Below are positions 1 to 64,000 of a DNA stretch of 64,000 bases, piece after piece (the stretch's first letter is position 1; each line of letters opens with the position of its first letter). The notes beneath the pieces are model-generated. The model did not search any database. It was not told the origin of the DNA and worked only from the letters and a program-made list of their open reading frames with translations. The translations under genes and the position numbers were made by a program. The DNA comes from Physcomitrium patens (Eukaryota > Streptophyta > Bryopsida > Funariales > Funariaceae). The stretch spans positions 16,420,733-16,484,732 of the forward strand of contig NC_037257.1 of assembly GCF_000002425.4 (NCBI RefSeq), read 5' to 3'.

Positions 1-1003
1 TGAAAAGCCAAAGAGTACTTTTTATCCACCTTTAAAATTTTGAAAAGTATTTTCTAAAATCTTAATATAAATTGAATTCCTTTATTTAATATAATATCTT
101 TAGGCAATTTGTAATAGCAATAGATATTGTTAAGAAAAAACTGAGCTGTTTCTTTACTTATGATAGATTTTGTACATGATAAAAAATATGCCATCTTGAT
201 AAAACAATCTATTACCATAAATATAAAATCATACAAACTTGAGACTGGAAGATCTATAATAAAATCTATAGAAACGGAAGAACATAGATTTTTTAAAATA
301 AGTAATGGCTAAAGAAGTCCATGGTGTTGATGGTAAGGAGTTTCCAATCTTGAATAAATATCACATAATTGTACAAAGTCTTTGATTTCCTTTCACATTT
401 GAGGCCACCAAAAATCTTTCGATATTAGCTCCAAAGTCTTATTGTATTTAAAATGTCTGGCTATTGAAAATTTATGACAAGTTTGAAGAATATGTAATTA
501 TGCCTCACTTATTGGAATATATAATTATCCTTCAAATAGACTAGGTTGTTTTTAAATTAAAACTTGGAAGTATCATAAAATTTAGAAGAATTATTTTTGA
601 TATTATAGACAAGAAGATTAAAAGACATACTAGATTGAATTTGCTTGAGAAATGTTGAATCAATAGTCAATATTGATTTAATTGTTTGAAGGTGAAAATA
701 TTCTAGCTTCAACAAAATTATTCTTTATTGATTAAAAGATGCATCTACATTTTTTTGTATAAGATAAAAATGTCTAAAAAGGGACTCTAACAATCCTTGT
801 TTTTTTTTTGAGTCAATAAGAGATCTTGAAATCAAATCTTCATAAAGACATACTCCAATAAGCTTAGCAACAATTTATAACACGTGCCAATATTAAATAC
901 TTGAGGTTCTTGTGATCTTTTATTAATGACATGAATCTTAAAGAAAAAAAATCCTCCATATACTCTTGTGTGACTAAAAGAAAATAAAAATTCTTTTAAA
1001 AGA
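1..1003 (-). pseudogene. E1: decayed chromovirus pol fragment (integrase back to RNase H)
   Basis: The minus strand reads as a Ty3/gypsy integrase core followed at higher coordinates by the zinc-finger and RNase H side. The clearest part is 54-236, where a motif like IVDRLTKMAHF is seen as VIDCFIKMAYF, followed by a decayed YGLPKDIIL block. The stretch is collinear with 1980-2960 in E2, so it is a second, older copy of the same family. It is cut off by the window edge on the left and by the E2 LTR on the right. Many stops and frameshifts are present, so no function is expected. Confidence 0.75.
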
Positions 1004-1471
1004 TGATGTAATATTAAATTAGAATGGCTATTACCAAAAACAAGAAGACTAGAAAGTCTAAAAATAAGACTAAAGACTAGAAAAGTATTGACGATAGTGA
1101 AAAAAGCTTCACTCTTACTTTCATATATACTCTCTAACTATGAGCTATGTGGTAATATTCTATAGGACCTTCAACATATATTGACTTTATTAGCCACATG
1201 TCTTAACTTCTAAGGTAAGTTATTTATGTATACACCACATAGTTAGCTTGTTTCACAAGCTACTACATGGAATTAACTTGTTCTATAAGCTACCAATACA
1301 TAGTTAACTTGTTGGCTAAGTTTCTAACCTATAAATACATCTAAAGTCAAAACCACATCTATGAAGCTTCTAGAAAGCTTTTCTAGAAGACTTTATGAAA
1401 TTAATCTATATTTATCTACTTCTACTTAATTATATGAGTAACTATTGAGATAAATGTATATGTCCATGATA
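1004..1471 (-). repeat. E2 3' LTR
   Basis: On the minus strand the LTR starts TATCATGGACATA, matching TGTTAGGGACATA of F, directly after a purine-rich tract (rc of 1472-1488). Its length, about 468 bp, is close to the 472 bp of the F LTRs. The inner part matches the E3 LTR at 55368-55830, including a TATATATG box upstream of a conserved block. The outer end near 1004 is set only by where similarity to E1 stops, so it may be off by some bases. Confidence 0.65.
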
Positions 1472-1479
1472 TTACCTCT

Positions 1480-2700
1480 CCTTCTAGGGATGAGTTTTAC
1501 GAGGAGTGATCATCATCTTTCATAGATCTTTATAATTCTTCATCTTAAATTTGATGGATGTTGTTGATGAAAGGCCTCAAACTTCTTTTTTGCATTTATA
1601 AGATTTTTTTTTAATTCCCATTTGTGTTCATTAATATCATATCCATACCAATGAACAAGATATTCCAACTTATTATGGTGTTTCCTTAAATCTAAGACTT
1701 TTTCTACCTTGAATTCTTGATTATTATCCACTTCTACAAGAGGATGTGGTATTTATCTTTTTTCTGAGATATTCACTATCTTATACGGTTTAAGAAGGGA
1801 CATGTAAAATGTAGAGTGGATCTTCATAGACTTTGATAGATATACTCAAGGAGCAATAAGATTGATTCATTTATAAATAAAAAAAGTTCTAGTCTACGAT
1901 AGTCCAACTTATTTAATCATCTCAAATACTACTCTAAAATTTTATTCACCCATTTCGTTTGGCCATTAATTTAAGAATAGAAAGCCAAAGAAAGCTTCAT
2001 ATTCACCTTTAGAATATTGAGTAGGATTCTTGAAAATTTTGATATAAATTAAATCTCTCTATCTAATATAATATCCTTTAGCAATCCATGATAGTGATAA
2101 GTAATGTAAATAAAAAGCTCAGTTGTTTCTTCACTTGAAATAGATTTTGTACATGGTATAAAATATACCATTTTGAAGAAGCAATCTACGATTACAAATA
2201 TAGAGTCATATGAACTTGAACTTAAAAGATCTATAATAAAATCCATAGAAATGAAAGACCATGGTTATTCAGGTATAAGGAATGGTTGGAAAAGTCCATA
2301 AGATTGTCGACAAAGAATTTTTGATCTTGAAGAAATGTCACATGATTGAACAAAGTCTTTTACCACCTTCCACATTTTTAGCCACCAAAAATCTCAAGAT
2401 ATAAGCTCCAAAGACTTATTGTATCGAAAATATCTTGTTGTTGAAAAGTTATGATGTACTTGAAGAATACGTAAATATTCTTCTCCTTCTAGAACATATA
2501 AGTATCTTTCAAAATAGAGTAGGTTATTCTTGAACTCAAACTTTGAAACATCATGAGACTTAAAAGAAAGATTCTTAATATCATGAATTAGAAGATTAGA
2601 GGACATACTTGATTGAATTTTTTTGACAAAGGTTGAATCAACAATTAATATTGATTTCATTGCTTAAAGATGAAAATTCTCTAACTTCAAGAAGATTATT
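1480..2700 (-). pseudogene. E2 integrase C-terminal half with chromodomain
   Basis: On the minus strand 1540-1731 reads as a chromodomain: motif EYLVHWYGYDINEHKWE, then a decayed NLINA segment. This is the same arrangement as the F chromodomain (EYFVHWSGCDINERTWE). At 2049-2246 the integrase core shows MDFIIDLLSSSSYDSIF and a decayed VDRLTKM block; 2394-2660 holds the segment before the zinc finger. The chromodomain would have steered integration to marked chromatin. Numerous stops and frameshifts break the frame. Confidence 0.8.
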
Positions 2701-2869
2701 CTTTGTTGATTAAAAGATATGTTTTCTCCTTTTGGTACAAGATAAGAGCGCCTAAAAAGAGCATCTAATGAACCTTATTATTTTTTAGGTCGATATGTGA
2801 TTTTGAAATCAAATCTTGGTAATGACATGCTCTAATGGACTTGGCAATGATTTTGGTGCCGACATGAAA

Positions 2870-3446
2870 TACTCAAGGTTCTTATAATCTGTATATATTG
2901 TAATTGGACTTGAAGCACCTTCTAGATAATGATGCCATTCTTAAAATAAATCCACAATTACAAGAAGTTTTTTGTTGCAGATCTCATAGTTAATCTTGAC
3001 TGCTAAAAATTTCTTGGAATAGAAAGCTTCTAGAGGGAGTTTGTGATTTGTTTCCATTTGAGAAAATATTACATCTAAGGTAAAGTGTGATGCATCTGTT
3101 TTTATAAAAAATACCTTAGAAAAGTCAACATGATACAAAATTGGTGCAAAAATAAATTCTTTTTTTAAAGTAAAAAATGATGCTTTTCCTTCTTTATTCT
3201 ACTAAAGTTTATCTTTACAAGTCAAACATGTATATAGAGTTGGAACTTGAGATAAGTTCTTGATAAAGATTTGATAATAATTAGCAAAGCCTAAAAAGCA
3301 TTGCAAATTACTTATTGTTCTTGAAATCTTTCAATCTATAATAGTTTGGACTATCTTTGCATCCATCATAAGGCCTTCATTAGAAATAATATGTCTCAAA
3401 AAGTCAACTTGAGTAGTGTGGAATATATACTTTTTTATCTTTGCGT
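2870..3446 (-). pseudogene. E2 RNase H and RT C-terminal part
   Basis: The minus strand shows a Ty3/gypsy RT-to-RNase H block: a segment like FLGFANYYQIFIKN, then FIKTDASHFTLDVIFSQM (the RNase H entry, normally ETDASDFA) and a decayed [14 protein letters not shown]. The frame stops at 3447, where element B enters, and resumes at 19416 with the catalytic part of the RT. GCGT on both sides of B confirms the join. Confidence 0.8.
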
Positions 3447-4770
3447 TGTCGTATTACGTGTTGTCTTGTTCGGGAATACACTGGGTATCTAGCTGTGGAA
3501 GGTATAGTTGTTTTTGCAAATAACAAAGAAACCCTAATAGATTTTATCCATCTATGAAGTATATAATTGAAATATCAATTTCCAATTATTTAAAAACACT
3601 CCTCATAGTCATTTTAACCATACAATATTCCAATTACTTTATTTCTTTTATAATTAAGTTGTTTTTGTTTTTCTTAACAAGCCCTAACCCTAGCTAGTGA
3701 GCTTTGACAAGCTGTAACTTTTTATTCAACCGTCCACTTAGTGTGAAATTTTGCACCCAAATACCAGTATAAGCCTTCTATATGCTCAAAAAATTTCAGC
3801 CCAACCCAACTTACAGATTGCAAGAAAACGCCCAAAAACCGCACTGATGACACTCGGCCGCAACCTTGAAATTTGATGTAGAAACTCCAAAAGTGATTTC
3901 TCCTTTGTTAACCGTTAACTCCAGCTCAAAATTGAATAGCCGCTTGATCTCCAAATCTTCTATTACCAAGCCAAAAATTACATCGATCCAACCAAAAGAT
4001 CTTCAGATATCACAGAAACCCTATCTAACCCTAGACTGCCAACTTCCGACAACCCTTTGTACTAAAACCCAGATATCTCTTGATTGCATTGTTAGATTTA
4101 CACAAATTTTTGAATATACTTAGCACACCCAACTATCCACACAATACCAAATTTTGACCCATAGATGCTACACGACTTGCACAAACCAATTGAGAATGCA
4201 AACCATCAATGTTTTATATAAAATCCAAAACACCAAAATAAACACTGACTTTGAAAAGCGATTGCTCTCCCCTCACAAATCCTAATGAAACCAAACTAGT
4301 GACCTTGAAAAGAGCTTGAAGCTAGCTCTTCGATCCAAAAAAAACCCGATTGAAAAAACCCCCATATTTTGCCCTAGGCGGCCGTTTTAGTGGCTGAAGG
4401 TCAGATTTCGACCCTATCTCATATCCGGCCGACCCCCGGATATCAATTTAATCTATCCTAGTGGTTTTTTAGCCCGATCCTACCCTCAACTTAACCCTAG
4501 TATCAACCATGCTAATAAATTATCCTTTTTATCCATTTTTTACCATTTTATGGCCTTTCTAAGGCAATAAAAAAGTTACTACAGCCTAGAAGGTAAAATT
4601 ACTAACTAGTTTTTATCTACTAGCTATTAAGTGAAGAAAATAGGATTAGAGGCTTTTATAAAAGCCTTGTAAAATATATTGAATACTTGTTGAACCATGA
4701 TAATAGAATATTAATTAAAGTATCATTTTTTTGTCATATTTTCACCATATAGTCGTGTCACAACACGACA
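3447..4770 (-). repeat. B 3' LTR
   Basis: Ends are TGTCG and CGACA. In the element's sense the LTR opens with a perfect short hairpin (TCGTGT-loop-ACACGA, 4753-4768 on plus). A palindromic TTTATAAAA box lies near 4650. The plus-strand ORF at 3866-4123 lies wholly inside this LTR and has no recognisable domain. The copy at 18091-19415 is nearly identical. Confidence 0.93.
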
Positions 4771-4786
4771 TCCACCCTCTCTTAAC
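4771..4786 (-). other. Polypurine tract of B
   Basis: The reverse complement reads as a run of A and G (AAGAGAGGGTGGA) ending directly at the TGTCG of the 3' LTR. This is the expected place and composition for the plus-strand DNA primer, and it fixes B on the minus strand. Confidence 0.75.
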
Positions 4787-5433
4787 CTGCACATCCTCCG
4801 ATATGTGCCAAATTCAGTACACCATTATTCTTTATCCAATACCAAAAATCCATGTATCCATCTTGTACAAGTAAATTGGAAACATCCAACTTTGTATATG
4901 ACCAAACCATTGGCGAGGTACAAATTTTGAAATGGAAAGATTTAATTGAAACTTCTTCCATATGGCCACATACATCTTACTTGCATCTTTTTTCTTGTTC
5001 CTTTGATTCCATGCTTGATTTAAGACGTCCATATAATCCTTAAATCCATTGCCCATGTCTTTATATTTGAAGATTTTTAGATTTTCAATATTTGAATTCC
5101 ACACTTCATGATGATTCTTTTTCTTATCAAAATCCAATTGTGCCCCCAATACATGTACATTATCCATGTAACCTTGATCTTGGTCCAAAAGATTAGTACT
5201 CACAATTAACTTGATTAAAGCCATTGATTTAGTACCTTTACCTTTGATTCCATAATCTTCTTTCGCCACATTATCTTGTGAAATATCTATCATTTCTTCT
5301 TGAATGTATCCTTGTAAAACATCCTTCATTTCTTCTTGAATGCATCCTTATGAAACATCATAACCTTGTGTTATTTCAATATGTTGTATTACTTCATAAT
5401 ATTGAAAAATTTCATAGCCTTGTGAAACCTCAT
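4787..5433 (-). pseudogene. B gag-like frame, C-terminal part
   Basis: The minus frame continues that of 16744-17833 across the A1 insertion (ATGAG duplication in this sense). It opens with acidic, Tyr- and Gln-rich imperfect repeats (units such as IQEEMKDVLQGY), then a stretch ending at 4832 with no domain I recognise. There is one stop near the join. No zinc knuckle, protease or RT is seen before the polypurine tract, so the element ends with gag. Confidence 0.6.
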
Positions 5434-6209
5434 TGTAGAATAAGTAGTTATTTGCTGATTTGTAGATACTTAGTTTATAGTGTAAACAGGGATAGATGAC
5501 TGTTGGAAAGGTAGTTCAGTAGTTAAAATGGATGAATAGTTAGGAAAAGCAGTTTTTATTAGAGATGTAGCAGTTGATATCTCGTGGTATGATAAGGAGG
5601 ATGAGAGAGAAGAAGAAACGGCCATTACTGTGATAGTGTGAGCCGGGATAAGCTTGGTGCTACCTCTTTTCTTTTGTTGCTATGTTCTTTGAAATAAGAG
5701 TATTGAGAGTTTCTGAATATTGTGAAGTGAATCATGGAATGAAAGTGTGATTGGAATTATATGTTATTGAATGAGAAGAAGAGAGATTGAATGCTGAAAT
5801 CTGAATGTAGTTCAGCAGAAAGAGTGAGTCTGTGGTTGTGTGAAACACTGTAATGTGAATGGTAGTTATGTGTGAAGAATTCCAGTAATTGGAATGAGGG
5901 TAATTGTGTGCTGAAGCTGTGATGTTGCGGTATTACAGTTGGAGATTATAAGAGTGAAGATATATTGGTGGAAATAATAGTTATTGGTATGACTGAATTG
6001 TTGTAAAGAAGAGATTGATAAGGTGAAAGGAGAGATTATAGTTTTCTTGTGTGCTTAGACAATGGAAATAGAGACGATACATTGGAGGTAATTAATTATA
6101 TGACTCTAACGTGAACGCTTAAGCAATTAGTCACTCCCCGTGTTCGGATTCCCTTATACAGGTTTATTCTGGGAGGTTCCTTTTAGAATAAGTAAAACGA
6201 TCAACCACA
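5434..6209 (+). repeat. A1 5' LTR
   Basis: Starts TGTAGAATAAG and ends ATCAACCACA, with the primer-binding site three bases downstream. The conserved block GAGCCGGGATAAGCTTGGTG (about 5641-5660) recurs in every A LTR in the window. It helps in reading the C insertion at 45129, which broke exactly this block. Confidence 0.95.
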
Positions 6210-6211
6210 TT

Positions 6212-6229
6212 TTGGCGCCGCTGTCGGGG
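6212..6229 (+). other. Primer-binding site of A1 (tRNA-Asp type)
   Basis: TGGCGCCGCTGTCGGGGA lies just after the 5' LTR. It matches the complement of plant tRNA-Asp 3' ends (TGGCGCCGTTGCCGGGG) with two changes. Athila and related plant elements commonly use this primer. Confidence 0.88.
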
Positions 6230-6321
6230 AGTGATAATAGCTTTGAGTGTTACGAATTAATTACAAACGTGTAAGAAAATGGGCAATGGAAGACGATTTT
6301 AGTAGTGTTTGAAGAAAGATT

Positions 6322-6894
6322 ATGGTTAATAAAAATGAGAGCATTGCATCGAAGAAATTAAATCAGTTGAGAGAAAGGTAGGGAAGAGCGCAAGGAAGGA
6401 ACTTGTGTAGAGAGGAGCAAGAACGTAATCTTAAAAGGAAGCATCGACAAAATTGGATTAAACCATGGTTGCAAGCTTGTTGGCGCATCCGAACATATCA
6501 AAAACCAGACAGACTGTTAATTCTGCAGTCATATGTACCGTTAGAAAAACTGCCAAGAACACTCGTGGGAAATTTTGTTAACATTGCAGTGGAAATTTTG
6601 AGGTCGTTAACTCAAAGAAGAGGAGGCATAGAAGTATTTGGTACTCCATTGGATAATTTTTTAGTAGAGGGTATTGCTGAAACAAGCAATAGGGGCTCTA
6701 CAGATTGGCATGAATTGGTCGCCAATAAAGGCAACTATATCGTATTTCAAAATCTGACTTTTTCACCTACAAGTCAACCAACAAAACTATTTGCGGAGAA
6801 TAACAGTAAAGCAAGGACCGCTGAGAGCTCGGTAATTAGAGTAAGAGAAAGCAGAGATTATTTTAAAATAAATTTCAGAGGAACAAAAAATTCA
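6322..6894 (+). pseudogene. A1 pre-gag domain
   Basis: The start is taken at ATG 6322, because A2 begins the same way (MVxKNE) at 30109. About 190 codons follow, with one stop (6376) from a likely CAG/CGA change. The N-terminus is very basic (KRKHRQNWIKPWL); then comes a conserved block YVPLEKLPRTL and a C-terminal DWHELVANKG motif. The frame runs into gag without a break here, whereas A2 has a stop at the boundary. I do not recognise the domain. The basic part could bind RNA or act in nuclear entry (inference). Confidence 0.6.
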
Positions 6895-8570
6895 ATGGCG
6901 GCAGGAGGACCAGCCGTTCCAATTGCAGTTCAAATGGGTACCTTGGGCGATCATACGATTAACGTCGCACCATTACCTACTTTTCATGGTTAACCAGGTG
7001 CGGACGAAGATCAACATTTGTCTCAATTCTTGATAACGTGTGTAGTCAATAATGGAAGGACAGAAGACATTTGGGTGAGATGGTTGCCAGCGACACTAAA
7101 AGACACAGCGTTCGAGTGGTATAACCGCCAACCTGTAGGTCAATTTATCAATTGGGAGGCATTGAAAATGGCATTTTTAGCCCATTTCCGACCAATTGGT
7201 TTTGAAGAACGTCTTCGAGAAAGATTAATGAACAGCACAATGGTACCAGGGGAAGCGGTACAGTCATATTATGGTCGTGTAGCAGATATACTTCGGAAAT
7301 GGCCAAATAACCAAATGTCGGAATCGTTTGTATTGTCCATATTGGTTAATGGATTACACCCACCAGAATTGAAGATGTTTGTAAAGGAGGCCCAATCAGC
7401 TACCATTGCAGCATCTCTTGAGCGAGTAAAAGTATGGGAGGAATGTCATTACGACCAGCACTTAACCGTTGGCACCACGATGATTCCATCGCAAGGCGGT
7501 TATCAAATGATAAATTGGAATGACGCATCGAAAAGTTATCCGGGAAGGAGTGATTATGGTACAATTCCACAGGGAATAGTGAATGCTGTTCCATTGCAGG
7601 CTGTACTACCATCATCGTCACAACCATATGTGCCTTATTCCGCATATCAAAAATCAATACCTACAAAGGAATTGACCAATGAATTGGTATCAAGGGATCC
7701 CAATGAGTCATTGCTGTTAACATTAACGAAGAAAATAGATGAATTGGCTGTGAATCTGCCCAAGGATAAAGAAAAAAGGCATAAACCGATCAATATGCGA
7801 CCCAATGTTTGGTGTAGCAATTGTAAGGGACAAGGTCATTTGGTAACCGAATGTTCTTCACCACCCCAAATGATGGTTCTATGTATCTTTTGTGGGGGTA
7901 AGTAATACCATTGCCAATTGTTGGAACTTAAGGAAACAATAATAAGTCGGACAACAGACCATGAGTCAATCAACTTCGTGGGATGTAAATCAAGTACAAA
8001 TGAATAATAAGTTCAGCTGGAATGGAAATCGAGTGAATAAACAAAACAGGAATTATTCCAATTTCCAAAACTCTAAATTTCACCAAGAAGGTGTATCCAA
8101 TACCTATGGCTTGGAGCTGAATCAGCAAGGATATCATCAATATTCAACCATGCAGAAGCCAATGCCAGAATCTACAGTACCAATGGGTCAACCAGGATCC
8201 TTCACTCAACGGACATGGAATAGACCGAGCCGTTATATACCAGTAGAGATACCCAATATCCCTGAAGGAGCTGGCAGAAGACCACTTCGTTGCTATCAAT
8301 GTAGACAAATTGGACATTATGCGAGTGAATGTCATAATCCAAGAGCAAGTGATGATTATGCCCCAATATGTGGAAATTGTAAGCAGTCTGGTCATACTTA
8401 TCAGCAGTGCAATGCGGCATTTAATTATAATAACCGTGACTAGCAGATGCAAACAAGCCAGCCGGCGGAGGACAAAGGTCCTGTTCAACGGGACTCACTA
8501 GTACATTGCGTCGAGGTGGTGAACGCAGTGCTTACCAGGGGCCAATAAAAAGGCAAGAATCTAATTCAGG
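6895..8570 (+). pseudogene. A1 gag (capsid and nucleocapsid)
   Basis: The capsid part (6895-7450) has the retrotransposon gag signature: AFEWYNRQPVGQFINWEAL, then MAFLAHFRPIGFEERL. Two zinc-knuckle regions follow: CSNCKGQGHLVTEC (about 7810) and CYQCRQIGHYASEC (about 8291), with a second knuckle CGNCKQSGHTYQQC right after. Defects are a stop near 6991, a one-base frameshift near 7905 (A2 is in frame at the same place), and stops at 8442 and about 8548, both CAG/CAA to TAG/TAA. The intact protein would package element RNA. Confidence 0.88.
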
Positions 8571-8611
8571 ATCTGGATGACCCAATCGAAGTAACAACAG
8601 TAGCGCCGTCC

Positions 8612-11353
8612 ATGAGGCGAACCGAACCAATACCAGTATTGGACCATATTCCAGTATTGGAACCTCAACAAGACGAGGAATCCAATTCAGTTTCACGTGC
8701 CAAATTTCTAAGGACATCAAGATCAATTCAAAATGACCCCGTCCCAATACCTGCACAACCCAATGTAAGCTCGTACCTATTGAAGGAACCTTTAGTGGTA
8801 GAAGAGTCGACTAAGAGGAAGGAATTGCTGCCGAATAGAGTCAAAACGAAACCAATGAAATGCAAAAGAGCATTGGGAGTTACTCTCAATATGCAACCCT
8901 ACGACATATTGAAGGATTTGGATGTTATCCAGCCTTCAATTACAATGAAGCAACTTTTGGCTGTAGCACCGAAATGTCGATCAATATTGAATTCAGTGTT
9001 AGTACGGCAAAGATCCCGCACTAAAGAAATACATGAAGTTAGCTTAAACCCAGATCCGGGAGCACCAACAATTGATGTATCAATCGATGGAGTTTTAATT
9101 CTAGGAGTACAAGTCGATGGTGGCTCCAGTGTGAATTTAATGAACACTGATACAATAGAAGACTTGGATCTAAAGCAATTGCTCCCTACGACATTAGTTT
9201 TGCGAATGGTAGATCATAGTCGGGTTAAGCTGATGGAAATCTTACGCGATATTGCCACTGTAATCGCGGGATTGACATACAAAATTGATTATGTTGTATT
9301 TCGGTTACAGAGTTCTACGTTATCGTATCCCATTTTATTGGGCAGACCTTGGTTGTATCAAGCCAAGGCTAAAAACGATTGGGACCGTGGCACATTGACA
9401 ATTGGAAAAGGTAGTGACCAGATTGTTCTACAAATGTACCCGGTACAATATCACGGAGAAACCCTATTGCCTAAATCAGAATTTACATCGGATAACAAGA
9501 GTCACTCGATTGAGGAAGATGACGATGCTATAGTTTCACCACAATTTGGAGCAGGTCAAATTCCTTCAACAACCAAAGGCGGAGTCTACCAATGTGGTGG
9601 CCCCGGCGAATATTTACTGCATCAGGAGGATACCTCTAACTCGGATCATATTATTATCGAATGGATGATCCGATATGATGTCAATCATGTGAGTGCAATG
9701 CAGTCAAACATGAGTCACTGGCAGTTGCAATCTCCTTCGCACGACGACGGGCCAACATGCGATTTTAAATCAGCGGCTGTGGAAGAACCTGTTTTCCAGA
9801 CTCTGAACTTAGGCACCCCTGACGCGCCCCAGAATATAAAGATATATAAGGGTATTCAAGATAACAAATTGAGTCAGTGGAAAGCATTCTTCCTCCGGCA
9901 TAAATCATCCTTTGCTTGGACGTATGCAGATCTGAAGGGTATTCTAGAAACGGTGTGTGAACATCGTATTACATTGGTTCTGGATGCTACACTAGTTCGT
10001 CAAAGACAACACCGTCTCAACCCAAAATATTCCTTGATGGTAAAGGAGGAATTGGACAAATTATTGCGCGTGGGATTCATTTATCCGATTCCGTATAGCG
10101 AATGGGTCTCACCAATGGTAATGGTATCTAAGAAAAATGGCAAGATTAGAATCTGTCAAGATTTTTGGAAACTCTATGCTGCTACCAAGAAGGACTATTT
10201 TCCTCTACCTTTTACGGACAGTATATTGGATGCTCTAGCAAGACACGAATGTTATTCATTTCTGGATGGTTTTTTGGGTTACAATCAAGTCAAAATTGCT
10301 AAGGAAGATCAATCCAAGACTACTTTTACGACAGATTGGGGTACATTTGCATACAAAGTGATGCCATTTGGATTATGCAATGCACCAGCCACATTTCAAA
10401 GAGTGATGACACAGGCCTTTCAAGATTATTTACGAGTGTCAATGGAAATATTCTTAGATGATTTTTGCACTTTCAGTACGACAGCCGATCATTTGAACTG
10501 CCTGAGACAATGTCTAGACCAATGCGATAAGTACGGTATATCGTTGAATTCAGAGAAGTGTCAATTTGGGATCCCCTCTGGAAGACTCTTGGGTCACATA
10601 GTGTCTAGCCGCGGTATTGCTACGGACCCAGATAAAGTAACTCGAATATTGGCTTTACCAAAGCCAGAAACGGTGTCAGAAGTACCTGGCTTTGTGGGCC
10701 ATGTCAGCTATTATCGACGTTTTATTCACTCCTTTGCGGTACTATGTCAGCCATTGACAAATTTGCTAAAGAAACCACTATTGGATGGATCTAGTCCCGT
10801 TTGGACGACAGAATGCAGTGTTGCCTTTGAGGCCTTAAAGCAAAAATTGATGTCTGCACCAATACTGGTTACCCCATGCTGGACGAAACCATTTCAGGTT
10901 TATGTCGATGCATCCAACGTCGCGATTGGATCAATATTGAGTCAGAAGGATGACAATAACCATGATCATCCAATATATTTTACGAGTCGACAATTGGTTA
11001 TGGCCGAACGCAATTATAATACTACCAAGCTAGAAGCCCTCGGCATGATTTATTCTGTACAAAAATTCTGCCATTATCTACTGGGCTACCCGTTTGTGTT
11101 CCACGTTGATCATGATGCGCTTAAGTATATGATAAATAAATCCCAATTGAGCGGACGAATTGCTCGCTGGGTGTTACTTCTCCAGGAATTCAATTTTACA
11201 ATTAATATTCACCCTGGCAAGACACATGCTAATGCAGATCACTTGTCCCGTTTATCTAATATACTGGATAATGATCCGATAAACGACGCCCTTCTGGATG
11301 CACAATTATTCGCTGTGGAGGTTATTACACCTGAATATGGTGACCTGATCTAA
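8612..11353 (+). pseudogene. A1 protease, reverse transcriptase and RNase H
   Basis: A 913-codon open stretch. The protease has VDGGSSVNLMN (about residue 165), which fits the DxG[AS]S form of Athila/Tat elements rather than the usual DSGA. The RT runs from about residue 460: KIRICQDFWKL, TTFTTDWGTFAYKVMPFGL, and the active site IFLDDFCTFS (FLDD in place of YxDD, as in Athila). RNase H begins at YVDASNVAIGSILSQ and ends with HANADHLSRL. The next codon after residue 913 is TAA, and the frame then continues into integrase, so this is one domain block of a longer polyprotein. Confidence 0.92.
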
Positions 11354-12583
11354 TATCTCATATTTCAGACTTTTCTAATTTCTTATAATGAAAAATTAAA
11401 GAAGCGTCTGATTATAAGAAGTACGCCATATACCATGATTGGAGCCGCATTATACAAACAAGGACGGGATGATATTTTACGACGTTGCATATTTCCAAGT
11501 GAAGTGTGTACCATATTGGAAGGATGTCATTTGGATAGCTGTGGAAGACATTTTGCGGATGATAGCACCGCGCGTAAAGCTTTAATGGCTAGTTATTGGT
11601 GGCCAACAATGTTTTCGGATGCTCACAAATATGTTCGTCGTTGTGACCCTTGTCAACGAATTGGTTGACCTACTGGAACTTCTGCAATGCCATTGGTACC
11701 AGTTTTGGTGCAGGCACCATTCGAAAAATGGGGTATTGATTTCGTCGGACCAATTGCACCTACTTCTCGGAATGGACAGAAACGTCATATTTTAGTAGCC
11801 ACCGATTATGTCACCAAATGGGCGGAGGCTACGGCAACAAAAACTGATAATGCCACTACTGTAGCAATATTTTTATATGAGAACATTATCACTTGTTTTG
11901 GTTGTTCGAAAGAATTGGTTAGTGATCGAGGAACCCATTTTATTAATGCAACCATTGAAGCATTGACAACGAAGTATGAGATCAAGCATCGAAAAACTAC
12001 CCGTTATCATCCACGTGCCAATGGATAGACCGAAAAGACCAACGGTATCCTTTGTAAAATCTTAACAAAGACTATTTCAAGAGCGGGAACCGATTGGGAT
12101 ACTAAATTATTTGCAGCATTGTGGGCATATCGAACTGCGTTTAAAGTAACGACCAATTCCACATCTTTTCTATTGGTATACGGGCAGGAGGCCATCTTAC
12201 CAATAGAATTGGAGGTTCTCAGTTTAAGAATTGCATTGGAAGAACGGTTGGGTAACAAAGAATCTCTCCAATATCGATTAATAGAATTGAAAAAATTGGA
12301 TGAGATTAGGGCTTTGGCTTTGATGACCACGGAAGCTATTCAGAGCCACCGGAAGAGTTATTACGATAGTAAACTCCGCACAAAATCATTTATGCCCAAT
12401 AATCTTGTCCTGCTGTACGACAGCCGTTTTCACAATTTCTCGAGAAAATTTCAAATTCGGTGGCATGGACCCTATCGCGTATTGGCACCCTTTCCCAATG
12501 GTTTCGTCTAATTGGAAGATTTCACAGGAACCAAATTCACAACCCGTATCAATGGAAACCGACTACGCCTGTATTATACATAA
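11354..12583 (+). pseudogene. A1 integrase
   Basis: Same frame as the RT. The HHCC finger is seen (CHLDSCGRHF then CDPCQRIG). The core has WGIDFVGPIAP (first Asp), VSDRGTHFINA (second Asp) and RANG*TEKTN (catalytic Glu kept, but the preceding Gln codon is now TAG at 12026). Other stops are TGA at 11666 (from CGA) and TAA at 12509. The C-terminal part has LLYDSRFHNFSRKF and GPYRVL. No chromodomain follows. The terminal TAA at 12581 is conserved in A2 (42881) and A3 (50490). Confidence 0.9.
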
Positions 12584-12869
12584 ACCCGGGGGCGAGTTTA
12601 TCAAGATTGGAGGGGGCAAACGTGCCATTCATGATGACTTGCCTGCCATCATAAGTGTCTAATCGGAGGCAAATGAGAGTGGTTGATTAGTGTATTAGAA
12701 CATCAGCAATCAAGATTAGGGATTCTTGTTTCATAACTGGTTAAACAGTTAGGAGAGGGGCACTCTGTGTAGCTGCCTTCAATATTTGTCTAGAATTGTT
12801 GAAGCACAGTTCGTTAGTGGAGAGTTTATGGCAAATCATAGTATTATTGTAAATACGCAGAGCTTTATA
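12584..12869 (+). other. A1 spacer between pol and ORF3
   Basis: About 286 bp with no convincing coding signal. The equivalent spacers are 321 bp in A2 and 338 bp in A3. It is the natural place for a promoter, splice acceptor or internal start feeding ORF3, but I cannot identify such a signal by eye. Confidence 0.5.
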
Positions 12870-14240
12870 ATGTCAAGGGAGAAGGTGAAGAGAGCCTCGG
12901 AGAAGGAGGAAGAGGGTAGAAGGATGAGGTCAAGGAGTAATATGGATGAGCTTTCTCTTTGTATACTCACAAATATGGAACCCATGCGGTTAGAAATTTG
13001 CTGGAATGCAACGCGGCAGAAGGATTTTAGAAGTGCACAGCTATATCCTTTTCTGCGAGCGACAGACAATTTACCATCAATCGACGTAGAACTATTGGAA
13101 GAATACTTGACAAACTATGATCCTGAGGATGGTTCGAGTGTTGTAAAAGGAAGGACTTTGGGAATTGATGAGAATACCTTGCATAAGGCATTACAGTTAC
13201 TAATAGGAGAGTTAGCGGTTGGGGCAGAAGAGTCTTCAGACTTCAATCTGGGGAGTTATTTTAAAGGAGGTATGACGTCCCTAGAAAGGAATCAAGGATG
13301 GCGGACGGCGGATGCACTTACATCAGAATTGATAGAGTGGATGTACTTCGTTCAGAAGAGGTTGGAATTAAATAGACATACGATGTATATGGCTAAACGA
13401 TTATTATATGTGACAATAGGCTCCTTCGAGGGTATGGTGTTTAATTGGGCAGCGTACGTGGCCACCAGAATTCATGCAGAGTTGAGTTACAAGCGTAGGT
13501 CAGGTAGAATTGCAACGCTTCTGTGTTCCAATTATATACAGTCTGCAATAATTTATGAGTTGAGTCAACCGTTGCCAGAGAAAGGGAAGACGATAGCAGC
13601 TCCAGTACTACCGAAATCGAGGAGCAATTTATTGACACTTCCATAGGGACCAGGAGAAACAAGCCAGCAGGCGGGAGAACCAATCAGTGTTCGGAAGAGA
13701 GGTCCAATGGTTCAGAGAGACAATAGGCCAGTGGACATTCAACATCGAACACCAGAGGAGAACAGTGTGAAAGAGCGATTTTTGATACAATTATCTCAAT
13801 TGCAGCAGACCACAAATGAATTGGTTGATCACACGAATTTTAAGCAGCAATTGGTGGCGTGTAAGAGGGAAATGGGAGAACAATGTCAAAAACTGTTGGA
13901 ACAAGATCGGATGAATAGGGCCACCAAAGAAGCCAATTCGAGAATGGAGCATGCCCTTGGAGTAAAACAGCAAGCGTGGAAAAAGGAAAGAGAGCGCCTT
14001 CACTAAGGAATGGCGCATTAGAAACAAGAACTCTCCAATTCTCTGAATCAATCAAAACTGGAAGTTGAGAAAATGAAGCAACAATTGGAATTGAACCAGA
14101 TGAAGATGGTGACTTTGGAACAAGAAAAGAAGACGATGAGTGACCAATTCAGAGTGAAAATAGAGGAAATGCAAGGGGAGATCAACACTCTGAAGGAGGT
14201 TGCAAAGAAATTGGAGGAAGAATTGGTCAGCGTTCAACGG

Positions 14241-15650
14241 TGTCATATTACGTGCTTTCCTGCTCGAGAACACGCCGGGCGTTTGGCTGTAGAAGGTAGT
14301 ATGGAGATTCGCCGATAGTCAAGCAGTCTATCAGTTTTGATTGCTGGAATGTAAACGACTGCAATAATGTACCGTAAATCTATACGGATGCTCTTCGACT
14401 ACTTGTCGAAGTCCTTTTTGCTCCAGCCGGTAGGTCTCTAGACGTTACAGAGAACCCTGAACAATCCAAATTGTTAATCTTCAATACCGCTTTGTACTTA
14501 CGATCTTGTATCCACTGACTGTCTTGTTAGATTAACCCAATAAATTTCATTCACTCCGCATACTCAATCCTATAGACACCCTTTTAATCCTTCAATCACA
14601 GACGTAACTCGATTTCACAAAACAGTCAAGAGTATTCAAACCCACTTCATTAAAAATCTCGATTCACCATTACAATACTGACTTCAGCAGCGATTGCCTC
14701 AGTCTTCCCAAAACTCTATGAAGAAGAAAAACCAAATTCTATGTCTTTCCTTCCCCGACCCGAAGCATGAAGCTCCTCTCTCTAATCCCCTTGATCTTCA
14801 AAAAAACCTCCAATGAAAACCAAACTAGTAACCTTGCAAAAGCTTGAAAAACTAGCTCCCCGATTCCAAGAAAAAAAAAACCCCCCAAAACTATTCTCTC
14901 TCCTAACCTTATCCTCTAAATTTCTTCAATCTTTCGTCTTGGATCCGGAATTGGCTCTCGCCATCAAGGCTTAGATCCGAAATTGGCTCTCGCCGTCAAA
15001 GCTTTTCTCCCCTCGTTTTTATCTTTAAGAGATCCTTTTATCGAAAACAACGTTCCCTGAAACAGCACAGAGAATAGGACAGCCCGAAACAGAATCAAAA
15101 CCTCGTAATCGGGACCACATTCAGTCGCCCAACCAATTCAGGTCCCATATTGGATAAGATGCCCGTAATAATCTGGATGTTTGTATAATTGGACCAATTT
15201 GGTCCTCGCGTCAGATTGGCTAAGACCCGTAGTAAGACCTGGATTTCCCGTAATTAGATTGCATTGGATTGACCGGCCAATTCAGGTCTCATATTGGATA
15301 AGAGTCCAGTAGTAACCTGGATGTTCCCGTAATTGGGTCTGCATTGGATTGCCCGGCCAATTCAGGTCTCATATTGGGTAAGAGGACTTGGATTGGATTC
15401 TCGAAATTAGATCCAATTGGCTCTTCGAACCCGTCGTGTAAATTGGTCCTTCTCTTCCTGCTGACTCCCTTTATTGGAATTGAATGGAGCATTTTAGTAT
15501 GCCCCAAATGACTGTAACGGGGTGACTGAACCTGGCCACTCAGTATTTGTACAGGAGTTGGTCGATGCTCCCAATATTCGAGGTAACTGAATATTAATAA
15601 AATTCCCCTTTTTTTTTATTTTCACTGTATACTCGTGTTATAACACGACA
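14241..15650 (-). repeat. Solo LTR of the TGTCG family, in A1 ORF3
   Basis: Starts TGTCATATTACG and ends ACACGACA, with the 4-bp duplication ACGG on both sides (14237-14240, 15651-15654). It matches the B LTR at both ends, including the terminal hairpin (TCGTGT-TATA-ACACGA), and is oriented the same way as B. The centre differs from B: it carries tandem repeats at about 15131-15420. Removing it restores the ORF3 frame exactly. Confidence 0.93.
15131..15420. repeat. Tandem repeats inside the solo LTR
   Basis: About four diverged units of roughly 60-85 bp, each opening like CCAATTCAGGTCTCATATTGG and continuing with a GTAATAA/CCTGGAT block. They start near 15131, 15190, 15276 and 15356. The B LTRs have at most one remnant (TCTCATATCCGG near 4420), so the array expanded in this subfamily. 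Position within the LTR would suit an enhancer-like U3 array (inference). Confidence 0.7.
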
Positions 15651-15949
15651 ACGGCCACAAGGGTCAATTGAAGGTTCAATTGAAAAATTAGAACAGAAGG
15701 TGAAGCAACAACAATACCAATTAGAGGCAAAAGATACCCGAATTCTGCAATTGGAAAGTCAAGTCCGTGAATTGGGAGCACTTAATGAAGATTTAATGGC
15801 CAAATTGAACATAATCCCAATAAATGTATCAGACGGGGAAGACAAAGAAGTGACTTTAGAATTGTAATTAGTAGCTATGAATATGGGCAATGCTAAGGAG
15901 TCATCAGTTCTTGTTTCGAACTGGTTGTTTACGAAGACGCTGCACAGTT

Positions 15950-15962
15950 AGGAATGGGGCTA
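15950..15962 (+). other. Polypurine tract of A1
   Basis: AGGAATGGGGCTA abuts the TGTAG start of the 3' LTR. The same tract, AGGAGTGGGGCTA, sits before the 3' LTR in A3, and its reverse complement follows the A4 LTR. In A2 the equivalent reads CGGAGTGGGGCTA. Confidence 0.75.
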
Positions 15963-16738
15963 TGTAGAATAAGTAGTTATTTGCTGATTTGTAGATACTT
16001 AGTTTATAGTGTAAACAGGGATAGATGACTGTTGGAAAGGTAGTTCAGTAGTTAAAATGGATGAATAGTTAGGAAAAGCAGTTTTCATTAGAGATGTAGC
16101 AGTTGATATCTCGTGGTAGGATAAGGAGGATGAGAGAGAGGAAGAAACGACCATTACTGTGATAGTGTGAGCCGGGATAAGCTTGGTGCTACCTCTTTTC
16201 TTTTGTTGTTATGTTCTTTGAAATAAGAGTATTGAGAGTTTCTGAATATTGTGAAGTGAATCATGGAATGAAAGTGTGATTGGAATTATATGTTATTGAA
16301 TGAGAAGAAGAGAGATTGAATGCTGAAATCTGAATGTAGTTCAGCAGAAAGAGTGAGTCTGTGGTTGTGTGAAACACTGTAATGTGAATGGTAGTTATGT
16401 GTGAAGAATTCCAGTAATTGGAATGAGGGTAATTGTGTGTTGAAGCTGTGATGTTGTGGTATTAGAGTTGGAGATTATAAGAGTGAAGATATATTGGTGG
16501 AAATAACAGTTATTGGTATGACTGAATTGTTGTAAGGAAGAGATTGATAAGGTGAAAGGAGAGATTATAGTTTTCTTGTGTGCTTAGACAATGGAAATAG
16601 AGACGATACATTGAAGTTAATTAATTGTGTGACCCTAACGCGAACGCTTAAGCAACTAGTCACTCCCCGTATTCGAATTCCCCTATACAGGTATATTCTG
16701 GGAGGTTTCTTTCGGAATAAGTAAAACGATCAACCACA
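15963..16738 (+). repeat. A1 3' LTR
   Basis: Same length as the 5' LTR (776 bp) with about 25 base differences, most of them C/T or G/A. It ends ATCAACCACA and is followed by the target duplication CTCAT. Confidence 0.95.
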
Positions 16739-16743
16739 CTCAT

Positions 16744-17833
16744 GTTCTTGAAAAATCTTGCAACTTTCACCATAATCTTTTTTACCACCATGAGATGTTC
16801 CATCCAAATTTCCATCATCCACTTGCATAAACATATTCAATGTAGAATAGCCATAATTTTCATTGTTATTGTCATTAATTTCTAAATCCTTGAGTTCCAT
16901 ATTGCCTTCAATTTTTTTGATATTTTGACCTTCCATAGTAATAATTTGATCAAAGTCTTTGTTCTTTCCTTCACCATCCTTGATAAAAGATCCACTTTCT
17001 TTCATTTGCAAAAAATTGGCTCCTCCTTCGAAGTCCTCCAGTTGCTGTTCTATTTCTCTTTTTTCAAGATTAATCCCTTGTATTGATAAAGATGATATAG
17101 AAGCCAAAGTAGAAGATTTCTTAGACCATATTCCAACTCCTTTAACTTGTGCTCTTTGTTGCTTTGCTAAAAGAATTGTTGCTTCTTTCAACTCTTCCCA
17201 ATTATTAATACAACCACTCTCCGTAGACTCATGTGCAAGAAGTATAAAAAGTTTGTCTCCCATGGCATCATCAAGACCATTTAAAAATAATTCTATTTTT
17301 ATAGCATCCAATGACTGTCTCTCTAAGGATGACAGTTGATAAAACCTCTTTTCAAATTCTTTCAGGAATTCATAAAGATCCATATGCGTGCCTAGTTGTA
17401 ATTCTATCTAATCCAAAAACTGTCGCTTGGTAATCTTATCCTCATTTGCATCAATAAATTCTTTCTTCAAAAGTTCTTGAAATTTTGACCATGTCTCCAC
17501 ACCCCTTTCAAGTAATCTCTTCACCTTTTTATGAATCCCAGGTTCAATAGCCAAATAAAAGCTTGAAATCATCTTTGCCTCAGGGATTTCGCATGTCTCC
17601 ATCTCACATGTATAAACTTGTAAAAACTTAGTGATGTTGCATCCGTTAAACCTCCCAAATTTGTTGAAAATTTCTTGTAATGCCTTTGTGATATTCCTTT
17701 CAATTGCTTGTATCTTTTTTTGTTCTTCCATAAATATACAAAAAGCCTCAAAAAACTCTTTAACATTTGGTCCATCCAAAGTATTCAACCTATCCAAAGA
17801 CTTCATTGAAATATCTTCCATTTTCTTCCACAA
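16744..17833 (-). pseudogene. B gag-like protein, N-terminal and middle part
   Basis: The minus frame starts at ATG 17833. It is clearly related to the gag of element C: KFGRFNGCNITKFLQVY here, against KVGRFDGRNITKFLRVY there, and FIDANEDKITKRQFLDWI against the C equivalent. Around 17402 the frame has one stop. A capsid-like helical region is followed by acidic, Asn-rich sequence. The frame ends at A1's target site. The zinc knuckle seen in C is not evident. Confidence 0.8.
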
Positions 17834-18090
17834 TGTTAAAAAAATATCCCTTGAAATGCTCCAATAAATAACTTATGATACCTCAAAATGCTCCAAGATG
17901 TCTATAAAGCCATAATATACTCCATAATAATCCAAATATCACCATTGCTTTTCAAAATATCCTCCAAAGCTCCAAGTCTTCCAAAAACTCTAAAATCAAC
18001 CTTGTCACAGATTGCACCATCAATCCAAATAACCACATAAAAAATCCAATACCTTCCACCCCAAACGTTTCACGTCGGGTTCACCACTTA
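17834..18090 (-). other. B leader with primer-binding site
   Basis: In the minus sense the LTR end CGACA is followed by a four-base spacer (TAAG) and then TGGTGAACCCGACGTGA (18070-18086), the expected place and form of a primer-binding site. I cannot assign the tRNA with confidence. The rest of the leader up to the gag ATG at 17833 holds nothing I recognise. Confidence 0.65.
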
Positions 18091-19415
18091 TGTCGTATTA
18101 CGTGTTGTCTTGTTCGGGAATACACTAGGTGTCTGGCTGTGGAAGGTATAATTATTTTTGTAAATAACAAAGAAACTCTAATAGATTTTATCCATGTATG
18201 AAGTATATAATTGAAATATCAATTTCCGAGTATTTAAAAACACTCCTCATAGTCATTTTAACCATACAATATTCCAATTACTTTATTTCTTTTATAATTA
18301 AGTTGTTTTTGTTTTTCTTAACAAGCCCTAACTCTAGCTAGTGAGCTTTGACAAGCTGTAACTTTTGATCTAACCGTCCACTTAGTGTGAAATTTTTCAC
18401 CCAAATACCAGTATAAGCCTTCTATATGCTCAAAAAATTTCAGCCCAACCCAACTTACAGATTGCAAGAAAACGCCCAAAAACCGCACTGATGACACTCG
18501 GCCGCAACCTTGAAATTTGATGTAGAAACTCCAAAAGTGATTTCTCCTTTGTCAACCGTTAACTCCAGCTCAAAATTGAATAGCCGCTTGATCTCTAAAT
18601 CTTCTATTACCAAGCCAAAAATTACATCAATCCAACTAGTAGATCTTTAGATATCACAGAAATCCTATCTAATCCTAGACTGCCAACTTCGGACAACTCT
18701 TTGTACTAAAACCCAGATATCTCTTGATTGCATTGTTAGATTAACACAAATTTTTGTATACGCTTAGGACACCCAACTATCCACACAATACCAAATTTTG
18801 ATCCATAGATGCTACACGACTTGCACAAACCAATTGAGAATGCAAACCATCAATGTTTTATATAAAATCCGAAACACCAAAATAAACACTGACTTTGAAA
18901 AGCGATTGCTCTCCCCTCACAAATCCTAATGAAACCAAACTAGTGACCTTGAAAAGAGCTTGAAGCTAGCTCTTCGATCCAAAAAAAACCCGATTTGAAA
19001 AAACCCCCATATTTTGCCCTAGGCGGCCGTTTTAGTGGCTGGAGGTCGGATTTCGACCCTATCTCATATCCGGCCGACCTCCGGATATCAATTTAATCTA
19101 TCCTAGTGGTTTTTTAGCCCGATCCTACCCTCAACTTAACCCTAGTATCAACCATGCTAATAAATTATCCTTTTCATCCTTTTTTTACTATTTTATGGCC
19201 TTTTTAAGGCAATAAAAAAGTTACTACAGCCTAGAAGGTAAAATTACTAACTAGTTTTTATCTACTAGCTATTAAGTGAAGAAAATAGGATTAGAGGCTT
19301 TTATAAAAGCCTTGTAAAATATATTGAATGCTTGTTGAACCATGATAATAGAATATTAATTAAAATATCATTTTTTTGTCATATTTTCACCATATAGTCG
19401 TGTCACAACATGACA
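18091..19415 (-). repeat. B 5' LTR
   Basis: Nearly the same as 3447-4770, with TGTCG and a slightly changed end (ACATGACA). It is followed by the duplication GCGT at 19416-19419, matching the other side of B. Confidence 0.93.
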
Positions 19416-19419
19416 GCGT

Positions 19420-20000
19420 ATAATCTTGTATCTTTTAGTTTTTGTAATACACAATAAACATAAACTTCTTCTTATTTTATGTTCTTAGAATAGATTAAAA
19501 TATTTTTCAAATAACAGATGACAAAATCATCAAGAAATTCATCAAAGACATCATTCATTAGATATTAAAAAGTAGCTGGTGCATTTGTGAGTCTAAAAGG
19601 CATGACATTATATTCAAAATATCTATATCTAGTTTGAAAAGCAATCTTCAATTCATCTCCTTCTTTGATTCCAACAGGGCTACATGCTCTTTGTAGATCT
19701 ATTTTTGTATAGATCTTTACTTGATTTAATTGATTAAGAAGCCTGAAAATCAAAGATAGAGGATACCTATTCTTGATAATGATCTTGTTAAGTTCTCGAT
19801 AATCCACACACATGTACAGAGATTTGTCTTTTTTCTTCACAAATAAGCAAGGAAAATCGGTTGGAGATTTAAAATGGCATGTAAAGTTTTTAGCCAAGTT
19901 TTCATCAATGTACTCTTTGAATGCAACTATTTTCATCATTTTGTGATAGGCTATAGATTGGTTCAAACGGTGGTTGAATTTTTTCTTGAAGATCAATGGT
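19420..20000 (-). pseudogene. E2 reverse transcriptase, catalytic part
   Basis: Minus frame with SPTDFPCLFVKKKDKSLYMC, the CVDYRELNKI block and YFEYNVMPFRLTNAPATF, all standard Ty3/gypsy RT motifs. The active site YLDD has decayed to YLKN (CYLKNILIYS). The frame stops at B's insertion and continues at 3446. Confidence 0.85.
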
Positions 20001-20864
20001 ACAATTATAAAGACGATGCTCCAGAAGAATATCTATATTTTTTTTTTCAAAAATGTCTTGAAAATCTTGATACTGATTAAGAATACTACTTGATATCTTC
20101 TCACCATCAAAAATGGACATGGCATATATAGAAAAAGATGGTCCTTTATATGTAGCATGCATGAAATTTTTTGCACCTATCAATAAAGATTTAAATATAC
20201 TAGACTTATGGATTTCTATTAGCTTAATAGGACCTTGGATTAAATTATGGAAAAAATTGAGATTGCCAGAAATCTAGTCCATTTGAAGGTTATATCTTTC
20301 CAACTATGATAATTCTAAAATGATTAGATTAGAAGGAGACTTAATCACATTAAATATTATTAAACTATTATAACCACTAGTTGCTACTTCTACAGGAATA
20401 GTTTTATATGTGACATCTCTAAAAGATAATGAACATCCTCCTATTACTTCTACATGCACAGGTTTGATTTTCTTAACTAAAGATATATCTTATTTTTTGA
20501 CAAAGTCTTTATCTATAAAACAAGTTGAGGCTCTTGAATCCAACAAGACTAAGACTTAGTGATTTTTTGGTCTTAAATAGACTTCTATTGTAAAACAAGA
20601 AAAGAGATCAAAGGAGAGAATATGATCTTTCTTAGATGCTGGACATGATTCCAGCTGTATAGTCCCTATTGTAACTAAAGCAACATGTTTTTTGATACAT
20701 TATCTTCTTTGATAATCATGCTACTCATTTTATAATTGTGTTGTTTCTTTGGATAATATTGAAAAGCTAAACATACTATATTGAGAAGCTACACTATAAG
20801 CATGAACCCTCTTGATGTTGTTAATTCTTTTCCTACTCTATGAAGAATTTAAAACGTATCATAT
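20001..20864 (-). pseudogene. E2 protease and end of gag
   Basis: Minus strand: about 20500-20560 reads LLDSRASTCFIDKDF, a decayed form of the [14 protein letters not shown] protease site of F. The linker to RT (DIFEKKNIDILLEHRLYNC) also matches F. From about 20570 up to 20864 lies a poorly kept stretch at the gag C-terminus. The frame breaks at 20864, where a solo D LTR enters. Confidence 0.75.
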
Positions 20865-22070
20865 TGTCAGTGTATATTTCATCCCTCTATCCAAATTACC
20901 AGATGGCTTCAATTAAGAGTTTCTTATAATAGATAGTATGAAGTCAAAGATGCAATGAACAAGAACAAAAGGAGAAACAACACAAACAAGTGAAAAGAAT
21001 GTATACAAGCAAATATACACTCCAAAACTCTATCACAGTCTGTTCACGAAATTTTTATCCAATAAAAAAAATAAAAATAAAAATAAAAAGTATATTTTTA
21101 GGAAGTTAATTTTTTAAGCTTTCCAATCATATAAGAAACTTATAAATCCGAATTACTATGAGTAAGTTATGAAGGTTTAAATAATAATAAGTAAATAAAT
21201 AAAAGTTAAGTAAAAATATTTTACCTCAAGGATAACTTACTTATAGGTCAAGGGTTCGAGCCTCACCAAGGTTCACATGTAGTATATATTAGTTGTCTTA
21301 AGAGGCCTTGAGGCCTTAGTCTTATCTTCCTACCTATACCCAAGGTGCTACAACCCATATGGGACTTGTACACCTTTCTTCCTACAAGGACTAGACTAGC
21401 TGTTGGTCCTCCTATTTTCTACTAGTAAAACTCATTTTTTTGTATTTTTGACTTCATCATGGTGTTTAAAAACACCCAATTAGCTTAAGAACTTGATGTG
21501 GCCTTTAAATCTTACTTCCTTTCTTTATAATGGCTTCCAAAATTATAAAATTTATTTTTACCAAGATCTTAAATATTGCTCTAAAAATTCCTAAAAAATT
21601 TTAAATAAAATTTAAATAAATTTTGAAAAATCCTATAATATTTCTATAATGCTAATATCCATGTAAGGCTATATTTTCCTACCTTCTTAATTTTCAATAA
21701 TAATAAACACCAATTTAAATCTACTATTAATCCTATTTTTATATCAATAATTAAAATGACATGAGGTTCTTTCTCATGCTTCTTCTAACTACTAATATTT
21801 ATAGTTTTTATAAATAGTACATATAGATAGAACACTAATATAAATATTGGTCTTAATAAATAATCCTTAATACTCAAAAATAAATAAAAATACTAAATCA
21901 ACAAAGATAATTTCCTCTAAGACTTACTAAGATTCTATCTCCACCACTAATATTCTAATTTTCTATTTTTCAAAGGATTTCTATACTACTCACTATATAT
22001 TGTGTTTTAAAGCATTCTAAATGCATATTTTTATTCTAAAACAACAAGTGGGTCAATTTGATGGCTCATA
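20865..22070. repeat. Solo D LTR (i), in E2 gag
   Basis: A 1206-bp copy of the D LTR in the reverse arrangement (starts TGTCAGTGTATATTTC, ends GATGGCTCATA; family ends are TGTGAGTG and CACTCACA type). Flanks are CATAT and AATAT, a 5-bp duplication with one change. It carries GGGTTCGAGCC at 21252-21262, like a pol III B box. Nothing in it is coding. Confidence 0.88.
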
Positions 22071-22277
22071 AATATCAATTTGTATTGATTTTGGCTTTGA
22101 TTAATAAGTTTATGAGAACTTAGGAATTGCCATTATTATTTGATTTGTTCTTCTTCAGCCATATATTTCTTCTTGACATCTTTCAAATAATTGATTATCA
22201 TATGCAATGGCTTGAATAATAAATTATTCTAAAAATTGTATCTTTCGCATTGTCAATAATAAGAGTTTGACATTATT
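22071..22277 (-). pseudogene. E2 gag, internal piece
   Basis: Minus reading gives a weak match to the F segment MITMPKADTLEELISQAI...DNRLFELRQE: here LIIDNAKDT, then NQLFERCQEEIYG. It follows on directly from 62115-62200 once G is removed. Several stops and frame changes are present. Confidence 0.6.
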
Positions 22278-22831
22278 TATAATATGGTATAGATAAAATA
22301 ATTATATAAATAATTAGAAACATGGAAGTTTTTAGAATTGAAATTAGATTAGTGGACTAAGTAGGACCTATCATAGAACATTCTACAAAGGATTTAGGGC
22401 GGTTATTTAGGTAGAGTCCACCATTAAACTTTCTAAAAGAAAGCTTAAGGTAGTTATTTGAGTAGGACCTACCATAGAACCTTCTAAAAAAGAAATTTAA
22501 GGGGGTGATTTAGATAAGATCTACCACCTAAAAACATTCTAGAAAGTCTAAGGTGCTAAGACAAGGTATAAATAAGAGTGTTCAGGGCGTTTTGGAGCAT
22601 TTGGTGAGGTATGGCTTCGAATCGTTTCTCTTAATAAAATTTGGTTTTGCATCTTTATGTTCAGATCTATTCTGTTTTGTTTTCGTGTATTCAGTTTTGT
22701 CTTTTATGTCCTATTCTATTTAGTTCTATTTAGTTTTGTTTTAGTCTGTTTTATCTTATTTTGTGAAGAGGCCCTATGTTGTTGCAGATTGAAAGGATCT
22801 TGGATTTTTTACATTGTTTAGTCCTATTGCA
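22278..22831 (+). repeat. G 5' LTR
   Basis: Starts TATAATATGGTATAGA (TG decayed to TA) and matches the copy at 61571. A TATAAATA box is at 22567-22574, also kept in the 3' LTR (61860-61867). The end, CTATTGCA, is followed at once by the primer-binding site. Confidence 0.85.
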
Positions 22832-22847
22832 TTGATATCACAGCATG
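22832..22847 (+). other. Primer-binding site of G (initiator-Met type, decayed)
   Basis: TTGATATCACAGCATG directly after the LTR resembles TGGTATCAGAGCATG, the usual initiator-tRNA-Met site of plant LTR elements, with three changes. Confidence 0.7.
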
Positions 22848-22849
22848 TT

Positions 22850-23923
22850 AGACTATTTACTTTTGATAGCATGTCGATAGTTATCATTTAGTCCAAGATC
22901 AGTTAATGTAGTCACAAGAGATGTTGTGTTGAGGCTATCACAAGCTATTCTTAAAAAGCCAATAAGGAGGTAAAAAAGTATTATAATAGTGGAGTCCAAC
23001 GGAGAAATTATAATATGAGAGATATGGCATAGCAATCCCAAATGGAAGGTCAAATACAACTCCTTTTAGACGAGATAGCTACTTTGTAAGGGCAAATAGA
23101 AGCCTTGAAGATAAGAAAGTTGACATCTGCTAGGTTGAAATTGAGTAAGCCTTGTACATACACTGAAACTTCAAGACAAGAAGATGTATGTCAATGGCTC
23201 TTTAATATGTGACAATATTTCTAACTATTTGAGGCATATACCATTGAAAGAATTATATATGCACCCAGCTATTTGAGAGATGCAGCAACCATTTAGTAGC
23301 GATATTGAATTCAAAGTTATAGAGCTCTAAGTAGATTTTGTGATTGAAAGGAATTTGAGACTGAGTTTAAAAATTAATTTTGACCCATCAATGTGGAAAA
23401 GATAACATGCCATCACTTAAAAAATCTTATACAAGCTAAGTCAAAGCAAGATTATGTCTCACAATTTAAGTCCTTAGGTCTCCAAAATTGGCAATATTTT
23501 GGAAGTAGAAATGATGGATCAATTCTTACAAGGTTTGAAACTTGGAGTCTAGTTAGAGATAGAGCTAAGAAATCCTCAAACATTCAAAGAAGCAATTCGG
23601 ATTGCAAAGAAGATTGATGCTATAGATTTCAAAAATTGTAGAGCACAACCTATAGCAAGAAGTCTTATGCCGCTATGTAATATTACGACACAACAACCAA
23701 TACCAATAGAAATTAATACCTTGCAAGGATCATTGATACCATAAAAATAAAAAATATTAATATAAAAAAAATTGTGTTTCTATTATTGAGAGCTAGGCCA
23801 TCATATTAGAAGTTGTCTACATCGTCAAAGTACAAGTACAGCCACGATATGATGAATTTAAAGTCTTGAAACTCATCAAGTCAATAATGAGTCAAAATAA
23901 GAAAATGAGACTCTTCAATAAAG
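22850..23923 (+). pseudogene. G gag
   Basis: The best part is 23393-23620: VEKITCHHLKNLIQ, then DYVSQFKSLGLQ, and in the next frame a segment equivalent to NPQTFKEAIRIAKKIDAID. These are retrotransposon-gag motifs. A decayed knuckle (CFYY....GHHIRSC) follows near 23775. The frame is interrupted at 23928 by a solo LTR. Many stops. Confidence 0.75.
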
Positions 23924-23927
23924 GCGT

Positions 23928-25187
23928 TGTCGTATTGTAAATGCTTACAGTATGTAAAAATTAATTAAAACATATTATATGTTGATAAATCTAGATGTGT
24001 GTTAGAGTGGCTAATAGATTAAATTAAAAAGAGTTGGTATAAGAAACATTACTTTGTTTCTTTATTTCTTTTGATTTTGACATTAAATATATATATATAT
24101 ATATATACCTAAATGTTTAGTATGAAGCCTTGGGAGAAGGTAGAAGCCTAAAGATGAAGATTTAAACTAATAGGAGGTTAATTGGGAGGGATGAAACCAA
24201 GGCATGGTTGGATGAAGGTAGAAATAAGGATCTTCATCCCCATTGGTCGAAATCCATGCCCAATGGGCTTTTAGGAGGCTGCCAGCGACCTTGATAAGGG
24301 CTTCGGCGACTTCAAAGAGGCCATTAGGAAATCAGAGGCAAGGGTTGTAAAGTTTAGAGTTTTGGCTACAATTTTTGTGCAAATTTTATAGGGTTCGGAG
24401 TTAGGATGAATAAGTTATAGTCGTTTGAAGTTAAGGTTTCAATTTGAGACCTACTGTTACTCTTTTGAGTTTAAGAGGAGTCTTACGGAAGCTTTTGGAA
24501 ATCGGAAGGTGTGGCTGGAAGGGCAACTTCAAGAAATACATCTTTTGCGAAGGAAATTTTGCATTTGGAGTTTATGTGAAGGAATTATAGGGAGTTAAAG
24601 ATAGCGCATTCAAATCAAAGGCAATAAGTGAACGGTTTTGTTCAAAGTAGTGTTAGGAGCCATAACTTGAGTTTTCGAATGAAATTTTGGCTCAAACTTT
24701 AAGAGAATGTAAAAATTTGTGTTTAAAAGCTATCTATACAAGTTTCGTGGCATTTGGACTTATGATTTGTGAGATATGAAGAAAATTGCGCGCGGGTATA
24801 TAAAGATTAGGATTTGAAGCGACTGTTAGGATTTTGAAGATATCTCAAGATCCGCGACGAATTTGCGGTTGAAATTTGTTTTATAAATTAATAACAACAT
24901 ATCAATACTTCATGTAAATTTCGATCTTGTTTGGACGGTTGGATCAAGAGTTATGAGGTGTTGAGGCTCGGGAGAATTTCCACACAAGGATATACAAGGT
25001 TTTAGAGTACTTCTACCATATTTTGGATGTTGTTGGTTATTTAAGACTTAAGTATTTGGTATAATTGTCCCAAAAGGAGAACTTATATATATAAAATTAG
25101 GATTTCCTTATTTTAAGCTTGATTGAGCAATTAGTGACAGCCAGAAGCCCAACGCTTTCTTGAGACAAAAACCTCTCTATCCCGACA
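23928..25187 (+). repeat. Solo LTR of C type, between G gag and protease
   Basis: 1260 bp, TGTCGTATTG to ACCCGACA type ends (CCCGACA), flanked by GCGT on both sides (23924-23927, 25188-25191). It matches the C 5' LTR at 45129 along its length, including the start hairpin (ATTGTAA...TTACAGT) and a TATATATATAAAA box near 25085. An (AT)n run lies at about 24088-24107. Confidence 0.92.
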
Positions 25188-25191
25188 GCGT

Positions 25192-25470
25192 CGAGGGCGA
25201 GTACTAGGGATAGCTATTGTTTTTTAGAGACAAATGGCATAGTCTTAGAAAATTATAAAAAAAAATTGACTGATGTTTGTAATGGGACTACTAAAAAGAC
25301 AACCATGTCGAGTGCTTGTAGATTGTGATTCTACAAAAAATTGCATCTCAATTGAAATTACTCATCAGTTTGGAATTAAAACCAAAGAAATCAAAAGAAG
25401 AAATATATACCTTGTGGATGACCAAGAGAATATATTGAGTAAGTTGTGTAAAGAATAAACCTTAAGATTG
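25192..25470 (+). pseudogene. G protease
   Basis: The open stretch from 25273 reads MGLLKRQPCRVLVDCDSTKN, where the family has a GLLxGQPVRVLVDSGATHN site. The catalytic Asp is kept, but the following Ser-Gly has become Cys-Asp, so the enzyme would be dead. It lies directly after the solo LTR, in line with gag. Confidence 0.75.
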
Positions 25471-28037
25471 ATGGATACCTATATCTTAAGAAAAAGATTT
25501 AAGGTAAAATAGCTAAGGTATGATGTTATCTTTAGTGTGCCATTGCTAGAGATGAAAAATAAACAAGATGATTGGATAGCAATGAAAATCTCTTTTGAAG
25601 ATAGAGGTTGCAAGGTGATTCTTTGTATCTTGATATGAAGTAATGAAGAAAGACAATCTACAATCAAAGACTTACTTGTAGAAACGATCTTTATGAGGAA
25701 GTAACTACAATATGAGCAACCGATATATATGGTGGTTTCAAATCTTGCATCAATGGTGGGAAAGACAATTGAAGAGATAGAATGAGCAAAGCAACTTATA
25801 AGAAAATATTAAGATATTTTTTCAACCGACCTGCCTTGTGGTGTACTTATTAGTCAAGGTGCCTTCTTTCAAATAGAACTATTACTTAGAGCCAAATCAG
25901 TAAGTCAACCAATTTATCACCTAGCACCAAAAGAACTTCAAGAGCTGTGGAAGGCATTGAATGAACTTTTAGAATAAGGTCTCATTTGAAAAAGCACATC
26001 ACCATAGAGAGCACCTATATTCTTTGCACCTAAGAAAGATAGTGGATATTACCTTTGCATCAACTATCAAGGTTTCAATATGCAGATTGTTAAAAATGCA
26101 TATCTATTTCTATGCATGGATGATCTTTTTGACCAACATTGAGATACAACTATATTTAGTAAATTAGATCTTTAGAGTAGATATTGATAAATACCTATTA
26201 CAATAGAAGATGTAGAAAAGATAATATTTCATATGAGCTATAGATATTTTGAATGGCTGGTTTTATCCTTTGGCCTCACCAATACTCTAGCCTCTTTCAT
26301 GAGTCACATAAATAGATTGATTTGAGACCTTTTAGATAAGTATGTAGTTAACTTCATTGATGATATCCTTATATATAGTAAAATCTCTGAAAAGCATGAA
26401 CAACACCTACGAGAGGTGTTATGCCAACTATAAGATAATTACTTTTATTGCAAGGAATCAAAATATAAACTTTCAAAGTTGGAAGTAATCTTTTGGGGGC
26501 ATGTGGTGTCCTCCGAAGGCATGCATATGGAGCAAGATAAGATAAAAGCAGTGGATGATTAACTAACTCCCAAGGATGCTTCTAAAGTTTGCTCATTTTT
26601 AGACCTTGTTGGATACTATCGCCTTTTTGTTTGGCGATTTGCTCACATTGTTGTTTCACTGACATACCTATTAGAGAAGGGTCCTCCTTTTGAATGGAAA
26701 CTGAAGCAACAAAATACTTTTGATAAATTGAAGGAGGCACTCATTACTCTTCTAATATTACAACCATATGATCCTAATCTCTCTTATATACTTAACATTA
26801 ATGCTTCCAACTTTGCTATTGGAGTAGTCATTTAATAAGATTTTGGTAGGATCCTTCAACTTGTGGCATATGAATCACGCAAGCTTAGAAGGACAGAGTA
26901 TGATTATTCTACATGTGATTTAGAGCAATTAGCAATTATACATGCTATAAAGGTGTGGCGATATTATCTATTGGAGAAGCGAATGGTTGTTTGAACTAAC
27001 CATCGATTTTTGCTACATGATTTGTATATGAAAAATATGAAATTATAACATCATTTTTGGAAAGAACAATTATAATTTTTTGATATCTAGTGTAGAATAG
27101 ATATTAATTTATTTTTGAAAGATATTGGTAAAATATATTAATAGTCTATATAATAGGAAATTCAAGAGGACGGATGAGTGATTTAGTTCTTAAAAGTGGT
27201 TAATTATAAAATTACGATTAAAATCTAGAGAATCAAGAGAAAGTATATAGGAGTTGTAGAAGTTAATTAAGGTGCCATCGCTGTGATAGTTGTGAGCCGG
27301 GGTAAGCTTGGTGCTATCTCTTTTCTTTTGTTTGTTATTTTCTTTGAATAAGAGGATTGAGAGTTTCTGAATATTGTGAAGTGAATTATGGAATGGAAAT
27401 GTCATTAGTATTATTTGAGAAGAAGAAAGATTGAATGCTGAAATCTGATTGTAGTTCATCAGAGAAAATGAGTCTGTATTTGTGTGAAACACCATAATGT
27501 GAATGGCAGTTCTGTGTGAAGAATTCCACTGATTGAAATGAGGATAAATGTGTGCTGAAAGCTGTGAGGGCATAGTATTACAGTTGGAGATTATGAGGGT
27601 GAATATATTGGTAAAAATAGCAGTTATTGGTATGACTGAATTGCTCTAAGGAAGAGACCGATAAGGTGAAGGAGGAGATTATAGTTTCCTTATGTGTTCA
27701 GATATTGGAAATAGAGACGATACATTTAGGAGATAATTGATTGTGTGATCTTAACGTGAATACTTAAGCAACTAGTTATTCCCCGTGTTCAAATCCCCCT
27801 ATATGGGTTTATTCTTATTAGATTAATTTGGAATAAGTAAAAGGAGCAATCACATCTAGCTTGAGTACAAAGAAGGGCAACAACATATTGTGCCATATAG
27901 TTTATCACAAAGACCAAACTTTAAGAATAAATTAGAAGATAAGACATAAGTTGCTATTATTATTAATATCATTTCATATCTAATGAAAGAGGCAAAATGC
28001 AAGGAAGCTATGTAATTGGATGCTTATTTCAAGCAGG
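25471..28037 (+). pseudogene. G reverse transcriptase and RNase H
   Basis: Plus-strand motifs in order: a PISYHLAPKEL-like lead-in, KDSGYYLCINYQGFN (decayed DG..R.CVDYR), YRYFEWLVLSFGLTN, and the active site [10 protein letters not shown] (FIDD) near 26350. RNase H follows: LNINASNFAIGVVI, DLEQLAIIHAIKVWRYYL. A solo A LTR (27091-27854) sits between RNase H and EYKEGQQHIVPYSLSQRP. The end, DAYFKQ, abuts the D element. Many stops. Confidence 0.88.
27091..27854 (+). repeat. Solo A LTR in G pol
   Basis: 764 bp, TGTAGAATAGA to GCAATCACA, with the 5-bp duplication TCTAG on both sides (27086-27090, 27855-27859). It has the GTGAGCCGGGGTAAGCTTGG block. No primer site follows it, so it is a true solo LTR. 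Confidence 0.93.
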
Positions 28038-29226
28038 TATGAGTCATCAAATTGACTCACTTATTATTTTAGGATAAAAATATATATTTATAATTCTTTA
28101 AATCAAAATATATAGTGAGTAGTGTAGAAATCCTTAGAAAAATAGAAAATTAGAATGTTAGTTATATAAATAGAATTTTAGTAAGTCTTAGAGGCAATTA
28201 TCTTCATTGATTTAGTATTATTATTTTATTATTGAATATTAAGGATTATTTATTAAGACCAATATTTATATTGGTCTTCTATCTTTATGTAATACTTATA
28301 AAAACTATAAATATTAGTAGTTAGAAGAAGCATGAGAAAGAACTTCATGTCATTTAAATTATTGATATAAAAAATAAGATTTATAGTGGATTTAAATTGA
28401 CTTTTATTATTATCAAAAATCATCTAGATAGAAAAATATATCTTTAAATGGGTATTAGTATTATAGAAACATTATAGAATTTTTCAGAATTTATGTAGAA
28501 TTTATTTAGATTTTTTTAGGAATTTTTAGAGCAATTTTTAAGATCTTGGTAAAAATGAGTTTTACCACTTTGGGAGCCTTTATGAAGAAATGGAGCAAGA
28601 TTTGAGAGCCGCACAAGATTTCCAAGCCAATTGGGTATTTTTGAACACCATGGTGAGGTCAAAATTGGTAAAAATTTTGGTCCTTCTAGTAGAAAATAGG
28701 AGGACCAGCAGCTAGTGTAGTCCTTGTAGGAAGGAGGGTGCACAAGTCCCATATGGGTTGTAGAACCTTGAAAGTAGTTAGGAGGATAAGACTAAAGCCT
28801 CGTGGCCTTTGTTAAACACCTTTATACACTACATATGAGCCTTGGTGAGGCTTGAATCCTTGATCTATAAGCAAGTTACCTTTGAGGTAAAATATCTTTA
28901 CTTCACTTTTCAATTATTTACTTCATATCTTTAAAACTTCATAACTTACTCATAAGAATTCGGATTCATATGTTTTTTATGTCATTAGAAAGATAATAAA
29001 ATTTATTATCTAAAACAATACTTTTTATATTTTATTTTTATTTTTTATTAGGTGAAAATATAGTGAACAGACTGTAACTTAGTTTTGGATATAATTCCTT
29101 CATGTCATTTGTTTCAATTGCTTTGTGGTTGTTCTTCTTTTCTTCTTGTTATTTGCTTACTTCACTTTACACCACCAATTATAAGCAACTCTTAATTGAG
29201 GCCATCTTGTAACTTGGATTGAGGAG
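28038..29226. repeat. D left LTR (ii), cut by A2 near its end
   Basis: Starts TATGAGTCATCAAATTG (family TGTGAGTCATC). It runs parallel to 57711-58918 and stops about 20 bases short of the family end, where A2's TGTAG begins. The AT-rich centre and the block GAGGACCAGCAGCTAGTGTA are shared by all five D copies. Confidence 0.85.
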
Positions 29227-29996
29227 TGTAGAATAAGTAGTTATTTGTTGAATTGTAGATACTTAGTTTATAGTATAAATAGAGATAGATGACTGTTGAA
29301 AAGGTAGTTCAGTAGGTAAAATAGATGAATAATTAGGAAAAGTAGTTTTCATTAGCGATGTAGCAGTTGGTATCTTGTGGTAGCATAAGGAGGATGGGAG
29401 AGAGGAAGTAAGGGCCAGACTGTGATAATATGAGCCGAGATAAGCTTGGTGCTGTCTCTTGTTTTTTTTATTTTGTTGTTTAAAGTTCTGAATACTGTGA
29501 AAAGAATTCGTGGAATAAATCAGGAAAATAATTTATGAGATATTGGATGTGTAACTGAAGTATTGTGTGATTGAAGGAGAAAAATTTGGAAGTTGTTATC
29601 AGATTCTGTGAAGATTGGTTATAACTGGAAGATTATGATCGTGGTTAATTGAAAACTGTGTGTGTTCGGACCGAAGAAATCTGGAAAAACAGAAATTGTA
29701 TAAAGCCAGATTAATTGAGTAAGATTGGTTATTCCTGGTGTTGGATGGAATTTATGTGTTTTGTGTGGACTTTTGAGACAGTGCAGATTGCATTTAGTGG
29801 TTATCGGTTAATGAAAGGGTTTCATTAGCAGGAAAAAGTCTTGTAGTGTTTCTTTGCTGTTTTAAGTAGTGCGGAATACAGTTAATTGTGTGACCCTAAC
29901 GTGTAAGTTTATGCGGTATTCTTTCCCTGTGTTCGAATTCCCCTATACAGGTTTACTCTGATTAGATAAGTTAGAGTAAGTAAAACGATAATCACA
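29227..29996 (+). repeat. A2 5' LTR
   Basis: 770 bp, TGTAGAATAAG to GATAATCACA. The first 230 bp and last 110 bp match the A1 LTR well; the middle is diverged, so A2 belongs to a different subfamily. It is inserted in the D left LTR. Confidence 0.93.
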
Positions 29997-29999
29997 TTT

Positions 30000-30017
30000 T
30001 GGCGCCGCTGCCGGGGA
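30000..30017 (+). other. Primer-binding site of A2 (tRNA-Asp type)
   Basis: TGGCGCCGCTGCCGGGGA, one base from the tRNA-Asp complement TGGCGCCGTTGCCGGGG over its shared length, three bases after the LTR. Confidence 0.92.
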
Positions 30018-30108
30018 AATTGATAATAGCATGGAGTGTTAGGTATTAACTGCCGGTTGAAGTAGATGGGAAATAGGTAGCAATCGCAAAAGAATATAAT
30101 GAAAGAGT

Positions 30109-30660
30109 ATGGTTATTAAGAATGAGAACTTAACAGTAAAGAAAATACGGCAGTCAAGAAAAAGAATAGAGAGATCGCAAGCAAGAAATTTGTTGCAAAA
30201 CGAGCAACAAAGAAAGTTAAAAAGGAATCATAGACAAAGCTGGATTAAGCCATGGTTGCATGCCTGTCGTCATATTCGAGCATACTCAGAAGCTAATCGA
30301 CATCTAATATTTCAAAAGTATATACCGTTAAAGAAATTGCCAAGAGCACTTGCTGAAAATTTGGTCAATAGGCCAGGATTTCTTCTGAGACCGTTAACTA
30401 AGAGTGGAGGAATCACAGAAGAGTTGAGTACTCCATTGGGTACGTTTCCAATAGCAGAAACTATCGATTCCGTCAAAATTGGTTCCATAGAGTGGCATAA
30501 ATTATTGGTCAATAAGGGCCAATTCAGTGTGTTTCAAAATCCGTCATTCTCACCTCCTATTCAACCAATAAACTTATTCAAGGATAATAATAGCAAATTG
30601 AGCAGGGTAGAAAGTTCAGAAAATATATTTGGGAGAGACGCAGACTATATTAACAAATGA
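30109..30660 (+). pseudogene. A2 pre-gag domain
   Basis: An uninterrupted 183-codon frame starting MVIKNENLTVKK. It keeps the blocks seen in A1: a basic KRNHRQSWIKPWL, YIPLKKLPRAL, and EWHKLLVNKG. It ends with a stop just before gag, in the same frame. The conservation between two diverged copies suggests a selected function, but I do not recognise the fold. Confidence 0.65.
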
Positions 30661-30684
30661 TTAAGTGTCACATTGTCAAATTCA

Positions 30685-32260
30685 ATGACGACGAGAGGTC
30701 CAGCGGTTCCCATAGCAGTACAAATGGGTACTGTGAGTGATCGCACAACTAGCGTGGCTCCATTACCTATCTTTAGGGGCTTTCCGGGTGCGGATCCAGA
30801 TCAACATTTGTCGCAGTTTTTGACAGCATGTATCGCCAATAATGGGAGAATCGAGGATATTTGATTACAATGGTTGCCAGCAACCTTAAAGGATACGGCG
30901 TTTGAATGGTATAACCGTCAACCAGTTGATCAATTTTCGAACTGGGAAGCATTGAAGAATGCATTTTTGACCCATTTTTGACCAATTGGTTTTGAAGACT
31001 GTCTTTGAGGAAGGTTAATGAATAGCAAAATGATCCTAGGAGAGGCGGTGGAATCGTACTATGGCCGAGTGGCTGATATACTTAGTAACTGGCTGAACCA
31101 CCAAATATCGGAGGCATTTATATTATCTATATTAATAAATGGTTTGCACCCACTAGAGCTAAAAATGTTTGTAAAAGAAGCTCAATCAGTTACGGTATCT
31201 GCATCCCTTGATAGAGCCAAGGTTTGAGAGGAATGCCATTATAATCAGTTTTTAACTACGTGTGCCACGATGATACTAGTTCAAAGCAATTATCAATATC
31301 CGACTTTGAACGGATCAGTGGGTAGTTATCCACAGATGATCGAAACAATGGTCCATTCAAGTGTCAATACTTAGGGGCCAGTTAATGTTATCCCATTGCA
31401 AGCTTTACTACCACAAGTCACAACAGCGTATGCTCCATATTTTCCATATCAAACACAAGAGTCAACTTTGGTAGAAAAAAAAATAATGTCAGCTTCAAAA
31501 GATTCCAATGAAGCCTTGTTATTGAACTTGACGAAGAAAATGGAAGAAATGGCCGTTAATATGGCCAAAAATAAGGAGAAGAGGCAAAAGTCAACCAATA
31601 CTAGGACCAATGTATGGTGCAGTAATTGTCAGGGCTACGGTCATTTGGTAACAGAATGCCCATCACCTTCACAAGTGTTGAGTAAATGTACATTTTGTGG
31701 AGGCAAGCACTTAACCGCTAATTATTGGAATTTACAAAGACAACAACAATTCAGTAATTCGACCATGATTCCACCAACTCCATGGGATGTCAATCAAGTT
31801 CAAATAGGAAATACATTTGGATGGCATAGAAATCGATCTAACCAATAAAATCGAGCAGTCAATCATTTTCAGAATTCCACTTATAATCAGGGGTTTGTAT
31901 CAAATCCTCAGAACTATGGTAAGGAGCAGCATGGATATCAGCCATATGCTCCATCGATGCCATTGAACCAAGTACAACCGGGACAACCAGGATCATTTTC
32001 TCAACCTACATGGAACAAATCTAGTAGGTATATATCGGTGGAGATACCCAATATGCCTAATGGAGGTGCAAAAAGGCCATTGCGTTGTTTCTGTTGTAGA
32101 CAGATTGATCATTATGCCAATGAATGTCCCAATCCAAGAGCCAGTAACGATTATACCCCAGTTTGTAGGAATTGCAATCAGTCAGGGCATACGTATCAGC
32201 AATGTAATGCTCCATTCAATTTCAATAATCGGGATCAGCAGATCCAGAGTCCAAGAAAAA
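30685..32260 (+). pseudogene. A2 gag
   Basis: Starts MTTRGPAVPIAVQMGT. Capsid motif AFEWYNRQPVDQFSNWEAL; zinc knuckles CSNCQGYGHLVTEC (about 31618), CFCCRQIDHYANEC (about 32086, one Gly to Asp change) and CRNCNQSGHTYQQC. Stops at about 30862 (TGG to TGA), 30979 and 31006 (CGA to TGA), 31225 (TGG to TGA) and 31846 (CAA to TAA). Gag and pol share one frame here. Confidence 0.88.
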
Positions 32261-33603
32261 TAGAGGGGATAAATCGAGGTCCTCAAGACTCTCTAGTAAA
32301 TCTGGTAGAATGTGTCCATACCATTCTTACTAGGAGTCAGCAAAAAGGGAAGGGCCAATCACACCTAATTACGGATCCATTCCATTCAGGTTTTGACACT
32401 GGAAAAGTCTTGAGCCCTGATTTGGTTGCAAAGCCCAATGAGGTCCCAATTACGGAGTCTTCAGTTCCGTCTCGAACCGATCTGTTCCCACCGCAGTTCC
32501 AAAAAGCATCATACCCGTTGAAAGATCCCCTTAGGAAAGGTAGTCCCAAGGAAGCTCAAGCTGCTGTTCCAATTCCAAGTTTAGGGCAGCAGAATAATTT
32601 ACCTCATAGAGTTAAACTCAAACCCATGAAACGGAAGAGGGTATTTGGAATTATCCTAAATATGGAACCCTATGATATTTTAAAGGATTTGGACGCTATT
32701 CGGCCTTCAATTTCTATGAAACAACTTCTAACAGTCGCACCAAAGTGTCGTTCCAGCTTGAATTCATCCCTAACAAGACATCGAAATTGTAATATGGAAG
32801 TTTGTGAAGTTAGTTTGAACCCTGATCCAAGTGCACCAACGATTGATGTTTTGATTGATGGTGTTATGATCTTTGGCATCCAGGTAGATGGAGGTTCCAG
32901 TGTCAATTTAATGAACGCTGATACAATGGATGCTTTAGATCCGGAACAATTAGTCTCCACGACATTGGTATTACGGATGGCAGATCATAGCAGAGTTAAG
33001 CCAATGGGTATTTTACGGGATATTCAAACTATAATTGGAGGTATTGCATATGAAATTGATTACATTGTCTTTCGCTTACAACGTTCGACTTTATCTTACC
33101 CTATTTTATTGGGACGACCTTGGTTATATCAAGCAAAGGCTAAGAACTATTGGGGTTGGGGTACTTTGATAATTGGTAAGGGCGTAGATAAAATGGTGTT
33201 ATAAATATACCTTATACGCTATCACGGGGAGTCTCAGTTGTAGTATCTGAATTGACATCGGACGAAAAGCTTAGCTCTAAGGATGACACAGAAGTATCGA
33301 GTACGGGAACAATGTGGAGGCAGCACAACACCCTGAGGTGGTGTACCAATGTGGAGGTCCGAGGGAGTACTTGATATACCCGAAGGATTCGGAAAACTCT
33401 GCTTATGTTAGTATTGACTGGAAACCTCGATACGATGTGCACCATGTTAGTGCCCTCGAGACGGGATTCGTTACTTTGCATATGTCAGACATACCGAGTA
33501 ACTTTAAATCACTGCGGGAATTGAAACAGAGTATTGTTGCTGAACCTATATGTCAAACTATTAACTTAGCGACCACGGCCGAACTTCGGCTAATTAAGGT
33601 CTA
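32261..33603 (+). pseudogene. A2 protease and pol N-terminus, up to F
   Basis: Contains the protease site VDGGSSVNLMNADTMDALD (about 32887) and the later ILLGRPWLYQAKAK block, as in A1. After a stop at 33202 a frameshift moves the frame; the reading then goes on to Y-E at 33602-33607, where F enters. Taking out F gives YEGIKE, in line with YKGIQD of A1. Confidence 0.88.
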
Positions 33604-33608
33604 CGAAG

Positions 33609-34080
33609 TGTCACGGACACAAAATACAGACTTGAAATCTAATAAGAAGTTCAAGAAGAAGTGGCAGAACTAGATTAAACAGATGGGTACAAAAACAACA
33701 CCAGAAAGGTGAGATAGAATTCCAAGAGATGTGTTGTCGAGACTGAAGAACTCTTCAACCTCGACTCCTATATATACTACTAGCCTATGGTTCTAAGGAA
33801 GCGCATCAAGAAGCTTCCCAAGACCTATGAAGCTTCTCGAGCAACTACCCAAGAGCTAGGAAGCTTCCCAAGTAACTTCCTAGAATCTACTAAAATATTC
33901 TAAGAATCTTCTAGAGCTTTCTAAGAGAATCTTTAGAGAATCTTTAAAGAATCTTTAGGGAATCTTTGAAGAATATTCTAAGAGAATATTCAAGGAATCT
34001 TTTGGAAGTTTCTAGAGACTTCTTTCTAGAAGGTTCTAGAAACTTGTCTCTAGAAAGGTCTAAGGACTATGTCCCTAACA
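33609..34080 (-). repeat. F 3' LTR
   Basis: In the minus sense starts TGTTAGGGACATAG and ends GTGTCCGTGACA. It is rich in short runs of the type TCTAGAA/TTCTAGA and AAGCTTC. A TATATATAGG box (rc of about 33768-33779) marks the likely promoter. Confidence 0.94.
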
Positions 34081-34094
34081 TCACCTCCTCCTTT
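34081..34094 (-). other. Polypurine tract of F
   Basis: The reverse complement AAAGGAGGAGGTGA ends directly at the LTR start TGTTAGGG. E2 (GAAGGAGAGGTAA) and E3 (AAAAAAAGAGATAA) have related tracts at the same place. Confidence 0.85.
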
Positions 34095-34259
34095 AGCTTC
34101 GAGGTCTCCGAGAAGCAATGTTATCGTCAGTCAATACCAACGCAAGAAAATGAAGATCTGTCGCATAACCTCTGCTATGAACTCCAATTGTTGTTCACGA
34201 GGCAAGTGATTCAATGGTCCTTGAAGCCAACGGTAGTGGCCCAAGCCTTCACCTTCTGA

Positions 34260-34484
34260 CTAAGCATGAACCTCTGTGTCTTCATTGTGAAATTGTCCTG
34301 CAAACACTCCTTCTGGCTGACCATTGTAGGCAGGCTCGACCTCAAATACAATCACCAGCGATCTGTTGCTCGGAATCCTTCGACGTCGTCGTGGTGCAAG
34401 CGGTTCTTCATCTCGCGGTCGTCTTCGTAAGCTAGTTGCTTGAGATGACATGACAAGTGTAGTATCTTGGCTATCCATATTCAA
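34260..34484 (-). CDS. Small Arg-rich ORF downstream of F pol
   Basis: A 74-codon open frame on minus, between the chromodomain and the polypurine tract. It starts MNMDSQDTTLVMSSQ, has two basic clusters (LRRRPRDEE and PRRRRRIPS) and an acidic C-terminus. E3 keeps a decayed ATG-led counterpart (MEDQQTTHSSRELSF) at the same place (54894). The basic clusters could be nuclear or nucleic-acid signals. It may be an accessory protein of this lineage or an untranslated remnant; only two copies can be compared. Confidence 0.4.
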   Translation of the reverse strand: MNMDSQDTTLVMSSQATSLRRRPRDEEPLAPRRRRRIPSNRSLVIVFEVEPAYNGQPEGVFAGQFHNEDTEVHA

Positions 34485-34659
34485 AGGCTAAAACAAAAAA
34501 AACAAACTTGGGCTACTAACAAAGTTCTACGCTATCTTGGAGAGAATGACTACATCAACTATGGATTTTGGTGGTGCTCTCTCCCCTTTTCTGTTTTCTC
34601 AATGAACAAGCTTCAGTAAGAAGCTATCGTCGAACCGGCTTGGGTTTCTCAGGATATCG

Positions 34660-35970
34660 TCAATGAAACTCCTGTACTTTTTGCGGTGCATTTGCGAGAT
34701 TTTCGGCCGGCTCCCATGTTCGTTCATTAATATCGCAACCGCTCCAATGCACAAAGTATTCTAATTTACCCCATCTTTGCTGTGAATCCAGGACCTTTTT
34801 CACCTCGTATTCTTCGTGGTTCTCTATTTCTATGCTAGGTGGTGGACATTGTACTCTTCCAAAAAAAGACGATTCTCGATAAGGCTCCAACAAAGAAACA
34901 TGAAAGACAGGATGTACCTTCATAGTAGCTGGTAACTCCAGACGATACGCTACAGGATTGATCTGCTTCTGGATAACAAATGGTCCCAATCTCCGATAGT
35001 CCAATTTGTCACATGGCCGCTTGGTCTTAATATTTCGTCGAAGCAGCCAAACTTTGTCTCCAATCGTGAATTTAGGTGCCTGATTCTGAAATTTATCCGC
35101 GAACGCCTTGTAAGATTCTTGGGCAGTTTGCAATTGAAGCTTCAATGTAGTTTGAAGCTGCGAAAGCTGCTTCACCAATCCTTCAGCTGCCGGATTGTTA
35201 ATCGTTGACGAATTCCATAAGTCAAGCTTCAGATGGTATCCATAATTGGAAAAGAATGGCGTTTGTTGAGTTGACGCATGAAGGGTGTTGTTATATGCGA
35301 ACTCGGCTAGTGGTAGATATGCGACCCAATCATCTTGTTGATAGTTGATGGTGCAACGTAAATATTGCTCTAAAACTTGATTCACCCGTTCTGTTTGGCT
35401 GTCCGTTTGAGGATGAAATGCCGAAGAAAGCTTGATATCCACCTTCAATATTTCAAAAAGAGATTTCCAAAACTTTGACACAAACTCGGTTCTTCGATCC
35501 GATACGATATCATCTGGTAGACCATAATATCGATACACATTATCAAGAAAGAGTCTTGCTGTGTCTTCGCTTGACGATGTCTTCTTGCAAGGGACAAAAT
35601 GTGCCATCTTTGTAAGCCGGTCTACGACAATAAAAATGCTATCAAATGAATTCGATGGTGGTAGATCCATAATAAAGTCCATGGAAACCGAAGACCATAG
35701 TCGGCGCGGAATAGGCAATGGCTGTAGAAGTCCATAAGGCCGATGTCGAGGGTTTTTGGATCTTGAACAAATGTCACAAGATACAACAAAATCTTTCACA
35801 TCCTTCCACATTTGAGGCCACCAGAAATCGCGGGAAATAAGTTCCAAGGTCTTATTGAATCCAAAATTTCCCGCAGCTGGAAAGTCATGACGAGATTGAA
35901 GAACTCGGAGTCGTGCTGGCCCTTTTGGGATATACAATCGCTCTTCAAAATATACTAGATCTCCTTCCAT
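34660..35970 (-). pseudogene. F integrase with chromodomain (436 codons open)
   Basis: Zinc-finger region HDFPAAGNFGFNKTLELI then CDICSRSKN. Core: SMDFIMDLPPSNSFDSIF (first Asp), VSDRRTEFVSKFW (second Asp; the usual Gly is Arg), QTDSQTERVNQVLEQYL (Glu kept; usual Gly is Ser). C-terminal: DKVWLLRRNIKTKRP and HPVFHVSLLEPY, then the chromodomain EYFVHWSGCDINERTWEPA. The block is open but belongs to the broken pol frame: a TAG at 36040-36042 lies just upstream. Confidence 0.93.
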
Positions 35971-36042
35971 CTTGAATTTATCATCACTAGCATGTTGCTT
36001 GATATCAAGGGCTAGAGAATCTTCAATGGTTGCGGCCCGTAC

Positions 36043-37179
36043 CTAGTCGAGGAAGTCAGCATCAATTGGTACAATAGCTGCGTTGAGCCAAAATTTCTCT
36101 GGCTTCAACAATGTCGTGCACTGTTGATCAAATGCTGCATCTCCAGCCTTTGGCGCGAGATATGATCTCCTTGATAATGCATCGGACAACCCTTGTTGCT
36201 TCCCAGGCCGATAAGTAATAACAAAGTCGAACCTGGATAGCGACATACTCCACCGGGCTTGACGCCGATTCAAAATCCGAGCTGACATAAAATACTCCAA
36301 ATTCTTGTGATCCGTATATACGATCATTGGATGTGCAGTTCCTTCGAGAAAGTGGCGCCACTCTTGGAAAGAATCTACTATAGCAAGGAGTTCCTTATCG
36401 TGGATCTCATAGTTGATCTCAGCAGCATAGAATTTTCAAGAATAGAACACAACTGGATGGAGCTTCTCATCTACGCCCATCTGTGAAAGTACAGCTCTTA
36501 AAGCAAAATCCGACGCATCTGTCTCCAAATAAAAGGCCTTTGTAAAGTCCGGATGTACCAAGATTGGAGCTGTAGTAAATACCATCTTCAAATCTTGGAA
36601 TGCTTTTTCTACGATAGGTCCCCATTCGAGCTTGTCCTTACACGTTAACCGAGTGAGGGGGACAGTAACTTGAGAATAATTCTTGATGAAGATCCGATAG
36701 TAGTTAGCAAATCTAAGAAAATATTGTACGTCCCTAACCGTCTTCGATACTTCCCAAGACATGATTGCTTCCACCTTCTTTGGATCCATCTTCAAGCCTT
36801 TCGTAGTCGCGATGAATCCCAAAAACTCCATCTCAGTTTGGTGAAATAAGCACTTCTCCAATTTGGCATAGAGTCCTCGCTCCCGTAGTTTTTTGAGTAC
36901 CAGACGAACGTGCTTCTCATGTTCTTCCTCGTTCTTAGAAAATATCAAAATATCATCTAGATAGATGACAACAAAATCATCTAGATGCTCTCGAAAGATG
37001 TCATTCATCATGTGTTGAAAGACCGCTGGAGCATTAGTAAGACCAAATGGCATGACATTGTATTCAAAATGGCCATACCTTGTTTGAAACGCTGTCTTCC
37101 ATTCATCTCCTTCCTTAATTCGGACAAGGTTGTAAGCTCCCCTTACGTCAATCTTTGTAAAGATCCTTGCACGCCAAAG
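36043..37179 (-). pseudogene. F reverse transcriptase and RNase H
   Basis: Motifs: IKEGDEWKTAFQTRYGHFEY, MPFGLTNAPAVFQHMMND, active site VIYLDDILIFSK (YLDD intact), FLGFIATTKGLKMDP. RNase H opens ETDASDFALRAVLSQM, then [15 protein letters not shown] and TDHKNLEYF, ending [12 protein letters not shown]. Two stops interrupt it: about 37177-37179 (start of this block) and about 36433-36435. Catalytic residues are all present. Confidence 0.92.
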
Positions 37180-38025
37180 TTATTCTAGAAGACCAGAGAT
37201 CAAAGGCAGTGGGTAGCGATTCTTTTTTGTCACCTTGTTGAGACCTCGATAGTCCACGCACATCCGTAGTGAGCCATCCTTCTTCTTCACAAATAAGATT
37301 GGTGCCCCAGTTGGTGACTTCGAATGACGGATGAAGTTCTTGGCTAGATTCTCGTCAATGTACTTCCGCAACTCAGTCAACTCCATCTGCGACAAATTGT
37401 AGATTGGTCCAAAAGGTGGTTGTGCTCCTTCTTGCAATTCAATGGCACAATTATAGGGTCGATGCTCTGGCAGCATATCAGCATTCTTCTTTTCAAAGAA
37501 ATCTTTGAATTCTTCATACTGCTTTGGAATAACCAAAGTCGGAGTTGCATCTTCTCGAGTCGGAGTTGCGAAGATGACAAGAGGTATATTTTTCTTGGCT
37601 TCCTTCATGAAAGCCCTAGCACCTATAAACAAGGATTTGTTTCTAGACATTGTCTTGCCAAATTCCACCTTCAAGGAGTTTGTTGAAAATGTCACTTTCC
37701 ACAACTTCCAATCTATCAATGGATTATATCTATCAAGCCAAGATAGTCCCAAAATGATAGGACATGAAGAGGTCTTGATAACATTAAACACAATATTGCT
37801 CTCATGGTTTTCAAGACGTACCTTCAATGGTTTAGTTTCATGGATAACATTGCCCGAAGATAATGGTCGTCCGTCTATGACTTCTACATGGACAGGCTTA
37901 AGTTTCTTTACAAGAGAAATATTGTGAAGCTTAGCAAACTCTTCATCTATAAAGCAAGCGGATGCACCCGAGTCTAATAAAGCATCGACTTGTAGTTCTT
38001 GAATACCCAGATGTAAAGGTACCAT
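37180..38025 (-). pseudogene. F protease and RT N-terminus (281 codons open)
   Basis: The protease site is [19 protein letters not shown] (about residue 17), with canonical DSGA, and later [16 protein letters not shown]. The RT fingers begin with [20 protein letters not shown] and include [20 protein letters not shown]. The pol frame differs from the gag frame, so a frameshift or separate start was needed at the gag-pol border (38103-38025). Confidence 0.9.
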
Positions 38026-38102
38026 AAAACAATCTGAAAGTTGAGCTCAGAGAAAGGGACCTTGATTAATTATGGATGTTGAGATGTCCAGCCACACGGT
38101 CC

Positions 38103-39152
38103 CTATTGTGGCTGGGCGTCCTTGTTTTCCTGCATGCTTGTACTCCTGAGTCTTGTTGTTTGAGGCTTCTGTTTCTTCCAACAATCTACAACTTTATGGC
38201 GTACTTCTCCACAATATAAACACAAGTTTTGTTCAAACCGTCGCTTCCTTTCCTCAGCTGTGAGGGGTTTGAAACGTACCGCATCAATTTGCATGGATTC
38301 AGGATCTGTGGAGTGATTCTCTGGACCTTTTGAAAATGTAGCAAATGCTCCATCATTTCTCCAGCCTGATCGTCTTTCTTGTCGTAATTCAAAGAGGCGA
38401 TTGTCACAAATAATTGCCTGAGATATAAGTTCTTCTAAAGTATCCGCCTTAGGCATGGTGATCAATAAGTTCTTGACATCATCTCTCAGTCCATATCAAA
38501 ATCGTGTCATGAACGCCTTATCATTCTAGTCAAGATCACATATAAGCTGTTGAAATTTTGCAGCATAGATTGTAGCAAAACGTGATCATTGTCACAGATT
38601 TTGTATCTTTCTTTCAGCTACTCTTTCTCGATCGCTATCTCCAAACGCAGCAGTAAGTCTCTCTATGAAAGCCTCTAGGTCGTACAATATTGAAGAATCC
38701 TTCTCCAATAGTGGAGCAAGCCAAGAGCGAGCATTTTCTGATAGAAGAGTACCTATGAAAGCAACCTGGATAAATCCATTTGGATAACGAGAAGGATATA
38801 GGCATAGGTAAAGCCGTACTTGTTGCACAAAACCTCGAAAGTTGGCTCTTGTTCCGTCAAACTTGTCTGGCATACTCGCTTTTGGTTCTTTCGTACTAAT
38901 CCTTGAAGTATCTATAGGGGTCGTATATGATATATGTCTTGCTTTTCTCAGTCGAATAATCTCTTGTTGTAGGCTATGAATTTCGCGTCTAGCTTCTTCG
39001 GTCACTAGATCAATTTGAGGTTCTTTACTTAGATTGCGAAAAAATGCAATCTCCTTTCGTACACTATTCATAAGAGCTTGAAGATCTGCAAGAGTTGCCA
39101 CTCTATTGTCTATTTGTGGAGATGCACTGTCTATGACCTGGTCTACTTCCAT
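38103..39152 (-). pseudogene. F gag
   Basis: Starts MEVDQVIDSASPQ at 39152. An N-terminal helical segment (REIHSLQQEIIRLRKAR) is followed by capsid motifs FDGTRANFRGFVQQVRLYL, YPNGFIQVAFIGTLL and AFIERLTAAFGDSDRE. The knuckle CLYCGEVRHKVVDC is at about 38200. Four stops lie between 38591 and 38480 (CGA or TGG to TGA/TAG types), all in one frame with the rest. This type of gag (YPxxxxQVAFIGxLL) is the kind seen in fungal and other Tf1/sushi-like chromoviruses. Confidence 0.88.
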
Positions 39153-39674
39153 ATTTAGAGAATAGATGGATTAAAATTTTGAGAGAAGAAGGAATTGCTA
39201 AGTCTCTTGGAGAAAATTGTAGCACTACCTGTCACTAAAACCTACTCGGAGAAAAGAAAAAGAAAACACTAAACGATTTCAGTTTTAGAGGAGGATAATC
39301 CGCAACCTCTAAAAATGCCTCAATGCTTTCGAGAAGAGGGGTAATCTGCACTCTATCAAGAAGGCAAAGCTCTGAAATCGATGTTAACAGTCTTTTCTAC
39401 TAGCTATGCTAAACAAAAAGAAGGAATTAATATCAGTCCAAGAGAGGGTAATCCGCAACCCTTAGAACGCTCAAGTATCTCCAAGGAAACGGGTAGTCCA
39501 CTCTCTGCCTCAAAGAACTAAGTTCTGATATTGTGATTGAGTAAATATCAGTTTAGAGGAGGGTAATCCGCAACCTCTAAAAAATGCTAGTATACCTTCA
39601 AGTAGAGGGGTAATCCACACTCTACTAAGAAAGAACTAGCTCTGATATCTCAAGTTAGTGTAGTCTCGACAAAC
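39153..39674 (-). repeat. F leader with tandem repeats
   Basis: About 520 bp between 5' LTR and gag. From about 39270 to 39660 there are three diverged units of roughly 120-140 bp, each with AGAGGAGGGTAATCCGCAACC, then a GAGGGGTAATC..CACTCT block and a GCTCTGATATC-type end. No TGG-type primer site abuts the LTR; ATATCAGAGC, like part of an initiator-Met site, lies about 25 bases inside (rc of 39640-39650). Confidence 0.75.
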
Positions 39675-40146
39675 TCTCACGGACACAAAATACAGACTTG
39701 AAATCTAATAAGAAGTTCAAGAAGAAGTGGCAGAACTAGATTAAACAGATGAGTACAAGAACAACATCAGAAAGGTGAGCTAGAGCTTCAAGAGATGTGT
39801 TGTCGAGACTGAAGAACTCTTCAGCCTCGACTCCTATATATACTACTGGCCTATGGTTCTAAGGAAGCGCATCAAGAAGCTTCCTAAAAACTATGAAGCT
39901 TCTCAAGCAACTATCCAAGAGCTAGGAAGCTTCTCAAGTAACTTCTTAGAATCTAGTAGAATATTCTAAGAATCTTCTAGAGCCTTCTAAGGGAATCTTT
40001 AGGGAATCTTCACAGACTCTTTAGGAAATCTTTGAAAAATATTCTAAGAGAATATTTAAGGAATCTTCTGGAAGTTTCTAGAGATTTCTTTCTAGAAGGT
40101 TCTAGAAACTTGTCTCTAGAAAGGTCTAAGGACTATGTCCCTAACA
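39675..40146 (-). repeat. F 5' LTR
   Basis: 472 bp, same as the other copy except for about 30 substitutions. Its inner end reads GTGAGA instead of GTGACA (minus sense). A TATATATAGGAG box lies at about 39834-39845 (rc). CGAAG follows on the outer side. Confidence 0.94.
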
Positions 40147-40151
40147 CGAAG

Positions 40152-42883
40152 GTATTAAAGAATAAGAGTTGACCTGTTGGACAGACTTTTTCTTACATCA
40201 TAAATCCACTTTTGCTTGGACTTATGATGATCTACAAGGTATCCCCGCTGATGTCTGTGAACATCGTATCATATTGGAAGAAAACACTAAACCGATATGC
40301 TAGAGGCAATATTGCCTTAATCTTAAATATTCTCTTATGGTGAAAGAAGAATTGGACAAACTTCTTGCGGTCGTTTTCATTTATCCGGTACCGAATAGTG
40401 AGTGGGTTTCTCCAATTGTGATGGTGCCGAAAAAGAATGAAAAAATCCAAATTTGTCAAGATTTCTGGAAACTTAATGTAGCCACCAAGAAAGATTACTT
40501 TCCGTTACCATTTACAAGTAGTATATTGGACGCCGTCACCGATCACGAATGTGATTCATTTCTTGATGGTTTCTCCGGGTATAATCAAGTTCAAATTACA
40601 AAAAAAGACCAGCTCAAGACAACCTTTACTACGGATTGGGGCACATTTGCTTATCACGTGATGCTTTCTGGGTTTTGTAACGCCCCAGCCATGTTCCAAC
40701 ACGTGATAACTCAGGCTTTTCAAGACTATCTTCGGATATTTATGAAGATCTTTTTAGATGATTTTTGTACATTCAGTATCAAACAAGATCATCTTCATTG
40801 TTTAGGCAAATGTCTGGCTCAGTGTGCCAAATTTGGGATATCATTGAATTTGGAGAAGTGCCAATTTGGTGTTCCGTCCAGAAAATTATTGGGCCATATT
40901 GTTTCCAATCGTGGTATTACTACGGATCTTGATAAAGTGCAGCATATCATGAACTTGCCCAGACTGGAGACAATCTCCGGCGTTCGAGGGTTCATTGGTC
41001 ATGTCAGTTATTATCGACGATTTATAAGTTTGTTTGCGATTATTTGTCAACCTTTAATGAACTTACTGAAGAAACCTTCGTCCGATGGTACCAGTTCCTT
41101 CTGGACCAAGGAGTGTACCGTAGCCTTCGAGGTCTTAAAGTCAAAATTGGTCTCTGCACCAATATTGGTGGCTCCTTGTTGGACAAAGCTATTTCATGTG
41201 TATGTTGATGCATCCAATGCTACTATTGGCTCGGTGTTAAGCCAGAAGGATGATAAGGAATTACATCATTCCATATATTATGCCAGTCGACAATTGGTGG
41301 CTGCCAAACGCAACTATACTACTACCGAACGAGAGCCGTTGGGTATGATATACTCGGTTCAAAAATTTCAGCACTATTTGCTTGGGTATCCATTTGTATT
41401 TTATGTGGATCATGATGCTCTCAAATATCTGATTAATAAGCCTCAATTGAGTGGACGCATTGCTCGCTGGGGCTTACTCCTCCAAGAGTTCAATTTTACG
41501 GTGGTTGTCAGACTTGGAAAGCAACATGCGAACGCGGATCATTTATCCCGGTTGTCTAATATTCTTGGCAACGAGCCTGTTCCGGATGATCTTCCCAATG
41601 CCGCATTATTTGTGGTCGATGTGATATTCGCCGAGTATAGCAAAATTATTCAGTTTCTGACCTTCCATACTTTTCTGCCGACTTTCACGGACAAGCTTAA
41701 GAAGCGCCTAATTCTGAAGAGTGCTCCATACACGATGATTCGTGATGCTTTGTATAAACAAGGCCAAGATGGTCTTTTATGATGCTCCATCTTTTCCAGT
41801 GAAGTACAGTCGATACTTACTGATTGTCATTTGGATAGTTGTGGTGGTCATTTTGCGGGAGACAACACTGCTTGCAAGGCTTTAATGGTCGGATATTGGT
41901 GGCCCACAATGTTTTTTGATGCCCACCAGTTCGTTCGCCGTTGTGATCCTTGTCAATGAATTGGTCGTCCTACGGGTATTTTTGCCATGCCGTTAGTACC
42001 AATCTTGGCCCAAGTCCCGTTTGAAAAATGGGGTATTGATTTTGTTGGTCCCATTGCACCTGCATCAAAACCTGGTCAAAAGCGGTATATCTTAGTCGCC
42101 ACAGATTATGTCACCAAATGGGTAGAGGCGATTGCTACTTGCACCGATAATGCCAGTACGGTGGCAACTTTTCTGTATGAGAATATTATCACTTGCTTTG
42201 GGTGTCCCAAGGAATTGGTCAGCAATCGAGGCACCCATTTCATCAATGCTACCATCGCCGCCTTGACGACCACATATGAGATCAAGCATCGTAAGACCAC
42301 TCCCTATTATCCTCGTGCCAATGGGCAAACGGAAAAGACCAATGACATTTTGTGCAAAATCTTGACTAAGACAATTTCATGGGCCGGTACTGATTGGGAG
42401 ACCAAACTCTTTGCAGCTTTGTGGACTTATCGTACCGCCTATAAAGTAACTACCTACTCTATTCCGTTCCAATTAGTTTACGGTCAAGAAGTAATTTTAC
42501 CTATCGAATTGGAGGTTCCCAATTAACGTATTGCCTTAGACGAACGCCTCAGTGACACCGAGTCATTACACTTTCGGTTGATGAAATTGGAAGAATTGGA
42601 TGAAATACGGGCTGTCGCTCTATTCCACATGGAAGCCACTCAAAAACGAAGGAAGAGTTACTATGATAGTAAACTGCGGCCGAAGTGTTTTATGCCCAAT
42701 GATTTGGTCTTGTTGTATGACAGCCGATTCAATCATTTTCTGGGAAAATTTCAAGTTCACTGACATGGGCCATATCGCGTAATTGAAGGATTTTCCAATG
42801 GGTCTGTTCAATTGGAGGATTTCACGGGCCATCGTTTCAGTACCTGCATTAATGGGAATTGTTTACGGTTATATAATACCTAA
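40152..42883 (+). pseudogene. A2 reverse transcriptase, RNase H and integrase
   Basis: Continues A2 pol after F. RT: KIQICQDFWKLNVATKKDYF, active site IFLDDFCTFS. RNase H: YVDASNATIGSVLSQKDD through HANADHLSRL. A stop at 41780 (CGA to TGA). Integrase finger CHLDSCGGHF and CDPCQ*IG; core WGIDFVGPIAPAS, second Asp changed to Asn (VSNRGTHF), Glu kept (NGQTEKTN). Stops at 42524 and about 42760; the final TAA is at 42881 as in A1. An open stretch of 481 codons (40337-41782) is the best-kept part. Confidence 0.92.
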
Positions 42884-43204
42884 AATACGAGACGTATTTT
42901 ATTTCATTTGAGGGGAGGGGACTTCGAATGGACTCAGGAGGGACCTAATTATGGTAAAAGGTGTAGAGGCGGCTGCAAGGATATTTAATTATCACTATTG
43001 TGTCAGATGCGAAGAAAGTGAGAAATGGACAATATGGGTATCATGTTGTCGTTCTCATCACTAGGTAATAGAATAGGAGTGGAGCTCCTATTAAGGATTA
43101 TTCTGTGGTGTTATATTCTATTGTTGCTTATTTGAGTTTCATTTTAGTGTTTCGGACATACTGGAGAGTCGCATTGACGGTTAGGACCTGTAAGCATTTG
43201 AGTC
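42884..43204 (+). other. A2 spacer between pol and ORF3
   Basis: 321 bp. It is purine-rich at first (GAGGGGAGGGGAC near 42910), then ordinary AT-rich DNA. No coding signal seen. Confidence 0.45.
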
Positions 43205-44839
43205 ATGGCGATTGAAAGTACCAAGAGAGCTGTAGACAGAGATGAAAGTGGCCGGAATGTGAGAGCTAAACGCACAGCAAAACCATCGGCTGTGATAATT
43301 GTTACCAATATGGAGACGATGAAGTTAGAAATCTATTGGACGCAGAGAAAAATAAGGGATTTTCGGACTGCGAAGCTGTTCTGGTTTTTGCACCATTCAG
43401 AGCGTTTACCATCAATCAATGTGTCATTGCTAGAGGAATACATTGAGAATTACGACCCCGAGGATGGATCGAGTGTCGTTCAAGGGTGAATTATTGGGAT
43501 TGATGAAATAATCCTAGAAAAGGTATTATTTCCTCCCATTGGAGAGATGGCAGTAGGGACTGATGAGTCAAGCGATTTCAGCCCAGGTAGATATTTCAAG
43601 GGAGGAATGTCATCCTTTGGAAGGAGCCAAGGATGGCAGACTCAAGAGGGGATTTCATCAGAATATGTGGAATGGTTGCGGTTCGTATTGAGGCAGTTAG
43701 GATTGTACCGACACCCCACATATGTGTCAAAACGATTATTGTATGCAGCAGTAGGGGCGTTTGAAGGGATGGTGTTCAACTGGGTGGCTTACGTAGCTAC
43801 TCGTATTCATGCGGAGATAGGAGCCAAGTTCAAATTAGGAAAGTTCACATCCTTGCTTTGTTCAAATTATGTGTATGCTGTCATCGTGCACACATTGCGT
43901 CAACTACCATCAGAAGAGGAAAATACTATACAAGTGTCAGCACTTTTGCAGAGAGAACAAAATTTGTTGGCACAGAATGACAATGCAGCGGATGTAATAC
44001 ACGAAATTGGAGAATCAAGTCGTACAGTGGTTCAAGGGGTAGCTCCTGTTATCGAAGCGAGATGAGTTCCAAGTGGTGTTGTGGTGGAAGAGGAGAATCA
44101 AGTCCCATTATTGATAGATATCAACCAGTTGGCGTTTCCAGAAGGTCGATTACTTGAAGGACTATCTCTTAAAAATGCCATATTGAAGCACATTTCGTAA
44201 ATACATTATATGGTACGAGCATTGGATGTAGAAGACAGAAGTAAACGGCATGGGGAGGACAGTAAAAAAATGATATTGGATCAAAATCAAAAAATTAGGG
44301 AGCAAGAACTGAAGATTCCAGAAATTGAAGAAGCCAAGTTGGTCCTGGAGCGGAAATTGGTTCTCCAATATGAGGCTTGGATAAAGAGAAAAGAACAGAT
44401 TTCACGGATTGTGAAAGGACAACGGGATGAATTGATTCATAATAGGAAGTCATGGGATTTGGAGCGAGAGAAGTTCAAATGCCAATTGCAAGCGGAAGTA
44501 GACAAGATAAAATTATTGGCGACAGAGAAAGTGTTATTGTGTGACCAATTGAAATGTGAAATAAAGAAAATGAGGTCTGAAATTGAAGTTTTACAAAATA
44601 AGGTGTCAAAACTGATGGAAGACTTAACTGTGAGGAGCCAATCTCAAGTGTCGATTAAAGATGTCCCAGAAAGGATGAGTCCGCTGCAATATCAGTTGGA
44701 ACTTCGCGATGCCCAGATCCTGAAACTGGAAGCTCAGGTCCATGAATTGGAAGAATACAATGAAGATCTTTCAGCCCAGTTGAGAAAGGAGTCACTTGAA
44801 ATATTGGAAGAGGATGAATTGGATGTATCAGATAAATAG
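43205..44839 (+). pseudogene. A2 ORF3: globular domain plus coiled coil
   Basis: One frame of 544 codons from MAIESTKRAVDRDE, with only three stops (43487 and 44063, both CGA to TGA type; and about 44198). Residues about 30-220 match A1: YDPEDGSSVVQG, YFKGGMSSFGRSQGW, FNWVAYVATRIHAEIG, LLCSNYVYAVI. From about residue 330 to 535 it is nearly all coiled coil (ILDQNQKIREQELKI, LEREKFKCQLQAEVDKI), ending HELEEYNEDLSAQLRKE. No membrane span. Best copy for structure work. Confidence 0.82.
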
Positions 44840-44916
44840 AAATTTTGGAGAAGTTTTTTTTAGTTATGTATCGGTTCTATGTTTGCAAGGACACTACACA
44901 GATCGGAGTGGGGCTA

Positions 44917-45128
44917 TGTAGAATAAGTAGTTATTTGCTGAATTGTAGATACTTAGTTTATAGTGTAAACATGGATAGATGACTGTTGAAAAGATAGTTC
45001 ACTACGTAAAATGGATGAATAGTTAGGAAAAGCAGTTTTCATTAGAGATGTAGCAATTGGTATCTCGTGGTAGCATAAAGAGGATGGGAGAGAAGAAGTA
45101 AGGGCCAGACTGTGACAGTATGAGTTGG
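44917..45128 (+). repeat. A2 3' LTR, first 212 bp, broken by C
   Basis: Starts TGTAGAATAAG after the tract CGGAGTGGGGCTA and follows the A2 5' LTR closely up to TATGAGTTGG. Other A LTRs have GAGCCGG or GAGCCGA here, so the bases next to C have changed from CC to TT. The remainder of the LTR is not found in the window. Confidence 0.88.
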
Positions 45129-46379
45129 TGTCGTACTGTAATTACTTACAGTATGTAAAAATTAGTGAAAACATGTAATATGTTTATAAGTCTTAATGTG
45201 AGTTAGAATAGTTAGTATGTTAATTTAAAATGAATTGAAATAAGAAAAATTATTTGAAAGTTAATCTAGTTTGATCATAGAGATTATATTATATAGGATT
45301 TAGATAGTTAGTATAAAGATTAAGGAAAGGGAGGAGTTAAAAGATGAAAATATAACTAGAAGGAGGCTTATTGGAAAGGATGAAAGTAAGGCATGGTTGG
45401 ATGAAGGCAAGGGGTGAAGAACTTCATCCCTATTGGTCGAATACCATGCCCAATGGGCTTTGAGGAGGCTGCCCGAGGCCATATTAGGAATTAGGGTTCC
45501 TCTTTCGAGGCCATTCGAGCTTTTGAGGCTAGGGTCAGAAGGTTTAGGGTTTTGGATATAATTTGGGTGAAGATTTTGTATGATTTCGAGTTTTTATGGA
45601 AAAGATATGAATGTTCAAAGATAAGGTGTCAATTTCATACCTACTGTCACTTCTTTTGGGCATCACATACGAATACGGAGAGCAACGGAAGATCGGCGAC
45701 TGAATTTGGAGGGAGCATTTTCTCGGCTATACATTCTACTTACTGTATAGTGAATTCTAAGATTGGGTGAACAAGTTATGAGGCGTTGAAGACAGCACTT
45801 GTAATTTGAAGGCAGTAAGTATATCGTTTTGTTGCTAGTTATGGGTGAAGCCATATCTTGAGTTTCTGGACGAATTTTTGGCTCAAAATTTCCACAAGTG
45901 TGTGTAATTGGGTTAAAAAGATTTAGATAAAAGTTTCATAGTATTTGAATAATTACTTTGTCAGATATGAAGGAAGTTGTACACGGGTGTAAAAAAGCTA
46001 GGGTTTGAAGCTACAGTTAGGGTTTTCAAGATATCACAAGATCCAAGACGAATTTACGGTTGAATTTTGGTGTGGTAGTTGCTAACAATATATCAGTACT
46101 CCATGTAAAATTTGGAGTTGTTTAGACGGTTAGATCGTATGTTATGAGCTGTTGAACTTCGGGAAAAATTCCTCATAAGGATATATAAGTTTTTTATAAC
46201 ACCTTATCAAGTATTTTGGTGTTCTTTGGATTTTAAGGCTTGTATATTGATGTAATTTCTCCAAAGGAGAGGAGTTTATATATATAAAATTGTTACCTTT
46301 ATATTTCAAACTTGATTGAGTATTTAGTGACAGCCAGAAGCCCAGCGCTTTCTTGAGGCAAACTCTCTCTACCCCGACA
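45129..46379 (+). repeat. C 5' LTR
   Basis: 1251 bp, TGTCGTACTG to ACCCCGACA. A perfect start hairpin, ACTGTAA-TTAC-TTACAGT, replaces the one in B. TATATATATAAA at 46277-46288 is the likely promoter box. It matches the solo copy at 23928-25187 and, in reverse, the centre of the solo LTR at 51324-52655. Confidence 0.92.
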
Positions 46380-46383
46380 TATT

Positions 46384-46402
46384 TGGTGCTTCTACTGAGA
46401 GA
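46384..46402 (+). other. Primer-binding site of C
   Basis: TGGTGCTTCTACTGAGAGA begins four bases after the LTR, the same spacing as in B. The tRNA is not identified by me. Confidence 0.55.
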
Positions 46403-46435
46403 GCCTTAAGGCACTAAAATTCTCAATAAGTTAGA

Positions 46436-47620
46436 ATGGAGGATCAAGTTCCAGGGTTTGGATTACCAAGTGGAGTAGGTGCTCATGATTTATTCAGGGC
46501 ATTTGCTCAATTTATGGAAGAAAGGCAATAGGTGCATGGGGAGGATAAGAATACTACCAAAGCTTTACAAGTAGTGGTGGATAAGGTTGGGAGGTTTGAT
46601 GGGAGGAACATCACTAAGTTCCTCAGGGTTTATATATGTGAAATGGAAGTGCATCAGGTTTCAGAAGTAAAGATGATTTCTACCTTTGATTTGGAAGTGG
46701 TACCAGAAATCAGAGAGAGGGTGCAAGAGTTGCATACTGAGACTATATCATGGAAGAAATTTGAAGAACTCTTGAAAGATGAATTTGAGGAAGATTCAGA
46801 AAGAATGACAAAACAAACTTTTTTGGATTGGATTGAGCAAAGGCCAAGGAATCAAATGGCTCCCAATGAATTAATCAGGGAATTTGAGGCTAAGTTTGGA
46901 TAGTTACCACGACAAGAGAGGCAGCTTTTGGAAACAAGGAAGATTGGATTGTTTTTACAAGCAGCTGATGAACATTTGGAGGATAAGCTACTCTTTTATC
47001 TAGCAGACAAGACATCTGAGAGTGGTTTTACTAATGATTGGAAGCTAGTAAAAGAGACAGTGGGACTTTTGGCTAGGCAACAAAAGATTAAGACTCGTGG
47101 ATTATTACCAAGGTTGGAGCCAATGCATGCATCTCAAAATCTAATGCCACCTCAAAACGGAATCAAGACTGTTAAGGATGGTACTCTTGAAGAACTAATT
47201 AAGGGCATACAAGACTTGAAAGTGGAAATGACTGAATTGAAGAAATCCCAGAAGGCAAGCTCATTAAAGACAATTGAAGGCTCAAAGGGATTTATAGAAA
47301 GATGTATGTGGTGTGACAATCCAAACCATAAGCGTGGTGAGTGTGATAGCTATAAGGTTGCAATCAAGGATGGTATTATGTATTTCAAAGAGGGCAGGAT
47401 AAGACTCATAGGGTCAGATGAGCCTCTAAAGACTAATTTTGGGAAGGGTGGCATGAAAAAATTAGTAGAGGAGCAAACATCAAAGAATAGTGCCATAAAA
47501 GGGGAAGGAACTGAATCTTATTCTATTACAGTTGAACAAAAGGGAGTTAAGGGTGTTTCTTTGCCAACTAAAGGAGTCATGATGAGGGGAGCTGAAGCTA
47601 TCAGAAAGAAAACTAGGTAG
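46436..47620 (+). pseudogene. C gag
   Basis: Starts MEDQVPGFGLPSG at 46436. One frame with stops at 46529, 46901 (both TAG) and 47618. Capsid part KVGRFDGRNITKFLRVYICE, then TKQTFLDWIEQRP and ELIREFEAKFG. The knuckle CMWCDNPNHKRGECD is at about 47305, followed by MYFKEGRIRLIGS and FGKGGMKKLVEE. I know this layout from Ty3/gypsy elements of basidiomycetes and some non-seed plants (memory, not a search). Confidence 0.85.
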
Positions 47621-47656
47621 AATGATCCAGTTGATGCTATTAGTATTAAAGCATAT

Positions 47657-48847
47657 TTGTGTGGAGACAAGCATGATGATGATATGCATGATGCTATGGT
47701 TGAGGAAAAAAGAGGTAGAACTATTCATGAAGAGGATGTTATTGAGCCTGAAAACAAGAGGAGGTCTCCAAGAAATAAAGAAGCTTCTAAGGAGCAAAAA
47801 ATTGAGAAGGTATCTTCTTCTACTCATCCTGGTAGTGCACCATTATCAAAAGAGTGGTGGGAGAAGGGCAAAGAAAAGGAGAAAGAAGATACAAGCAAAC
47901 CTAAAGATAAAACTCCTGCTTATAAACTTCAATCTGAGATTGAATCATCTATAGATATGAAGAGTATTTTAGAGGAGAAGATCTTGGATGCAAAGATTGA
48001 ATTCACTCTAAGAGAGGCTCTAGGCATAGCCAAGAAGGATTTTCATGAATTAATCATCAATGTGATAAAGAGAAAGAGGCAAATGACAGCAGAAGCTACT
48101 ATGGTAGAGGCATTGGATACTCGGGTAACTGTGGATGAAGAAGAAGAGATAGGACAGGTATTTGCACAATTTGTAATGCCTAAAACTAGAAATAAGGTTG
48201 ATATGGAAAACAAGGTTTCATTTAAACATGTTGAAGGTAAAAGAGAGCATCAAGTGGAATGCACACTTTTGGGATTTACAGGGATAAGGAAGGATGCACA
48301 AGAAGCAAGTGTTAATACTTGCTCCAAATGTGAAAATGAGGGAATAGAGAGTAGTAGTTATTCAGTTCCTTATTGGGCTAGAGCTACTACAGAAACATAT
48401 GTGAGATTGGAGGACTTTAAAGATCCAATTTTGGCCCTGGTTGATCATGGATCTGAAATCAACATCATATCAAGGAAGATATATGAGAAGAATAAGTCGC
48501 CAATTGATATCAACCATGGTTGGGTAATCAGAGCTGCAAACAATCAACAAGGTGATTTACATGGAGCTTGTCCAGTTGTAAAGACTAGAATTGGAGATGT
48601 AGAAGTGGAGCAAAATTTCTTTGTACAAAACTCTGCTACATATCCGGTAATATTTTGTCAACCTTATATTACAGCTGCTAGAATGGAGACTAGAGTCTTG
48701 AATGATGGTTCACATTATGCCAGAATTCGGAGTTGGGATGGGAGAAAAGCTGTGCAATTTATTACTGTGAAACCTATCCATGAGAGACACAGAGAACAAT
48801 TAAGAGGGATGCCCTTGGAGCCAGGAAATAACTTTGTGGATTTCTAA
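47657..48847 (+). pseudogene. C linker and protease
   Basis: Same frame as gag, 396 codons open, but it is cut off from gag by the TAG at 47618. The N-terminal 150 residues are charged (KKSGG-free, Lys/Glu-rich: KGKEKEKEDTSKPKDK). A helix-rich part (LREALGIAKKDFHELIINVI) precedes the protease near residue 255: PILALVDHGSEINIISRKIY, with DHGS in place of DSGA. Then DLHGACPVVKTRIGDVEV and a YPVIFCQPYITAARM block, typical of retroviral-type proteases. Confidence 0.85.
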
Positions 48848-48873
48848 AAAGCACCCTTGTAAGATGGGGGCAC

Positions 48874-49611
48874 ATGGGTGCAAATGATTCATCTACAAAC
48901 CCCAGTGTAGATAGTATGAGTTTTGGATTTTTGAACTTATCTAGTAATGGATTTGTGAGTGTTCAAAAGGTTAAAGATTTAGATTCTATAAATAAAAAAA
49001 GGATAAAGAAACAAGAAAAGAACTTAAAAAGAGCGGGTTTAGTTTCAAGTGATGAAGCCATAGTTGAAGTAATAGAAGAAATAGGTTTGGAAGATGATTT
49101 GGTAAAGGTTTTGGAGAATCTGGCTATAAACATAGATGGAGATGCTATAGTAGAAATATATTCAAGAAGGACTTATGAAGGATTAGAAAGGATGGTAGCA
49201 AATGGTGGACTTGCTACAAACTATGGGTTGAAGTATGAGGCTAGAGTACAAACTAAATATAAAACTGTGGCAAGAAAGGTAAAGCCTGTAGCTACACAAT
49301 TACCAGTTGATAATACGAAGCATATTAAACAAGCAGTTATGGAGCCAAGTCTAAGAGAGAGGCGTCGAATTGGACATCAATTTACACAAGAATCATTAGC
49401 TAAGTTGAAGATTGGAGGAGGTGACTTCTTAACATCAACGGAGGAAGATATGTTTCAAGAAATGCTTATTAGACATGGTAAGGCATTTGCCTTAACTCCT
49501 GATGAAATCGGATGTGTGGATCGTAGTATTATAGTACCTATGGTAATCTTTACAGTGCCACATGTTCTATGGGATTTAAAGCCTATACTTGTGCCTAGAG
49601 CTTTACTTCCA
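48874..49611 (+). pseudogene. C RT N-terminus, cut at the C/A3 junction
   Basis: New frame relative to the protease. It carries EEDMFQEMLIRHGKAFALTP, then DEIGCVDRSIIVPMVIFTVP and a WDLKPILVPRALLP block. These are the residues just before the RT fingers in this lineage. After LLP the sequence is A-family integrase, so the RT catalytic domain was never present in this copy, or was deleted. Confidence 0.85.
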
Positions 49612-50492
49612 TTTTGGCACAAGCACCATTCAAAAAATAGGGTATTGACTTTGTAGGACCAATTGCACCTACCTCTTGAAGTGGACAGACACGTTATATT
49701 CTAGTAGCTACTGATTATATCACCAAATGGGCGGAGGCCATGGCAACAAAAATTGATAATGTCAATACCGTAGCAACATTTTTATATGAGAACATTATTA
49801 CTCATTTTGGTTGTCCAAAAGAATTGGTTAGTGATCGCGATACACATTTTGTTAATGCAACAATTGAAGCATTAACAACGAAGTATGGTATCAAGCACCG
49901 CAAAACTACACCTTATCATCCACGAGCCAATGGACAGACAGAAAAGACCAATTGTATCCTATATAAGATCTTAACAAAGACTATTTTAGGAGCGAGAACT
50001 GATTGGGACACTAAATTATTTGCAGCTTTATGGGCGTACCGTACTGCGTATAGAGTAACTACCAATTCTACCCCATTTCAATTGGTATATGATCAAGAGA
50101 TAATTCTACCAATTGAATTGGAGGTCCATAGTTTACGAATTACATTGGATGAATGTATGGGAGACAGAGAATCTCTTCAATATAGGTTAGTCCAATTGAA
50201 GAAATTAGATGAAGCTAGGGCTACGGCTCTCTTGATTATGGAAGCTACACAGTGCCACAGAAAGAGTTATTACGACAATAAGTTACGGCCCAAATATTTT
50301 ATGCCCAATGATCTGGTGCTACTTTATGATAGCCGCTTTAATAACTTTTCTGGTAAATTTTAAGTAGGATGGTATGGGCCATATCGGGTGATGGAAGGTT
50401 TTTCTAATGGTTTTGTTCAATTGGAAGATTTTCTGGGAACCCACTTCACAACATGCATTAATGGGAACCAATTACGTTTGTATTATACGTAA
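49612..50492 (+). pseudogene. A3 integrase, C-terminal two-thirds
   Basis: In frames that shift once near 49650-49740: GIDFVGPIAPTS, then LVSDRDTHFVNATIEAL (Gly to Asp after the catalytic Asp), RANGQTEKTN with Glu kept, then KYFMPNDLVLLYDSRFNNFSGKF and a TAA near 50361. The terminal TAA is at 50490, as in A1 and A2. Confidence 0.88.
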
Positions 50493-50830
50493 ATCCAAGA
50501 TGGGTTTACTCAGTGGAGGAAGGGAGTCTTTGTAATAATGATTACCTCACAGGATTGGAAAGGTTGTGATAGTTAAGAAACAATTGATGGTTAGTTTTGG
50601 GTACTGAAACTGACTAGTCAAGTAATTAGACATTCTTGATTAGATGTGAGATTAAAGTACACTAGATTAGATGTTCTTAATTCATACCCCGAGTAAGCAG
50701 TTAGGAGTGGGGCATTCATAATAGGTTTCATTGTTGCAAATTTCAGATATTGTACTTTGAACTATAAGCTTTACCTCAGTAATCAGCAATAGTGTTAGCG
50801 AGAGGAAGTATTGAGAGTTTGATTTTCACA
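50493..50830 (+). other. A3 spacer between pol and ORF3
   Basis: 338 bp of AT-rich DNA. Near 50670-50710 there is AGCAGTTAGGAGTGGGGCAT, like the polypurine tract before the A LTRs; a similar tract (GTTAGGAGAGGGGCA, about 12750) occurs in the A1 spacer. This may be a second, central polypurine tract. Confidence 0.5.
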
Positions 50831-53821
50831 ATGTCGATGGAAAGAGCGAAGAGAGCATTGAAATAATCAAAAAGTTGCCGCAATGTGAGGTCTAAGTGCG
50901 ATCTGGGATCGCCGTCTCTTGTAGTTATCACCAACATGGAACCGATGAAGTTAGATATCTGTTGGTCATTGAAAAGACAAAAAGAATTTAGAAATGCACA
51001 GTTATTTATATTTTTTCCAGGATTGGATAAACTACCACCAATTGATGTAGAACGAGTGGCAAAATATATAGAAAATTAAAAATCCAGATGATGGTTCGAG
51101 TGTGGTAAGAGGAGTCCTGATTGGGATAGATGAGAATATCTTACACAAGGTCTTGCATTTACCAACCGGAGAGCTTGAGGTAGGAGGAGACATGTCAATT
51201 GACTTCTGGCAAGGAAGCTACTTCAAAGGAGGAATTTCGTCTATCGAGCGAAATCAAGGTTGGAAGGTACAAGAGGCACTTACTCCCGAACTTATGGAAT
51301 GGATGCGGTTCGTTCAGAAGCGGTGTCGTATGGCGTGATTTTCTATCTGGGAATACACCGGGTATTTAGCTGTAGAGAGTTTAGGTTTCTTTTTTATATA
51401 ATGCCTTAGCTCCCAAAAACAAACTCCTTGCTTTGTATAAAAATTCAAAATATCTTAAAATTCTTCAAAATATATTTCTTCCCGCCAAGGACCTTTTTAC
51501 ATCAGACTTTGAAAATTCATAAAAGCTAATCGAACCGTTCACATTGTTTCAAATTTCTACATAAGCTAGATGCTATACTTAACTTTTACCACAAACAAAT
51601 TGAACCGTACATCTATCACCGATCGTTCGGCATCTAAGAAACCCTAGCAGGTGCACAAAACACTAACTTACAAGCACCCGAAAACTATTTTCCTTATATC
51701 TCTTAAACACAAGCTCCAAATCACACAAAACTTGTATAGAAAGCTTTATAACAAGATTACACTCAATCTTGAAAATTTTGAGCTAAAACCTCATCAATTT
51801 GTCTAAGATATAGCTCAAATCACAAGCACAAGTAATTCGGGCTACGTACTACCCTTAGATATCAAGCGCTGACTTCAACTGCCAATATCTCCTTTATAAA
51901 AGCTTGGAATTCGATAAATAGTATGCACAAACTGTAGCCGAAAAAGTGTTCTCTTCAAATCCGGTCGCCGATCCTCGTTTGCTGTCCGTACGCGTGCGGT
52001 ATGCTCAAAAGAGTGACAGTACGTCGAAAACTTACACCTTAACTTTGAGCGCCTATAACTTCTTCATATAAACCCCAAATGACACAAATTTTGCACCAAA
52101 ACCATATCCAAAAACCTAAACCTTCTGACCCTAGCCTCTAAAACTCGAATGCCGCGAGAAACTAACCCTAATCCCTAATATGGCCTCGGGCAGCCTCCTC
52201 AAAGCCCATTGGTCATGATTTTTGACCAATAGGAATGGAGATTTTTATTATTTATCTCCATTCATCCATATTGGTGCCCTAATTAATCCTTTTGCTACCA
52301 AAACCCCCTTCTTCATCCCTTTTCTTATAAGATTTTTACAATGAGTCTTTTTGACACCAAATAAAAAATCCAAAAGAAGTTTTCAAAGGTCACCAATGTC
52401 TAACAAAGGTGATCCTAATTATTTAGAAGTCACTATGAACTAAACCAATCTTAAAAGCCACTATGAAAAAGAAATCAAAGTTATAAAAATTCTATAGTAA
52501 CCTTTTTAAACAACCTCTTCTCAAAGTAATAATCAAATTATATCCTACAACCAACTAAAATCTACTAACATGGCTCTTACCATGTTACTTAATAAATTAT
52601 ATATTAAGTACATAATTACATTATTTTCATATAGTAGCCGAACCACAACACGACAGCGGTTAGTATTGAATCGACATACCACCTACATGGCAAAGCGATT
52701 ACTATTTTTCACAATAGGAACAATGGAAGACATGGTATTCAATTGGGCAGCTTATGTGGCCACAAAGATACATGCAGAAATAGGAGCTAAGCAAAAGACG
52801 GGAAAGTTTGCTTGACTATTATGTTCCAATTATGTAAACTCAGTGATTGAGTATACATTGAAACAAGAATCTCAACCAGTAGTTTCAAGTTTATAAATGG
52901 AAACAGTTAGTCCACAGATAATAGTATATGAAGTGGGAGAATCTAGCAAAGCGGCAGAACGGGAAGCAAGACTAATATCTATATCAGAGGGAGTTCTAAT
53001 TTGGCTGACAATAGAGATGATGATACCAATACCAGTTCTAATGGAAAGCAATCAATTAGGGTTTCAATGGGGTGTAATAAAAGGATGGAATCTTAAGGAA
53101 GTTATATTGGATCAAATTTTCCAACTGCAACTTACAATGAGTAAGCTCAAAGATGAGGATAGCTTAAAAAAACAATTGGAAGCGAGCAAGAAAATAATAT
53201 TGGAGCAAAATTGTAAAATCAAGGAACAAGAACAAGTCAACAAGGTAGAATCGGAATCTAAGATGTGAGTGAAGCGTGAATTGGATGAGAGAGTGAAAAA
53301 CTAGTCAAAAGAGAAATAGAAGATTCAGCATATCTTGAAAAATCAAAGGTAAGAATTACTACAAACTCGCAAATCATATAGATTGAAATAGAAGAAGATG
53401 AACGTTTAGTTGAAGATAGAACGAGAGAAGGAGGAAGCATTGGAGCTTAAAAAAAAATAATTGGATGACCAATATCGAAACAAAATAGATGAGCTACAGG
53501 CAAAAATTATTGTTTTGAAAGAAACAGTAATGAAATTGGAGAGTGATTTGGTCAGTGTTGGTCAGTTACAAACATCTGCTTGAATGAAAGTAAGAATTGG
53601 AAAATTAGAGGAGAAATTGCAATAGCAATAGCAGCAACTGGAAGCTAAAGGAACCAGAATATTCTAATTAAAAGCTCAGGTTTGAAAATTGGAAGCGTTT
53701 AATGAAGATTTAATAGCTCAATTAAGGGTAGAGATTCACGACGAGTCAGAGGAAGAAGATATAGTATTGGAACAAGACCAAATAGAGCCAGCGCCAAGAA
53801 TTGAAGAGATTGAAGAATCCA

Positions 53822-53826
<5 letters not shown>
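50831..53826 (+). pseudogene. A3 ORF3 (split by a solo LTR)
   Basis: Starts MSMERAKRAL at 50831. A stop follows early (AAATAA), a one-base shift near 51077, then the frame YFKGGISSIERNQGW runs to QKR at 51323. After the solo LTR it resumes LVLNRHTTYMAKRLL in the same frame, then FNWAAYVATKIHAEIGAKQ and a TGA at about 52813. The coiled-coil part (52870-53826) is broken by many stops. The end matches A1 (LEAFNEDLIAQL). Confidence 0.8.
51324..52655 (-). repeat. Solo LTR of the TGTCG family, in A3 ORF3
   Basis: 1332 bp, TGTCGTATGG to ACACGACA, flanked by GCGG (51320-51323, 52656-52659). The ends are B-like; the centre (about 51900-52260) is similar to the reverse of the C LTR (AGCCTCCTCAAAGCCCATTGG). 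Its removal closes the ORF3 frame. Confidence 0.92.

Positions 53827-53852
<26 letters not shown>
53825..53852 (+). repeat. Run of 28 A
   Basis: A pure A run directly after the last ORF3 codons of A3. The other copies have no such run. It is most simply a replication-slippage product, not a poly(A) tail, since the LTR follows normally. Confidence 0.9.
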
Positions 53853-53854
<2 letters not shown>

Positions 53855-53901
53855 ATCAATACTGTGTTTACAGGGACACTGCACAGTTAGGAGTGGGGCT
53901 A

Positions 53902-54641
53902 TATAGAATAAGTAGTTATTTTCAAAATATAGATATCTAATGTATAGTATAAACAGGGATAGATAACTACTGAAAAGGTAGTTCAACAGGTAAAATAGAT
54001 GAATAGTCAAGAAAAGTAGTTATCATCCATAATATAGGAGTTGGTATCTTGGGGTAGTATGAGGAAGATGGGAGAGAGGAAGAAAATGCCAGACTATGAT
54101 AGTCATGAGCCGAAGTAAGCTTGGTGCTATCTCTTCCTCTTAGTTTTCTTGTTTCTTTTGTGTTAGTGTTGATTCTAGTGAAAAAAATCAATTTAATGAA
54201 TCAATGTTTGATTTATGAAGTTATTTATTGATCACTGTTTATCAATTGTTGTGAAAGATTGATGATGTATGGAAATTTCCAGTCACTGTTTATTGCAAGG
54301 TTGTGAGTTAAGTGGAGAGGAATTTTAATCAAAAGAATTGTCTCGATCAGATTTTGTGGATTAAAAGTTGTTCGTTCCAGGGTTTGGGTTATGCTTGTAT
54401 GTTTGTGAATTACATAGGATAATAAAATTGATGTCGTGGTTGTTATCGTATTGATATGAGAGAGTGGACAGTAGGAAGAAAAATTAAGTATTCTTTGGTA
54501 TTACAAGCATTCAACAGTAGCAGTTAGTTGTGTGATCCTAACAATTAGAGCTCATATACATGATCTTTCCCTATGTTTGAATTCCCCTATACGGGTTTAT
54601 TCTAGGAGGTTTCTTCTGGAATAAGTAAAACGACAATCACA
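53902..54641 (+). repeat. A3 3' LTR
   Basis: 740 bp, TATAGAATAAG (TG changed to TA) to GACAATCACA, after the tract AGGAGTGGGGCTA. It has the GAGCCGAAGTAAGCTTGGTG block. Subfamily differs from A1: the middle is unrelated by eye. The A4 LTR at 62201 is its closest match. Confidence 0.92.
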
Positions 54642-55367
54642 AACTTCATTCATATGAAATAAGTTAGGATATCTAGTACATTGGTATGGATATAATATTA
54701 ATGAATGCAGATAGGAGCCATCGAAGAATCTAAAAAATGCATCAACCAAAGTTAAAGTGTTTCATCAATGACATCCATCAAAACCAAGATGAAGAGTCAA
54801 GAAATTCTTTGCTAGAAAAAAAAAACATAAGCTCAATAGAGATTTCATTCTATCTTGTATCATTATTTCTTTAGATTTTTTAGTGCATAGGAGATGGAGG
54901 ACCAACAAACAACACATTCAAGTCGAGAGCTATCATTTGCTTAGCTACCAAATGAGACATTGCAACTAAAATATTATATCACAACCTTTGAGATGACAAA
55001 ATTTAAATAAAGACCCTCAAAAATGACATGTTCTTCCTTAAATAGATGGTGAGATATAACATGTTTGGTACCACAACCTCGAAAGGGATTCTTGGTGCTT
55101 AGTGATACTTTTGGAGGTAAGAACCACTCTTGATGGTATTACTAATGTTTTGTTTGAAGAAAGTTATGAAGGCCTTAATAATGATCAAATATCAGGGTGG
55201 TCTTCTTGCCTTTGTATGGGATATTATCAATAGTTGAAGGGACCTATCAACTATATTTGAAGAGAATAAAGATCAGAGTATGTCACAAATACAATTCGAT
55301 GTATCTTGAACTTTATTAATATATAATCACCACTCCTCGTGGAACTTGTCTCTAAAAAAAGAGATAA
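54642..55367 (+). pseudogene. E3 chromodomain and 3' untranslated part
   Basis: Plus strand: about 54665-54790 reads LVHWYGYNINECR*EPSKNL, then NASTKVKVFHQ, the same chromodomain as in E2 (minus, 1540-1731). At 54894 a short frame MEDQQTTHSSRELSF corresponds to the small ORF of F. The rest is decayed, up to the purine tract AAAAAAAGAGATAA before the LTR. The upstream parts of E3 are not in the window. Confidence 0.8.
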
Positions 55368-55830
55368 TATCATGGACATACATATTTATGTTGATAATTA
55401 TTTAGATAATAAGAATATGTAGAAGTAAGTGAAAGTAAAAAAATATGATATTATCTTGTAGAAAGCTTCATAGAAGCTTCATAGACACTGCTTAGCCTTT
55501 ATACATATCTATAGGTGATTGGTAGGTTGAAAACTTGGCTAACAAGGACGTTACATGTTGATGTATTGACCACTTATAGTACAAGTTGGACATATGGCAC
55601 ACACCTAAGAAACTTGCCTTGCATATTAGACATGTATCTTATAAGTTGGATGCGTATTAGAGGTCATATAGTATGTTGCCATATATTTCTTAATTAAGAA
55701 GTATATATAGAGGCAAGAGTGAGGCCTTCCTCACTCTTATTAACTCTTTTCTTGCTTTTAGTCTAGTTTCAAAAGTCTTATGTTTTCTAGTCTTTGACAA
55801 TAGCCATTCCTATTCTTCCTTGAATATACA
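55368..55830 (+). repeat. E3 3' LTR
   Basis: Starts TATCATGGACATA, as E2 does on minus, and is about 463 bp. A TATATATAGAGGC box is at about 55701, followed by the AAGAGTGAGGCC block shared with E2. The end is set near ATATACA by comparison with E2, within some bases. Confidence 0.75.
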
Positions 55831-57710
55831 TACTTTCTTTTATTTTGTGACTTTTCTTTTGATACAATTTCTACAAGTTTATATATCTTCTTCTTGTTTG
55901 TGGCCTTGACAATAGAGGGATCAGTTAGGAAAGAGGTTGTTAAGTGAATGTCCCAAGTTTGATCCAGTTGGAAAAATGGGCTATCCTAATGAGCTAGTAT
56001 TAGTACAGAAAAAGACCAATCTTGACATCCAAAAGATATATAGACCTAAGTGTGAGTCATTAGATTGACTCACTAGTTGTTTTAGGATAAAAGAATGTAT
56101 GTAGAGTGCCAAAATTACAATTATTAGGTAAAGATGTGCTTGGAAGATGTTAAAGAAAAAAGAATAGTATTAGTGGAGAAGAAATGGAGTCTTAGTAAGT
56201 CTTAGAGGCAATTATTTTAGTTGGTTTAGTATTTTTACTTATTATTGAAGAGTAAGGATTAGTTACTAAAATCAATATTTATATTGATCTTATATCTATA
56301 TGTATTACTTATATAAAAACTATAAATATTAATTATTAGTTAAAGAAGCATGAGAAAGAATCTCATGTCTTTTTAGTTATTTATATAGAAAGTAGAATTT
56401 ATAGTAGATTTAAATTAATTAAATTACTGTAAAAAATCAATAATATAAGAAATTATATCCTTAAATTTCTATTAGCATTATAGAAACATTATAGGAATTT
56501 TTAGAATTTATTTAGAAATTATTTAGAATTCTTAGTAGATTCAAATTGATTTTTATCACTATAAAAAATCATCAATATAGGAAATTATATCTTTAAATGG
56601 ATATTAGAATTATAAATATATTATTTGAATTTTTAGAATTTATTTAGAATTTATTTAGAATTTTCTATGAAATTTTAAGATAATTTTCAAGACCTTGGTA
56701 AAATTGAGTTTTACCACTTGGAGAGCCATTATGAAGAAATGGAGCAAGATTTGAAGGCCACGCAATGTTTCGAGGCTAATTGGGTGTTTTAAAACACCAT
56801 GGTGAAATCAAAAATGTAAAAATATTAATTCTACTAGTAGAAAATAGGAGGACCAGCAGCTAGTATAGTCCTTGTAAGAAGGGAGGTGCACAAGTCCCAT
56901 ATGGGTTGTAGCACCTTGGATGTAGGTAGGAAGATAAGACTAAGGCCTCAAGGCCTCTTTAGGCAATCCATATACACTACATGTGAGCCTTGGTGAGGTT
57001 CGAACCCTTCATCTATTAACAAGTTATCCTTGAGGTAGAATATTTTTCACTTAACTTTCTATTTGTTACTTTTTATTTTCAATCCTTCATAATTTACTCA
57101 TAGTAACTCGGATTTACATATTTTTTACATCATTGAAAAGATAAAAAATTAAATTTCCGAAAATATATTTTTTATTTTTATTTTTTACTTTTTACTGGGT
57201 AAGAATCCAGTGAACAGACTTTGATTCGTTTTATAGTGTACAATTGCTTCATTGCACTTGTTTCACTTATTTTTTATTATTTTTCTTTAATTCTTGTTGT
57301 TTATTACTTCCACTTCACACCACCTATTAAAAACAATTCTTAATTGAGGCCATCTTGTAATTTGGGTTGAGGGGTGGAATTTTACACTCACACTAAGAAG
57401 GTTGATAGTAAAATCCTCTCATATTAAAGAAGAATTTTAAAAGATTACTTTTTTATTTTTTAGCTCTGATTTCTTTTTTTATATATAATCATTAAGTTTT
57501 AGATTATATTTAATTTTCTTTGTCTTCTTTGTTTAGATCTATAAAACAAAAATTACTTTAATTCCTTTGAATTAGAAGCAAAGCACACATTCTCGTCTTG
57601 ATTACTTATTAAAATACTTTTATAGACAATTCTTCTTTTTATTCAATAGCAATTTGGAAGGTCAATTCTAAGTTTTTCTCATTTGCAAGTCATCTCAGAT
57701 GGTTGCCATA
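55831..57710. other. D interior with a solo D LTR inside
   Basis: What is left of D's own interior is 55831-56050 and 57393-57710. I see no protease, RT, integrase or gag motif on either strand, only AT-rich sequence with short open stretches. The position follows from D's right LTR at 57711 and the solo copy inserted between the two pieces. Confidence 0.5.
56051..57392. repeat. Solo D LTR (iii), with internal duplication
   Basis: 1342 bp, TGTGAGTCATTAG to TTACACTCACA, perfect 5-bp duplication CTAAG (56046-56050, 57393-57397). This gives the true D ends. It is about 135 bp longer than other copies because a segment of about 125 bp near 56404-56655 occurs twice in tandem. It carries GAGGTTCGAACCC (B-box-like, reversed) near 56995. 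Confidence 0.94.
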
Positions 57711-58918
57711 TGTGAATCATCAAATTAACTCACTTATTATTTAAGGATAAAAATATGTATTTAGAATGCTTTCAATTATAATATATAGTGAATAGTATAG
57801 AAATCCTTAGAAAAATAGAAAATTAAAATGTTAGTGGAGGAAATGGAGTCTTAGTAAGTCTTGGAGGCAATTATCTTTGTTGATTTAGTATTTTTATTTT
57901 ATTGTTGAATATTAAGGATTATTAATTCAGACCAATATTTATATTGGTCTTCTGTCTTTATGTAATACTTATAAAAACTATAAATATTAGTAGTTGGAAG
58001 AAGCATGAGAAAGAACCTCATATCATTTAAATTATTGATATAAAAAATAAGATTTATAGTGGATTTAAATTGATTTTTATTATTATCAAAAATCATCTAG
58101 ATAGAAAAATGTATCTTTAAATGGATATTAGTATTATAGAAACATTATATAATTTTTCAGAATTTATTTAGAATTTATTTAGAATTTTTTAGGAATTTTT
58201 AGAGCAATTTTCAAGATCTTAGTTAAAATGAGTTTTATCACTTTGAAAGTCTTTATGAAGAAATGGAGCAAGATTTGAGGACCGCACAAGGTTCCTAAGC
58301 CAATTGGGTGTTTTTGAACACCATGGTGGGGTCAAAATTATAAAAATATTGGTCCCTCTAATAGAAAATAGGAGGACCAACAACCAATATAGTCCTTATA
58401 GGAAGAAGAGTGCACAAGTCTTATATGGATTGTAGCACCTTGAAAGTAGTTAGGAGGATAAGACTAAGGCCTCATAGCCTCTCTTAAACACCCTTATATA
58501 CTACATGTGGGCCTTCATGACGCCCAAACCTTTGATCTGTAAGCAAGTTATCTTTGAGGTAAAATATTTTTACTTTATTTTTCAATTATTTACTTCATAT
58601 TATTAAAACTTCATAACGTACTCATAATAATTCAAATTTACATGTCTTTTATGTCATTGAAAAGAAAATAAAATTAAGTATCTTAAAATATATATTTTAT
58701 TTTTTACTATTATTTTTATTAGATAAAAATATAGTGAACGGATTGTGATTTAGTTTTGGATGTTGTAATTGCTTTATGTCATTTATTTCAATTGCTTTGT
58801 GGTTTTTCTTCTTTTATTCTTCTTATTTACTTACTTCACTTTATACCACTAATTATAAGCAACTCTTAATTGAAGTCATCTTGTAACTTGGGTTGAAGAA
58901 TAAAAATTTACAGTCACA
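57711..58918. repeat. D right LTR (iv)
   Basis: 1208 bp, TGTGAATCATC to TTTACAGTCACA, same direction as 28038-29226 and very similar to it. The right flank GATAGTTAGC continues the G integrase frame. Confidence 0.85.
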
Positions 58919-59173
58919 GATAGTTAGCAATTGATTGAAGGTGGACAATATACAATATCAAGATTACACTTCTAATAAACGCTTGTTCTATTTCAAGAAG
59001 TAAATTTATGTATCCAATAATGCTAAACTCTAGAGATGCATACTCTAGAAGGGACATGACATTCCAATATTTGGACATCTAAGACAAAGAAAGATCCAAG
59101 AACAAATCTCAAGGATATAGTTTTTGATAAGTTTGAATCATGTTGATTGAGCTTTTGTATGTTCTTATAAGTC
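58919..59173 (+). pseudogene. G integrase zinc-finger region
   Basis: Plus reading: DYTSNKRLFYFKKYIYVSNN, then AKLRDA and, with shifts, a decayed HD.P..GHLG.RKT segment and the SHVDRAFVCSYKS run-up to the second cysteine pair. The known form is GLLYFKKRIYVPNNAKLRD. It joins DAYFKQ at 28037 upstream and CQRNK at about 60389 downstream. Confidence 0.82.
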
Positions 59174-60379
59174 TGTGAGTGTATATTTCACCTTTCTATC
59201 CAAATTACAAGATGGCCTCAATTAAGAGTTTTTTATAATGGGTAGTGTGAAGTGGAAGATGCAATGAACAAGAACAAAAGGAGAAACAACACAAACAAGT
59301 GAAAGGAATGTGTACAAGCAAATATACACTCCAAAACTCTATCACAGTCTGTTCACGGAATTTTTATCTAATAAAAAGTAAATAAGTAAAAATAAAAATT
59401 ATATTTTTAAGAAGTTAATTTTTTAAGCTTTCCAATTATGTAAGAAACTTATAAATCCGAATTACTATGAGTAAGTTATGAAGGTTTAAATAATAGTAAG
59501 TAAATAAATAAAAGTTAAGTAAAAATATTTTACCTCAAGGGTAACTTACTTATAGGTCAAGGGTTCGAGCCTCACCAAGGTTCACATGTAGTATATATTA
59601 GTTGTCTTAAGAGGCCTTGAGGCCTTAGTCTTATCTTCCTACCTATACCCAAGGTGCTACAATCCATATGGGACTTGTACACCTTTCTTCCTACAAGGAC
59701 TACACTAGCTGTTGGTCCTCCTATTTTCTACTAGTAAAACTCATTTTTTTGTATTTTTGACTTCATCATGGTGTTTAAAAACACCCAATTAGCTTAAGAA
59801 CTTGATGTGGCCTTTAAATCTTACTCCCTTTCTTTATAATGGCTTCCAAAATTATAAAATTTATTTTTACCAAGATCTTAAATATTGCTCTAAAAATTCC
59901 TAAAAAATTTTAAATAAAATTTAAATAAATTTTGAAAAATCCTATAATATTTCTATAATAATAATATCTATGTAAGGCTATATTTTCCTATCTTTTTGAT
60001 TTTTAATAATAATAACCATCAATTTAAATCTACTATTAATCCTATTTTTATATCAATAACTAAAATGACATGAGGTTCTTTTTCATGTTTCTTCTAACTA
60101 CTAACATTTATAGTTTTTATAAATAGTATATATAGATAGAACACTAATATAAATATTGGTCTTAATAAATAATCTTTAATACTCAACAATGAATAAAAAT
60201 ACTAAATCAACAAAGATAATTTCCTCTAAGACTTACTAAGATTCTATCTCCACCACTAATATTCTAATTTTCTATTTTTCAAAGGATTTCTATACTACTC
60301 ACTATATATTGTATTTTAAAGCATTCTAAATGCATATTTTTATTCTAAAACAACAAGTGAGTCAATTTGATGACTTTTT
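59174..60379. repeat. Solo D LTR (v), in the G integrase
   Basis: About 1206 bp in the reverse arrangement, nearly identical to D(i) at 20865-22070. The left end TGTGAGTGTATATTTC is clean; the right end is decayed (GATGACTTTTTA), so the target duplication is not clear (AAGTC on the left, TAGAG on the right). GGGTTCGAGCC is at 59561-59571. Confidence 0.85.
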
Positions 60380-61250
60380 AGAGTGATGTCAACGTAATAA
60401 AGCACGCAATACAACGTCTCTTAGATCATTGTTGTCAATTTTACTACCTACTACATGTTCGGAGCAAGTGACTATGGATCTCATTACGTGTTTGCCATAG
60501 TTGCCTCATAATCATACCACAGTTTCTGTCTTTGTAGATAGACTCTCAAAGCAGCTTTGTTTAGATGCAATATGCTCGAATATTAATGCATCAATGCTTA
60601 CATGAATCTTCTTTAATATTATCTTTTGATACCATGGATTATATCATATCATCATTTTAGATCAAGATCCACACTTCACGAGAAGTTTTTAGCAAGCCTT
60701 GTTCAAGCTACTAGACACACGACTTACCATGTCTATAGTTTTCTATCTTCAAACAAATGGGCAAAGAAAGCGTACAAATTGGACCTTAAAAGATATGCTG
60801 GAGGTATTTGTGGAAGTTCATCATAATGATTGGGATGAATACTTGACACCATTGGAGTTTGCTTATAACAATAATGTTCAAGGAAGTATCAATCATTCAT
60901 CATTTTTCTTTAATATCGATCAGCATGTCATTATGCCAGTAACTCTCTATCATTCCATTGACATTAACAACCCAATAATGGAGGAATTTATACAATGACG
61001 TATAATAACTTTACAAGAGACATGGTACCTTCTCTTTACTACAAAAAATTAACAAAAGTAGTATGTAGATAACCATCGGCAATACAAGCCCTTCTCGAAG
61101 GGTGATCAGGTATTAATCTCCAAAGCCAACTTGCCACTCACTACATCAACTTAAATCTATAAACTAGTACATCAGTGGCTTAGATCTTTCTACATTTGTG
61201 TAGTAATATCTGATGTCACATACCGCCTTGAGCTTCCACCATATATTTGG
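60380..61250 (+). pseudogene. G integrase core
   Basis: Plus: CQRNKARNTTSL, SEQVTMDLITCLP (first Asp), VSVFVDRLSKQ, ILDQDPHFTRSF (second Asp), then LQTNGQRKRTNWTLKDML, where the catalytic Glu of QTNGQTER has become Lys. Then WDEYLTPLEFAYNNNVQGS and a decayed GDQVLISKANLP. Frameshifts occur near 60500 and 60720. Confidence 0.85.
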
Positions 61251-61570
61251 GTCCATCTAGTCTTCATATTTTGTAATTAAAGGAATTTCATACCGAGCCA
61301 AAGTAATTTCTGGATCGACACCAATTACCACCACCACCAATTGTAATTTTTGACCAATAAGAATATGAAGTGGATAGCATTTTGGAGCATTGTTATCTTC
61401 GTCGTGGTAGTGGACATCGACAACTTCAGTACAAAGTTCCTTGGAAAGGTTATGCCATTCATAATACAATGTAGAAACCTATAGAAAATCTCATTTATTG
61501 CCAAAAGATAATTTGGAGATACCATTGGGAGCAAAATAAAGACGTTTCATATTAGCAGAGGGAGATTGAC
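61251..61570 (+). pseudogene. G chromodomain and polypurine tract
   Basis: Plus: DRHQLPPPPIVIFDQ, EYEVDSILEHCYLRRGSGHR, LQYKVPWKGYAIHNTM, KPIENLIYC. This is the chromodomain form with an RRGRG insert, found in one large plant and fungal chromovirus group. A purine tract GCAGAGGGAGATTGAC (61555-61570) leads into the 3' LTR. Confidence 0.78.
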
Positions 61571-62114
61571 TATAACAAGGCATAGACAGAATAATTGTAT
61601 AGATAATTAGAACCATGGAAGTTTTTATAATTGAAATTAAATTAATAAACTAGGTAGGACCTACCATAGAATATTTTAGAAAAGATTTAAGACAGCTATT
61701 TAAGTATGGCCCACCATAGAACCTTCTAGAAGAAAGCTTAAGATGGTTATCTAAGTGAGGCCCATCATATAAGCTTCTAGAAAAGAAATTTATGGCGGTT
61801 ATCTAGATGGGACGTATCACCTAAGAACATTTTAGAAAGTCTAAGATGATAGGATAAGGTATAAATAGGACTAGCCAAGGCCTTTTGGAGCATCTGATTA
61901 AGTATGGCTTCGGATCCTTTCTCTTAGTAAAGTTTGGTTCTGCATCTTTATGTTTTGATCTATTTTGTTTTATTTTTATTTACTCTGTTTTATCTTTTAT
62001 GTCTTCTTTTGTTTAATTCCATTTAATTTTGTTTTGGTTTATATTATGAGGAGGCCTTATGTTGTTGTGGATTGGAATAATTTTGGATTTTGGAGATAGT
62101 TTAATCATGTTTCA
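61571..62114 (+). repeat. G 3' LTR
   Basis: Starts TATAACAAGGCATAGA and follows the 5' LTR, including CCATGGAAGTTTTTA, the TATAAATA box at 61860 and GAGGCCTTATGTTGTTG. Ends at TTTCA, followed by TTATC. Confidence 0.85.
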
Positions 62115-62200
62115 TTATCCTTCAATCCATATTGAAATTGATTGATAAGGGCTTGGTCATTCCAGTCTACGTCGCAAGTAAGGTTTTGGAATTGAGTAAC
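62115..62200 (-). pseudogene. E2 gag, capsid piece
   Basis: Minus: VTQFQNLTCDVDWNDQALIN, QFQYGLKDN, in line with the F gag segment FQQLICDLD*NDKAFMTRF*YGLRDD. It stops at G on the left and at A4 on the right. This piece shows that E2 still runs beneath A4 at the right end of the window. Confidence 0.82.
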
Positions 62201-62970
62201 TCTGATTGTCATTTTAGTTATTCTACAATTCCTTCCAAAATAAACTTGTATAGGAGAATTCAAACACAGGGAAAGACTAAGCGCATGAGTTTCACTTGTT
62301 AGGGTCACACAATTAATTGTATTCCAAACCACTAAAACACTAAGAAACACTACAATGCTTCCTCTCAGTAACAATACTCCATCAACTGATAACCACAGTG
62401 TGCAATCCTGCACTTTCAAAAGACCGCTCAAAACTCAATAAATTCCATCTAATACCAAGAATAAAAAACTTCACTCCAATCAATCTGAATTCACAGAATT
62501 CTTATAATCACAAACTTCCTCTGTCGAAATATACACACAACTCTCAATAAATAACAATCATAATCTTCCATCTATAATCAATCTTTCAATAACTTCTCAT
62601 ATAATTCAATCACTCAGTACTCGAATTACATAATCAATAACTCATAAATCAATCTCTGATTTATTCTACAGACTCACTTCTTAGTATTCAAAAACTATTC
62701 ATTATTCTTCAACAACAAAAAAAACAAAAGAAACAAAGAAGAAGCACCAAGCTTAACCCCGGCTCATGACTATCACAATCTGGTATTTTCTTCCTCCGTC
62801 CCATCTTCCTTATACTACCCCAAGATACCAACTCCTATACTATGGATGATAACTACTTTTCTTGACTATTCATCCATTCTACCCATTGAACTACCTTTTC
62901 AGCAGTCATCTATCCCTGTTTACACTATATACTAGGTATCTACATTTTGAAAATAACTACTTATTCTACA
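62201..62970 (-). repeat. A4 3' LTR
   Basis: 770 bp on minus: TGTAGAATAAG (rc at 62970) to GACAATCAGA, with the reverse of the polypurine tract (TAGCCCCACTCCTAAT) right after it on plus. It is closest to the A3 LTR. The minus ORF that seems to run 62431-62105 is a chance fusion of this LTR with E2 gag. Confidence 0.9.
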
Positions 62971-62984
62971 TAGCCCCACTCCTA

Positions 62985-64000
62985 ATCGTGCAGCATCCTC
63001 GCAAACATACAATCCGAAGCTGAACTAGTTACTCCTCAACATTACCCGTACTTAGATCCACTGATTCTAGTTCTAAAGGCACATCATCATTCTCTTGGTC
63101 TCATACATTTATTGGTACTATAGTGAATCTGGTAGTTAAATCTTCGTTAAGTACACCCAATTCTCGTGCTTGGCTTTTCAATTGCAGAATTTGGATGTCC
63201 TTCACCTATAATTAGTATTGCTGTTGCTTCACCTTCTTTTCTAATTTTTCAATTAAACCTTTTATTGGAGTAGACCTTTGTGACTGCCGAACGCTGGCCA
63301 ATTGAATACTATACCCTTGAAGGATCCTATTGTTGCAAATAATAATCGTTTGGCCATATATGTTGTATGTCTATTTAATCCCAACTGCTTCTGAACAAAG
63401 CACATCCATTCCATCAATTCTAGTATAAGTGCATCCGTCGTCTGCCATCCTTCATTCCTTTCTAGCAACGTCATTCTCCTTTGAAGTAATTTCTCAGATT
63501 GAAGTCTAACGACTCTTCGATTTCAACCGCAAGCTCTCTTATTAATAGATACAATGCCTTATTCAAGATATTCTCATCAATTCTAATAGTCTTTTCTTTC
63601 TTGACACTCGAACCATCCTCAGGGTCCTAGTTCATCAAGTATTCTTTCAATAATTCTACATTGATTGATGGTAAATTATCGACCACTTGCAGAAAGGGAT
63701 ATAATTATGTACTTCTAAAGTCCTTCTACCGTGTTGTATTCCAGTAAATTTCTAACCGCATGGATTCGATGTTTGTGAGAATACAAAGAGAGAGCTCGTC
63801 CGTATTACTCTTCGACTTCACCCTTCTACCATCTTCTTCCTTCTCTGAGGCTCTCTTCACTTTCTCCCTCGACATTATAAAACACTACATGACACTGTTC
63901 AGTCACACTAATACTACGTTTATGATTCGTCGTGGACTTTCTACTACTGAAATTATGCTCCAGAAACTCTAGACAAAATACTGAAGACAACTAACATGGA
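62985..64000 (-). pseudogene. A4 ORF3 with internal deletion
   Basis: Minus: start ATG at 63875 (MSREKVKRASEKEEDGRR), very close to A1, then NERNEGWQTTDALI-type blocks and LNRHTTYMAKRLLFATIGSF. At 63291-63296 the frame jumps from FNWPA straight to the last coiled-coil segment (LIEKLEKKVKQQQY in another frame). Compared with A1, about 780 bp are missing. Stops and shifts break the rest. The region 63876-64000 is the pol-ORF3 spacer, with pol beyond the edge. Confidence 0.82.

Follow-up and report, generated by a model that had tools for sequence, protein, structure and literature searches.

The TGTCG...CGACA elements of Physcomitrium patens are very probably the long terminal repeats (LTRs) and non-autonomous derivatives of a non-chromovirus Ty3/gypsy family that fits Phygy, with an integrase that makes a CpG-centered 4-bp target duplication, VCGB. 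Sampled genomic copies showed duplications of 4 bp with a CG core, a core shared by copies that encode the integrase, and also cases in which it has changed to TG or CA on one side of the insertion while the other side retains CG. The pattern is real, and an NCGN insertion preference is already in print for the Phygy elements of Physcomitrella patens (Neumann et al. 2019, PMC6317226, in the portion of that paper available to us). What we add are counts, the refinement to VCGB, evidence of core decay, and a pol-less non-autonomous passenger.

Insertions in the window

The window that we analyzed is a stretch of 64,000 nt from P. patens (GCF_000002425.4, NC_037257.1, 16,420,733 to 16,484,732, forward strand). 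It holds six LTRs with the head TGTC(G/A) and the tail (C/T)GACA, namely, the two LTRs of element B and the single LTRs C, D, E, and F. Element B, whose sense strand is the minus strand, is an LTR retrotransposon with two LTRs (3447 to 4770, 3' in sense orientation, and 18091 to 19415, 5' in sense orientation) that are 96.7% identical. The primer-binding site (PBS; TGGTGAACCCGACGTG, 18071 to 18086, minus strand) lies 4 nt past the end of the 5' LTR, and the polypurine tract (PPT; AAGAGAGGGTGGA as on the minus strand, 4771 to 4783) sits just inside the other LTR, which it abuts at 4770. Nested in B is element A (5434 to 16738, plus strand), a gypsy gag-pol element, and nested in A is the solo LTR D (14241 to 15650, minus strand). 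Without A, the interior of B is about 2 kb long and contains open pieces without pol, including a downstream open frame (4832 to 5347) and coding pieces with no pol match (16744 to 17872), all on the minus strand. A Pfam scan of three interior pieces gave no match; thus, where we describe B pieces as gag-like, this is a reading by eye. Plant TR-GAG-like non-autonomous elements resemble B by description, as they too combine LTRs, a PBS, and a PPT with a frame that looks gag-like, and lack pol.

Several other features were seen in the same stretch. LTR D contains internal tandem repeats at 15104 to 15384 with a shift of ~78 bp. Another gypsy element, on the minus strand at 34660 to 36042, has an integrase with matches to SH3_Tf2-1 and a chromodomain. 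A repeat of 1.2 to 1.3 kb occurs in five copies on both strands that are ~76 to 96% alike (20865 to 22066, 28040 to 29225, 56053 to 57392, 57713 to 58899, and 59174 to 60375).

The first-pass annotation had claimed four 4-bp target duplications, and all are exact in sequence and position: GCGT on either side of B (3443 to 3446 and 19416 to 19419), ACGG around D (at 14237 and 15651, spanning 14237 to 15654 with the LTR), GCGT around solo LTR E (23928 to 25187, plus strand; duplications at 23924 and 25188, spanning 23924 to 25191), and GCGG around solo LTR F (51324 to 52655, minus strand; duplications at 51320 and 52656, spanning 51320 to 52659). The copies match exactly over 4 bp in 4/4 cases and over 5 bp in 0/4, so the claim that a 5-bp length is ruled out holds in the window. 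CG is at the center of all four despite the scarcity of CpG that the annotation had pointed to (p ~1e-7, given 1200 CpGs in the window). The target of F is present once in each of two paralogous empty sites (AGAAGAGGTT in A and AGAAGCAGTT near 63 kb), with which we compared the joined flanks of F, AGAAGCGGTT.

LTR C (45129 to 46379, plus strand) had been put forward as a fifth, decayed case. The left side bears this out, with GAGTTGG (flank TTGG) where paralogues read GAGCCGG or GAGCCGA (CCGG or CCGA), but the right flank was not comparable, which makes the case weaker than claimed. A PBS-like TGG four bases past this LTR is followed by sequence that looks gag-like by eye, and the sequence after C (45129 to 46960 with C included) is related to the B interior (68% over 187 bp). 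C is therefore probably the 5' LTR of another, E-type element rather than a solo LTR, with a right side that would never have been a target copy; hence, C backs the CG rule only via the comparison of its left flank with paralogues. The further claim, that the other families in this DNA use 5-bp duplications, held for the one element checked, A, which has CTCAT at both ends. The 5-bp contrast thus combines this A element with a published statement that other plant families lack a motif, their duplications being described as highly variable in the accessible part of PMC6317226.

Copies across the genome

The genome searched comprises 470.4 Mb in 101 contigs. The head of the B LTR (35 bases, up to 3 mismatches) was found in at least 307 places and its reversed control in 0, while a pattern joining the PPT to the LTR head (up to 2 mismatches) was found in at least 2620 places and its reversed control in 1. 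We then fetched a blind sample of 20 stretches, 9.9 kb each, around the first 20 perfect LTR heads listed, excluding the window's own two; these were chosen by the perfect head alone, with flanks unseen at that stage. The annotation had predicted that TGTCG copies collected genome-wide would show a 4-bp NCGN core, and this prediction held in samples of the copies. Both outer flanks of one solo LTR could be read in 16/20 loci, and the flanks matched exactly over 4 bp in 10/16 and over 5 bp in 0/16. A central CG was present in at least one copy in 16/16 pairs and in both copies in 11/16. Among the other loci, L015 is a full-length copy with the flanks ACAT/ACGT, L014 and L017 had no believable LTR end within reach of the sampled head, and the flank shown for L021 is the inner side. 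The B-type LTRs in these stretches (L009 to L028) fall into two classes of ~1.32 kb and ~1.5 to 1.75 kb, which are alike over ~900 bp from the TGTCGTATTACG end but diverge beyond that, as if U3 had been exchanged.

If the elements simply landed in CpG-rich or repeat DNA without any sequence preference, a CG core would be incidental, and several copies are indeed nested in another retrotransposon, as D and F are in A-type elements. Against this, CpG made up only 63/3960 dinucleotides (1.6%) in the 100-bp flanks of the 16 sample sites and 4 window sites. Within ~20 bp, CpG peaked only at the center of the duplication, occurring at offset -3 in 14/16 left copies and at most twice at any other offset. 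We set chance and CpG-rich context aside on this local background, and the probability that we would leave to them is vanishingly small.

We also examined seven flanking bases at the 100 places listed among 232, of which 12 were on the inner PBS side and 88 were outer flanks. The centers of these 88 listed outer flanks were CG in 64, CA in 10, TG in 10, AG in 2, TA in 1, and GG in 1; since the 88 overlap the fetched loci, this count and the locus count are not independent. T was rare as the first base (4/88) and A as the last (6/88) among the places listed, where the search pattern was biased toward A, at the outermost place only. Thus, we refine NCGN to VCGB.

Flanks with CA or TG

A broader rule could also produce these centers: an integrase that, like that of PFV, accepts any flexible pyrimidine-purine (YR) step, be it CG, CA, TG, or TA, would make the dominance of CG only apparent. 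A YR center is found in 85/88 listed outer flanks, and the PFV consensus contains VYRB (PMC4422553, in the sections at hand). An LTR in the L014 stretch (minus strand, 2602 to 4378) even has CA in both copies (TCAT/CCAT), against the CG rule, which reflects either decay of both copies or an occasional CA target. However, a TA center occurred in only 1/88 listed outer flanks although the DNA is AT-rich, and the paired copies point the other way. We fetched the loci of all 20 CA or TG left flanks among the places listed (2 in the blind sample and 18 separately). The partner copy was readable in 9/20, and it had CG in 9/9 (L009, L022, L033, L034, L036, L039, L041, L043, and L046), with two mismatches each in L046 (ATGT versus CCGT) and L039 (CTGA versus CCGG). 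The other 11 loci comprised six in which the flank is on the PPT side (including L047, on a near match) and five without a believable end in reach. Because the partner has CG in every readable pair, the CA and TG flanks look like decayed CpGs and were most likely CG at insertion. On these paired copies we set the wider YR preference aside and regard it as distinctly unlikely.

Across 23 solo-LTR pairs, seven of which were selected for a CA or TG flank, 14/15 mismatches were transitions. Loss of CpG after insertion would be expected to leave just such a pattern, and cytosine methylation may be the cause of the core decay. Two further observations run against the CG rule: 4/88 listed outer flanks have centers outside CG, CA, and TG (AG, AG, TA, and GG), and the pol-bearing copy in L018 has the unmatched flanks GTAC and CCGC.

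The coding family

Just upstream of a PPT-LTR junction, locus L029 has two open pieces, one coding for a reverse transcriptase (RT) and RNase H and the other for an integrase core. Its LTR head resembles the sense head of LTR D. Pfam matched RT, RNase H, and rve, the last with an E value of 5e-6, under that model's curated cut-off, and the closest solved relatives of the integrase are the Ty3 and PFV integrases. The Pfam scan of L029 found no Chromo match at an E value of 0.01; chromoviruses (Tcn1, Tekay, and others), in contrast, carry a chromodomain after the integrase.

We sampled 15 stretches with a 3' LTR from the at least 2620 places, all on contig C1. Ahead of the PPT, 14/15 have coding sequence for the integrase C terminus that is 83 to 97% identical to that of L029, and the remaining stretch, L048, is the L029 locus seen from its 3' side. 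The outer flank of the 3' LTR was readable in 13/15 of these contig C1 stretches, and its center was CG in 11, TG in 1, and CA in 1. As for the two unread stretches, one LTR runs into another PBS in tandem and one has no end in reach. The former, L057, has a coding 3' LTR running straight into another PBS, a tandem LTR-retrotransposon arrangement. The annotation had proposed an integrase with a CpG preference, and this is borne out by the NCGN core in the window, in the blind sample, and at the coding 3' LTRs.

B and the coding family have the same LTR ends, PPTs that are nearly identical, and a common PBS segment. The segment of B that holds the PBS (48 to 49 bp) is 90 to 92% identical in L011, L017, L018, L024, and L025, and L018 carries, on one strand and in order, a B-like PBS, RT, integrase, and a PPT-LTR junction. 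These common features make the integrase of the coding family the most likely mover of B, so that the pol-less B would most likely have been moved in trans.

The same structures bear on another candidate, the Ginger1-like cut-and-paste DNA transposons, which we considered in view of the symmetrical ends of the elements and the parallel in CCGG and CCGT. Ginger1 has a gypsy-type integrase, TGTNR ends, and a GC-centered 4-bp target with a CG core, duplicating CCGG in 75% and CCGT/ACGG in 24% of cases, according to the available text of PMC2836005. It is described there as a DNA transposon with inverted repeats of 40 to 270 bp, whereas the elements here have terminal repeats in direct orientation (~1.3 kb) together with a PBS and a PPT, occur also as solo LTRs, and have relatives that encode RT, RNase H, and integrase. 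The outer target bases are also far stricter in Ginger1; here, CCGG, CCGT, and ACGG together make up 16/64 CG flanks among the places listed, and ACGT is the commonest at 23/64. We therefore reject a Ginger1-type transposon, on the LTRs, PBS, and PPT, as highly improbable.

Discussion

The TGTCG...CGACA family, then, is best read as a Ty3/gypsy family that fits Phygy. Phygy is described as a non-chromovirus clade from P. patens, with short elements and a polyprotein over nearly the whole internal part (PMC6317226, in the text available). Our elements are like Phygy in the NCGN preference, the gypsy pol, the lack of a chromodomain match, and the apparent host. They differ in including solo LTRs and a pol-less element, neither of which is mentioned in the available portion of that paper, and in the narrowing of NCGN to VCGB. 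Among the papers searched, NCGN as a whole word occurs together with retrotransposon in PMC6317226 alone.

The annotation had also called the strand-cut spacing unusual. This holds among plant LTR elements, where 4-bp duplications are a minority (6.2% in PMC6317226 and 11.6% in PMC6911290, as given in the parts of both papers at hand), but MLV, PFV, and further members of the same integrase superfamily ordinarily use 4 bp (PMC4422553, available sections). The accessible part of PMC6911290 further indicates that 4 bp is the commonest duplication length in Phygy, Galadriel, and Bryco and that 4-bp duplications pooled over all families have a GC-rich central dinucleotide.

The PFV intasome offers a mechanistic analogy. 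Its target consensus, KWK\VYRB\MWM, has a bent YR center, and it shares with our family the 4-bp duplication, the palindromic target, and the V and B edges (PMC4422553, available sections). PFV has a weak YR preference, in contrast to the nearly exclusive CG found here, so that VCGB is the CG-only subset of VYRB. In our family, the integrase very probably joins each end of the cDNA to one target strand, with the two joints spaced 4 bp apart around a CpG, so that repair leaves the 4-bp duplication VCGB. By analogy, CG would be chosen where the target bends sharply at its center, as it does in the PFV intasome with its 4-bp spacing, and a 4-bp stagger across such a step would account for both the duplication length and the palindromic V and B edges. 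Restricting YR to CG would require either that the integrase reads the bases or that CpG has some property of its own. A bolder and rather doubtful extension is that the integrase reads CpG itself, perhaps methylated, as a near-absolute core and not just as a step that bends easily. It would then be a natural CpG-specific integrase that steers the family into methylated transposon islands, and Ginger1 transposases may share this recognition by descent.

Collectively, the raw sequence confirms an exception among plant retrotransposons that the literature mentions in brief: the CpG core at which this integrase inserts is almost fixed. An insertion leaves behind two identical CpG sites, each of which then decays on its own, and such pairs could be used to track how CpG is lost. 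A CG-only restriction of VYRB would make this integrase useful for asking how retroviral-type integrases pick their target bases.
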